DNA from: Rhynchonema sp. JSB1_4
Lineage: Eukaryota > Nematoda > Chromadorea > Monhysterida > Xyalidae
DNA length: 64,000 nt
NCBI GenBank assembly: GCA_030248065.1
Contig: JASAMV010004154.1
Coordinates: 62,001-126,000 of the forward strand
Direction of reading: 5' to 3'
In this document: in pieces, positions 1 through 64,000 of the stretch
Layout of the letters: every line of letters starts with the position of its first letter
Numbering within the stretch: the first letter of the stretch is position 1
Translations under genes and position numbers: made by a program
The notes under the pieces: model-generated
The model's input: the letters and a program-made list of their open reading frames with translations, nothing else
What the model was told of the DNA's origin: nothing
Databases searched by the model: none

Positions 1-1078
1 GCACAAGCGGTCAGCCATATTCATGTCGGAAACCATATTTGTCCAAAAGCAACATCACGCGATCCAGAGGGCATTTTTGGATCACTGTTTATGCTTTGTT
101 GGTTGGTACTTTATCTGCCTTTTATCTGCAGGACACCATTCTTACGATACCCGAAGTCGATAATTCGCGTGATTTGGACCCGCAACGATACTACAAAGCC
201 GATGCAAGTGGCAGAAAACCGTCTGGCGCAAGACAAAATGCGAATATCGAAAATGATGTGAGTGGATTTTTTTGCAGAGTTGTTTGATTTTGCCGCTGTT
301 CGTCAACTCTGTTGCTTTCCGGTGTGCGTAGTTTCTTCGTTGAACTTTGCAACCTGTGTAAATGGGTTGGTCTGAGGTTCGGCAAAACATAGCAGCGTGA
401 AACACCAGCGCTCGGATGGTCCAATTCTTCGGGTGCCACTTACACTCCCCTCAGCCCGCACAGGGGATACTGTATCCCCTTCCGAGAAGTCACAAGAAGA
501 AAAAAGGACCCCTAAATCGCAAAGTTTTCACTCTCGAACACTGCAAATGTCAAAAATATCGCGCGCTGCGCGCGTCACACACGCGCATTTTCCTTGGCTT
601 CTGATGGTTCCGGGAACAAAAAAAATCAAAATTTTCGCGCGCTACGCGCGCCTCTGCTGATTTGACTGATGCATGGTGCCGAATTTTGAACGAGCATGGA
701 ATAAGCACTGGACAAAAATGACTTTTCGTCCAGTGCGATTTACTTCATGATGTTGTTTCGCTCTGCCATGCCATGTGATGCTTCTCAAAACTCACGACGG
801 AGAGCAAAACTCCCCAAATTACCGTGTTTCTTTCCGCCACACAGAACGACATCACACCACTACTGAACACCAACAGCGGCGTACCGATTGTGATTGTGGA
901 CGAAAGTCCACCGGTCGAGTCAAGGGTGCCCATCGTTCTCAGATCGCCGCCCTCGCAGTCCGACATGAGTGGTTGGTTTGGGTCACTGCCTTTAGTCTGC
1001 ATGAAAATTGGGGCATCATTTTCCGATTCTGGGGAAATTATTGTGGCCGGCATCAACTTCGTCTTTGCATTGCATTGA
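1..1078 (+). CDS. partial gene: two exons of an unrecognised type II or multipass membrane protein
   Basis: The gene runs in from the left edge. The first exon is open from base 3 and ends at 257 with donor GTGAGT. It encodes a hydrophobic segment (FWITVYALLVGTLSAF) followed by a polar tail. The next exon starts at 845 after a CACACAG acceptor and continues in the same phase (phase 0) to a TGA at 1076-1078, giving a run such as NTNSGVPIVIVDESPP. Phase agreement and codon texture support coding; the last exon could instead end earlier at an internal GT. I do not recognise the family. The intron 258-844 shows nothing else recognisable except GC-rich runs of gcgcgc near 560-650. Confidence 0.5.
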
Positions 1079-1157
1079 TCTTGTCCTGCTCAAGTATTGA
1101 AAATGCTTGAGCGTCACTGGTTTACCACAAATTTTGTTCGACCAGCGCAAAAGTACT

Positions 1158-1587
1158 GTGTCTGGCAGTGGTGTCGTTGGGAAATCAAAAAGTCAGGATA
1201 CCGGATACCCAAAAATCCAAAATTTTCGGATACCGGATATCCAAAATGAAAAATCTCGGATACCAGGGGGTTGCTCCCTAAAATAAAAAATCTCGGATAC
1301 CCAGGGGGTTGTTCAAAAAAAGGTCAATTTTTTAGAGGAAAATTGAGCAAAATCGGTGTTGAAAGCGCAAAAAATGGTCATTTTGGGGGTTATGCTTGCG
1401 CTAGCAAGCGATTTTGAGCATTTTGGAGGTTAAAATGGGCGATTTTACGGTTTTCGGAAAAATTTTAGGGTAGGATACCCCTGGACAAAAAGTCAGGATA
1501 CTGGATACATCTGTATGAAAAAATCAAGATACCGGATACTAGGGGGGTTACCCCCTTCCCCCCCCCAACGACACCACTGGTGTCCGG
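1158..1587. mobile_element. hAT-type MITE, family 1, copy A (element 1166-1579)
   Basis: The element is 414 bp. Its termini are inverted repeats (CAGTGGTGTCGTTGGG at the left; CCCAACGACACCACTG at the right). It is flanked by near-identical 8-bp duplications, gtgtctgg at 1158-1165 and gtgtccgg at 1580-1587. The interior holds sub-repeats of GGATACCGGATAC. CAG-type termini with 8-bp duplications are typical of hAT elements. No transposase is present. Related copies lie at 7169-7545 (inverted) and about 19257-19533. Confidence 0.88.
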
Positions 1588-2290
1588 TAATAAGTCCGAA
1601 AGTCTCCTATCCCGGTCATGTGGCTTAACAGGTTTCAAAATATTTCTGAATGAAATTAAACAAGCGACCAAGGCGGATAAATTTGATTAGCAAGTTTGAT
1701 ATTCAAACCAGGCTGCCAAATGTCCAAAATAACACCACCAGATGATAATTGATACCAGGTGCGCTGCTCCGACAACGTTCGGTGGTCGATTCCGAGGCGA
1801 CTCGCAAGGATCGACGGAAAGTACTCAAATCGCACGATATCATGTGAGATCCTGGTTTTGCAGGCAACACATGACGGACAATCATGCTTTATTCTGTGAA
1901 TAGAGAACTAATTGTGTGATACAGCGCACTTTATTGCAACATTATTTTGTAGCTTATAATTGTTGCTCAAATTCATTCCCGACGCGCTACAATCGCTTGC
2001 TTTTGTGCATTTATGGATTTTTTCGTATTTGTGCTTGTCAAGTTTTATTCTGGAGCCAGTGAGTGCACTTTTTGTCACAGATTTATTCACTTTTCTGATC
2101 AAAATTTTTTTGCAAGTGTAAAGTGTTGTCCCGTTGTACTGTTTTGCTGCATAGTATTATTTTGTGTGCAATCTCGGTGCTCTGTGCTTTTGTGTGATGA
2201 TCTTCTCTGTCCTTTCCCCTTTTTATAACCTGTTTCCGCATAATTCAGCAGCACTGTATCGTGTCTTCCCACTGGACTCAGTCTCATGTC

Positions 2291-3379
2291 TTAAAGGTGC
2301 TGGTTAACAACCGTTCGACCGCGCTTGATCTTGGGGGTAGTATATTTTAACAAAGTTTGGACATCGTGTTACTCGACCCTAATCTGGCGAACCGATTGGT
2401 TGCTTTCTGATGTTTCACGGCCACGTTGAAGCTTGCCCCTGGTGAAAAAGACCGAAAAAATTTGAAATGCTGCTGTGATACGAATAGGCTGTTTCAAAGT
2501 TTGATACTGGAGTGACAGCAACCTCCAACATTGTGGCGAAAAGCGCAATGCACAATAGCTATTGAAACGTCCGCATTGTTGAATAAAAAATAAAAGGTGT
2601 CAGAAACCTGGCCATTTTTTGTTCGGATTTTCTGCTCGTATAATTTTAAGCATCTGTGGTGAATGAAATAAGTTGTCAATTACAAATAAAAATCCTCTAA
2701 TTATCTAGTTTTTTGTTTGTGCTCCCCAGTTTTCAAAACCCGACACAGCTCACACAATGTTTACCACAACATGCGCAAGGCAGCCATTCCACAGCGCACA
2801 CACAACGACAACACACAGTCGGCACAGCGACAACACAGCAATGTTTCAGCTGGCAAGCTTTGTTGTGTGTGTGCGCTGTGGAATGGCTGCCTTGCGCATG
2901 TTGTGGTAAACATTGTGTGAGCTGTGTAGGGTTTTGAAAACTGGGGAGCACAAACAAAAACCTTGATAATTAGAAGATTTTCATTTGTAATTGACAACTT
3001 ATTTCATTCACCACAGATGCTTAAAATTATACGAGTAGAAAATCCTAACAAAAAATGGCCAGGTTTCCGAAACCTTTTATTTTTTTATTCAACAATGCGG
3101 TCGTTTCAATGGCTATTGTGCATTGCGGTTTTCGGCACACTGTTGGAGGTTGCTGTCACTCTAGAGTCAAACTTTGAAACAACCTATTCGTGTCACAGCA
3201 GCGTTTCAAATTTTTTCGGTTTTTTTCACCAGGGGCAAATTTCAACGTGGCCGTGAAACATCAGGAAGCAACCAATCGGCTCGCCAGATTAGGGTCGAGT
3301 AACACGATGTCCAAACTTTGTTTATATATGCTACCCCCAAGATCAAGCGCGGTTGAAGGGTTGTTAACCAGCAGCTTAA
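2291..3379. mobile_element. long foldback element flanked by TTAA
   Basis: Almost the whole 1.08 kb folds on itself. The left arm 2295 to about 2810 is the reverse complement of about 2865 to 3375, with only a few mismatches, around a loop near 2812-2862. TTAA lies at both borders (2291-2294 and 3376-3379). The loop contains AATGTTTCAGC and each arm carries one copy of the TGATGTTTCA motif (2408 and 3254). No coding capacity is visible; open frames in the arms mirror each other and are by-products of the palindrome. Confidence 0.85.
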
Positions 3380-3970
3380 GTTTCAATCCATCATGCCATA
3401 ATGATTCGAAATTCTTATGCATTTTTTTATTTGATAGTATCCATGAATGGAGTGTGCCAAGGTTCTCTGCTTATAACGCACTATGATTGTGAACTCTAAA
3501 TATTTTTTGCAGTGTCCTTTCAGAAGTTTTCACGGTCTATGCAAATTATTTTTTACTTCTCGTGTCGCATAACTGTATTTTACGTGCGCATCACACTGCA
3601 AAACAAGGTTCTTGTTTTAACTGGATTTTTTTGACGCTAAGGGTGGTCATGAAGCATTTTTTATGAAAACTGTGTCAAAGGGATAAAGATTTTCGTGAAA
3701 ACTTGGATAATGTTTTGTTGTGTTTTATGCGGTATGCAACCGCCAGTGCATTATTTCTCATAGTCCCTTGCTTTATTCTTGAGCACTGAAGTGAACGTTT
3801 GGGCTTGACTCTTGCCCGTTCAGTAAACCACGCGAAAATGTTTCAGGTCTGTGCGCGGTCTTTGGCCAGAACACTGCTGCTGTGCTGAATGAAGCAGCAC
3901 TGGAAGTTTTGCTTCACTTCAATAAACTTCGCTGTTTTTCGTCTGATTTTTTTGCTGACAGCAACTCAGC

Positions 3971-6900
3971 ATGAGCAAAACGGAAAGCGATCCGCCATCA
4001 CCACAACCGATTCGGGTTATTCAGGAATTGTATCAGGTCGGTGCAATTTCTTTCGGTGGCATTTTGTCTTTTTAACAACATTCTGCCCGCGTTGCTATCT
4101 TGTGCAATCTTGATTGGAATTCTGTGACCAGCCCAACTTTAATGCGACTTTAAATCACATGAATTTTAGGACTACAATGACATCGGGTACAAACAGGCTC
4201 TCACCGAGCTTGACAATGCTCTGCAAGAGGAGTGCCAGTATATTGTGATTGAACCGATGAAATTGGGTTGGTATTAGGCATGGGCAACACCGATTCTTAG
4301 GCTCACTCAATACTTGGCTTCTGACCCAATACCTGTTCAGCAGACCAAGCAATGCTCAGCGTGGCACCCAATACCTGACCCAACACGAAAGTTGAAGGTT
4401 ATCTAGAAACTTTTTGACTTTTTGGTCGTCTAAAGTGATCATGAAAGTGCCTTTCTGTCATTCAAGAAGCAAGTTTAATGCCTGATACAGACACTCGAAA
4501 GAATTTCTGATCAGAAACCATCGACTTGAGGGAAAAAATCAGACAAATTGTTGGACATTCGGGTATTTACCAAAATGGAATCACATCCTGCCAATATTAC
4601 CCAACACGAAGCACGCCTCTCAATACCAGTCAGTGTAGTTCCTGAGGGGGAGGGGGTCCCCCCTCGGGTACGCTCTCTCCCCCTCAGGTGGTACACTATC
4701 CCCCTATCTCCCCCAATTTTGGCTAAAATATGCATTTTTAGACCTAAAATGTGTGATTTTCAGGTCAAAAGTCTCTGTTCTCAAAAGTCGCCAAAATACC
4801 CTTTTTATGAAGAATTTTTTCCAAAAAGGGGCAAAAATAGGTCAAATTTTCTACCTTAAAAAGTGACTTTTTCCTGAATTCGGGTCTTCCCGCTATCTCC
4901 CCCTCCGGACCAGGAACTACACTGATACCAATGCCAGGTATTGGGTTGGGTACCCAACAGTATATCCCCTCGCTAGTACGGTATGTGGCCCACCCGCGCT
5001 CAGGTACAGCACTCCCCTCTCTGGTACGGTATCTCCCCCAACCTTTCCCAAATTTAAACCAAACGTGCCGTTTTCGGTCCAAAATGGCTAAAAATCGGCC
5101 GAAATCGACCAAAGTGCAAAAATTTGCGCGATTCATGCACATTTTAGCCCATAAAAATTCAATTCCCATGAAGATAGTATGGTAAACTATCTCCCCTTAA
5201 AATTTCTTCCGCTCCCTAAACTGAGCCCCCAACATCCTGGGAGCAGTACCCCGGTCCCGGTATCTCCCCCTTTTGGCTTCAAGGTACAGTATCTCCCCCT
5301 CAGAAGAAGCCACACACAGCACCACCACACCCAATACCAGGTGTTTGGTATTGTGCCCGTGCCTAGTTGGTATTATTTCCTTGCTATTTTTTGTTTTTAG
5401 TGACAACCCATGATTCCATTTTGTGATGTTTTTCTCATTCAGGTGACGAAACTATGCGCTGGATCCACGTCGGCAATTTCCTTCACAAATCCACAGTCAT
5501 AACTGGTGCTGCTGCGTTGGTCGCTATTGGCCTGTCAGCGAAAAGGTGGGATTTTGTGTTGTCTGTATTTGAGGAGAAGTTGATTTCCAAACTTTCGATT
5601 GTTTTTATGGATTTTTGCACGAATGCACGGCAGCCCAAATGCACACATTACAAGCTCCCTGATTCAGCTTTATCTTATGGCAACGCAGCAACATTTTTGG
5701 TCTGTGTAGTGATGCGCATACAGAAGTTGTCACAAAAAGAGTCGCTCATACATTCATGGTTATGTATACCTCGATTTCGAAATCTTTCGCCCAATTGCAG
5801 ATGGTACCTTTGGAGTCCGCTAGCTGCGTCCACCAGTCTCACCTTTGTCGCGTACACGCTGCTGTGGCAGCCAGACAAGTGTTGTAAATATCAAGTTGAA
5901 ACAAATCAGGTGCGTACGGTATAAGCGTAAGTTGAGTATATTTCTGGGAAAAAAAACCAGCCCCCCCCCGCCACCAAACACCCAAGACCGCACAAACCAA
6001 AACACCAAGCCAACACACACGCAGCTTGCCAGCCAGCCAGGAAGCTGCGCGCAATGTTTCAGAACCGCGCATGGTTAGCGTTCGGGTTTATAACTTGACA
6101 TTAACTATGGGGCGTATTTTACTGTGCGGCAGCGAATTTGGAAATTTACTATACCTCTTCAAAAATTTGCTTCCGCTCCACAGAACAACAACAGTTCAGA
6201 AACAGCGCGGCGTTGTTTCTTGTACAATTGATGTGCTGAACGTGTGCTTTGTTTCACAGGAGACACTCGCCTCATTGGACATCACTAACGTCAACACACA
6301 TTCGGTTGTGGTGTTGACACTCAAGGACGACAGTAGGAGGCGGGTGCGTATTATTGATTAATCAATCAGGGTGGATTTATATTGATATTTGTTAAAGGGT
6401 GTGTCTAACGTCTCCTAACCCCATGTTTTGTTGGGTGGAATTGAAAGATGACCTCGAAAGGCCGCCGTGTGCAAAAAACCGCGTCTTCTAACTAGCCAAA
6501 TCGCGAAATCTTGAGGGTTACTTTTCGAATTAAATCAATTTCCGGACACAAAATTCAGACTGAGCAGACGGAAAAGAACTACGAAGCGAAACACACACAA
6601 ACCAGCTTCTATGTGTTAAATGAAACATTCATTGTGTCCACAGTCAAGCCAGCAGCCAGAGCGGTGTGTGTTGAGCGTCTACGTGCATTGTATAGGCGGC
6701 TGAGCCGCGCTTAAACATGCAATGTTTCAGCAGAATAATGCCAAACGTGAGTGGCGCCCACTCAAAAGCGCCTGGAGTTTTGTGTCCGGAAATTGATTTA
6801 ATTCGAAAAGTAACCCTCAAGATTTAGCGAGTTACAAGACGCGGTTTTTTGCACACGCCGGCCTGTCGAGGTCATCTTTCGATTGCACCTCATAAAACAT

Positions 6901-7696
6901 GGGGTTAAGAAACGTTAGACACACCCTTTAATTGTTCATGAATGAACGGTGAAGATAAGATACATACGGAATCAAGTCGAACTCATTTTTGCCCAAAAGC
7001 GAAATATTTGTTATTGGAACATGTGAAGCAAAGCCACTAAAGTCTACCGACCGAACAGAAAGAGACGAATTTTGTTTTGTTTGTTTTTTTGCAAAATGTG
7101 CCGTGTGCAAAGTGTTTTGAGCGAAAATAGTTTTTGTTTATACACAGTGGCCAACTCGCAACTCAAACCAGTGGTGTGGTTGGGGAAGGAGAGGGGGTTA
7201 CCCCCCTAGTATCCGATATCTTGATTTTTTCGCCCAGGGGTATCCGGTATCCTGTCTTTTTGTCCAGGGGTACCCTACCCTAAAATTTTTCCGAAAGCCA
7301 TAAAAATCGCCCATTTTACCTCCAAAATGCTCAAAATCGCTTGCTCGCGCTAGCATAACCACCAAAATGACCATTTTTATGCTTCCAACACCGATTTTGC
7401 TCAATTTTCCTCTAAAAATTCACCTTTTTTAACAACCCCCTGGGTATCCGAGATTTTTCGTTTTGGGTATCCGGTATCCGAAAAATTTGGATTTTGGGTA
7501 TCCGGTATCGTGACTTTTTGATTTCCCAACCCAACGACACCACTGACTCAAACTGTATGAAGCAGAGTAAGATGTATTTTGCAATCGCAACTGCCTTCTA
7601 CTCAAGTTCCCAATTTAGGTTCTTCACACGGGTGTATTCCTCACAATGGCTTGTGTCGTCGGCTTTACTGTGTTCGATCTGTGGAACGACAGCTGA
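3971..7696 (+). CDS. TMEM11: TMEM11 homologue, mitochondrial inner-membrane protein (6 exons)
   Basis: Exons: 3971-4036, 4170-4266, 5443-5545, 5801-5909, 6260-6343, 7619-7696; all phases agree and give 178 residues (human TMEM11 is 192). Family landmarks: YIVIEP, then GDETMRWIHVGN (human GDETARWITVGN), HK, then DPCCKYQV-like QPDKCCKYQV, and a C-terminal hydrophobic segment after a basic KDDSRRR. TMEM11 is a mitochondrial inner-membrane protein linked to MICOS and cristae shape. The sequence shows two central hydrophobic segments and a third at the C-terminus. The start ATG opens a polar N-terminus (MSKTESDPPSPQ). Intron 2 is almost filled by a hAT-like element, and intron 5 carries a TTAA foldback plus a hAT MITE. 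Identification is by recognition of conserved blocks, not a search. Confidence 0.95.
4267..5373. mobile_element. hAT-like non-autonomous element whose target duplication copies a splice donor (element 4275-5365)
   Basis: The 1091-bp element begins TAGGCATGGGCAACAC and ends with its imperfect inverse (GTGCCCGTGCCTA). It is flanked by a perfect 8-bp duplication, gttggtat, at 4267-4274 and 5366-5373. Termini of the TAGGC(A)GGGC kind with 8-bp duplications fit hAT elements. The interior has pyrimidine-rich tcccccc/ggtac sub-repeats and no transposase frame. The left duplication is the 5' splice site of TMEM11 intron 2. Confidence 0.85.
6392..6931. mobile_element. TTAA-flanked foldback element (6396-6927)
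   Basis: TTAA occurs at 6392-6395 and 6928-6931. The arms of about 160 bp (AGGGTGTGTCTAACG at the left, inverse at the right) are reverse complements with scattered mismatches. The loop carries GCAATGTTTCAGC near 6720. It lies in the last intron of TMEM11. No coding sequence is seen. Confidence 0.82.
7161..7553. mobile_element. hAT-type MITE, family 1, copy B (element 7169-7545)
   Basis: The element is 377 bp with CAGTGGTG / CACCACTG termini and a perfect 8-bp duplication actcaaac at 7161-7168 and 7546-7553. It is inverted relative to copy A at 1166-1579 and shares the GGATACC sub-repeats. It lies in the TMEM11 last intron, 65 bp before the final exon. Confidence 0.93.
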
Positions 7697-8033
7697 TGAA
7701 TCATCTAGATTGATGTTTGTGTATAGAATACGGATATAAATTTATGAAGTTGGTTGTCTGCTCCTTTTCTTACCCATGGATTCTCTGCAACTGGGCCTAT
7801 TCTTGCTCAGTTGAAATCGTTGTTTTTTTTGAATTGATTGTTTTTGAGCTTTTGAAAATTCCGCTGTTTTGTAGCTAATACTGATCACCAAAGTCCAACC
7901 GATAAAATGTGCACTATCATTGCCTGAGCTTTATACAACAGAAATGGATCAATTATGAGTGATAAATGCAAGCCAGTAGCTAAAATCCTTGAAAATAATA
8001 AATTAGAATTGATTGAAAAACCTACGAATATGA

Positions 8034-10807
8034 TCACTTTTTCTTTCTGCTCTCCTGTTGCTGTGATTTGTTCCGTGTGCAGCAGCATTTCCTGCACATC
8101 AAGCCCACCATCAGGAGCGCCACCACTCCTCCACCAGCCACAATGGCCATGTCGTATTCCGGGTGTCCCCAATGTGTTAGCACATCTCGATGCACCACTA
8201 TGTCTTGGGGTTCGAGGGTATCCGCGATCCATTGCAGGAAATCATCAGGTTCCCGGTTGCCTGGAGTAGAAAAGCGGGTACAGCGTGCTTTTTTGTTGTC
8301 TGCTTTCACAGACGGGCGGTGCACCAGGTACTCGTCTGTGCGCGTGCCTCCAAAAGACCTGCGAACTCTTTTATGTTCGCATTAAACCTCACTGTTGGTT
8401 CAAGCACACTATGTTCGTCACAAGCTCTGATATTCCTGGACAGACAGATGATGTTTCATCGGAAAATACGAACATAATTTTAAATGTCCGATTTTAAACC
8501 TGTGTATTCTTCGTTGTTATCCTTCCAAATCAGTTGAATGCTTGGCACACGTTGGATGCTGTACCGATCACGCAGACCTTTCCATTGCGCTGTGTTAACC
8601 TGCGTGCGAATGTTGCTGCAATAAAGTTTCGTGGCCAGAAATTCGGTATTCATTTCCAACCCAAATAAGAAATTTGACCGTCATAATGGAGTGACATGAC
8701 ATTGTTTTATCACAACATGAAACCGCAAACGTGATACATTCTCAAACATAATGAAACGTCTATACAATCTAGTTGGCGCTTGGATGAACTACAACTACAC
8801 AGTACTGAACAAAGTTGGAATATTGCTGTCAAAGATTGCGATAAAAGTTCCATTCTATGATAATTCTGATGTTTCACGCCTTCTCTTCCTTCGAAGTACC
8901 GGGCTCAGGATGTGGTGCGGCCGGTGCGTAGTGTTCAGCTCTCTTCAGCATTTTGTCCAATTGTTCCGGATCAATAATTAGTTGATTAGTGCCAGTTCGC
9001 TGATGTAGACCTGGCCGTATAAAACCAATCACGGCTGGTAACCGGCGTATGATGAAGTAGAATGTGAGCACGGTTATGAGAAGACTGAATATGAAGATCA
9101 GAAATGTGATCCACCACCATTGATCGTTGCGCATTTTTTAATGTTTGTTTGGAACCTTCAAAGCAAAACACTCGTTGGGCTAAATTCGCACTGGTGATGG
9201 CATTCGCGCCGTCACAAGCCTCAAATGCCGACCAGCAAACTGGTGAAGATGAACTTCAACAGCTTACAGCTTTGGCTCGTCAGTGATAGGTACAGCATCA
9301 GTACCATGAAATGCGGGACATAAAAATCATGTGGTATTATACCTACTTTGCTTGGATTATGCAATAAGAAATATAACAAGCTCGTCTGAATAATATAGAT
9401 GCGATCCATCACAATCAAAAATGCCATTTGTGGGCAGTGGGTGTTCTATTATATAAGTAAAGATATTTTTGGGAAACTTTTTTGATACTCAAACATGCAG
9501 AACCATGGGTAAAACACATCTTTATACTATGTAAACTGAATTTTAGCTGTGCAGTTGGCTTTCCCTTGTTCTGTGCTGCACCGCCGCTTTTTATGCTTCT
9601 TCTTTTCAACCAAACTTGGCCTATGTTACCACTACTGTTCAATTTATACAAACTGTGCATATGTTCTTAGTTTGACTTGGCAGGGCATTTATTTTTAACA
9701 GCAAGGAAACAGTAGCATAACAAGTAACCATGTGAATAAGCAGCTACTTATTTCGAGCTGCACTTTTTTCAAACCACGTCTGAATCTTTATCGATGCGAA
9801 CTTCACCAGTATGCCGTGTGCGAAAACAGGACTGGGAAAACGGCCTTTTCTCTGGGTTGTAAGACATCGTCGCTCTTTGTCACATGGTCGCGCGTTATAT
9901 GAACTACAACATATCCGGCTGCTAGGGAAAGCTGAAAGGCTAAGCCTAAGCCGAAGCGTAGGCCTAAGCCTAAGCCTAAGCCCAATCATAGGCCAAAGCC
10001 TAAGCCTTAGCCGAACCCAAAGCTAGTTGAAAATACGCGCGACCAAGTCAAAACGAGCGACGATGTCTCCGGACCTTTCTCTGCGTAGCCAAGTTCAGAA
10101 ATATAAAAAATGTGTAGATTTTGGCTTATTCTGTTGTCGTCAATGCAAGTCATCGGCACGTGAGCACAAAAATGGTGCATTGCGTCGACGCCCATCCACT
10201 TGCGTCAACGACATTAGAATCAGCCATAATTTTTGCCATCACTATTCTTTAACCAAATCAAAGTTGCCTCATATTTGACTCACGCTCAAGTAATCAATCA
10301 AGAAGTTTTTACGCAAACAAACATGTCATGGGAAAATCATACAAATTGATTCGTTTTCGGTAGCATGCACTAAGCCATATGTGAAAACATTCAAGAATTA
10401 CTACATGTAAATAACCACTTCAAAAACAGATACCTTTGCAAGTGCGATGCCAGGCACGAGGGCTTCTATCCTTTGAACGAGCGAATCATAAACGGGGGCG
10501 AATGATTTGCAGTGCGCACACCATGGGATATGGAAATTAACCTGGATAAATAAAAAACGCGATAAAAATACCAAAAAACTTCGACAAAAGTGCCGCATAC
10601 CAATTTGACAGGATGTTCCTTGGTGAACAGGGGCCAGTTCGGTTCTCCGACTTCGAATATTCCATGGGTATCCTTGTCAATCCGATCAGTAGGGTACACG
10701 ATGGTGCGCACATTGGAGGTGAACATTTGATTGTCACGATCGTCACAATTGACTTGATTACAAAATATTGTGACAAACAGTGACAGAATCAATAAATTTC
10801 TGGCCAT
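8034..10807 (-). CDS. membrane-anchored thioredoxin/PDI-like protein (TMX-like), 4 exons
   Basis: Exons on the minus strand: 10807-10601, 10541-10434, 8599-8500, 8260-8034; phases agree and give 213 residues. Order: signal peptide (MARNLLILSLFVTIFC), a thioredoxin fold with active site PWCAHC (about residue 76-81), the cis-proline region (RVPSIQL), a TG turn, then a C-terminal transmembrane segment (MAIVAGGGVVALLMVG), a cysteine-rich juxtamembrane stretch and a lysine-rich tail ending ESRKKK. The layout matches the TMX family of ER membrane oxidoreductases. The active site CAHC differs from CGHC of PDI and from CPAC of TMX1. Intron 2 (1.8 kb) holds telomere-like repeats and a possible nested gene. 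Intron 3 contains a copy of the 80-90 bp dispersed repeat, which opens a false frame around 8270-8330. Confidence 0.87.
8286..8352. repeat. 80-90 bp dispersed intronic repeat, copy in the thioredoxin-like gene
   Basis: The core reads CAGACGGGCGGTGCACCAGG followed by tactcgtctgtgcg. It matches the other intronic copies (see the finding on this family) and lies in intron 3. Confidence 0.75.
8874..9134 (-). CDS. possible nested gene: 86-residue single-pass membrane protein
   Basis: A single open frame starts at an ATG (MRNDQWWW) after an A-rich leader and ends at a TGA that lies inside a TGAAACATCA motif. An N-terminal hydrophobic segment (ITFLIFIFSLLITVLTFYF) is followed by RR and a polar tail ending TSKEEKA. 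It sits entirely inside intron 2 of the thioredoxin-like gene on the same strand. Composition looks coding rather than random, but no family is recognised. It could also be a terminal exon of another transcript. Confidence 0.45.
   Translation of the reverse strand: MRNDQWWWITFLIFIFSLLITVLTFYFIIRRLPAVIGFIRPGLHQRTGTNQLIIDPEQLDKMLKRAEHYAPAAPHPEPGTSKEEKA
9935..10018. repeat. degenerate telomere-like repeat (GCCTAA)n
   Basis: About 12 imperfect units of CCTAAG (complement TTAGGC) run from aggctaagcc to ccttagccga. TTAGGC is the nematode telomere unit, and interstitial degenerate tracts are known in nematode introns. The tract lies in intron 2 of the thioredoxin-like gene. Confidence 0.8.
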
Positions 10808-13800
10808 TTTTTACCTTTTTTTGTCTGCCTTCAATGAGGCCGTTTTTGCGGTTAAACCATGACACGGGCAACAAACGTACACACGAAACAGTTTTTCAGG
10901 GTGCTCTCAGGACATTATTGTAGTGTTGTTTCGTTTGTTCGATATTTCACTCTGACTTGTACAGAACACCACACTGTGAAGACACTTCCCAGTTCTCACC
11001 TGTTTGTACTTTCTGTTGTCACGATAAGCTTACGGCGAGACTCAAAACAGAACGAAATACTGTATAAACCTTTGTAACATGACACTTGGAAAGTTTTCAG
11101 GTGTACCATACTTTGTGTGTGTATTTACTGAGTGTACAGTGCACAATGCCCAAAGCCACACCTTGCACGAGCTAAACGCTAAAGCACGTAATGCTGCGTA
11201 ATGTCAAAACGGTTTCGCGTGTTTATTTTGGACGTCGGGTCAATCAATATCTGAGTGAATGACCAGGCGACGTTCACGTTTACATACTGACGCACACGAC
11301 GCGGTTTTGCATAAATATCGATTGTGACATTTGAAATCTTTCGCTTGTCTTCGGCACGCTCGGATGTTCTGGATAGTGAGCAGCATTAGGCATGAAACAT
11401 CTGCTGATTCGCTTCCACCGCTGGTGGCGCTTCCGCTGGCGCACGAAGGGAATTTTGACCGGGTGGGTGGTGGATGCGCTATGCGGTACGGTTATTGGCT
11501 GCCAATAACACGATGCTGAAAAACACCTCATGCAGGTCATGAGTTTGAAGTCAAGTGCATCAGGATCACGTGTGTTGCATTGCGGACTTCGGATACTTTA
11601 CCACATACTTTCACTAAAAACACTGTTGACAGAAGCACGTGTACCACCTGCTGCTTGGTTGCTTTGCTGATGATGCAACATAATCATGACTCATCCGGAC
11701 CAGGGTCAATGCTTCATAAGCCCCGTCACTCTAACCGACACAAGTATACATGGGAAGCCATACTGTCTCAGAAACAGGCGAGGTTGGGTGGGCACACCGG
11801 CACACGTGCAACGGGTAATGACTAGCAGCAAGCCGCACGGTAACCATGTGCAATTGCAACGGATTACTAACGCACGCTAATGAAGAGCTGTTTGTATGTT
11901 ATATTGTACGTCCGCCTGTCACTGTAGAATCTGCTAATCCCGTAATTTTACTGGACGGCAAATTTCGGTATCACTTGTATATCATGCGTTGCGCACAAAA
12001 CAGGTCACGTGAGGTAATGAACCCAAAAATTCGTTTGTATTTGCCAAAGCTCGTGGAAAAGTCCTAGATGCTGACAATGTCAGTTTTGCTTGAGTACACA
12101 CCTGAATCATGCGCCAAGCGCAAGGAGCATGTTCGCAAAGGTTGTAGCGCCACCTCTGGTGGCAAGATTGCACAATATGGGAAATCGAATTTTGTGATCT
12201 GCATTAGTAGGATGAGCCTCAACGTATAGACTGTACGTACTTGAATATTTCATTGCTATGGTAGTAATGCCAGAAACCCTGTGCAAGTTGCATTATACGT
12301 CACCTACTGTATAGGCAATCCGCCAGCTCATGGCACTCAACACAACACACACAGGTTGAATGCTACATACATTACTGCCGTCAATCAATGCATCTATTCT
12401 CTGCAGGGTTGGATTAAAAAATTTTTTTATTATCGAACTTTTTTTTAAAAAAAACTTTTTAAATTTTTTTTTAAAATCACTTTTTTTATTCCGGACCCCC
12501 AAAAAATTGGTTTCTTGAAGAATGAAATTTCTGAAATCATGTTAGTAGGGTATGTTTTGAGGGACACTAAAGAGAACTTTTTCACTGACTTGCATGTTTA
12601 CGTAATCACGTGCGATCTAATCCCCTTGGTCATAACTTTGAGAAATTCGAAGGTAACTGTGGGTGTACATACTGTATGTATATGACAAAGGGAAGACCAA
12701 CCTTCTGTTTGTGAATTTGGGGATAGATTTGAAGATTGATAACGACTCACACCATACTCACTTTGTGTCACAAGAGCAACAAATAGCTAATCCGCACAAC
12801 TGCAAACAGGCGAGCAACGTGGAGTCTGTCGATAGCTTACGACACGCTCAATAGTAACTGTACATTATACGATATGGGGTGTCCTATATTATACATGCAG
12901 CTGTTGTTGGGATGTCTGGGAACTGTATGAGTCCATCACAACACCATTTCAAACTGAAATATAAGCGCCGCAGGCAATTTTTTGAGGATCCTGGGCTATA
13001 AAACACATGAAAATATGCCTTTTTACCTCAAAAAAAGTCAGAAAATAACGAAAAAAAGTGAAAAATTAATAAAAAAAGTGGACCTACTTTTTAAAATTTT
13101 AAAATAAAAAAAGTGGCCAACTTTTTTTTTTAAATTTTTTTTTACAAAAAAATTTTTACTTTTTTTTAAATCCAACCCTGATTCTCTGCAGTTATCCTTT
13201 GACACATCCCCAAATTTTGCAACAATGCAGAAAAGTGTTATGTCAAGCAGCTAAAACGGAGTAAATTAAAAAGCGATCATCAAAGTAGGACACTCGCTCA
13301 AAATTTGCATTTTGTTTAGAAAATGGCGTGTGCTGCTGCATGCGCTGTGTGAGTAAAAAGTGACATGAGCCGATGGATTGCCTATGCATTGCAATCTCGA
13401 GTGATAATAATTTAATGAAAAGATGCATCTTGTACTCGGTATCACGTCAATGAAGTTTCCTGCTTAGCAAATCTCTATGTAAATTTGCCGACAACACTCG
13501 ACCATCACTGTATGGTGTCCTTTAGCTAGGATTTTCTGCAGCTTAAAAGTGCACAAGGTCACAGGACGGTCGTCACGATAAGAGAAAGTTTACATTCATT
13601 GCGTCAAAGCTTGACTTTCAAGCGCTTCGCTTTTGCTCAAATTAAAAATCAACTTTCTGCTCCAATCTCAATGGCATTGCCGTCTGTCTTGTCACGAGTT
13701 TGGGAAATTATAAGTGCTGGCGGGCGGACGTAGTATACGCTAAGTGCTCTAATGCACGTGGCATTTGTAGCCAAAAGATTCACTGCCCGTGTTTTTGAGT

Positions 13801-14084
13801 TGATGTTTATATAATATGAACTAATCTCTGCTGGCTTTTCACTTATTATCAGCCGTCAAAGCTTTTTCATCTCACTTTCTGCGTGCGTGAGGCTCATATC
13901 CGCCTTGTTTGGCTTCAACACTTTTCACTGGAATCGAATCAGCAATACAGTGCATTAAATGTATTTTTAGGTAATTTAGTGAAAGATGATCAGCAAGGCA
14001 GCCATGAAAATCACACATGTTTTTTGGCCATTTTATATTTTCTATTTTATCTTTTCATATAATTTTCGACATTTCACGTAAATC
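10808..14084. other. intergenic stretch
   Basis: I find no recognisable gene between the thioredoxin-like gene (start at 10807) and the annexin (start at 14085). Short open frames here are chance frames without splice support. The stretch contains one hAT-type MITE (12404-13180). Confidence 0.6.
12396..13188. mobile_element. hAT-type MITE, family 2, copy A (element 12404-13180)
   Basis: The element is 777 bp with termini CAGGGTTGGATT and AATCCAACCCTG, and a perfect 8-bp duplication attctctg at both ends. The ends are A/T homopolymer-rich arms. The shared interior contains GAGGGACACTAAAGAGAACT and an ATGAC AAAGGG region. Two further copies lie at 40786-41581 and 54870-55623. Confidence 0.95.
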
Positions 14085-17000
14085 ATGCTGGACGGCACCA
14101 TAAACGGACCGGATGAGGATGAATTTGATTGTGATTTAGCCGTCGAAACACTGTGTTCGGCGTTTCAGGAACTTTGTGCGTTCATTTTTAGCTTATTTTG
14201 TTCATTATTTTCCGTTTTCGTTCTTATTAGTACCCTTGTCTGATTTTAATCAGTTCTTTTAGCGACTGATGACAAAGCGATCATTGATGTGCTTGTATCG
14301 CATTCGAACGAACAGCGTCAGCAGATCAAAAAGAGCTTTCGCACCAAGCACGAAAAGAATGAGGTTTCCGAATGCAATTTTTTTATTTCCACTTTTATCA
14401 TAAAAAATTCCAAAACTTCATTTCCAGAATCTGCGTGATGTGATCACTCAAGAGTTTGGCGGACATTTTCTCGAGGCAACACTGGCCCTATTGCAAGCCC
14501 CGTTGACGTTTGATGCGCACTGCATCCGAAGGCATATAAAAGTGCGTCGTTTACTATATTTCAGTTCTCAACTGAAACGACACTGAGACTCATACAGACT
14601 CGTTGATGTTTCAGGCGGTAAGTACATATATGTGTCTGTTTGTGCTGGAGAAGTGCACCCCAGAGAACAAACACTATGAGTAAATGGATAAGTGAATGTT
14701 TTGCGGTTTCAATACATTATTTGGTATTTAACCATACAGGTATATTTATATTTCAGCGCAAGAAGATTGTCGACAGTTGTCTGGTGGATTTGTTTCTGCT
14801 CCGAGAGTGGGATGTGAGTTCAACTTCAACAAAGTTTTCTTTGCTCAAATTAGGATGTTTGATTATCAGCTCGTTGAAACGCGCGATGCACTATCATTAC
14901 TGTTATCATGCCCCATACCTGCAAATAGTGGGTTACAAATCGACCTTCTCCCGCCAGGAGCGTGAGGCGATAGTCGACACGTACTACCAAGCGTACGGCC
15001 AGACGCTGGCGAGTGACATTCTGTCGTGCGGCGACTTCCATCCACATTTGTTGGAGTTGTTGAATGCAAAACGACCGATGCACCAGAACGAGATTGATTT
15101 GGAGATGGCACAGAAGGACGCGGAAGTGTTGCGAAAGGTATTCATTCATTGATTGACTGATTTTATTGATTAGTGGATTGATTATAGTCCATCCACAGCT
15201 CATGTCACTTTGTGATGCTGCTGACTGGTTTGTTCTCTTCCTCCACGTTCTAATGAAAGAGAAATTGAGTTTCCGAAAAAAATTATTTTTGCTCCTAGAT
15301 TGTGGTTTTTATGAAATCGACGTGTTTTATCGATTTTAATTTGATTTAATTTTAAATTTGATCGAATTCAATCTTTTTCGACACACTTTGTTATTTTTTT
15401 TAGTTTTTTTGCAAAATCGGTCACACTCAATTTCTCTTTCATTAGAACGTGGAGGAAGAGAACAAACCAGTCAGCAGCAACACAAAGTGCCATGAGCTGG
15501 TGGATGGACTATACTTAATTAACTTCAAGACTTTTGATGATCAATTCCGATTGATTTAATTTAGGTACTCAGTCGCTAACATCGATCGAATCTTTAAAGG
15601 GCTCGGGACACAACCGAAGGAAGGGCAGCAGAGCGCAATATTATACATCGTTGGAAATCACTGTGACAGCATATGTCACGCACAAATGTTAAGCTCCTTT
15701 GAGATTCGCTATCTCTTGGTAGAGCGACTTTTCGTTCCAGAAAAAAGTGAATTTTTTCACAGCTTGAAACGACCGGTGCAGAAACCCCAAATGAGTTGTA
15801 AGTCAAGTAACACGTGGATAGGATTACAACAGCTTCTGGATAGCTTATCATGAGAACTTCAGTCGCTCAAAGCATTGCTTCACTCGGTGAGGGTGCGAAA
15901 TGTTCCAAAAATTGGCCACATTTTTCAAAAACACAAGTTTGTCTCTAAATTTTGAGGCCGCGCTTTGTGTTGCAGAAATGAAAATGCAACAGAAAAATAG
16001 AGCATTGTCGAAAGTACCAGAAAATAAGGTTTTTAAATTTGGAAACACTTAGATAACGGCGTGACAGGCCGAAAAATACCTAAAAATTGCCACTAAACTG
16101 CATAGTTGCATTCATTGACGGAAATAAAGTAAAACTACGCCAACACGAGCCCGATTTCGGGGCTGGCAAAATGGTGAAACATTCATGACGTGGCTGCTGG
16201 CAAAATGGTGAAACATTCATGACGTGGCTGCTGATTTGGGAAACGTTACACGTTGTGGTATGCAACATGGAGCATGATGATTTTCTCTTTCTTTGCGTTT
16301 TGCAAGTTCACCACCTCCGAAATGGGGCTCGTGTTGGCGTAGTTTGCCTATATGATGTAAATAAGCCACGTATTGCATTGCATTGGAAACGAGAAAGTCA
16401 GATAAACGCACAGTCCAACAATCTAGACAAGTTTCAAGACTTCAACCCCCATGGTCCGGCTGCTGCAGCCATGCCAGCCTGAATAAGATATTTGGCTATA
16501 AGCCGTTACTGTTAAATATTATTGCACATTTCGTAGCATGAAACGATGTAGCTTCAATGTAGCTATCGAACGATGTATAACATGCCCATACTATCTCTTA
16601 CTACGGATAAGAAACGGTCAAAATTCCGAAATCGCACACGGTGACGTGACGGTTCACTCCAGAATCGTCAAAAAAGCAATTTTTTAACCTCTGCCCTTAA
16701 GCCTAAGAATTTATTGGGGCTTGTTATATATCATTCGAAAGCTACTCCCGAGATACATTGTTTGGTGGTGTCACATTTACAATAGCTGTTAACAATAAGC
16801 ATTTATAGCTGAATATCAGATTTAGGTTAGTATGGCTGCCCCGAGAGATCTGTAGACCTTGGAGTCTTCGGACTTTGATAGGTTGTTAAACCAGAAGTTT
16901 CTCTCATTTTTTTGTTTCGAATCCGATGCAATCTGTGGCCTTTATGTGTCACAATTCTGGCGATGAATGTCACCACCTAATTTAGCGGCAATTTAATGGA

Positions 17001-18304
17001 TTTTAGGCCTGTCACGGAGCTAGCCATGTGTTAAAAAAATTTAAAAACCTTATTTTCTGGTACTTTCGACGATGCTCTATTCCCCATTGCATTCTTATTT
17101 CCCCAGCTCTAAGCGTGGCCTCAAAATTTAGGGACAAACTTGTGTTCTCGAAAAATAAGGCCGATTTTTGGAACGTTTCGCACCCTCACCGTGTGAAGCA
17201 ATGCTTTGAGCGACTGAAGTTGTGATGGTAAGCTATTCAGAAGCTGTTGTAATCCTATCTATGTGTTACTTGACCTTCAACTCATTTGGGGTTTCTGCAC
17301 CAGTCGTTCCAATTTGTGCAAAAATTCACTTTTTTCTGGAACGAAAAGTCGCTCTACCAAGAGATAGCGAAACTCCAAGGAGCTTAAAATTTGTGCGTGA
17401 CATAGGCTGTCGGAGGGCTTTCCAACGGTATGTAACAATATGTCCTGCTACCCTTCCTTCGGTTATGTCCCGAGCCCCTTAAAAACTTTTTTGACCTGTT
17501 AATGATTGATTGATTGATGAGCTCTCGGTTGCTAACCGAATTGATCTGTTATTCACATTCAGGCTGGCGTTGACATCCTCGGTGCAGATCTGCCCGTTTT
17601 CAAAGTGATCATCTGTCAACGGAGCTTTGCTCAAATTCAGGTGCGGTTCCAAAACGAGATCGTGATAGCAATTTAATGGCTAGCAATCTGATGTTTCAGG
17701 CCACGTTCGCAACATACGAGAAAACATTTGGACGCACGGTGGAAGCGGACTTCCATGTCAGAGGTGACTTCAGGGACGGACTGATCAGAATTGGTAAGTT
17801 AGCCAATGAGTTTTTTAATAGTGTTTGTTAGCTTTATTTATTTACGCAATGACTACCCAATCGCATTTTTTTCAGTTCAACTGATCAAAGATCCAGTCGA
17901 GGCGTACGCCATTCAATTGGGCAAGGCATTGGGTGAAGATGTGGTCACTCGCAATAATGTCGATGACGAAGAGTTAATACGAATATTGGTGACGCGCAGT
18001 GAGGTGGGTTGGGACGGATTGAATGATTGATTATAAAACATTCGTTTATGACTGAATTTTTTGGTGGATCGATTTTGTTCCTGCTATGATTAATACAATT
18101 AGTGATTGGTCGGTCAATCGATTTATCAATTGATCGATTGATTGCCTGTTTGATGGTTCACTATGTTTCCAGATCGATCTTGAGGCGATAAAGAATCAAT
18201 TCGCAAAGCGCTACCATCGTTCGCTGGTGCAATCAATTCGTGAGGTCACACACGGCGAGTATGCACACCTTCTGGTGAAGATTGTTGAGCCGAATTCTTT
18301 CTGA
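14085..18304 (+). CDS. annexin-family protein with degenerate calcium sites (8 exons)
   Basis: Exons: 14085-14175, 14263-14363, 14428-14541, 14757-15137, 17563-17640, 17700-17793, 17876-18003, 18173-18304; phases agree and give 372 residues. Annexin repeats are visible. Repeat 1 has TDDKAIIDVLVSHSNEQRQQI and GGHFLEATLALL; repeat 2 has QEREAIVDTYYQAYGQTLASDI and FHPHLLELL; repeat 4 has DDEELIRILVTRSE. Annexins bind acidic phospholipid through GxGT calcium loops. The GLGT loop of repeat 1 is replaced (QELST) and the others are also eroded, so calcium binding may be weak. A 3-nt micro-exon (GCG, 14615-14617) is possible. In exon 4, about 117 nt starting GTGAGT at 14814 is in frame and could instead be an intron. 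The 2.4-kb intron 4 carries two foldbacks. Confidence 0.93.
15184..15513. repeat. short foldback repeat
   Basis: The arms at 15184-15275 and 15425-15513 are reverse complements (ATAGTCCATCCACAGCTCAT at the left, inverse at the right). It lies in the long annexin intron. The arm sequence resembles the insert before the poly-A tract at 61225-61273. Confidence 0.75.
15594..17482. mobile_element. TTAA-flanked element with about 450-bp inverted arms (15598-17478)
   Basis: TTAA lies at both borders. The left arm, 15598 to about 16050, begins AGGGCTCGGGACA; it is the reverse complement of about 17030-17478, with mismatches. The 1-kb centre holds a perfect 34-bp tandem duplication (about 16165-16230) and no recognisable gene. 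It sits in annexin intron 4. Confidence 0.83.
16165..16232. repeat. perfect tandem duplication of about 34 bp
   Basis: The block beginning ctggcaaaatggtgaaac and ending cgtggctgct occurs twice in direct succession. Confidence 0.85.
17689..17699 (+). promoter_or_regulatory. TGATGTTTCAG at the 3' splice site of annexin intron 5
   Basis: The 10-mer is placed so that its final A plus the next G form the splice acceptor of the exon at 17700. The same arrangement occurs at 14604-14614, and on the minus strand at 46618-46627 and 57424-57433. Confidence 0.6.
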
Positions 18305-18789
18305 CGGTTTAATCGATCATTTAATTAATTCGTCATTTAATATTTTAACACGTATATGTATGTGTTCCTATATTTTCCGTTCGTGATCAAGATGATGCGA
18401 ATATCATCCGCTGCTCTGGTTTTATCTAACGTTATCTGCACTTAAAGCATATTTTGGTCAATTTTGCTTCAATTTTTTTGCAACCACATATTTCCAAGAT
18501 ACATAAGTACACAGCTGTACAGCGAAGTTCTGTTTTTGTATTTTTCAGATGATCAAGGACCGTAGTAATAAGTATTTTTCGTGCTTGGTTGAACTATGCA
18601 CATGTAACAGTTCATCATTAAAATTACAGTAAATATATTATATACCCAATGCTTTGCACGTTTAGCGTGATGCGAATTGCACACCCCAGGCCAGGGTTGT
18701 TTCAAAGAAAAGCCCTTAATTTAAGATTAATGGAACATCTTTTACGTCAGACGAAATTAGTGGCACCACTAAATTTCTTAATATCCATA

Positions 18790-18870
18790 ATTCAAAAAAG
18801 CCACGTGACCAAGGCAGCACCGGTTCGATCCGATCCGATCACCAAGTTTGATACCGCTCATTATGTATAA
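18790..18870 (+). repeat. tRNA-like dispersed fragment
   Basis: The sequence has ggttcgatccgatcc, close to a pol III B box, next to gatcaccaagtttgatacc. Related blocks occur at about 58925-58965 and 59400-59450. It could be a decayed tRNA-derived SINE. No complete cloverleaf was found. Confidence 0.4.
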
Positions 18871-19256
18871 CGCAACAACGAATAGAAGCGGGATTTGCCA
18901 AGTGCAGAAGGTTACACAAAAGGCGCATAAGAGCAAACGAGGAATTTTGCGTGCATTTGTGCGCAGAACGTGGTCTGCGAAATATATGAAGGCATGAGTA
19001 TCGCATTGAAAGATGGTGTCGGCGCAGGTGAGCGTGCTGAAAACGTACAAGCCCGCCAAGTCATGCTGCAACCTCGAGCAGCATGCGATCCCAACCTATT
19101 GGGCTTGGGACAGGTTCAAAGAAACCAGAGGGTTACAACAACAAAAGACTGCCCGCATACACCGTTACCCAGCTGGCAGCGCGGCAACCCGGGTCCTACG
19201 AGGTTACCGAGCCTATGATCTGAAACGAACCATATGCTTGAATCAAAAAGGGTACT

Positions 19257-19533
19257 CCACGAGAGTGCCCACATTTTTAATAGGAAAATTGAGCAAAATT
19301 GGTGTTCGACGCGCAAAAATGATCATTTTTGGGGCTATGCTTGCGCCAGCAAGCAATTTTGAGCATCTTGGAGGTAGAAATGGGCGGTTTTTACGGTTTT
19401 AGGAAAAATTTTCGGGTAGGACATCCCTGGACAAAAAGTCAGGATACCGGATACCCTTGGGTGAAAAATCAAGCTACCGGATACCGGATACTAGGGGGTA
19501 ACCCCCTTCCCCCCGCCCCCAACCACACCACTG
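19257..19533. mobile_element. truncated family-1 hAT MITE, copy C
   Basis: The right terminus (AACCACACCACTG) and the interior match the copies at 1166-1579 and 7169-7545. The left terminus is missing, so no target duplication can be shown. Confidence 0.75.
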
Positions 19534-19618
19534 GCGACGGGTGTTGGCAACGCACACAACGGTACTATCCACCCTAGGAACGATAGGTACTACAAAGTCA
19601 TGAAGTGAAAAAATCTCA

Positions 19619-19905
19619 AGGTTGTTCCAAAAAAGCTCTTAATTAAAAATTTTTTTTTGAAACTCAGATTTGGCTTAGTTTAATGAAAAAGTCGCCAAAA
19701 ATGGGCTGAAATGCCCACAAATGACCTTTTTCGACGTAAAAAAACTGGCACTTTTTCTGTGGAAGAGCCAATTTTTCAAAATTGCGCCTGCGGCGCCTTG
19801 TTTTGTCCCCAAACCTGCACAGGTAAACGTCATTTGCAAAACTTTTTCTAACAAAAAAATTCGAAAAAATAATCAAATTTTTTTAAAAGCGCGTCAATTG
19901 AGAAT
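19619..19905. mobile_element. truncated relative of the family-3 hAT MITE
   Basis: It shares the start (AGGTTGTTCCAAAA), the gaaactcagatttgg block and the GCGCCTGCGGCGCC block with the intact element at 52924-53649. It is incomplete at its right end. Confidence 0.65.
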
Positions 19906-20025
19906 TGTTTCAACTCTGCCCCAGGCCCTCACTAGTCTGCGCACCAGCAAAACAATGAAGCATCCAGTTCAATTTATATATTTCACAATGACCGGTGCGC
20001 ATTTCGACCACAATATTTTTTTATA

Positions 20026-20632
20026 CAATGGGTGATATTTTTGAAACGGTGTAAAGGTCAGTTGGGTGTAAGGGTCGGTGGAAAGCTCGGTGTGAAAAAG
20101 TTCAGTGTAAGCTTCAAACAGTGCACGCTGAGCCAGCAGCAGACGCGCGTTTCTAAACGAAAGGTTAACTTTGACAGTCTGCTGTGCAAGTGTAAATCGT
20201 CTGTTTGCAATATTGTTGTTTAGGCTGGTTGCACAAGCGTTTTTAAACGATATTTATAAATTTCGTGACCTTTTATGGAGCCGTTTTGAATTCGTGCTGC
20301 GATCAGTTAGCGGCATCAATTTTTTTGGTACCGCCGTCAGTGAATGTTCAATTTCTCAATAGCCTCACGGCGGAATGTCAGGCAACTTAAAAATATTCCT
20401 TTAAAACGTTTCTGCAACCAGCTTAAATGAACTAGATTGCAAACAAACGATCTACATTAGCACAGCAGACTGTCAAAGTTGACCATTCGTTTAGAAACGC
20501 GCGTCTGCTGCTTGCTCAGCGTGCAATGTTTCAAGCTTACGCCGAGCTTACACTGAACTTTCTCACACCGAGCTTTCGACCGACCTTTACACCCAACTGA
20601 CCTTTACACCGTTTCAAAAATATCACCCAATG
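20026..20632. mobile_element. foldback element, GGGTG family, long copy
   Basis: The arms begin TGGGTGATATTTTTGAAACG and contain repeated GTGTAAAGGTCAG and GCTCGGTGT units. The right arm is the reverse complement. A shorter relative is at 37545-37766. Both borders read ACAATGGGTG / CACCCAATG. The motif ATGTTTCA occurs at 20526. Confidence 0.8.
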
Positions 20633-23600
20633 TCAATCAGATGCACTACAAGCGTTTGTCACACAGCATTTGGCTGGCACGGCAGAATTTCGATATTTTT
20701 TACGAATATGATTGAGACCAGCGTTCGTTCGGTTTGGGCCGTTTAGGGCCTGCTTTGGGAATTTTGTAGCTCAACTATACACAAACTAACCTTCTGATGT
20801 ATAAATAATCCAGAATGTTAGTACCGTATACGTAGAATGCACACCTGCTGTTTAAAACAGACACATGATTACCCGCATGCGTCACTAAAATTCTGAGTTC
20901 ACTTACAAACAAACAAGCTCAAAGCGGACAAAATAGTACTAATATCAGCCTGATAATTATGGTTTGCGACAGGTTTGTCCGACAGGTTTGCTTAAATGTT
21001 TCCACACACCGGGATACTATACGTAAACTTGTCTAGTTGAGTGATCTAAACCTATATTTAGCATTACGGTTGATGCATGACATAAATCACAATGGCGCGC
21101 AACGCATTTCGTTACTGACCTGTACCCGATATACATTTCGAATCAGCGGTTCCGTACAGAAGCTTGTATACGCGACTTTGAAACGTTGAAATTCACTCCC
21201 GTGTCATAAATTATTATGCTGTTTTTTCGTTTCGTTCTTTCGACACGAGTTTAGATCGTGCAGGTAGGTAAGATAGGTACTGTGGTTCTTGCCTGTGTCA
21301 TACCCATGCAACGATACCAACGCTCCAAAACTTACTCAGCTCGTGCGTATTGGATTGGTTGACTTTCCTCCACAACTTTGCTTAGTGCCTGACAATCATA
21401 CCTCCTCGTCCAACAATGCTTGCGAGAGTGCAAGCTCGTGTGCCATCGCTTGTCAATCATCAATGCCAGACAAACATGACAGCTCGCGTCGCGCAGGCGC
21501 CTGTGGTCAATTGAACAGCGTTTAGGTGCACTACCCTGTCAGCGTATATGAATGCGTGTCCGATACTTATATAAGCCAGGTGCCAAACTCCATTCAGGTG
21601 AAGCTATGGCCAATTTTGGTACTATCAACATGAAATACTCCATGCTCTTTTTAATTAATAGCCCTTCATGGCGAATTACTATTTTGTTACCTATATACAG
21701 TATGTAGGTGGCCTCTTGACCGTCCCAGGGGGGCAATTCCGTGTTGTGAATATTGTCCTATCCTAAACGTGAATAAAATATGGGCAATGTATAAGCATGT
21801 ACGTTCATCCTTGTTTATGTTTACTGCAGAATTTCGCGACTTTTGCTTATGTATCTCTTAAGGTACTGACGAGGACCGGATACACCACTCCCCCGTCGGG
21901 TCCAGACCGATCCAAACAAAAGCGGGGGCTCAACCTGCCGTCGTGTGCTTGTTGTACGTATTGCAATCCCAAGCTCAACTTTAATATCGAGCAAGATATA
22001 CGCCCGTGCACGCACTATCGGTCAAGCATTGTCTGTCTGTCATTGATGCTTGATGTTGTTGTCCAAGTCAATAGCACTTCATCATAATCTGCCAACTCAA
22101 CCAATTTATTGTTCATCAGGCGAAACCATAGAAGTGCGCAGCCACAAATGGCTACGCACGACGGACCCAAATGCGCCTTTATTCAGATCTCAATGAATTC
22201 ATAGAATTTGACTCACTACCATAAGTAAGGTTGATTTGCGGCATTCCGATTTGTTTTTTTTTTCAAAGAGACGTTGCAACTTTTTGCAATCATTTGTGCT
22301 TCTAATGGGTTTTAGCCCAGCAGCAGCTGCTCAATGATTTGCCATATACTGCAGCTGGCAGGTGATCCCAACGTTCGTTCGCCGACAAAAGCACAATCAT
22401 GGGCCACTCTGGGACAGGGGTACACATCAGAGTGCTGCATGGCAAGCCAGATGACATATTACCGCATGATCCTATTGTTATAATATTGGTCCAACTTTGC
22501 AGCCAATGTTCAAAACTTTCCCATGCACGTAGTGTCTACTGTAATGGGTACAATGCCAATAAGGGAACTAAAACCTGACTAATTGTGACGGCAGTCTCAC
22601 TGTTTGCGAAAATTAATCTTTGCGCCGCTGGCGATTCCGGTTCTCAGGTTCCGTGCGTGCCCAAGTAGCAGACCTGCAAACCCTGTAGTGCATGCAGCAG
22701 GTCTACCTGCATGGTAATGAATGATACACTGAAAGCTGGAGTATCGTCGGGTACAAACGTACTCCGCCAACTCAAAAGCTTCATTACCCAGCCCAGCTTG
22801 TGTTTCAAGCGAACACAGAGGCTCCATGCAGTAGTACACCAGTGGTAGTGTGTCATATGGTGCCATTTTAATGACTTGCATCCTGTGTTTATGACCTGGC
22901 TTATGCACGTTTCAGCTTCATGCTCTGCAGCTTTGTGAATATTTATGAACCCTACTTGCATCCACGCAACTGCCGGTAGACTAATTGTTCCCCGAGGCTG
23001 GTTTTTTCAACGCCCACGCTTGGGAAAGTGATCTGTCACACGAAAAAGGCGTTCAGAGTGGTGCCCCATTTTAGCTGGATTTAATGCCCCACTTGTTTTC
23101 CATCTTTTATTCATAATTATCTCTGGTGCTTCCTGTGGTGTTGCATTGCATGCGCGGGAATAAGCCTGTTCCTTTTCCTGAACACTCGCAGTTCCCATTT
23201 TTACTAGCACTCGATCCTCAAAACTCCACTGCAAAAGTTAAACAGAATGTGTATGTGTAGATTTGCACAAAAATGGTTCAATGCATCGCTACGTCATTAA
23301 AGTTGTTTCTCATTGCTCTAAGGCCGCTCTCTGACACCGCCGTATTTCGCTGGTGTCAGAGAGCCTAACCAAACCGGGAAGCTCTGCCGGTTGGGATTGA
23401 CAGATTCACAACAAATTGAGATTTCCGCTAACGGTTTCAGGTTTACACCTACACGAAAGACAATGCCTTGCAGAATCAGGCAATATCTTGGTCTCATTGT
23501 CTCCACTTCCGCCAAGCCCATTACCACCCCATTCGTTCAATCATTCCGTAATTACTTGGCCGCACTTTTCGGCTGATTTTTTTGCTTCGACTCTGCCAAA

Positions 23601-24629
23601 CAATCAAGTCAAGATGAATTAGAGCAAGCCCCGTCCACACGATAAATGTTGTTGACAGTTTGTGTGTCTAATGTCTCTCCTTATGGCCTAAAGCCACAAA
23701 GAAAGTTTGTTGCTGACGGTGAATTTCACTTTTTGAGGGAGTTCTGACTATTGATACCGCGCGCAACACTCGAAGGCGCGTTTTCATTGGCTTGCAGTGA
23801 TGTCCGAAAATGTGTCTGCATCACCAGTGATGTGATAAAAGTACGGTGCTAAATGTGCGGAACTGTGATATATACAGCTTGGTGAAAATAGGACGTTCAG
23901 ATAAGATTTGCAGAAAATTTAGATCTGGTGTCACGTGACGCTTTACGTCAGCACGAGGAACAAAAGTTTTTTCCGCTGTGCAATGTCAATCAAAGTTTCG
24001 CGCTTCCCAGCCCTTAGTTGTGCCAGTTGACCTCCGCTTAATTCACAATGACGGCATTTTTTCTTCTGAATTGTTTCCGAATGGAATGACAGATTGGCAA
24101 CATCACACAGCAGCTATAGATCTGGCCTGTTGCTTCCTTCTTTCGTTTTTCCGCAGCTTTTTTGGTAAAGTTGCACGTTTCTCTTTGTGTTAATTTTGCG
24201 AATGTGTTGCGTACATTCGTGAATTAGGAAATTCTTACTTATTTGTTTTTTTGCCCAGTGATTTTAAGCGCGCAAAACTCATAATCAGTCAATCGGAACG
24301 TTTCATCTGCAACTTGGCACGTACGCCAATATATCGCCCAGCCGTCCGCGGGTGCCGCAATAAAATCTGTTCTCCGTCAGCAGCCCTTTTATCGCGATCC
24401 GTAAATCCTGATGTCCCCACGCGCGGCAACACACGGGTGCCTCTTGCCATGTTTTTGCACTTGTTCAACCTGCAGGTTGATTTGTGTTATTGCACGTTGA
24501 CTCTTTTCGCTGCTGTGAATCGGTCGTTATCTATATGTTTCCGCGTGGTGGACAGGCGTTTTTCTAAGCTGAGAAGACCCAAACTTTGTGAATAAGTGCG
24601 CAATTCTCAGCTGGGTAAATTTCAATATT

Positions 24630-24750
24630 AGTGTCGTGCGTGTTGGCAAGGGACATTTGTTCCGGTGGCTCCAGCGATTCATGTGCGTTCGCACAAAGAC
24701 GTGCCAAAAACACAACCACCGAACGTTTATGCACGCGGCACTAATATTCC
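24630..24750. repeat. short inverted-repeat element, AATATTAGTG family
   Basis: CAATATTAGTGTCGTGCG at the left faces CGCGGCACTAATATTCCG at the right. The same terminal sequence occurs at 44846 with its inverse at 45003-45018, and singly at 47020. Confidence 0.55.
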
Positions 24751-27700
24751 GAACTAATCAATAGCAGTTTTTTACATCGTGACAGCGCTTCACACGACAT
24801 TCGACATTCAGGTATGGTGCTGTTGACAATGTTTCTCGCTTGTTTTTTTTATTACGTAAATACCGAAACGACCTCCGTTCGTTACAGCCGGCTGGTTACA
24901 TTGTGCTGTTTGTCCGTTCGCTAATGCAAGCCATACATTATGCGCAACGGATACACAAACATTTTTTTGTAAAAGTAGCTCAATCATATCATTTTATGAC
25001 CCGACTTTGGGATATATCATTGCCTGGTTAGCAAGGCAGCTATGTTTCTTCTACCTTTGGGCCCTTCCTTGAAACATCAGTACAGCTCCTGGTTGTTCCA
25101 AATGCTCTGTGAATCAACACTGATAGTTTTCTTTGCACGCGTCTGTTTCTCACAAAGATTGAGTGAGAGCCGGCGTCAGATTCCGAAATATTGTTTTTTA
25201 GCGTTCGCAACATGAACCGCTCAAGATGTTCGTTCCGGGGCTGCCTTCTGGACCGATCTTTTCGCATGGCATTTTTGCAATTTTACGATTTGTTGTGACG
25301 CCGTCTTTTGGAAAAAAGTGTAAACTTGGATGTTTCACTCAATATTTGAATGCTGTGCGTACTGTATGTGCATACCTTCTTGTTTTCACTTCCGAGCTAA
25401 ATAACCGGTGTTCCAAAAAGCCGTTCACTAAAGTACACTTACAAACGAGCACGTTTAGTGGCCAAAAGGCGGGGTTTGGTTCTATGCCTCTGGAAACAGT
25501 TGTTGTGCTTCGAGCCACAAGATTCTCCAGTTTACGTGTAGGCATATTATCTCGCCAGCTTTTGGCTGACACCTTTTTGCGGTTCACCTATCCATTTTTT
25601 GTTGCTGGTTTTTTCTTTCCGTGTTGCTGGTCTAGTCACCAGGTTTTGGCAAATCTCCGCCGCTTGTTAGGTTGACACAATGGACATGTCAATATGCCGT
25701 GCGCGCTTATCGAAATTGACGTATCATTGCGGGTTTCTAGATGTCGTCGTCGTATACTGTAGGTCGTCGGCCCTGGGCGTCGCAACATTGCTATTCTTGC
25801 TCTCATTTGCGGCTACATTGCGTCTACGACATTAGTATTAGTCTGCTTGTGTTAGATCGATTGCGTCATTACAACCAGACCGGCACGTTTCGCTCAAGTT
25901 TTTCTTTTTGGCAGGAGAATGCGGAATTAAGGAGAGTCGCACGTGGGGCCACTGTTTCCAAAGTGTTGTGGCTGCATTTAATTTGAATTTTGGCATTTGC
26001 ATGAGCAAGCCCAGAGTACTGAATAAACAAACTTTGAACTACTCTATAAAAATGACTGGTGACTATGTTTTCTCAGGCTATCAGCCATAAAAGCTTTTCG
26101 CTGCTAATTTTCTTCAGTGTGTTGGTGTCAAGTTTCATTCTGCACAGATCTTTCCACACAGCGTTCTTCTGGAATATCAGTCTACCCAGCCCAAGCTGCA
26201 AGTAATAAATTTCCTGGCACGAGTTGTGTGACAAGCGCATAAAGCAAGAAAGGCAGGGCTTCAAAAATTAATCATAAACTTTTCACAATTAGTCAACCTG
26301 TCGCTATTGCGTGGCAGTTCCACATGCAACAGTAATCCATCCAAGCAGGGTTTTTTGGTTTCGCTCGCTTTCCTTGCCAAGCCAGCTGCGGCTTTTTTGC
26401 GCATTCTGTATTTTAGTGCCGCGCGTGTATATACCCCGGACTTTTAGTTGGCTAGTTTATACGCGCCAGTGCTGTGCGCGTGGCACCAGTGTTCTGACTC
26501 CACCACACCACAACAGAGAAGCCCCAAGTTGCAGGTGCATATACTAGGACTTTAGTCGCAACTCGTCCCCATAACATCGTCCTGAGCACCACATAATGGT
26601 CGGGTGTTGAGCTTCCTCGTTCCGATAATTAATGAGCGCAATTTTACATCGGTTTCAAAGCGTCAGGTGGTTTTTTGAAAAAACTGTAGTTTTGTTGGGG
26701 ACAAGGAACACACAGAACTTATCGTGTTCTTCTCTCTTTTTGAGGTTTTAGCCGCTATACGTGGTACTGATTAAACTGACTTGCGCCCGGTCCCATGGGT
26801 GAAAAGAAGTTTGTGGCCGGATGGAAAACTGCGTTTGTTCTTGGGCACTGAATTCAAAGTTTATTTTCTTAACCTCAATTTTTATCTGGCACTCTACAAA
26901 ATTGGGTGTTTTGCCAATTGTTGAATAACGTTCCCAGCACCTGTAGTCCATCACCATGCCGTAGTTTTATGTGCTATTTCATATTTTGTCAGCAGAAACA
27001 GCTAGGGCACACATCGCTCCCAAAATTTTATATTTGTGTGGCATTGACGTCAAGACCAGCAAAATCAAACAATAAATCGCGATTCGAACTGGCGATCATT
27101 TTCAAAACTTGTCAAATCAACTGTCTTTCTTGGATTGTGAGACGATCGGCAAACCCTTGAATCCACAGAGCCTGTCGCAAATATTTATCATTCTCAACAA
27201 TTCGATATTTGGTTTAGAACAAAAAATTTGAATACTGGTGCCACGGTGCAATTGAAATCTTACCGTACTACATGATCGTGGACCTGTTCTGACGATGCGC
27301 ACAACACTAATATTCTCCACCATTCAACCGCACCGTCAACAGTTTTTGGCCCGTTGTCCGTACACAATCATAACTGCCGAGTCCTTTATTGTTTATGTGC
27401 TGGCCCAACACAGCGCGTGCATCCGTGATTTATCGGTGATGTTTCGCAGTTTTCATGATCACGATAAATTATCGTGTCGGACCTGTTTGCCGGCAGCAGC
27501 TCAAATGGTTTTTCACACCGATTTTTGGCTTCTTGCCTTCTGTGGATGAGCAGCACAACGCTGTGGCACAGTGTTTCGTCATTTTCTTTGGCAGGCTGTG
27601 TATTGTAAGTGGTATATTGGCGTCACCAAACGAGCCTTCTTACAACCCAGCTTCCATTCTGGGGCATATTGTTTTCTCTTCTCAGCATTTCTTAGAAAGT

Positions 27701-30700
27701 TTGGGATTTAATGTGAATAGCCTGTTATACCTGCCTGTTGATGTGTCACTTTGTGAATTGTGTATCACCTGCATTCACGCTGAAGCAACCTTATTCACCA
27801 GCGCTCATCGCCGTGATTTTCGGGCTGTTCGTTTGTTCTTTGTCTTGGTTTTTGATGAGAGAGAACCTCAAACATTTTGAAAAATAAAAGTTTGAGCTCC
27901 CCTCATATTGCATTGTTGTTCCACGTTCTTCCAACTTCCCGAAACAAAGTAGTTATGTATATGTACCCCCATCCCATCACTTTATGCATAACGAGGCGCT
28001 GACTAGCCAGTTTTGAGTGCGAACAATGATTTGAAAAATGACCATTATTTAACGGACACAATTGAGGGCTGTCATTAATGTGGTTTTATTTGTTGTTGTA
28101 AGTTCAACAACTGTTCCCCAAAAATGTTGTGAAATCTGAATATCATTTTGAGTGGCACGTAAAACTTGCACAGCTTGTACGTAGGTTTGCATGAGGTTGT
28201 AGGATTACGGTAGAATTTGCATGAACTATGGAGTAACGTGTTGTATGGTTTCATCGCCCGAAGCTGAGCTGCGTGGGAGCCATTTTTCTAGAGTCAGAGT
28301 AACATTTTTGGATTCAGTGCAAAAATGGTCAACCAGGGTCATAAAATTCAGGACCTGATCTCTTCATCATCTCGGTTTCAACGTTGTTCATGTTTTCCAA
28401 ACTCAGAGCTCAACTATGTTTCCCAAACAAACACCCGGATTCTCTTTCTAAAGTTATTGTTCTACCGTATTTAAGCCTGGGAAGAAAAAAATACATTTAG
28501 TTGACTAATCGCCAACTTTTAGTTTTGGGTGGCCGCTTTCGGCGCATATTTCCGCACAAGCTAAAAATCAAGCCACAAATCACATTGTCCGTCTGCTAAA
28601 ATCTTCTTTCAAGGCTAACATCAGCTGAAAGTGGTCATGCTTTCTCTTCGATTGTGTGGAACGAATGTCACGTGCTACCGTAACCCTACAGTAACGTCCT
28701 TGCTGATGAACGGCCTTCTCATGACATCACCACATTTCAGTTGCAAGTGATAATAATCGCAAGACTTTCATCTCTTTGAGGAGAAAGTATGGTTTGTAAA
28801 ACAAAATGTGCTGCCCCAATGTTTCTGAGCTTTTCTTTTGATGTGTATGGTACTAGCGGTGTTTTCTTTTTTTTGTTTCAGTTCTTTGGATTTGTATAAC
28901 CTTATCTACTTCGGTGACCTTATAGATACTGTAAGCAGGGCCAGCGCACTGGAGTGCACTTCTGCAATTCCCGTAAAACTTCATCTTTTGAAAATTTATG
29001 ATCGTTTGAACTTATAAATTTCTCGTCAAGATGCTGCGCTACGGAATTACGTGCAATTTATGGCTACTGGATAGGTTACAAACACGAAAAGCATTGAGAT
29101 TAATGCCTGACGTTTAAAAAGGCTTCCGCTTAGATATTAGTAATCCGGTTTTTGGGTATATGCTGGGTTTAATCTTGTAACTACTAGGAGCCCTAAAATT
29201 TATTTCTAAACCAAATTTGAGCGGCCCATAAGGATTGCAAAGTTGGCTCCCTCCAAAGCAGGCAGCTGTCAAGTGACGCTTAGCAGACTGATTGGGTTAC
29301 TGGTAGGATTACAACACGATAGCCTTACACTATGGGTGGTGACTTTACGCGTCTCGCGTAGGCATTCATTCAAATTTGCCAGTCAGAAATGCGCCGTAGA
29401 ATCCAGGACAACACTTTTCGTTCTTCGAGTTGCCAAGTTTAAGCATTCTGGTCGCAACAATGGTTTTTCTCTTCGATTGCTTTCAGCCACACGCGCTGGC
29501 GAGACATTTTAGTTTGTCATTGAGTTAGCAAACATCAAACCAAACTTGTCACCACAAGCGCAGCTGTATAAGGGCTGTGTGACTGCACGATGTTTTTGGC
29601 ACTTTTGGGGCCGACATCCGATAGTAAATCTTATGATGGAAACGTCAGCAGCGAAAAAATGTGCCGATTTTTCTCAAAGATCCCCATTTTCCCTTGTTGC
29701 TAACATGAAGTCCCTCTATTATGCCTTTTTCTGGAATCCCGTCAGATGACAAAGAGACAGACATAGACTGTTTCGAAAAGTTTGCAAACCCTCCTTCGCA
29801 CGATTTACGGCCGCTTTTGCTTTACTTCGGCACTTGATGAAGACAATAGTGCACACTTAAAGACACTACAAGAAGGACACGGACTTTTGTTGACATTTTA
29901 TTAATGATCTCAAAGTTAGTAACTCCTTGCGGTTTTCAACAAGACTTTCATGTGAAGACACCAAAAACTGAAATTGATTATTGTCTTTCCCCAATGCCGA
30001 CATAACGTTTCTGTTTGTGTGCTTAAAAAATCACACAATTTTATCCGTGTTCACGCCTATCCAATTATCCTTTTGAATCCGAGAATTGGCAGCCGCAACC
30101 TTCTCCGCCTATTATGCCACTGGTTACTGTTGCTCAAGGTAAGTTAGAAATCTTGGTGACTGGTGCCTGTGCCATTTTATTGCATATTTGTCAGTTTACT
30201 GTCAGCTTCCGTTACATCATCTGAGTAGCCATGTTTCACATCATTGTCCAAACCATACGCTAACCCAGACAAACCAATTGCTTCCTGTTCTTAATATTAT
30301 TGTCAAAGTGGAGTCGTAAAATGCAAAATTTAACCGCATCGACACTTGGAATTTTGCCATCAAAATTATTCGCGCGGCACTTTTACAGTATTTCAGCGGA
30401 TACGGTATGGCTACTTGAGAGTTCTTGCACAGCGGCCATGGCAAATCATTAAGGTCCTTATTCATTATAGTGTCACAGGTTACTGATACACAATTTCCGA
30501 TTAAAGGCACTTGTAATTTCAGATACCCCACCTTGAAACATCAGGCAACGACCGTGCAAGCTAGTGTCCAGGTGTGCCCCATTACCTGTCCTTGTGGACT
30601 ACACACTGCATCATCGAACTTTCGCGCACGCGTGCTCTCCTGTCGAACTTTGAGCGACCTTCTAGACACCTTTTAGCGCGTCAAATCGCTTCAACAACTG

Positions 30701-30944
30701 TTCAACTATCGTGTAGTCGCGAGCCGTCGCTACGAACAAACGCCGTCGAAATATAGGGAGGCGTTGAAATAATATTACAAAAAGCACAAAACGCGGCACC
30801 AAGGGTTCAACCCAAAAGGCGAACCGCAGTCACCAGAAGTGTGTGTGTGCCTGAAACTTGGCATCGTAGACGTCAACGCAACTGCACATAGCACGACGCA
30901 GTGTGTTTGTTATCCATCTGTGACCAGCCCCATCACTGTTGGTG

Positions 30945-31195
30945 ACACGCGTGTGTGTTCAAGCGACCAGAAACGAAGTTTTTTCGCGCGCGCGCGGTCT
31001 CGAACCAGCCACGAAGCCAGCAGCAGTTGCAGTAGTCAACGCGACTTTTGCAAACCATTTTTCATCACCAAACGCGCGACAACGGGCTCTCTGTGTGGGC
31101 ACCCGCAACAACACACAAAGACAAAACATCGACGCTTTTTCACACGCTTGGCGCTGGAACCGCGAGACAGCTCGACAAGCTTGGTTCCTTCTTCT
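30945..31195. repeat. dispersed repeat shared with 52300-52420
   Basis: The block with TCACCAAACGCGC, then GTGGGCACCC and a CA-rich tract, recurs in inverse orientation at about 52300-52420. Its boundaries are unclear. Confidence 0.45.
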
Positions 31196-31400
31196 GACTG
31201 ACTATCCCAATCTACTTTGACCGACCATTCTGCCGTTGCGTCCGTTACAAGACCCCAAACTGCTCTAACACAATGACCTGACACGAAATTGCGTTACCGA
31301 GTGCCAAATTACACTGGTTAACACCAATATTCATCGAATTACGACGAATAAATAATATTTGGAGATCAAATTAATTACACAATAACAATCCACGCACAAA

Positions 31401-31948
31401 ATGGGCAGTTTAACGGCATTGCTGTCGGAGAGCTACAAGTTCATTCGGATGGCCGATGAAGTGCACGAACTGTTCGAGAACCTGCAGCACATGCAGATCT
31501 GTCTGTATGCACTCACTGGTGGCGTCTATCTGGGCCTGTTGCTCATGATAGTCTCGTTATGTCGAAGGTTGGCACAGTGTTGCTATCAACAAGCAACTAC
31601 TTTTTTCGGCACTTTTCCCGCCCATCGTGGTCCCGTGGCGAGTTGGGTTGTTGAGGATCGGGGGGGGGGGCTCAAATGCATTCAACCTCACTGTGCACAA
31701 TATAGATGTCGTGGCTCATCGTGGCGTGCAAAAGTTGTTCTTGAAAATGTTTTAGTGGCACTCGTGAACCATTTGATTTGATGTCTTTGTATTTACTTAA
31801 CAATTATTTTACTGTTCACCAATTCTAAATGCACCGACCGTAACCGACCGCACTGTTTGTGTGATGTTTCATTCACCTTCATTTCCTTCTTTCCAGTCCG
31901 CCAGACAAGAAACACAGGAGGGCAGCGGGTGGCTGCTGTAACTTCTAA
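31401..31948 (+). CDS. 72-residue single-pass membrane protein (2 exons)
   Basis: Exons: 31401-31567 and 31897-31948. Phase 2 at the junction restores an AGT serine codon, and the frame ends in TAA. The N-terminus (MGSLTALLSESYKFIRMADE) is amphipathic. A hydrophobic segment (ICLYALTGGVYLGLLLMIVSLC) follows, then a short basic tail (RSPPDKKHRRAAGG) ending CCNF, which could be lipidated. I do not recognise the family. The single intron contains TGATGTTTCA at 31862, 26 nt before the acceptor. A run of nine G at 31661-31669 lies in the intron. Confidence 0.75.
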
Positions 31949-33035
31949 ACCATCTCGACTCGCAACTGCAACAACATTGATCTCGAAATATATGTACATA
32001 AATATTTATCGATAAAGGTGGGTTTTACGTGGATCGGTGTGCAAAATGTGTAGAACGGCGAATAGCAAAATGTTAATTGTCTCTGGTTTTGTACTCGAGT
32101 GCCACTAAAACTGTATATTTGTTGTCTCATGTCTATTTGTTTTATTTGCGGTTGGAGAGTGCATGCTGGCATGCAAAAATGGACCCATGCCTATTTTTAT
32201 ATTTTTTGTTAAAATGTGTTGTCGCTTCTTCGGTTTTTGTCGGAACGGCACACCTGTCAAACCCAGCCAAGCTCGCCACGGGCCGTGACATGCGGGGCAC
32301 GCTTTTTGTCTGTCAAGCCAATTGTTCAAATCAACTATTCTTTGCAGAAATAGGCAATCGCCAAGTAAAAGTAGACGGTAAATGCCAACGCTTTCTGTTT
32401 TTCGGCTGCTGTTACCTCATCTCTACTGTATATTGATATTTACGGCAAGTTTTCACGATTTCGCACACCCAATGCTTCGATCCCTGCCTTAGCGCAATTA
32501 CCTAAGCGTGCAATCAAAAGCTGCAACTCCCTTTGCTTTATCAGTATGATAATGAAACAAGCCAGTTTGTTGATGTGATTTTTTGGCTTTTCTCTGCGCG
32601 ACAATTCAATAACGTTTTGAGTACCGTGGCCTTCCCAGTGTGTTTCGACCAGCTGGCGAACAGGCAAAATATCTTGACGTTGAGCTGACTCAGCTGAAAC
32701 GCAACTCGCAAGCTACTGTATGAAAAAATTGGGGGTCATAACGATCATGTTTCAACAGAACACAGGGAAGGGTGGCAATGTTGACACGATGTTCAGCTGA
32801 TCCGCTAGTGGGAAGAACGTTTGGGAGCAAAATTGGCCGAAAAATTGTCTGCTGAAGTGCAGTGTAGGCACATCACTGACTCAGTCTTTCGAGAAAAAAC
32901 CAAAATTTTGCTGAATAAAAACCTAAAGAATGAATTCTGCGAAAGTCGAGTCTGAGCCTTTGCCTGACCCGTCACCATTGCAGTCCGACACCGTCCCGTT
33001 CGCAACACCGTCACATCGACAAGCGTGCCCTGGCC
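31949..33035. other. gap between two plus-strand genes
   Basis: Nothing recognisable. It may contain the 3' UTR of the small membrane-protein gene and upstream sequence or exons of the next gene. Confidence 0.5.
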
Positions 33036-35082
33036 ATGATGTCATCCGGAGGAAACGGTCCAACCAACAAACACACACACGCGTCTGCACATTATCATTT
33101 GCACACGCCCTCGAACCCGCCCTGTGATTATGACACAATGAATACGAGTCCGGTTAATGGACGATCTGGAAGGTAAGCTAGATTGTGAAACATCATCCAG
33201 TTTTGAACGAGATTTCGTCTCGCACGTTGATTTTTCACAAACCAACTCTGATCTGAGTTTTCTGACAAACTGATTGACGTATACAGTATCTATAAGTGGT
33301 TTCACGAGGTCGTTTGCGCACTTTGTGTATTTGATAAAAACGGCACATCATTTCGTCGTGTCGTCATTCATGTCGTCAACTCACCCCGAATGCCATGCGT
33401 ATATTTCCCGCACTCATTCAGGCTGCTTGAGTTGACGTCCAAAGCTGACGACTTGGTTTGGCGACTAAACTATTAGCCAGTCGTTGTTAAAACCCATTTA
33501 TCCCAAAATGCTCAACAAACGATTTGGGTCAACCACTTCATGAAGCCGTTGCCGTTACAGTGTCTAACTTTGTAAGCACGTCCACTGGTGGGACCGTTGT
33601 TGGTAATCAGGATAATGATACCACTGATGCCACACTGATATCAATTAGCCAACACAAAGCAACAAAATAGAATAGGATATACAAAATAGAATTAATTCCC
33701 TATGCCAGATCGAGTCGTCGTCCGTCGCTCAACAACGGTGTGCCCGGTGGGCGATCGGCCTTGATGAACAGGGACAATGCCGGGTCAGGGGGCTCATCGG
33801 AGGGAGGGGGTGGTGGGAGGATGTACACAAATGAAAAGTACGATACGAGGGGGTCGATGAAAGGTGCGTTGATGCACTGGCTTGGGCATCGGCAAATTTT
33901 GGTTGAGCGGTAATTTGTTGGCACACTAATTTGGACCAGCGTAAAAGTTGTTCATTTGATGCAGGGGAACAACTTTTACGCCGGTCGAAAATTAGTGCGC
34001 CAGCTCAGTAATAAAATAATATAGCTGAACGAAATTTGCCTGTGCCCAACCCAAGTTCGTGGCAATGGACTTGTCTTCAAAGTTGATAATACGGCCCTTG
34101 CCAGAGAGTTGCTTGCGCTTTCTTGTCAAACAGCTCAGAACGTGCATTGATCTGCATAACAGCATATACCAGTCGCATTGCATGAGTTACATAAAAGGGA
34201 TCTAGCAATTATTATTTTTCGTATGGCTAAAATATTTATTTGAAGCACAGAACGGAACGTTAACTTAATCGGATGAGGTCCGCGTTGCTTGCTCAGGTAT
34301 TGGACGCGTAGGTACCTACTACGTGCCATAAGCAAAGAAGCATTCCCACATTTCCGCACAGGTCTGGGCAGAAGCCAGCAGAAATATTCCCTTGCATCCG
34401 TGCCAGCAGTGCGGGTGAGCATAAGTCCTCCGAATGCTGATGATTCAGATAACAGCGATGTTGATGAGGTATAAGAGTGACGCGTGAAACATCAGCCAGT
34501 CTGCCTGCTCAATTGTGTTACAACGCGAAACCCGGCGTACAAATATTCAAGTGATTTGTTCCAATACTACCCCATGCTTTACCAATATAATTTATTTCAC
34601 AAGCTGCACTGAGTGGTTCGGTCTCCAGACCGCGCAGGCACTTTCCTTCCCTGCAAGACCCAGAAACACCTTTTCAATCGTGAAACATCACTATTTGAAT
34701 TGCAGGTGCGAACGGTCGAAATCGACACACCGAGCCGCCGACCCCGACCACCTCCATCACGACATCGATAGTGGACGCACCAATGAGCACAGACCAGCGA
34801 CGAAAGAGGGCACAGAACATGGACCAATGCAGCAGGTACGCCGCCATCGAACAACAGCCTAAACAACATCAACAACAACAACATCGCAGCAACAACACTG
34901 GTCACGATGAAGGCGGGTTCAGACTGGGAGCTGCACCGCCCTTGAAACATCATGGAAACTACAGTAATCCAACAACAACAGCACAGCGAAGGGACGAGAA
35001 CTCGCCGATACTTGATGACGACGGGCATGATAATCTGTCATCGCCCTATGGTGGATCGAGGGAGGAAACGCCTAACTATTGA
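33036..35082 (+). CDS. low-complexity, probably disordered protein (about 5 exons, one junction unresolved)
   Basis: Exons: about 33036-33172 (MMSSGGNGPTNKHT...), 33709-33863 (serine/glycine-rich, NRDNAGSGGSSEGG), 34362-34468 (acidic end, DDSDNSDVDE), 34706-34835 and 34965-35082 (ending GSREETPNY). The first two junctions agree in phase, as does the last. Exon 3 ends in phase 0, whereas the long open frame of exon 4 needs phase 1. Read in phase 0, exon 4 ends early with SRRPRPPPSRHR and a stop. Either a small exon is missing or two ends are used. No domain is recognised, and the start is tentative. Introns 1, 3 and 4 carry TGAAACATCA near splice sites (33186, 34485, 34681, 34943). Confidence 0.62.
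34485..34494 (+). promoter_or_regulatory. TGAAACATCA 17 nt after a splice donor
   Basis: An exact 10-mer lies just inside intron 3 of the gene at 33036-35082. A second copy in the same orientation at 34681-34690 lies 15 nt before the acceptor. Confidence 0.5.
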
Positions 35083-35955
35083 GTTGACGGTTTGGCTAAT
35101 GCGGTTCATGTTTCATTGTCAGCATGTGTTGGGTTCTTGATTTCACTGTTTCCAATCATCAAAAACCTGCAACTGAGAACTGGGTAAGGTGCAAAAGTGC
35201 GCAAATTTGAATGTAAATTCAAACAAACGGTTGTTCTGTTTATTTTACCGTGTAATTTAAAGGTTGACCACCCTTTTTGTGGTAAAATTTGAGCGATACA
35301 AATCCAGGTGGTTGACCTTCTGACAGTTTGTGGATGTGACGGGGGTCACAAAGTTTCTCCCCCAAGCCGATTACATGGAGGAACTGCGTGAAGCACCTGA
35401 TGAAGTATTCCTAATGTATATTTTTGGACGGTGTACAAAATATGCAGTGTATATTTTAATTTTATTTGTTGTTTTCCGTGTTATCCACCATGACTGTTTT
35501 TGATAATTTTCATCTTGTCATCCTATTTTCATAATTTCTTTGCATATCATGTGACGCTTGCAAAGTTTAGCACCGTGGATTGGTATATTATTCTGTCTAA
35601 TTTTGCGAGCGCTGCATACAAATTGAAATTATGTATTTTTGGGCAACCAAAATGCGCAACACGGGCACATAACCGTAATTAGCATGTTTTCTTTTACTTC
35701 TGCTTCTGAGAAGCTCAGTAGCTCAAACAACTTTGTGGTTCGGAGCTTCAGATGGTTTACCAACCTTCTGAAAAGCCTGGCTGCAGTTTTGTATTTGTTT
35801 GTACTCGGTGACTGTGTTTTTGGTGATATGTTTGTCAATATTTATTTTTTTAAACCAAGACTTTGCCTTGATGCCAAAGTACATTGCACCTCGCTTTTGT
35901 TCTAGTCAATATCTTCTGGTCTAAACATTTCTTTTGATCAAGCCCTAAAAGTGTC

Positions 35956-36263
35956 TTAGGGCGGACTTAGGTTGAACACGGAACACGGAACACGGAAATA
36001 ATTTACATACAAACCAGTTTCATGGATTTCCGTGTCACGGAAATATTTCCGTGTTCCGTGACAAAATTTTGAAAATCACGGAACACGGAAATATTTCCGT
36101 GTTCCGTGATTTTCAAAATTATCACGGAACACGGAACACGGAAATATTTCCGTGCACGGAAATATTTCCGTGTTCCGTGATTTTAAAAATTTTATCACGG
36201 AACACGGAACACGGAAATATTTCCGTGTTCCGTGTTCCGTGTTCAACCTAAGTCCGCCTTTAA
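35956..36263. mobile_element. foldback element built of AACACGGA units
   Basis: The left border TTAGGGCGGACTTAGGTTG faces its inverse ending in CCTTTAA. The interior is an array of AACACGGAAC and its complement TTTCCGTGTT, so it folds in several registers. The right border carries TTAA, like the other foldbacks. Confidence 0.8.
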
Positions 36264-36684
36264 TGTACAGAATTATGTATATTCCATGCTATACCGTATC
36301 AATGATTTCCGTTCACATTTCACTGTTTCGTTTGTAGTTTTTTTGAAGAAAATGCATCAGTTTCGCATTCGCTAATTCAAATACTAATGTGTGGTTTTTT
36401 GTTTTTGATTGCTTGTTGGCACAAGAATTTTTGCAAGAATATGTACCGCTAAAATATAAATAAAAATATGATAACATCAAAATATGTGATGTGATATAGC
36501 AAAATGAAAACTACGAATTGCACAGATTGTAATATATAGATCATAAATAATAAAGAACAGCAGACATTGACCAAATCAGAATGATTAAAAAATACAAATG
36601 AAAACAAAATAACCAGTTCTTACAATAATAGTGTATTACAGCCGTTTTGTGTTTCAAGTCAAACAAAGTATTGCGCGCACACAA

Positions 36685-39600
36685 TCAACCATATTCGAAA
36701 TCAGGCAGTGGTTTGCCCTCCAATCTTTTCTTCCACCATTGCAGCGAAATCTCATTGGCTTCTTTCTGAGAGTACTTGGGCACGTAGTCAATGAAGAGCC
36801 TGGCTTTTTGCGTGCTGAATCCATAGCACCACGTCCCACATAGACGCACCATGCGCACTGATGGAGTACTGACCACCCAGGAGTTGTTCGGTATGAAGAG
36901 GTGCAGGAAACGGGCCAACATTTCAATCAGAAAGAATAACATCAGCCCGATTGGGAAGTAGATGGAGATGGGTGAGAACTTGTAGCCGGCCGCGTGCACA
37001 TAGGGCTCGATGAACTGAAATGAAGGTGGCGTGGTTGCTGTTTTGGTCGAAAAAAATGAGTGGAATTGTTGGTTGTGGTACCGCAAGATTGTTGGCTTTG
37101 TCCATGGCTCATTTATAATGCACCTGTTTTTCTGGTGTAGTCAGAATGGTTGTTTTTGTGGTCAGGGGGACATCCTGCATTCACAATGGCGGTCACCAGG
37201 TGCACCGTCCGTCGTCAGTAAAAACAGGACTGAACCGGCAACCAAAGACATGCGCTGCACAATTGGGGAGGGCGCGATGTAGCCAGTGTTCCACCGTTTT
37301 GCCCACGAAAGTGGGCATTTTTCTTGCTCGTTCCCATCGATTGAAGCGGTCATAGTCTTGTTCTTTTAGGCATTTATATCGTCAAGTATGGAGCCCATCG
37401 GTTTCGTAATAATCTATCAAGCTCAATGCACATACAACACAACAATAAATCTTGCGTCCAATTCGGTCAAAAAACCGCTCGACGCCACGTAACAGATTGT
37501 GCACCGCAGAAGTTTGGTCTCAGACTTCTTAGATTTCTGCCGACACAATGGGTGGAATTTTCGAAACGGTGTAAAGATCAGCTGGGTGTAAAGGTCGGTG
37601 AAAAGTTCGCTCGAAAGCTCGGTCGGCGTAGCTCGGTGTAAACGTGAAACATTGCCTGTTATTAACGTGGAATGTTTCAAGTTTACACCGAGGTCTATCA
37701 CACTGAGCTGTCGACCGACCTTTACACCCAGCTGACCTTTACACCGTTTCGAAAATATCACCCAATGTAGTAGTAAATGTAAGCTCCGATCCGACCATGC
37801 CAAAAAGAGTCAATTAATCTGGCCCTAATTTGTCGCCCCGATCTGCGGCCATAAATCCAGACGAGGTCAATTATGTGTGTGTGCGTAGAGCCAAATGATT
37901 GACCGCAAACGCTAAGAAGGCGGGCACTCATATTTCAAGTTGAGCGTTGAGCGTATTGTAAGTCAAGTTTTGAGTGTTTTGATCATCAAAGATGCATACC
38001 AAAAACGTACAGAAAGGTGGAAGTTCCAGATTTCCAAAATACAAGAACGTAAAAGTGTGTCGTTTGACCTCTCTGTTGCAATGTGAATTGTGCAGAGCGT
38101 ATTTGAATGCCCGTTTCGGCCTGCGTTCACAGACGGACGGGTGGTGCACCACGCCGTCGTCAGTGCGAATACACGAAATTAGTGGGCTCACATCAAAATA
38201 ATTCACGGCCGATTCGCCATCATTGATGAACACCACCTCTCCATTGCACACATCCAGATCGGCTCGTTGTTTGCGCCAGCCCTTGATCACTGCGATCGCC
38301 GCGTTGCCGGCATACGTCTGCATGGTGTGAAACATCATGTTGTTTTTTGCCAGCATCTGCCTTTACAGATGTCATGAAAACGATACGTCAGATCATAGAC
38401 GACATAAAGGATAACGGGGTGAAAACGGCAACCACAAGTGCGTACGTTCAAACCCGTCAAGTACAGTATGTAAGCGAGCAACGACTGTACGTTATCCAGG
38501 TGGTCACGACAGTGTCCCCGGAAAGGCAAAGAGCCTGGGTTCAATGCCCAGACTTATGTACATACAAAATTTTTGTGCACTGACGGCTTCGGATTGTAGG
38601 TGCGTTCCCGATGTCATACAACGCCGTGTACTGCCGCAAAGCAAACCCACACACTTGAAGTGACACAAATCAGCAATGGGCATGGTAGCAGGATCGCACA
38701 GTCTCTCCTCCGCAAACAAGTTTTGGTTTGGCCCCAATAAATCGCAGCAATACAGTAGGATCTTCAATGAAACATCTGCCAGCCACGTACCACTTGCCAG
38801 ACACTGCCCATCGAGCAACCAATACGAAACATTCGGCCGTATCTGCGACAGACATCGAGTGCGTGGGGCACCATCGAACTGTCACCCTCCCCGTAGATTA
38901 TGGTCGGACGCAGAATCAGGCACGACATGCGCAGCCCTGCGAAAATTGAAAGCTTTATAACAAATTTTTAAATTTAAAGAGCTATGAAGTTATAACCAGG
39001 GGCCATCACCAACCCAAATCGGTCTGATTATCGCGACAGAACTCGCTGGCCATCGTTTCAGCCTTGTACTTCGTCTCTGCCGCAATGCCCAACGCGTATT
39101 GATTGTTGTGTGGCGTGCCTGATAACGATCGGGTGATGTTTCATTCGAACATTGTACCTGGTCGCAGTTTTTTGGGATTGCGTGCTCGTCTGGTGCCATC
39201 ACACTGACGATGACCTGGTACACCGCCCGACATGTCGAAGCGGACAATCGAAAACACACTGCGCAATTCATATACATACTGGTGATGTTTCATGTCCTAT
39301 TTGAAGCCTAAGCCTTCGTCCCAAACTAACCCATCATGATCGGTTCAGACGATCCAAACTGATCGCCAGTGGGTGCATTAGCCATTGCATCACTCACAAA
39401 CACCAAACGTTGCACATTGCACGCACGCATTGCTGACAGCACGCATTCGGTCGCTGCAATATGGCTGATTGGATGATGTTTCACACAGTACTTTGTGGGC
39501 TAAACATGATTCACACAAACCCTCAACGTTATCGCGCCAGAACTGGTCGGTTTTCGGGTAAATATTGAAATTGTATCGTTTGGCTGCTGTGTGAAACACG

Positions 39601-40195
39601 ACGGTGCAATCGGACATCACAGTGGACAAGTCTGAGTCTAGCAGATCCAGCTGATGGAAGGTCACTGGGATCACTTGGTCGTAGTCTGCAAATAAGTATC
39701 TACTAATATATCATGTAAATCGTGTACTGTTATTAATTTTGTCCTGATGCAAGTGGGGTTGTTTATGGCTGCCCGACTCAAACAGCAGGTGGCACGTGTG
39801 TGGCAGCAGGTCATCGTCAATCACAGGGCATGTGCCACAAGCTGGCACCAAGAACCTACTGTACATGGCAAAGAAAATGAGGAAATATTCTAATCGTTGC
39901 TCATGAAAAAACAACAACGTCTTCATTTTCCAGGAAGGGCAAAAACACCGGACGCACCCATAAACTTCTCGAACGGTTTCCTGTCGACCAATCGAATCTC
40001 AGCGATTTCCTTGTGTGCGTCGGTGTCGCACTGCAATTCTTTGATGATGTGCTGAGCCACAAACCCACTGCCTCCGGTGATCAAAATCGTCTCTTTTCGT
40101 GAATCTACAGGCTCTGCTTCGGCTGTTTTGGCCTCCGGCGGTGCTGATGGCTGGTCTTCCATCCCTTGATTCGACTTGGAACGGCGCCAAAACAT
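36685..40195 (-). CDS. 3-beta-hydroxysteroid dehydrogenase / sterol-4-carboxylate 3-dehydrogenase-like SDR (7 exons)
   Basis: Exons: 40195-39958, 39685-39521, 39453-39331, 39118-39014, 38936-38794, 38317-38192, 37014-36685; all phases agree and give 409 residues. The nucleotide-binding motif is ITGGSGFVAQHI (about residues 37-48). Family blocks follow: VVFHTAA, QRLVFVSD, LRPTIIYGEGD, VFINDGE, and a C-terminal membrane-like segment (YFPIGLMLFFLIEMLARF) followed by GFSTQKAR. These match NAD(P)-dependent extended SDRs of the 3-beta-HSD/NSDHL type that act on sterols in the ER. The N-terminus is a polar leader (MFWRRSKSNQGMEDQPSAPP). The active-site region reads YALGIAAETK instead of a compact YxxxK. 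Intron 6 carries one foldback and two copies of the 80-90 bp repeat; intron 3 carries another copy. Confidence 0.93.
37148..37250. repeat. 80-90 bp dispersed intronic repeat, HSD intron 6
   Basis: It contains CAGGTGCACCGTCCGTCGTC and ends near ccggcaaccaaag, matching the family termini. Confidence 0.65.
37545..37766. mobile_element. foldback element, GGGTG family, short copy
   Basis: The 220-bp element has the same arm (GAAACGGTGTAAAGATCAG, then GCTCGGTGT) and borders (ACAATGGGTG / CACCCAATG) as 20026-20632. Its loop has gtgaaacattgcc and aatgtttcaag. It lies in intron 6 of the HSD-like gene. Confidence 0.8.
38098..38172. repeat. 80-90 bp dispersed intronic repeat, second copy in HSD intron 6
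   Basis: It reads tgcccgtttcgg, then acagacggacgggtggtgca, then cgtcgtcagtgcga. Confidence 0.75.
39184..39262. repeat. 80-90 bp dispersed intronic repeat, HSD intron 3
   Basis: It reads tctggtgccatcacactgac, then gatgacctggtacaccgccc, then tgtcgaagcgga. Confidence 0.8.
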
Positions 40196-40777
40196 TGTAT
40201 GGCGGATTTCTGTGCTGGGAAATCACAAAATGTTTAGCTCGTAACAACGATGAAATCTTTACAACTAGGGTATGAATGAACAACAGCTTGGAAGACCGCA
40301 AACGAAAATGAACCGATGCACATGATCACGGGGGTTTAAATGCAGGAAACAAGAAAAACGCTCGTTAGGACGATAATCCACCTTGGGCAGCCGATAAATT
40401 ATGAATGGAAGTGGAATTTTTGAGTGACATTAAAATGCTGGTAAGCACAAATGACTCATGCGCACCAGACGATACCAATTTGTGGCAACTTGCCTACTGG
40501 GAATTCCAAATAATTGCGCTGCATTACACCTGATTTTTCAGTGTGTTGCACCAGCGCGTTTTGAGCACAGGTACATATACCTGGTGTGCATGTACAGTAA
40601 GTACATATGTATCTATGCACATGTTGTCATAATGTGCATGTGCACCTTGTGCATGCAGTTGGCCTTGCACCAATACATGCCTGCGTGCATGATGTCAGTT
40701 CACATGTGCGTGTATCAAGTCAAGACATGACCTTTTCCCATTGGTTTTTATTCAATGCGCCACTTCACTATGTATGT

Positions 40778-41589
40778 GTTGCAGCCAGGGTTGGATTAAA
40801 AAATTTTTTTATTATCGAACTTTTTTTTTTAAAAAAAAAAAAACTTTTTAAAATTTTTTTTTAAAAATCACTTTTTTTTATTCCGGACCCCCAAAAAATT
40901 GGCTTCTTGAAGAATGAAATTTCTGATATCATGTTACTTAGGTATGTTTTGAGGGACACTAAAGAGAACTTTCCCACTAACTTGCATGCTGACGAAACCA
41001 CGTGCGACCAAACCCCCTTGGCAAAAACTTTGAGAAATTCGAAGGTAACTGTGGGTGTACATACAGTATGTATGACAAAGGGAAGACCAACCTCCTGTTT
41101 GTGAATTTGGAGATAGATTTGAAGATTGATAAAGACTCACACCATACTCACTTTGTGTCACAAGAGCAACAAATAGCTAATCCGCGCAACTGCAAACAGG
41201 CGAGCAACGTGGAGTCTGTCGATAGCTTACGACACGCTCAATAGTAACTGTACATTATACGGTATGGGGTGTCCTATATTATACATGCAGCTGTTGTTGG
41301 GAATTCTGGGAACTGTATGAGTCCATCACAACACCATTTCAAACTGAAATACAAGCGCCGCATGCAATTTTTTGAGAATCATTATCAAGAAAACACATGA
41401 AAATATGCCTTTTTACCTTAAAAAAGTCAGAAAATTACGAAAAAAAGTGAAAAAATAATAAAAAAAAGTGGACTTACTTTTTAAAATTTTAAAATAAAAA
41501 AAGTGGCCAACTTTTTTTTTTAAAAAAAAAAATTTTTTTTTTACAAAAAAATTTTTACTTTTTTTTTTTAATCCAACCCTGGTTGCAGC
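40778..41589. mobile_element. hAT-type MITE, family 2, copy B (element 40786-41581)
   Basis: The 796-bp element has CAGGGTTGGATT / AATCCAACCCTG termini and a perfect 8-bp duplication gttgcagc at both ends. It is highly similar to copies A and C. It lies between the HSD-like and SLC35D-like genes. Confidence 0.95.
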
Positions 41590-41805
41590 TCGTATGATAA
41601 AGATTAAAACGTGCATGCATGCGCGCATGAACACACACAACCAGAATGCAAAGGTTCCAGAAGTTATGATATGAGAAGTGAGAACATAACACAGAATTGG
41701 AACGCAGAGGTTGTTTGAAAGGGATATTGACAAATGTTAAATTTATTCCAATATGCACAAGCTATGTATCAAAGAGTGGACAAAGTGGCGCTAAAACACA
41801 CAATT

Positions 41806-44114
41806 TCAGCACGCCACTTTCCTATTCGTCTTCAACGCTGCTGTGTCCAAATCATCACCCCCAATCCTACAAGCAAGTGCATACAGCAGCGCAGCGACAA
41901 GGCTCATTCCTGAGCCGAACTGTTGAACTTTGAACAGGTCCACTAGTGAATCACAGTCCTGAAAAGAAACCGAACATTCTCTGTGTACATTTATACATTG
42001 GTGTTTTGAAACATTAGCTGACTGTACGCTCACGTAATTCAGAAACGCTGTTTTCACACAGCCGATCACCATCAAATGCGTTGTGCTGCCTTGGACCAGT
42101 GATTCGAAACAAGCCAGTTGCACCAGAGTTGGAATGGCTGAAATGATTGCACTATATAGCGATGGTGCAAAACTGAAATGCTACATGAATCTGACGAACT
42201 GGTGTTTCAATAATCAATAGGACATGCAGAATCTGAGTATGGTCAATTTATAAATTTTGAGGTAGAAACGCCTGGCCGTTGACGATCTGCAGATTCGTAC
42301 CCACGGGCGGGATAAAGATGGAATTATAGTTGGTCGACGACCTGTTGCGCCCAAAAGGTCGTCAGCGACTAAGCGCCCAAATTTTGCGTTGGTTTTGGGC
42401 GCCAAGTCGCGTGGTCGTTTGGGCGCGCGGTCGCAGCTGGTCGCAACGAATAGAAACAAAAAATTGAATAAATAGAAGCACTCTGGCCCATAGGCTCAGG
42501 CAGGCCTGCTGCATGAATTCTGGCAGTTGAGAACGGCTTGTTTTGGTCAGAAAAAATTTATAAAAAACGAGGAACTCCGTTACGACTGAAATACCGGCAA
42601 TACATATCGATTTTATAGCCGACGACCACTTGCAAAGATGAAATTTTCAACTCGTGGTCGCGACCATTTTTGGTGGTCGCAGCAGGTCGCAGCCCGAGGT
42701 CGTCGACACCCAGTTATAGTTGGTCGCGCTCAACTATAACAGGGTGTCAGCGACCACTATGGTCGGCGGGTCGTTGCGCCTAAAAATTGTGGTCGCGATT
42801 CGCGACCCAACTATAATTCCACCTTTATACCTCAAAAATTATAAATTGACTACGTCACACAAAACACCTGCTCACCAATAACGGCAACCAGCGACATCCA
42901 GAATTGCCAGCATCCCCTGACGTACCAGCTGTTCCGTACAAAAACATAACCATCGGTGAAATCGTCATTGTAAATCGCCAACATGCAGAATATCGGGAAC
43001 CCAATCAACGCGTTATACCAAAGAGCCTCGATTGACGTTAGTTTGTGTTTCTGGAAATTTACAAATGCAGCTAAATTGGTATAACTTTTCTCAAAAAATA
43101 AACGGGCACCTGAATAACGATTTCGAACCAAACGAGCGCAACTGTTTGCAACAGAGCACCGATCAGGCCGTATTTCAGTGATTCAAGACACCAACCGTCA
43201 CCGTTATGACCTGTGTAGTGAAAAGGTACACCAAATTCTCAGTGAAAAGGATAGTGTTTGGAAGAAAGGGTAAGAAGTTCTGACCAGCGTAAAAACCGGT
43301 GATCGAAACAAACAATACGGCGACTACTGCCCAAGTGTTTGGTACAAGTTTGGGCCTCGGCGTTGTATGTGGTTGCATCAGTATCACTTGTCGTGCGCAA
43401 GCGTACATGACGGGTACCTGGAATGCAGCAGTAATAAACAAACATGCAGTGATGTTACAGGCCAGCAATAAGATCTGCTGATAGGGCTTTTTGGAGGCAA
43501 ATTTGCCAGAGGCGTTCGCACTGACGAGCCCTGGCGCCTCGGTCTGTCTGCGAAAGCAGGGCGAAACAGACCAACATTACTGCACTCAGTACATTCGTTT
43601 CAACATCCTGTTGGACTGTGAGATATGTACATATCTAACACTCACCAAGGCTTTATACTGATCGTATTGGCGCAATTTCTCCGGATGCACAAACCAAAGC
43701 GAGTAAAACAAGTATGCGTACAACAGCAGTGATGGAATTAGTAGATGTTTCATGACGTACGGCTTGTAACGGGGCACGGATATGTAGCGCCTGCGTTGGC
43801 AAGGCAGAATGTTGGCTGGTGATGTTTCAGTTGCTGTGATTGACTTACCGAAGACTCCTCAAGCAGATCAGAGTGAATGCAGTTTGTGCTGCGATCAGGG
43901 TCATGGGGAAAATGTAGTAATTAACGCTGAAGGTAAGAACCTAAAATCACATACAATAAGGTACATAGTGACGTCCAGTTTAATCAAACGTTGATTCATC
44001 CAAAGCAACTGAAAACGAAACCTTCAGGAACAACACCAGAGCCACATTTGAAAGTCCATAGACAAGTGGGGCATCAATACTGAATAAACTGATAACTCGG
44101 TTTAACGAGGGCAT
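41806..44114 (-). CDS. SLC35D-type nucleotide-sugar transporter (8 exons)
   Basis: Exons: 44114-44022, 43940-43849, 43790-43646, 43474-43285, 43210-43110, 43050-42876, 42137-42034, 41958-41806; all phases agree and give 350 residues, the usual size. There are about ten hydrophobic segments. SLC35D landmarks: KVLTF..YYIFPM near the start, KHKLTSIEALWYNALIGFP (the KLS..GLMFYNSL region), WMSLVAVIA, and the C-terminal block THLMVIGCVKTAFLNY, matching NSALTTTIVGCIKN-type signatures. Members exchange UDP-sugars for UMP across ER/Golgi membranes; the substrate cannot be read from sequence. Intron 6 contains a 600-bp inverted-repeat element, and intron 3 contains a copy of the 80-90 bp repeat. Confidence 0.93.
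42241..42850. mobile_element. nested inverted-repeat element rich in GGTCGCG
   Basis: Outer inverted repeats (GTCAATTTATAAATTTTGAG at 42241, inverse ending at 42850) enclose inner ones (TGGAATTATAGTTGG at 42319, inverse ending at about 42822). The interior is full of GGTCGCGACC-like units. It occupies SLC35D-like intron 6. The inner part may be flanked by TA. Confidence 0.65.
43508..43575. repeat. 80-90 bp dispersed intronic repeat, SLC35D-like intron 3
   Basis: It reads gcgttcgcactgacgagccc, then ggtctgtctgcgaaagcagg, then gcgaaac. Confidence 0.65.
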
Positions 44115-44845
44115 TTCTGGCCATTTGTTTGATTCGTACAAAAACAAAAACTTAATTTTTTTAATTTATTCGCGCAATGTCTGTCATTTAAGCTCAAATG
44201 TACATATGTACCCGCGCCTCGTCACTGAATTTGGCTGCTGCCGGGCTGGGCAAAATATAGTACTGCAAATTAATTTATTTTCTCCTATTTTTTAACTGGT
44301 GATTCCATGCTCACCTCTGGGCACTCGAGGAAAGCATTTCAGAATTGCGACCTGGCCTTTAATTAAAAAACTCTTTGCGTGTTTGTTTCAAATAAAACCG
44401 GAGGAGAAGTTAGACGTCGATAAATTTTATTTCGGTTAATATTGCCCAAGCACAAGCAGTTATACCGGTTTGACCATTGTAGGGTTATCTTGATTTATCC
44501 AACTTTTATCACAGTATCTGTTTGATGATAATAGATTTTTATAGTTTTGCATATGTACAGCTTCATTGGGGCTTGGTTTGGCTGCGAGATTTGAAGGCAT
44601 AAGATCTGAAAAAATCAATACAAACTATAAAACCACAAACCGCGGTATCAAATACGAAGGCACAATTGTATACAGTGAGAATATTTCGAGAAAATGCCAT
44701 CGCATCACTTGATACCGCTTTATGACCAACTTTCGTATGGTATAATTGTATATCATCCCTGCCACTTTTGCATGCCGTCCATTTCAATGCGACTCGAGTT
44801 GGGCGTGCGCGTGCTGCGATCTCGTGCACTGTAGTGAATGCAGAA

Positions 44846-45018
44846 TATTAGTGCCGTGCGCATGGATGGACATGAGACAAAAACGAGTGCACAAAGTTGA
44901 CAAAACAAAAATAACAATAGACACACGCTGTCACTCACACCACGCAATGGGCTCTGTGATACAAGAACAGGAATTACGTGAACTGTGCTCTGGGAACAAC
45001 GTTTCCATTCGCAACACT
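44846..45018. repeat. short inverted-repeat element, AATATTAGTG family
   Basis: GAATATTAGTGCCGTGCG at 44846 faces CGCAACACTAATATTCCG at about 45000-45018. The interior carries no recognised gene. Confidence 0.5.
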
Positions 45019-45442
45019 AATATTCCGACCACACTGGGCTGTGAAACATCAGACTTGCTCAATAGGGAAGTGTAAATGAGAAAAAGCACCTTTCAGACTT
45101 TGGCTGTGCGACGTTGCCCATTTGCACCGACTTGCCATCTTGCACCCCTGTTTCCGTCTCTGAATCGGTGGCATTGGTCAGACTGTGCGCCTCTGTACAT
45201 AAATAGGATGCGTGGAACATCAGAGGCTTCAGAGAATCGAAATCACATATGTAATTGTGGTGCCATTTACGTCGCTCGCCTAAGCCACGATGGGCATGAT
45301 AACAGAGAATTATCGCAGATAACAGAGAGTATAATTAGCAAACTAGAGAAAGGTGCCGTGAGTGATGTCAACCACCTGTTAGTTAAACTCGACCGGTCTG
45401 TTGAACACACAGCACCAATATTCTGAGTCCTAAGCAAGTGTA

Positions 45443-47947
45443 CTAACGTGCAGTGACCACGTGCGCGGATGGTGCCACGTGCACTGGTGCTGGGCTGGCG
45501 ACCACTGGGGCAGCCGGCTGGTTTTCGTCCAATTGTTTTTGTGGTCGACTACTGAACAGGTCTGAAAAAGGTTGGATAAAAAGTTACAAACTGTTGTGAC
45601 TTTTGGCTTTGATTCAATTCAACGAAACCGGTTGACCTTCGGTGCTTTGGCTGGGATTGTTACCACCGTCCTGCGCCTGCAGTTGTGAGATGGTCTCCCT
45701 GAGTGGGGCCAGTTCAGCCATGATCACCTGCAGTTTTTTAGATTGTTTTTTTCCTCAGTTTGGGTATAAATATTTGACAACAGACCTCATCGTCTTTCGG
45801 CAGTTTGTGAAGCATTTTTGTGACGTCATGGGTCAGAAAATCGTTCAGTACGGCCAACATCTGATCGTATAAAAAGCGAGTTGTCTTCACCACAATTCGT
45901 GCGATTGTTCTTGAATTTTCAAAAAAAACAAGCTGAACCTTTTTGTCGATTCGATGCCAGAGTTTCGGGTCGCTCTTCTTTGCCATCTCAATCCATTCTT
46001 CTTGTCGCGGTAGATCGGTCGGCACCATGCGATGTTTGAATATGACACGATCGCACGCCTGTGTTTAGCTATGGTGCGGTAAAGCAGCGGTAGTTGGGTT
46101 ACGGCACGTGGGTTACGGTAATTGGGTTACGGTAGGTTACTGTAATGCAGAGTAGAATCGATTACGATAGTCAGTGCCACCTTTTTCACTCGGTTTTTGG
46201 TCGCTGCCTTCTGGATTCCGTTCGGTGTTTTCGACATTCGATCGCAAATGCACGTGCCCTTCATCACCTCGTCCATCACGTAAATGTGCGAACGCAACTA
46301 AAAATGAAATGATTATTGAAAAAATAAAAGAAGAAACGAGAAAAAGACGAAATTTGAAATACCAATTTGCTTCTCTTGACTACATCGTTCAAGCGTCGCA
46401 CTTTGGTCGATTTCGGTAGCTGGCTGAGTGTCTCCATCAGCGCTTTGTAGTCTTCGAGGAAAATCTGCAACAAACAACCGTTAATTTCCATAGTCGATTT
46501 CAAATAAAATATTTTCCAATTCCGAGCAAAACCTGCGCCAGCATTTCGTTCGTGTTGCTGTCGTTCTGGAGCACTTTCTCTTCGTTGCCGAACGAGCCGA
46601 GGAACACACGTGGCACCTGAAACATCAGAATATTTGATCTTACAACTAAGTTTTGAAAAACAAAAACATAAAACATAAAGCTATAAGGATTTCAAACCTC
46701 GGACGTGATCATGATCTTGCTGAGACTCCACATGAGCGCGCCACGACATCGAATCAGTTCGCCTTGCGACACACAATTTGCTTTGTTCAGAACGATCATC
46801 ATCTAAAATGGGTTACTGTACAGTATGTCTGTTTCATGCTACAGTGCCCCTGAGTGTACAGCACGCCCAACCTTTTCTTCGTTGGTGTGGAGCGATTGGA
46901 TGACTGATTTCAGTTCGTCGCTGATATCGAGTTTGGATGGATCGAACACCAACATGATACGGTCAACCTGCGTGTCAGCAAATGGTTTAATTACGCAAAG
47001 TGTCGCTAACTGAGAATATTAGTGCTGCTCAAAATAATACGTGGAGTCGAAAACGTTATACCTTGTCAGCCAGGAATTTGACGGCGGCTTCAAAGTCGTA
47101 GCCACGTTTCTCGCTCTGTTTCTCGCCGGATAGAATGCCTGAACAGAACAGGTCACGGTAACAACGTGTTACGGTAGTGATGGTATGCCGACAGATACAG
47201 TAACCTGGCGTGTCAATGAACGTGACTTGTTGCAGCAATGGTGCCGGACATTGGGCGCAGCGAAGTTTCAGCAGGAAATTGGCGCCGAATTGATGGAGTT
47301 GCTAAAAAAAAGATTGGAATTAAGGTTAAAAATATTAATTAATTAGAAATATTTTTAAGCCCTGTCCAAAGAAATAAACCAAACCAACTTGATACGGGAA
47401 CTCGCTGCTCTGCACCAATGTGTTACCGTAGAGTTCGTGTGTGTTCGTGCTGTACATGATTACTGTGAATGTGTCGGTTGTGGGCTCGGGACCGATGCGT
47501 GCACCTGTGGGTTACGGTACGTTACGGTTGGGCTATGGTAATCTTACCAATAACGTGCCGAAAACCAACCGGGGAACGATTGTCCGAGCAGATGTTGTAT
47601 GAATGACGTTTTGCCCACCGAATACTGCCCCAGCACCATCACAGCGGGCTTGGCTGAGAATTCGGCTTCCGGCAGTGGCGGCCCTGTGAAAACGAGGCAC
47701 GCTGATGCTTCACAATGCATAAGATAAGTGACCAACCATAGAATTGTTCGAAAGCATGACGCTGCTCCAGTGGTCGCACCTTTTCGATGTAGTAGAGTTT
47801 AAGGGCTTCTTCCAGTGATAACTGCAAGGATTTTATGACACATCAAAACAAAGGTAAAATTAATCAAACTGAATAAACACTATCTTCCTAACTTACTGTT
47901 TCAACATCGGGCAATTGTTTCTTTTTGTGAAATAAATTCCAACCCAT
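45443..47947 (-). CDS. EHD-like dynamin-family ATPase/GTPase lacking the EH domain (14 exons)
   Basis: Exons: 47947-47897, 47821-47737, 47683-47570, 47504-47389, 47301-47205, 47138-47062, 46967-46872, 46802-46698, 46616-46533, 46464-46363, 46297-46181, 46058-45786, 45727-45637, 45561-45443; phases agree and give 508 residues. EHD landmarks in order: YIEKVRPLEQ, P-loop GQYSVGKTS, RIGPEPTTDTF, VTFIDTPG, LSGEKQSEKRGYDF, ADKVDRIMLVFDPSKLDIS and LNKAN. EHD proteins are membrane-tubulating ATPases of endocytic recycling. The C-terminal EH domain is absent. In its place come a divergent helical region, a short Q-rich segment and a proline/alanine tail ending HVVTAR. The fourth nucleotide motif reads NKAN, not NKAD. 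Intron 8 ends with CTGATGTTTCAG. Confidence 0.95.
46618..46627 (-). promoter_or_regulatory. TGATGTTTCA(G) at the acceptor of an EHD-like intron
   Basis: On the minus strand the 10-mer plus G is the end of the intron before the exon 46616-46533. Confidence 0.6.
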
Positions 47948-48203
47948 GGTGATGATGACTAGATAAAGTAGTGGCCAAATCAAGCTAAAACTTGCAAGCC
48001 CCGATAATCAAAAATGATTTCGAATGCACAAGCGATTGTGTTTATCTACTGCCGTGATACGGTTATTGACATCCAACACCACGAAACTCATGAAACTAGT
48101 TTTTCAGGTTCCGTCGATGGAGGATATGGAATGTGAAACTGCTGGGTCATTATTCCTTGTCATATTTTTTAACGAAAACCGATCATCAAGAGAATTAACC
48201 ATA

Positions 48204-48254
48204 ATTCCACAAAAATATATAAAGATCTAATTCCACAAAAATATATAAAGATCA
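48204..48254. repeat. tandem duplication of about 26 bp
   Basis: attccacaaaaatatataaa followed by gatc occurs twice in succession. It lies between the DEG/ENaC and EHD-like genes. Confidence 0.8.
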
Positions 48255-48509
48255 TCACAACATTTCCAGATGGGCGATCCCTCGGGGCTCGTGTCCTCCC
48301 GATGATCATCACTGGTTCAAAGTGATGGGCAATTCATACCAAATAGACATGGCTTTTGACCAAAAACTGCTGGGTAAACGAACAAGAGGCACAAGCAAGG
48401 TTGCTTCAAAAAGCTCTTGATTCGTACCTTAAAACATCAAGAAACTAATGCAATTCAAATATGATGACAAAATAGATACATAAACAATCACATCACACGG
48501 CACTGCAGT

Positions 48510-51500
48510 TCATGACTTTGCGTCAAATTTCCTCTGCACCCATTCACCGATTGCGTCAATCACGCTGTACACCAAGTGCACCAATGTGATCAAGCTGGCA
48601 CCGAGCCAGAATCCGAGTGAACCACCCACTTGCGACATCAGGTCGACCAACGTGTTGATTTTGTACTTTTCAATCACCTGGAATACAGCCAGATGGTGCA
48701 CCAGGTCCTCGTCAGGATTGGGAGCATAAAACCAGCTTTGGGAATGTAGTCGTCTGGTGCATTCACGCTGACGATCACATGATACCCCATATCATGTCCG
48801 TCCATGCCAACAGGTCGAAACGGGCAACCAAAACACAATTCACATTACATTATGGTGCACCAGGTCATCGTCAGTAGGGATACTAACTAATTTGTTCACT
48901 TTTAAAAAATACAAACTACGGCTTACCAATACAGACAATGTTCGGTAGTAGACATCAAGTTGGGCAAAGTTGTACGATGCAATATTCTCATCTTGGTCTT
49001 TCGGTACAGAATGGTTGTAGCGCTGCAGCGCAAGTGGCAAGGAGCTCACCTGATGTAAGGGGTGCTTTTCAGAATTATACGCTCCCTATGCAGTATACCC
49101 TCTTTTCAGCGACCGCTCTTATTAGTGAAACCGTCTGGTGATTAGTTTCGAACACTATTTGGCACTTATTGCCGTTCATTTCGGATGATCACTCCCGTTG
49201 TGAATGTTCGTGATGTGATCGAAGATGCAGCAAGATTCCCTATTGTGTCACATGTAAAGAGGGTGAAACTGTCTGTGATTAGTCGCCCTACCTGCGGCAA
49301 CGCAATAATGCGATTGTAGCTGACTGAAACATCAGCTTCATCATACACACACTGCGGCTCGCATTCAACGTTGCATCGACGCACGAATGCACGGTCACTG
49401 CAATTGGGGCCGGGTATGGAATGGTCGAAATATTGGTACCGTGCGTATAAAGGCTTTTAGACACACAGTTGCTCCCAAGTTCATGGTATCGCAGATATAC
49501 AATATGTCATAATAGTCTTTTTGTGACATAATGGCGACCGGCTAATTTCGGTCACCATATGCTCCATAAGGAGGTTCACTAAGAAGAGCGTACATCGGAG
49601 TTGTCACAAATTGACATCATTGCAAGAGCTAACGTCATAGTCATTTCCTTCTGCACACATGGATCGTCCTGAATTTCACATTGCCTGTATTTCACACTTG
49701 GTCGCACGGAGTCAGAGCAATTGCAACGTTGCGCGATCACGTAGAGATTACAGTCAGCCAGACACATGTCCACGCTGTAGTGGGAGTCTGGCAAAAAGTA
49801 AAGTGCTTAATTTACATGTAAGGTTTACCGTTTGGTTGCCCGTTTCGACATGTTTCATAGACGACCGGTGCGCCAGGTCGTCTTCAGTGTGAATGCACCA
49901 GATGACACCAAAAAAACCCTGGGCTATACCTTATGTATGTACATAGTTTCGTGCTGTCATAAAATATCAATGACTGCGCAAACGCTCCTGTTCTAAGTTT
50001 GTCAAATGACAGAAAACATTAAGCAAATGAAACATCACACACTCACCTTTCAGCACCCGAAGTTTGGGATCTTTAACGCAATTCGGTGGCTCATCATTAA
50101 CTGGCAGCAGGTCGGTTGATTTTTTATACGTCAAACGTCTTCGCTGGACACCAACCCAGCTGTGAAACATCAGATGGTTGGGTATGAGTTGGGATTTTAA
50201 AACTACAGTCTTCCCTTCTTCAGAGTGACATGATCGGCAGCCAGTCAGTCCGACGGGATCCCGATTCATTGGGTAAAAATTACAACATTGACTGTTTAGA
50301 TTGAGGACCAATGGTGGTCGTAAATATGCATGGCGGCCACTTGCACTATAAAGATAGGCAACACTGCAATATGAAGCATCAAATTCCACTGCATTGACGT
50401 GCTCCAAAACGAACGTGTGAAACCCGGGCGCAACGTTAAGCACATTTCCAACATTGCTGTTTGCGCCATAGCTCAGGCGAATCATGAACCCGAAGTCCAA
50501 GTAGTTATTCATTACTGTCGGTATGTACTCGTGACTAAGCGCGTCCAGAAGAATCGATATTCCACCGTAAGGACCTAAAATTTCGAAATTTTCTAAGTCA
50601 CGGTTAATTTTTTTAATTCCGCAACGCACCTGGTTCGGTCACATCCACTCTGTCACTAAATCGAATGTACATGCATTTGCCCGATCGTCGACCGTAATGG
50701 TACGACACGTCAACGTCGTCCCCATTCGCAAATCGAAGCGAACAGAAATTGTCGCCGTCACCTTAAAACGGAATGTGCTCTGTTGTTACGAGCTAGAGTA
50801 ACACCTTGAAGTAGGCTTTGCCACGGAACCCATGTCTTATGCCACCACAACTTGGTAACTTTATGTGAGAAAAATAAAATATCCGACCTTGAAAGTTGCT
50901 TTTTCCATTGAATCGCAGTTTCGTCTTCACGGTCACAATCATTTCTTCACACGTTGGTGCCAGTTCACGCAACAAGTCCGTTTCGGTCATGTTGTGGTTG
51001 AGGAGCCAGTGCTGGATGTCCAGGTCGACTGCGCTCTCTCGGTCTGCGAATGGAATGTACAATATTTTGATATAGCATGCAATTTATTTTAAATTAAAAA
51101 AGACCTTCAATGATGTAAGTGCCGCGCTGTGCCACCAACAACGAGTTGAGCAACGCAGGTGTGATCTGCAGCTCCACCAATTTGGATTTCTTGAACCGGT
51201 TGTAGTTGCAGATGTACATGTTGGGCAGCGGTAGACCGTCCTTGAAACGATATTCGAATGAAGTTGTGTTTCACTGCCTGCCAATGCAAACATTTTCGTG
51301 CTACCGTTTTTTGGGCCGTGCTGCCGTCTGGGTACATTTGCATAACCGATGACCTGGTGCACCGCCAGTCTGGGAAAACAAGTCGGAACGGGCAGCGAAA
51401 ACCGCGCTACAGTACCAGTGATCGTATCAGTTTTTTGAAGCTACACTAGTCCCTCAGGTGCCCCTGTCCCTCCTCAGTGTTTTACTCACCTGTGGGTCAT

Positions 51501-51879
51501 CATCTTCATACACATCAGTGCCCCAGTTCAGATCGGGGTCTGCGTACTCAACAAACACCACAACCAATTGTTGCATCAGTGACACAACACACACAACGTA
51601 CAGTACCAGCCAGAAGCAACGGGCAACTTTGGATTGCGAGGTTAGAATGTAAAGGGGACCGTGGAATGTGGTCGATTGGCAATAAGAACGGATGGGGGAA
51701 GGAGTTGGGAGTATTTGGGAGGTTTGGGGATGCTTCGGTTGGTCTATAATTTGCTCCAAATGAATTATTCTGTTCGTGAGATGCGAGGCGGATTGTAAAT
51801 GGAGTTTGTCTATAGCTTGCTCCAAATGAGCAATTTTGTCCGTCAGACGTTGTACCTCCTTGGCTACGGCGTCGGTCAT
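48510..51879 (-). CDS. DEG/ENaC (amiloride-sensitive) sodium channel subunit (10 exons)
   Basis: Exons: 51879-51490, 51240-51105, 51043-50888, 50761-50630, 50574-50415, 50159-50047, 49787-49634, 49397-49292, 49049-48927, 48677-48510; all phases agree and give 545 residues. The N-terminus has a coiled-coil-like heptad stretch (residues about 5-48), then SYCQSTTFHG (the family HG motif), TM1 (CFWLVLYVVCVVSLMQQLVV), LPNMYICNYNRF, a cysteine-rich extracellular domain (CLADCN, CNCSD, CNVECEPQC), and TM2 with the pore motif GFWLGASLITL (GxS selectivity filter). Such trimeric channels serve mechanosensation or ligand-gated sodium entry in invertebrates. The junctions after exons 5 and 7 use weak GTTCGT and GTTAGC donors and are less certain. 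Introns 1, 7 and 9 hold copies of the 80-90 bp repeat. Confidence 0.96.
48745..48880. repeat. 80-90 bp dispersed repeat, one full and one partial copy in DEG/ENaC intron 9
   Basis: The full copy reads tctggtgcattcacgctgac, then caggtcgaaacgggcaacca. A partial one (atggtgcaccaggtcatcgt) follows at 48853, and another partial (tggtgcaccaggtcctcgtc) precedes at 48694. Confidence 0.75.
49822..49912. repeat. 80-90 bp dispersed repeat, DEG/ENaC intron 7
   Basis: It reads ttggttgcccgtttcgac, then atgtttcatagacgaccggt, then gcgccaggtcgtcttcagtg. This copy itself contains ATGTTTCA. Confidence 0.85.
50028..50037 (-). promoter_or_regulatory. TGATGTTTCA just inside a splice donor
   Basis: On the minus strand the 10-mer begins about 10 nt into DEG/ENaC intron 6 (GTGAGTGTG then the motif). 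Intron 5 of the same gene has it just before the acceptor (50163-50172). Confidence 0.5.
51335..51412. repeat. 80-90 bp dispersed repeat, DEG/ENaC intron 1
   Basis: It reads cgatgacctggtgcaccgcc, then acaagtcggaacgggcagcg. Confidence 0.8.
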
Positions 51880-52915
51880 TTTTCATACGGACATGTTTCC
51901 GGTGTCACTGTTTTTGTTGCAGTTTAGATCGCTACTGTTAAGCGAGATTCGTAGTCGGGCTGGACCAAGTGCTGAAACAATTTTCGAACCTCAGCATGGG
52001 GATCGAATTGCAATAGGTACATTGCACGCCCCGTCGGCAAGCTCTTGTTTATCTATCAACGAGGTCAAAATAATTTGCGCAATGTGGTTGGCTGATTTAT
52101 CATGCCTTCGGCAATAATTGCAATTCTGATGTTTTTTATTGACCCGGTGTCGAATTACGACTTTCAAATTTTCAGAACTAACAACAGGCACTGCGAAGGA
52201 GTGGTCGGTAGGTATAGCTACAACACATACATAGCTGTCTGTATGTCGCGATCGACGGATAGAACCATCGTCGACTGATCCGGGGCTGTTCCCGTGCAAA
52301 GCTGTGAATTGGTGTTGTTTTGTGTTTGTGTTGCTGTGGGTGCCCACGCAGAGCGCGTTTGGTGAAGAACAATCGCCAAGCACAAAATTCGCGTTTACCA
52401 CAGAAGGCATACGGCATGCTGTTGCCTTCTTGGCTGATTCGGGACAGCGTGAGGGACAATATTATTACCTTTTTGATCTTTGTTGTCAGCTTCAGTTAAA
52501 ATGTCTATGTTTCGTAAAATTATTTGAACCTTATGCGATTTTGATATATAACTAGTGAGGTATGTACATACTACTTGTAATTAGTATGCTGTTGGTATGT
52601 AACATGACGGTCCCATAACTGATGTCAAGCCAAACCAGAACAGGAATGTTTATGAAAACGGGTTGTTCTCATTGCATGCATTTTCCCGGTCATGTTCAAA
52701 AAATGCATGACCGTCTTCAGAGCAGTTTGTTTTATTTGAGCGGGCTAAGGCTGGTTTGGTTTAGATTTTCAAAAAACTGACTGTCAAAGCAAACGTGTTT
52801 GTCATGTATTTTCCATATTTTTACGTTTGATGCATTACACACAGCAATGATGAAACAGTATTATGCTTGTGCACGAACGTGCAATTGTAAACACGTTCTA
52901 TTAAAGTCACACACA

Positions 52916-53657
52916 CTTTGTGCCAGGGTTGTTTCAAAAAAAAAGTGGTTAATTAAAAAATTTTTTTTTTAAAAAAAAAATTTTTTTTTTTGAAACTCAG
53001 ATTTTGCTTTTTTTTTTTAATAAAAAAAAGTTGCCCAAAATAGGCTGAAATGTCCAAAAATGGCCTTTTTCGAGGCAAAAAATTGGCACTTTTTTTCTGT
53101 GGACGGGACAATTTTTCCAAAATCGCGCCTGCGGCGCCCTGTATTGTCCCCAAATCCGTACAGGGATGCGCGGGGATGGTCTTTTATAGTGATGTGGCAC
53201 CGATAATGTACCACTGCATGCTACTACACATGTATATACATAGGTCTGGTGCAAAACCGGGCGCGCAAAGTCGATCTGACACGCAAGATTTGGGCTGTAA
53301 TCGATATTTTGATGGTCGTATATCAGATATACGGCATTAGATGCATTAAAATACGTTGTACGGCATGCTACAATACATTAGAGTAACATCGTTAGTCAAC
53401 ATCAACCTCAGACTGGTAGGATTCCATAGAATCTGCACAATGCTACCGGGTGTCACCACACAAGTTGGGTCTCAGGCGAAAATTTTTCAATTTTTGAAAA
53501 ATATGTTGCATCGATTTCATTTATCCTGAAACGTCGTTTGCACTACTTTTTCTAATAAAAAAAATTTTCGTCAAAAAAAAAATCAAAAAAAAAATTTTTT
53601 TTTTAAAAAAAAAAGCTCGTTAATAAAAAAATTTTTTTTTTCAACCCTGCTTTGTGC
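52916..53657. mobile_element. hAT-type MITE, family 3 (element 52924-53649)
   Basis: The 726-bp element starts CAGGGTTGTTTCAAAA and ends TTTTCAACCCTG, with a perfect 8-bp duplication ctttgtgc at both ends. The interior includes the GCGCCTGCGGCGCC palindrome and long A/T runs. It shares CAGGGTTG termini with family 2 but has a different interior. Confidence 0.93.
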
Positions 53658-53803
53658 GGGTACGATGCAAACTAAAAAAAAACACACCCAAAGCTTTGCA
53701 AAGTGCCTTTCAACAAATTTCGTACTTACTATCGTACCATAGGGAATAGTAAACGCACATCTAGTATTTTCAGGTAACAAGTATTGCCCAAGCTTCGGAA
53801 GAA

Positions 53804-54397
53804 ATGCCCCACGTGATTGTATCCGAGTGGACCGTCACGGAATGGGCCCAAGTTCGGTCCCTCGACCATCAAGTGTTTGACGTCTTGGACAAACTGCACA
53901 CACCATCGCCACCTGCAAAACACTCGGACAGCGGTTAGGTAGCCGATTGGTATTGGCACTGTCGGATTCGAGCTTGTATTTTTTAGTTGAGCAGTGTTTG
54001 ATCGTATCGTATTACGTGTGCGACGTATTTTTAGTTTCCCGTTTCGACCGTAAGACGGGCGGTGCGCCAGGTTATCGTCAGTGCGAATGTGCCAGGTCAT
54101 ATGAGCCAAGCACAGTACATTGTGGGGGAGACAAGCAGTTATCGGTGCTTAGGACCCTCAGGCACTGTGTATCCTTCACAGATTTGCTCAGCTTCATGCC
54201 CTATGTATTCAGGCCAGTGCTACGCCAAGGCCTACAAGGCTCTGCCCCTGGCTATCCTCGACTCGCTACAAGGAATGGGCTATCAAATTGTGAGCAGTTG
54301 TTGTCGACAAAACGACACCCTCACTTGGACATTGCAGAAAACACCGGTGTTGCAAGAGCAAGTCAGATTGAACAATAGATCGAGAGTCATGATCTGA
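53804..54397 (+). CDS. GCHFR: GTP cyclohydrolase I feedback regulatory protein (GFRP)-like, 2 exons
   Basis: Exons: 53804-53933 and 54213-54397; phase 1 at the junction rebuilds a glycine codon, giving 104 residues (vertebrate GFRP is 84). It starts MPHVIVSEWTV, in the position of the MPYLLIST start of GFRP. The C-terminal half (ALPLAILDSLQGMGYQIVS, then DTLTWTLQK) parallels the VLDKLERRGF...LVWCLHKE end of the family. GFRP couples GTP cyclohydrolase I to tetrahydrobiopterin and phenylalanine levels. The middle of the protein is divergent and about 15 extra residues follow the usual end. The intron is largely a copy of the 80-90 bp repeat. The gene converges on the minus-strand gene ending at 54588. 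Confidence 0.82.
54035..54105. repeat. 80-90 bp dispersed repeat, GFRP-like intron
   Basis: It reads tcccgtttcgaccgtaagac, then gggcggtgcgccaggttatc, then gtcagtgcgaat. Confidence 0.85.
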
Positions 54398-54587
54398 TTT
54401 TATGCACGCCTATTGTTGACTTTCTGTCCGAAATTTATATGCACTACAGATTTCTTCATGCGCGTTTGACAAAAACATGTGAATGACAATTGAAGGAGTA
54501 TCAGTTTTGTCATTTGCCATACTCCATTGATATAGATCACAAAATTTAATCTTGATCAACAATCAATATTAAACCAATGAATGATTA

Positions 54588-57500
54588 TTAAAATACGCCA
54601 ACTGTGCTGGCCTTTTCCTGGTCCGAATCCGGTAATTTATCTTTCAATTGTTTGCGTTTTCGCTGTTCCTCCTTCTCGCGCTTTCTCTTCTTCTTCTTAC
54701 GTCGTCGTTTCTTTCGGCCACAGAGCTTGTCGAGCTTTCGCTTAATCTTGTCGCGAACCTACGACACCGTTTTAATACAATATTCAAGTTTCTAGAAAAA
54801 TATTAATCTAATGAACATATAGCACTCATAAATTGACACGTTCGTCACCACAGGTTGCGATATCATGCCCAGGGTTGGATTAAAAAATTTTTTTATTATG
54901 GAACTTTTTTTTAAAAAAACTTTTTAAAATTTTTTTAAAAAAATCACTTTCTTTCATTCCGGACCTGCAAAAAATTGGTTTCTTGAAGAATGAAATTTCT
55001 GAAATCATGTTAGTAAGGTATGTATGTTTTGAGGGACACTAAAGAGAACTTTTCCACTGACTTGCATGTTTACGTAATCACCTGCGATCTAATCCCCTTG
55101 GTCATGACTTTGAGAAATTCGAAGGTAACTGTGGGTATACATACTGTATATGACAAAGGGAAGACCAACCTTCTGTTTGTGAATTTGGGGATAGATTTGA
55201 AGAGAGATAAAGACTCACTCTCACTTTCTGTCACAAAAGCAACAAATAGCTAATCCGCACAACTGCAAACAGGCGAGCAACGTGGAGTCTGTCGATAGCT
55301 TACGACACGTTCAATAACTATACAGTTGGGGTGTCCTATGTTATACATGCAGCTGTCGTTGGGATGTCTGTGAACTGTATGAGTCCATCATAACACTATT
55401 TCAAACTGAAATATAAGCGCCGCAGGCAATTTTTTGAGAATCATGGGCAATGGAACACATGAAAATATGCGTTTTTACCTTAAACAAGTCAGAAAATAAT
55501 GAAAAAAGTGAAAAAATAAAAAAGTGGACTTACTTTTTAAAATTTTAAAATAAAAAGAAGTGGCCAACTTTTTAAAAAAAATTTTTTTACAAAAATTTTT
55601 TTACTTTTTTTAGTCCAACCCTGATCATGCCCATCCGTAATAACACAGCCATCAACATCCCAAACATAACGAAACGCAATCCCAAAAATATATTTACGGC
55701 AGCATTTCCAAGCGAGTGAAAGAAGCCAACGCAACATCCCAGCGCGATACAACCACCGAGCGACACAGTGCTCCAAACAAACACCATCCCCCCGGTGGGG
55801 TACTCGACTTGGTGCAATTCGGCTTGCAATGTCGCCACCATTGATACCATGCCGATGAAGAGCTTTAGATACAGACCACTCCATGCTACCCTGTAATGGC
55901 GGGGGTGATGTTTCATGAACTGCATGTAGTCAGTGCATATGCAGTGGGGTCACGCAGTTGCGTGGCTTGACAGTTTGCAGCTCCTACCCAAGAATGGCAT
56001 CGATCCTGGTGAATGGGTCCGATTTGGTCATGTTACTTTTTGTATGAAAGATTTTTCGAGATTCACCAATGGCACTAACTTCAAAAACCGTAAAATTGTT
56101 TTTGAGATCAGTCAACAGCTACTTTTACGGTGGTCAAAATGCACACAGCATGTCAGCAGTACACTTCCATAATACACTCGTTGACGTCGGTACATGCGTA
56201 TGTAGGTATACAGAGACCGTACCGAACCAGATCGATCATCCAACATCATCCAAACTTTTGTAAAAAAAGGCCTGAGGCTCTCATATCGGATCGGAACCGA
56301 CTCACTTTGCGTCACTGTACTGCCTCCAATTAGTGCACGGCAACGCGTACGGGTAGTGACGACGTTGCACCATTCCGGACTCGGTGGCAACCAGCGTTAG
56401 GGCGATTAGGGCGGCGTGCACTACGAACCTGCAATTAATATATACTCTGACAACACTTTGTTGAGCGGCTGGCAGTCACGTGACCGCTGCAGCTAATGCA
56501 CGCATAATGAGCTTTACGGATCAGGCAACGCGTTTGAAAAGTTTCTCCCAAAGATATTGTCGGAGTATACATACATGTGGGTTGTACAATTGGAGCACAT
56601 CCTGATTCTAGGAAGACCATGGGTAGGATGACAACAAGGGACAGATGTGCGACAGCAATGAGGTTTGACAGTTTCGACTTGTTTTCATTTCGGGCGGTGC
56701 ACAATGAGATCGTATCGGTGTGTCATGTGACCCGAAAAGTGTATTGGTGGACCAGACAACAGATCTAATGATCTTATAAAACATCACTTGCATTTCAAAC
56801 TCACCAAACCCTGGGTGCAATCATTTCACCACAAGCATTATCCAAATGATCACGTGTCATATTGGCCACAGTTGCGTTCAGCACCTCGAATATTCGTTGT
56901 TGTTTCTCGATCTCGCGTTCGTCGTTTTCGTCTTCCTCCGCTTGTGCGTTTTCTGGCAAGCGCACGTGCCATGATCATTTTTAACCGAAATTTTTTCAGA
57001 AGTGGGAAAAAACTGGTTGTTGTTCGGCTGTTATTATGCCCATTAACGGCATCTTGTAGGAGGGACGGTGCAGAGAGAAACGCTTGGACCGGTGTGCACT
57101 TTGGTCGCAACCGGGGTACCTTTGGCCGCTGTTGCGTGTGATGTCATTGCCATTGCTGTCACAATGGGTTATGTGATGCTCTCTTGCAATTTCTGTGATA
57201 GGGTTCAGCTTAAATGTCGTTCCCGTGTGAACCTTCGGTCGAAATCGCGGAAACAACGAAATCGTCTGATATCATGACTAAGTATTATGGATGATTTTGC
57301 AGCCCAAACACGCCTCCGACCAAACCCGAACGGTTGCCAGCAAGGTGACCACTACTCACATTAACTAACCTTCACGATTATCCATGCTCTTATCGACCAT
57401 TTCACAGTGTCGCATCCAGCAACTGAAACATCAGGTCAGAAACAAACCGACACTATGTCTTGTTGCCCAAAACAGCCCGTTGGAAATGTGCCAAGAACTT

Positions 57501-60500
57501 TGAAAAATACACCAAAAATCAAACTGACAGTTTCCTTGTGAACACACTGTCGTCATCACTCCAGTCGACGTCGTAGACAATTGTGACCAGATCTCGCTTC
57601 AGGTACACCCAGTACAACGCGATCGTGCCTCCGACGAACACTTGAAAAGCAAGTACAGATTCTTTTGCAGTCTTGGTGGCCGACGGTGCAAGCATCAGAT
57701 CATCGATAGTACGATGTATGGGCCAACCAGATGACCCCCAGATCAATCACACACGCAAACGCAATAACCCTTGCGTCAGCCCCAAATGAGCATGATACCA
57801 TAACAAGGTACATATGCGCAACAGCCACAATTGAGTAAACAACCCGAACAGTAACTCACGGATGACCAAAAAGTACTGAAAGAATATTGGCATGATTCCA
57901 TTCTTTCGAACAACGTGCGATAGAAATGCCATGATGTGACAAGCCTCCAGGAACAGAAACGTGAAGTAGACAAGGAAGCAACCGTTCAGCAACATTGCGA
58001 TTATGTAGCAGTACAGCTGAAACAGAGGCGCATGAAACATTAGCCACTTGGAAAAGTGGCTGTTGTTTCACCAGATCTAGGTATGTTATATCAATACCTC
58101 ATCATCATGCACGATGTCCATAAAAATCAACACCACATGTGCGAAGAACAAGCTGAGCTCCTGCGGGATGTGGAAAGCGCGCTGCGTCGTGAAATTGCTG
58201 TGAACAATTCAGAAAAGAATTATTTCGTGATGTTGTTTCACAGAAAAATATTTCTCCATCAACTTGCCAATCCAATCCGAACATCACCAGCAGCGCAACG
58301 CACACACAACAAATGAAGATGTACCCGGCTCGTCCCACCACTGCTGTGACTGTGGCTGTCACCTGGGTTCGAGTGACGTCATCTGAAAAGAACAAAAATT
58401 CTATTTTCAACAATTTTTTAGAAAGTTTAGACGTATTGCGCGAGGGTAATACAAGTTATGTGGCCATCTGGTGCATCCGCACTGACGATGACCCGTTGCA
58501 CCACCCGGCTCCAAAAGCAGGACCAAGCGGACACGTGTTGATTTCGGGCGATCACAATCAAGCGGTTGATTTCACCGATCTTTATCACGAGATTGCTTGA
58601 GGTCACCCAAAACACCCACGAACCTCTCAAATTGCAAATATCCTTGAACACCTCAATGCCAGCCGAATTGTTGAACTGACAGGCTCGTGTGTGTTGGTCG
58701 CGTGCGCCGGTTTCAAAGTCGGGCTTGCATCTTGACTGATCATCAACGTCCGTGATGGGCATACATTGACGTTTACGGGACTCCTTGCCCGTGCCTGTGT
58801 ATGGAAGAATTATGCCTTTGATGCATAAAAATGCATGGAGCATTTGCGCTGGCTGGTCGACGATGTATAAGTAAATTTCGTTGTTATTAATTTTTATTCA
58901 TAAGAGGTCATATGACCGAGACAGAACAGATCTGGTACGATCCGATTACTAAGTTTGATATCGGCCAAGTGTGTACATACAGACAATTTGCAGACTCTCT
59001 TGTTATCATGCACATCAACAGCAGCTGTGCGATACAGGATCAAGGTATAACAGACCCAATGTTGCATTGCAGTCCGGCTGGCAGATACTCCAACTGCTCC
59101 ACTCTGACCAAGAGGGACACGCTTCGAGACTGCATAGTCGATGTTCGGTTTGCTGCAATTAATCGACATTGAGTTGGGAACTTTGCCTTTGTTAACTTTC
59201 CGCTTTACTGTGGTGACGTCAAATTTGGTGAGAGGCTAGGATCGGACGAGTTTTGGTCACTGATTTCTTTGAATACAGGATACAAGTCGACGTTGACACT
59301 AACTTGGACCATCGTGAAAGTGTTTCCGAGACAGCAGATAAAAACTAGAGCTTTTACTGGCATACAAGAACGCAAACCTATAAGAATCGTTGCATTAAAA
59401 AAGTCACGAGATCAAGGCGCAATCGGATCACTAAGTCTGATACCTGCCAATCTTCACAATTGAAATTCAACATTGAAATTCAACCACAATTGAAACATCA
59501 CCCACCCGTCCATAGCAGAACGCGGCGCCGACAATCTTCCTTGTGCGTCGATGCGTTGATGTTCCACACGTGGCTGTGCACTGGTTCCAATCAGACCAAG
59601 GCGTCCATTTGCACAGCGACGAGTCGCAGACACACACATGAAAATCGGATTCGAATAAATGTTTGAACATGGCCGTTCGGGCATTTGTCACGTAATCTCA
59701 ATGTATCAAGGTTGGCTGCGTTTTTTCAACAACTATGTTTCCTGTGTGGTTTCTTTTACTTTACTGTATACAGTGGCTGATAGTATATGTACATTTATTA
59801 GCCTACATACAGCTCGAGTCAAAGTTGCAGAACTCGTTAAAAGGTCACAAAAGCCGTGCACCAAACTTGATGATGGGATCGGCCTCAGAGGTGTCAATCA
59901 GGCCGAGGTTTTCCATGGTTGGGCCGGACCGGACTTCCCGGCGCGACATTGCTCAAAATTAATAAAATAAAACCGCGGTTTTTTGTAAGGACTTGGATCC
60001 TTTCGCCAGGGTAAAAATTGTCTATTGGATACCTAGATGCAGCTATCATAGGGAACAGCTTTTGAACTGGTGGAAGTGATTGGTCTCCGTAAATCTTGAC
60101 ACTTGATCAAAAAAACAAGACCAGACGCAGCACCGATCATGGAGTTTCTGTATCAAAAACAAAAACTGAATAAATATCGATTTCACTCAAATGCGAGGTG
60201 ATTACTGACCGGACAGGGGTCGGGCGTGGTCGTCGGCAGACAATCGGTCAAACCAGGACAGTCTCGGAACTCAACGTCGTACTTTTTCAAGTTGCACAAG
60301 ATCAACGGACCCTGGAAAATCAGTGTAGTGCTCCAAAATTATGTTATACGTGCATGACACGTCAAGTCAACATTATCATTCCACCTCGCAATATCTGATG
60401 TACCGCTGTTGGCCTGTGCCACAAGACACTGAACAAGGGCCCCAGATTTGCCATTCGGCCCAAGTCGATTCTGAAAAATGCGTGGATTCTTATTTAAAAA

Positions 60501-60597
60501 GGACTTTTTTGAATATTTTTACCTGATCACCTGTTATTCGCAAGTGACAGAAGACGGTCGCAGCAATCAAAGCCGTAAATGAACCAAACGATGTCAT
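54588..60597 (-). CDS. signal peptide + three thrombospondin type-1 repeats + multipass receptor-like membrane protein (about 16 exons)
   Basis: Exons: 60597-60531, 60470-60385, 60311-60210, 59696-59506, 59152-59056, 58794-58624, 58382 to about 58327 or 58242, 58197-58098, 58016-57860, 57661-57529, 57422-57370, 56952 to about 56805, 56677 to about 56571, 56428-56306, 55890-55698, 54758-54588. Most junctions agree in phase; those after exons 3, 7 and 12 are unresolved. After a signal peptide (MTSFGSFTALIAATVFC) come TSP1 repeats WAEWQIWGPCSVSCGTG, WTPWSDWNQCTATCG and WSEWSSWSICQPDC. About eight hydrophobic segments follow; two (RAFHIPQELSLFFAHVVL and NGCFLVYFTFLFLEACHI) resemble TM2 and TM3 of adhesion/secretin-type GPCRs. 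The tail is very basic (KIKRKLDKLCGRKKRRRKKK). GPCR assignment is tentative; the TSP1 repeats are clear. The last intron holds hAT MITE copy C. Confidence 0.87.
54862..55631. mobile_element. hAT-type MITE, family 2, copy C (element 54870-55623)
   Basis: The 754-bp element has CAGGGTTGGATT at the left and GTCCAACCCTG at the right, with a perfect 8-bp duplication atcatgcc at both ends. It sits in the last intron of the TSP1 receptor-like gene. Confidence 0.95.
58462..58535. repeat. 80-90 bp dispersed repeat, TSP1-gene intron
   Basis: It reads catctggtgcatccgcactg, then acgatgacccgttgcaccac. Confidence 0.75.
59491..59500 (-). promoter_or_regulatory. TGATGTTTCA 6 nt after a splice donor
   Basis: On the minus strand the donor GTGGG of the exon 59696-59506 runs straight into TGATGTTTCA. 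Confidence 0.5.
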
Positions 60598-62949
60598 TTT
60601 GTCATTATCAATAGAAATTGAGAATATTTCTGGTCTGATCACCACCAGACGGAGGCATAAAAATCTCGTTTGTTTACCCTCCAACAGCTGCTGGTAACCA
60701 TAAACAGCTGAAACAAATTACACACACTACTAGAAATGTCAACACTAAGCGAACAAGACAAAAGTGTTCAAGCTGGTAGACATTTGAGGTCACTTCCTAG
60801 AAACAGAACAAGGCATGTGCTGTCAAGTGAGCATTGTGGCTATAAAAAGCGGCAAAATGCGTGTGTGTCACAACCGTGGCGCGCCAAGACACCAACTGTA
60901 ATCAATCAGGCATCGCCTTTGGGGCTACAATTGGATAAATGTCATGATATAACTACCGTAATCGACCCATAATAAATGCGATTTAAAGGTCTGAGCTCAC
61001 TTAGTATGCACTGGTGGTGCCATTCTGAAAATACTCAATCCTTACCTGGTTAAAATGTATGGCTGTCTGGATGCAAAGTGAAGTCGGAAATGTACCTTGT
61101 GCACAGCAGAGGTTTGTTTATGGCGAAGGACTGACGTTGCTATGTTGGTATACATGTACACTTAACGTACGTTGGCGGTAATTTGAGGCTGATCTTGGAG
61201 CTGCTTTCTGCAAGAAGTCAAGTATATAGTCTGTCCACCAGCTCATCACTGTTTCTCTGACTCCCTTCCTCCACAAAAAAAAAAAAAAAAAAAAAAAAAA
61301 AGAAGTCAAGTATGTATATAAACAAGTGCCACCAGAAATCGCATGAAATGATTGAATGGATTTTCTGAAACTAATGATTCTTTATACAGTATATGTAGTT
61401 GTGGAATGCATTATAGCATCAGGTTGAGTATGGTCTGCAGGACATCCCAAGGGGACAAGTTTGCACTGACGATGACCTGGGGGCAAATTGTCCATGTGCA
61501 ATGAATGACTGGTCCAAATTGACACGAAACGCAGCATCATACGTTAGTCAGTCAGTGGTGTTGTGCGCGTTTGTCTTTTCGAACCAACCCAGGAACCAAT
61601 CAGTTTCTGCTTCTGACTCTAATTGAACTTTGGGCTTGTTTTGATGTAGTTGTTAGGTTCAATGCACCGGCCACAATTGTTTTATGTATCGATGGTGCCT
61701 AACAAGCAAAACACTTGGGGCAGGTTCATACAAAGGTTCATCCTACAGTAGGTACATACATGTAATTTGAGCCCTTAATTATCGTACCCACTGCCCAGTG
61801 TCTCTGAAAGGCAATGATCACCGCTTGAATCCAGAATGCGTCAAAGTACGTATAAGGTACCTATGGTGCAGTTACCTCACAACAGTTATAATTGTGGGCT
61901 CAAACAGTCAGATGGCTTCTTTCAGGGGTACTAATCCGGTGCAATTATGGCGCATAATCCGTCTCCGCCTGCTTTCCTTGTTATCGTGCAGCATAAAAAC
62001 CGGGATTCTTTCTTCTGGTTTGATCAGTTTTTCTTGATTTTCCTCGCGTTTTACCGTTCACGCCACTCTGCGTCAGAATTTTTTGGATTGTTTTCTTACT
62101 GTCAGTTTTCAACTTGTTACCGTAACCAAACATGTTTTTTTTATTTCCAGTCGCAAAATGCGCTTCCACAAAATTTGATGTGCACCCCGCGAGGACGGTC
62201 GATATCGTGCGATCCAATGTTTCTTTCTGCTCTCTATGATGATGCTGGACGTAGAAAGAGAAGCCATGTGTGAAACATCACGGGTGGGTATGGTGTTGGG
62301 ACAGACGCTTTGGTTTTCTCTGTCTTGTGAAATGGCTTGAAACTTGGGTTTACATTTAACCGCGTATCCGCATAATTTCGGAGAGAAAAAAGCGTGCGAG
62401 TTGGTATATAGCGAATAAAATACCGCTCATTGCCGTGGCAAATCGGGACTTGTCACGATCACCAAGCTTGTCTTCAGCTTGTACTGATGTTTTCCTTTCA
62501 ATTCAAGGCCACGCGCGTCAGCAACATCCTTTTCGACCAAGCTGGTCAATCGTCAAGTCATGGTTTGGAACCGGACAATGTCATCTTTATGAGTCAGGCA
62601 ATCATTCGAGGATCGGGCAGGAAAGTGGAGAGGTTGCCTTTCGTAAATTGTTGCAGGCTATTCTGGGGGGGGGGTTTGCAACGCGCGGCACGACTTTGCG
62701 GTCTTTTATTCACGATGCCTTTCATATTCACGTGCAATTTGTGTCTCGGCCGGGATTTTTTTCACACTTGTTTGATGCTGTTTTTTTATTCTTCTTGTCG
62801 GGCGTGCCTGTTTATGTCTTGTATCGTTTGTGTGCCCGTTTTTATTCATTTAATTATGTGTTTTTGTTCAATACACGCGCGCGGCTCATGGGGTTGGGTG
62901 GGACTCAGGACATGGATCTGAGTTCCTACAAAAATTGAACATTCCCTTG
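60598..62949. other. stretch without a convincing gene
   Basis: Between the receptor-like gene and the satellite I see no family. Two overlapping open frames of 163 and 167 codons at 62430-62938 switch across a run of nine G near 62664-62672. They have no recognised motif and could be chance or a decayed coding segment. A poly-A retro-insert lies at 61210-61315, and a partial dispersed-repeat core (gcactgacgatgacctgg) at 61463. Confidence 0.5.
61210..61315 (+). mobile_element. short poly-A-tailed retro-insert with a direct repeat of about 14 bp
   Basis: aagaagtcaagtat occurs on both sides (about 61210-61223 and 61301-61314). Between them are about 50 bp (starting atagtctgtccaccagctca) and a run of about 30 A. 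This is the pattern of a LINE-mobilised short insert with target-site duplication. Confidence 0.65.
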
Positions 62950-64000
62950 CCAGTTTCAGTTACAGTTTCAATGTCTCAGCACTGCCGATCACATGCAATG
63001 TGCGGACGATTCCGATTCGCTTGATTGATCAAACATGCAACAAGGCGGTAACCCTAAGGGATATCTTGTAATGGGCATCCTATCTGTATCGACTGCGGAT
63101 GGTTGATGCCGATCAGCCCTTAGCGTGGCTGTCTTTGTTTCATTTTTTATATCAAATTACCAAATGTGAAACTTTGTTTCTAGTTTCAGTTCTGGTTTGC
63201 AGTCGCAGCACTGATGATCACGTGACCCCCATGACTGTCGATGCACTTGTGCCCGATCAATGCCGATCCGATCGATTGACGGATGAATGGGTAACCCTAG
63301 GGATATCTTGTAATGGGCGTCCTATCTGTATCGACTGCGGATGGTTGATGCCGATCAGCCCTTAGCGTGGCTGTCTTTGTTTTATTTTTTATATCAAATT
63401 ACCAAATGTGAAACTTTGTTTCTAGTTTCAGTTCTGGTTTGCAGTCGCAGCACTGATGATCACGTGACCCCCATGACTGTCGATGCACTTGTGCCCGATC
63501 AATGCCGATCCGATCGATTGACGGATGGATGGGTAACCCTAGGGATATCTTGTAATGGGCGTCCTATCTGTATCGACTGCGGATGGTTGATGCCGATCAG
63601 CCCTTAGCGTGGCTGTCTTTGGTTTATTTTTTATATCAAATTACCAAATGTGAAACTTTGTTTCCAGTTTCAGTTCTAGTTTGCAGTCGCAGCACTGATG
63701 ATCACGTGACCCCCATGACTGTCGATGCACTTGTGCCCGATCAATGCCGATCCGATCGATTGACGGATGGATGGGTAACCCTAGGGATATCTTGTAATGG
63801 GCGTCCTATCTGTATCGACTGCGGATGGTTGATGCCGATCAGCCCTTAGCGTGGCTGTCTTTGGTTTATTTTTTATATCAAATTACCAAATGTGAAACTT
63901 TGTTTCCAGTTTCAGTTCTAGTTTGCAGTCGCAGCACTGATGATCACGTGACCCCCATGACTGTCGATGCACTTGTGCCCGATCAATGCCGATCCGATCG
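62950..64000. repeat. 242-bp tandem satellite, at least four units, running off the right edge
   Basis: The landmark ggtaaccctaggg occurs at about 63047, 63290, 63532 and 63774, i.e. every 242-243 bp. Units 2-4 differ at only a few positions; the first is diverged and the DNA before it (62950-63045) is a decayed unit. Each unit contains ctgatgatcacgtgaccccc and a tgccgatccgatcgattgac block. An 88-codon open frame recurs in each unit but changes frame because 242 is not a multiple of three, so it is not one protein. Confidence 0.95.

Follow-up and report, generated by a model that had tools for sequence, protein, structure and literature searches.

A nearly exact, dispersed 10-mer in the genome of the nematode Rhynchonema sp. 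resembles the core of the U1/U2 snRNA promoter element

The 64,000-nucleotide stretch of the Rhynchonema sp. JSB1_4 assembly analyzed here (the window) contains one 10-mer, TGATGTTTCA, in many exact copies, raising the question of what this word is for and what keeps it unchanged. All 27 copies listed in the initial annotation were recovered and no others were found (11 on the plus strand and 16 on the minus strand), whereas 100 dinucleotide-preserving shuffles gave 0.43 on average and never more than 3. The enrichment extends beyond the window. A genome-wide count gives 37,556 exact copies in the assembly (18,829 on one strand and 18,727 on the other), as against 345 (172 and 173) of the reversed word; the density is 0.42 per kb in the window and 0.18 per kb in the assembly. 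The one-mismatch variants, also counted genome-wide, average only about 1,830 copies each, some 20-fold below the exact form, and TGATGTTTCA is therefore held nearly exact. Likewise, long stretches totaling 240,856 bases contain 54 copies, with 1.7 expected from trinucleotides, and most one-mismatch forms are near expectation there. Base composition is flat across 200 nt on either side of the copies. We infer that selection is the cause of this strictness. Neighboring copies less than 300 nt apart share orientation in 9 of 12 pairs (C13 and C14, with one copy each, did not enter the count), and wider distance bins show no agreement. A literature search found no paper with two of the terms TGATGTTTCA, its reverse complement, and "nematode", which does not prove that the word is unpublished.

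Gene context was assigned to 53 copies on four stretches (all but the copy on L015) by an ab initio two-strand model, which is crude, was trained on the same DNA, and had no annotation as a check; it includes an intron length cost and replaced an earlier model that had put 76% of bases in introns. As the control, TGATGTTTCA was implanted at random in 25 runs. The division of exact copies among introns, exons, and intergenic DNA is thus a modeled one, based on these 53. In this rough model, 34 of the 53 copies are intronic (implant mean, 22.7; at most, 30) and 26 have a predicted splice site no more than 40 nt away (implant mean, 10.8; at most, 17). Part of this closeness comes from short host introns, because the host introns alone predict that 18.1 of the 34 intronic copies would be near an intron end. 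Exonic copies number 4 of 53 against an implant mean of 5.2, so this control gives no sign of exon avoidance. The copy at C7:6192 is modeled as intronic but looks coding when read. The intronic copies comprise 18 in sense and 16 in antisense orientation, in line with the initial description of sites lying either way relative to the gene.

Within the window, the same rough model assigns 17 of the 27 copies to introns, 8 to intergenic DNA, and 2 to exons, and 13 have a predicted splice site at 40 nt or less, in agreement with the intron location and closeness to intron ends described previously. The sense intronic copies include those at 14604..14613 (+; annexin-like model) and 17689..17698 (+), both at predicted acceptors; 38328..38337 (-), in an intron of a 3-beta-HSD/epimerase model; 45042..45051 (-) and 46618..46627 (-), both in an EHD-type model, the latter forming the acceptor of an 81-nt intron; 50028..50037 (-), with a donor 9 nt before it; 50163..50172 (-); and 57424..57433 (-), at a predicted acceptor. 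The antisense ones are found at 8449..8458 (+); 8867..8876 (+), 1 nt from a predicted donor; 34485..34494 (-); 34681..34690 (-) and 34943..34952 (-), 15 and 29 nt from acceptors; 39134..39143, 39283..39292, and 39474..39483 (all +), in 3-beta-HSD/epimerase model introns; and 55906..55915 (+), 15 nt from an acceptor. The two exonic calls are 30534..30543 (-; exon on the opposite strand) and 49325..49334 (-), which reads ...ADVS... and had been regarded as exonic from the outset. The copies called intergenic are located at 2408..2417 (+), 3254..3263 (-), 25070..25079 (-), 31862..31871 (+), 33186..33195 (-), 43820..43829 (+), 59491..59500 (-), and 62271..62280 (-); a CAG unused by the first model lies 26 nt downstream of the copy at 31862. 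Among the gene models, the one at 17225-19220 has no Pfam family. The best annotated relatives of the EHD-type model include many nematodes at 41-47%, the first listed being an arachnid, followed by many plants. Another protein query has a filarial nematode among its best annotated relatives, at 29%, and a homology search that used an open reading frame running through an intron gave no match. Matches to TAL effectors were disregarded, as no stretch passes alone.

Comparison with the snRNA genes of the same assembly shows that TGATGTTTCA matches the core, ATGTTTCA(C), of the SNAPc-binding proximal sequence element (PSE) in the promoters of nematode U1 and U2 genes. At the PSE place, exact TGATGTTTCA is found in 2 of 10 U1 loci and TTATGTTTCA, one base off, in 5 of 10, and 2 U1 loci lack a core of this kind. 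Among the 7 of 9 U2 matches that were measured (all but L035 and L036), one carries TTATGTTTCA and five carry TGATGTGACA or TGACGTGACA. In both gene types, the end of the core precedes +1 by a nearly constant 34-38 nt; +1 in U1 is what we take to be the 5' end of the nematode RNA. This match is new relative to the earlier observation. The dispersed copies nevertheless differ from a complete PSE in several respects. Of the 7 U1 loci carrying the core, 6 also have the second conserved part, GAAYGAC, whereas it occurs within 20 nt of none of 84 dispersed copies. At the second base, the dispersed copies have a fixed G, and most full-core PSE copies have T. The PSE form TTATGTTTCAC has 711 copies in the assembly, compared with 887 for the control; it is not dispersed, and the dispersed form therefore has its own fixed base. 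On contig C614, the PSE form recurs about every 260 nt. Unlike the PSE, the dispersed copies in the window have no Rfam-known RNA gene downstream; scanning the window against Rfam with gathering thresholds gave no family.

These data suggest, with a probability of about 0.45, that a SNAPc-like complex might bind TGATGTTTCA at the DNA level within introns. The word would be a putative double-stranded-DNA site, preserved with almost no change at some 36,000 locations, often in introns and in either orientation, and would represent an isolated form of the PSE core; in that case, the most probable binder would be the SNAP complex itself or an assembly based on it, of which the piRNA transcription complex of C. 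elegans is an example. As the dispersed copies have neither GAAYGAC nor a fixed start, the candidate complex probably serves as a mark on gene bodies or initiates short transcripts at loosely positioned sites, and canonical 21U RNAs are probably not made at most TGATGTTTCA sites. Four TGATGTTTCA copies, all intronic, three sense and one antisense, adjoin Pfam-supported PIWI exons, which fits this reading; the change of TGATGTTTCA to TGATGTTTCG in one copy of an Argonaute paralogue pair speaks against it. Both the identity of the binder and the effect of its binding are proposals.

The initial annotation had proposed that many copies are intronic piRNA promoters. In its full form, most copies would be promoters of type I (21U) piRNAs, as in Pristionchus pacificus, each yielding one short capped precursor. 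Several observations favor this proposal. TGATGTTTCA contains GTTTCA, the GTTTC(A) core of the Ruby motif, and shares with that motif (C. elegans core, CTGTTTCA) the occurrence of tens of thousands of lone half-elements; the PSE-like core and geometry also agree. In C. elegans, the Ruby core lies about 40 nt before the 21U start. The genome has Piwi-clade exons: the solved proteins most similar to the one on C1663 are Piwi proteins (1.8e-15, as against 3e-4 for Argonaute-2), and similar exons are found on C3368 and C4595. PDB entry 6kr6 is presumably from Drosophila, and exon L049 is, we assume, WAGO-like in look. The intron setting recalls Pristionchus, where a published study places piRNAs in introns of active genes; the study also proposes that the nematode Ruby motif stems from the GTTTC part of the SNAPc element (PMC6436959). 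The same study describes a bipartite piRNA motif in Plectus sambesii and P. murrayi, in which GTTTC is common to snRNA and piRNA promoters and the two parts are nearly always together (PMC6436959). The GTTTC site resembles what is seen in Rhynchonema, but no conserved partner is seen here. The start signals, however, argue against canonical initiation. They were counted on 84 distinct copies with at least 85 bases of sequence, duplicates by the first 60 bases being counted once and the two U1 copies standing apart. YRNT with its T at +36 to +40 occurs in 22 of the 84, compared with 27.9 in flanking windows, and the five-base windows across the range +34 to +46 each hold 19-23. With these counts, canonical piRNA promoters are unlikely to make up even 10% of the copies (P of about 0.006-0.012; 0.006 at +36 to +40). 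A fixed 5' T is found at no position downstream in these copies, and on the opposite strand neither T (64 copies) nor YRNT upstream of the copies exceeds what chance would give over so many positions. A pyrimidine-purine step at +35/+36, found in 32 of 84 copies, would fit a U1-like start; its P value of 0.006 applies to that one position and is not borne out by adjacent ones. Thus, the piRNA proposal appears half right: the kinship of the promoter core, the intron setting, and the Piwi-clade exons stand, and the sequence gives no sign of canonical initiation, which makes the full form unlikely. As for other sequences known from nematodes, TTAGGC is the telomere repeat, and the SL1 spliced leader was not found in the assembly with up to 2 mismatches; the Rfam SL1 model matched none of the 50 candidates scored out of 52,251, which does not show its absence.

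Alternatively, TGATGTTTCA might be bound by an unrelated, highly specific factor, such as a zinc finger protein, and serve in introns as an enhancer or as part of the chromatin organization; the strict 10-base word, its neutral orientation, and the lack of a partner motif or start signal would suit it. The likeness to the PSE could then be coincidental, since one of the ten bases is different in the commoner PSE form, the core is missing from two U1 loci, and five of the seven measured U2 loci carry TGATGTGACA or TGACGTGACA, but the exact word at the PSE place of U1 loci and its one-base variant at others speak against chance, and we consider such a factor somewhat doubtful. The splicing enhancer offered earlier as the alternative fares poorly. 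An RNA-level signal close to intron ends would account for the copies near predicted splice sites, and copies forming the AG acceptor, as had been noted, do occur: 8 of the 12 G-followed copies among the 53 are called as acceptors, compared with 23 of 139 implants, so these few copies do serve as acceptors in the model calls, although a gene model that scores TTTCAG well favors such calls. Sense and antisense copies are about equally frequent, whereas an intronic splicing signal would keep to one strand, and G follows TGATGTTTCA in 17 of 84 copies (background, 22%), making a general splicing role very improbable. It is hardly credible either that the copies are left over from a mobile element or from intron gain. 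An inverted-repeat element at 2308-3363, with relatives on C12, does hold TGATGTTTCA in both arms (the copies at 2408 and 3254), intact at 81-92% identity, and inverted pairs 355-360 nt apart are found on C7 and C9. However, few flanks match one another among 87 copies compared, the one-mismatch forms are not evenly raised as a halo of decayed copies would be, and genome-wide repeat matches in a 10-kb stretch (39 of 3,769 candidates scored) cover none of its 10 copies.

The study cited above infers that the piRNA promoters of nematodes arose from those of snRNA genes (PMC6436959). The Rhynchonema genome combines a GTTTC core in U1/U2 promoters with a nearly exact dispersed form that differs by one base, beside Piwi-clade exons, and permits a direct test of whether such a half-element can spread and be retained without canonical 21U initiation. 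Going beyond the binding site itself, we tentatively suggest, as a possibility rather than an expectation, that an isolated PSE half has spread to some 36,000 places, many of them in introns, where a SNAPc-type complex might act in gene bodies without a fixed start, representing either a new class of small-RNA promoters that feed Piwi without the YRNT rule or a function of SNAPc other than initiation. If true, the presence of SNAPc at tens of thousands of mostly intronic sites with no fixed start base would show a basal promoter factor in an unexpected role.

The 27 copies of TGATGTTTCA listed for the window in the initial annotation are all exact and lie where it placed them, against a mean of 0.43 copies and a maximum of 3 in 100 dinucleotide-preserving shuffles. 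The enrichment extends beyond the window, as a count across the assembly (203.9 Mb in 5,747 contigs) yields 37,556 exact copies versus 345 of the reversed control. One-mismatch matches add 54,815, an average of about 1,830 for each of 30 variants (about 520 for those of the control word), leaving the exact word about 20-fold above its neighbours. Long stretches totalling 240,856 bases contain 54 exact copies where trinucleotide composition predicts 1.7. Just some of the variants are in excess there, chiefly those with A at positions 1 and 2 or G/C at position 8. Since neutral decay should lift transitions about evenly, this uneven rise suggests that selection keeps the word nearly exact. The word is a strictly kept DNA element.

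The genome-wide repeat matches found cover none of the 10 copies in one 10-kb stretch (39 of 3,769 candidates scored). An inverted-repeat element at 2308-3363, with arms of at least 210 bp that are 92% identical, carries the 10-mer in each arm and has relatives at two loci of contig C12. In one pair of Argonaute paralogues, the word is altered in one of the two copies. The window also contains two high-copy palindromic repeat families (35951-36265 and 37543-37769) present on many contigs, a 242-bp tandem array (63047-64000; 3.9 copies, 99% alike) that continues past the window end, and a degenerate AAGCCT (TTAGGC-type) array at 9935-10023, which resembles the nematode telomere repeat.

As the genome is without annotation, genes were predicted with a two-strand model that took PIWI exons as its seed and trained itself on the same contigs. 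It finds plausible genes in the window (3-beta-HSD/epimerase, annexin-like, and EHD-type) and on contig C7 (one EGF/laminin-G and one MBT-repeat gene); of the seven models scanned, two lack a Pfam family. The model mislabels as intronic a copy at C7:6192 that reads as coding and joins the EHD-type gene to a DEG/ENaC-like one. It assigns 34 of 53 copies to introns, 15 to intergenic DNA, and 4 to exons, with a splice site within 40 nt of 26 copies; for 16 of these the distance is 3 to 40 nt. When the word was implanted at random and genes were re-predicted (25 rounds), the corresponding means were 22.7 intronic (maximum, 30), 10.8 within 40 nt (17), and 8.0 at 3 to 40 nt (13); the exon share was no different (mean, 5.2). 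By this model, the word is enriched in introns. The proposed clustering at intron ends likewise exceeds every implant round, although part of it follows from the shortness of the host introns, which alone predict 18.1 near-end copies. Both orientations occur (18 sense, 16 antisense), as originally described; independently of the model, introns adjoining Pfam-supported PIWI exons hold three sense copies and one antisense.

A splicing enhancer, the alternative offered initially, draws support from the G-followed copies, 12 among the 53: 8 of 12 are called as the acceptor itself, versus 23 of 139 implants, in line with the claim that several copies form the AG acceptor. The other four include 49325, which is coding and was first reported as exonic. 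However, G follows the word in just 17 of 84 copies, which is no excess, and this, together with the neutral orientation, argues against an RNA-level signal as the main role. The acceptor-like word plus G may be tolerated mainly where it is a real acceptor.

By sequence, the word appears to be akin to the snRNA promoter core. Among 10 U1 loci with upstream DNA (9 above the cut-off), the core is TTATGTTTCA in five, exact TGATGTTTCA in two, and degenerate in one; it is absent upstream of two. Wherever present, its end lies 34-35 nt upstream of the RNA start. In six of seven core-bearing loci, GAAYGAC lies five bases after it. The seven U2 matches measured, of nine, have TGATGTGACA (four loci), TTATGTTTCA, TCATGTTTTA, or TGACGTGACA (one each), 37-38 nt ahead of the RNA. 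The proximal sequence element (PSE) form TTATGTTTCAC is not dispersed in the assembly (711 copies versus 887 of a control word), so the dispersed word would be kin to the PSE core but have a fixed base of its own. U2 promoters fall into two classes, TGATGTGACA-type and ATGTTT-type (L028-L032 versus L033-L034), and two U1 loci (L064 and L068) have a common upstream region without the ATGTTTCA core. At C614:1528-7509, TTATGTTTCAC recurs about every 260 nt in an apparent tandem array, perhaps of snRNA-type or spliced-leader RNA genes.

This kinship and the intron setting fit the initial proposal of intronic piRNA promoters. A study from the Sarkies laboratory (PMC6436959) infers that the Ruby motif, found at piRNA genes, originated in the GTTTC portion of the SNAPc motif, describes Pristionchus piRNAs within introns of active genes, and reports Piwi outside clade V in plectids only. 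Piwi is present here: an exon on C1663 has a match to a solved Piwi protein at 1.8e-15, compared with only 3e-4 for Argonaute-2. Near-identical Piwi-clade exons lie on C3368 and C4595, and the three are either recent paralogues or unmerged alleles; an exon on another contig matches Argonaute-2 best. According to the same study, transcription begins at a YRNT, two bases before the mature piRNA. A canonical 21U promoter has this signal at a set spacing, whereas the 84 distinct copies show no such excess: for YRNT with T at +34 to +46, each five-base window has 19-23 copies versus 27.9 in flanking windows, and no downstream position has a fixed T (highest, 35 of 84 at +10). Canonical promoters are unlikely to make up 10% of the copies (P = 0.006; best window, 0.012), and a 5% share is doubtful (P = 0.03 to 0.05). 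The piRNA reading thus fails the one test by which canonical 21U promoters are defined in sequence. A pyrimidine-purine peak at +35/+36 (32 of 84 copies; 21.1 expected; P = 0.006 at that single position) coincides with the place of the U1 start. It is recorded as a lead and not counted, because 27 of the 32 copies do not have T at +38 and adjacent positions dip.

With kinship and setting on one side and the failed YRNT test on the other, canonical piRNA promoters are improbable; the binding site of an unrelated factor is slightly less so, though still unlikely. Our preferred, tentative reading, at a probability of roughly 0.45, is that the word is a SNAPc-like candidate binding site in gene bodies.
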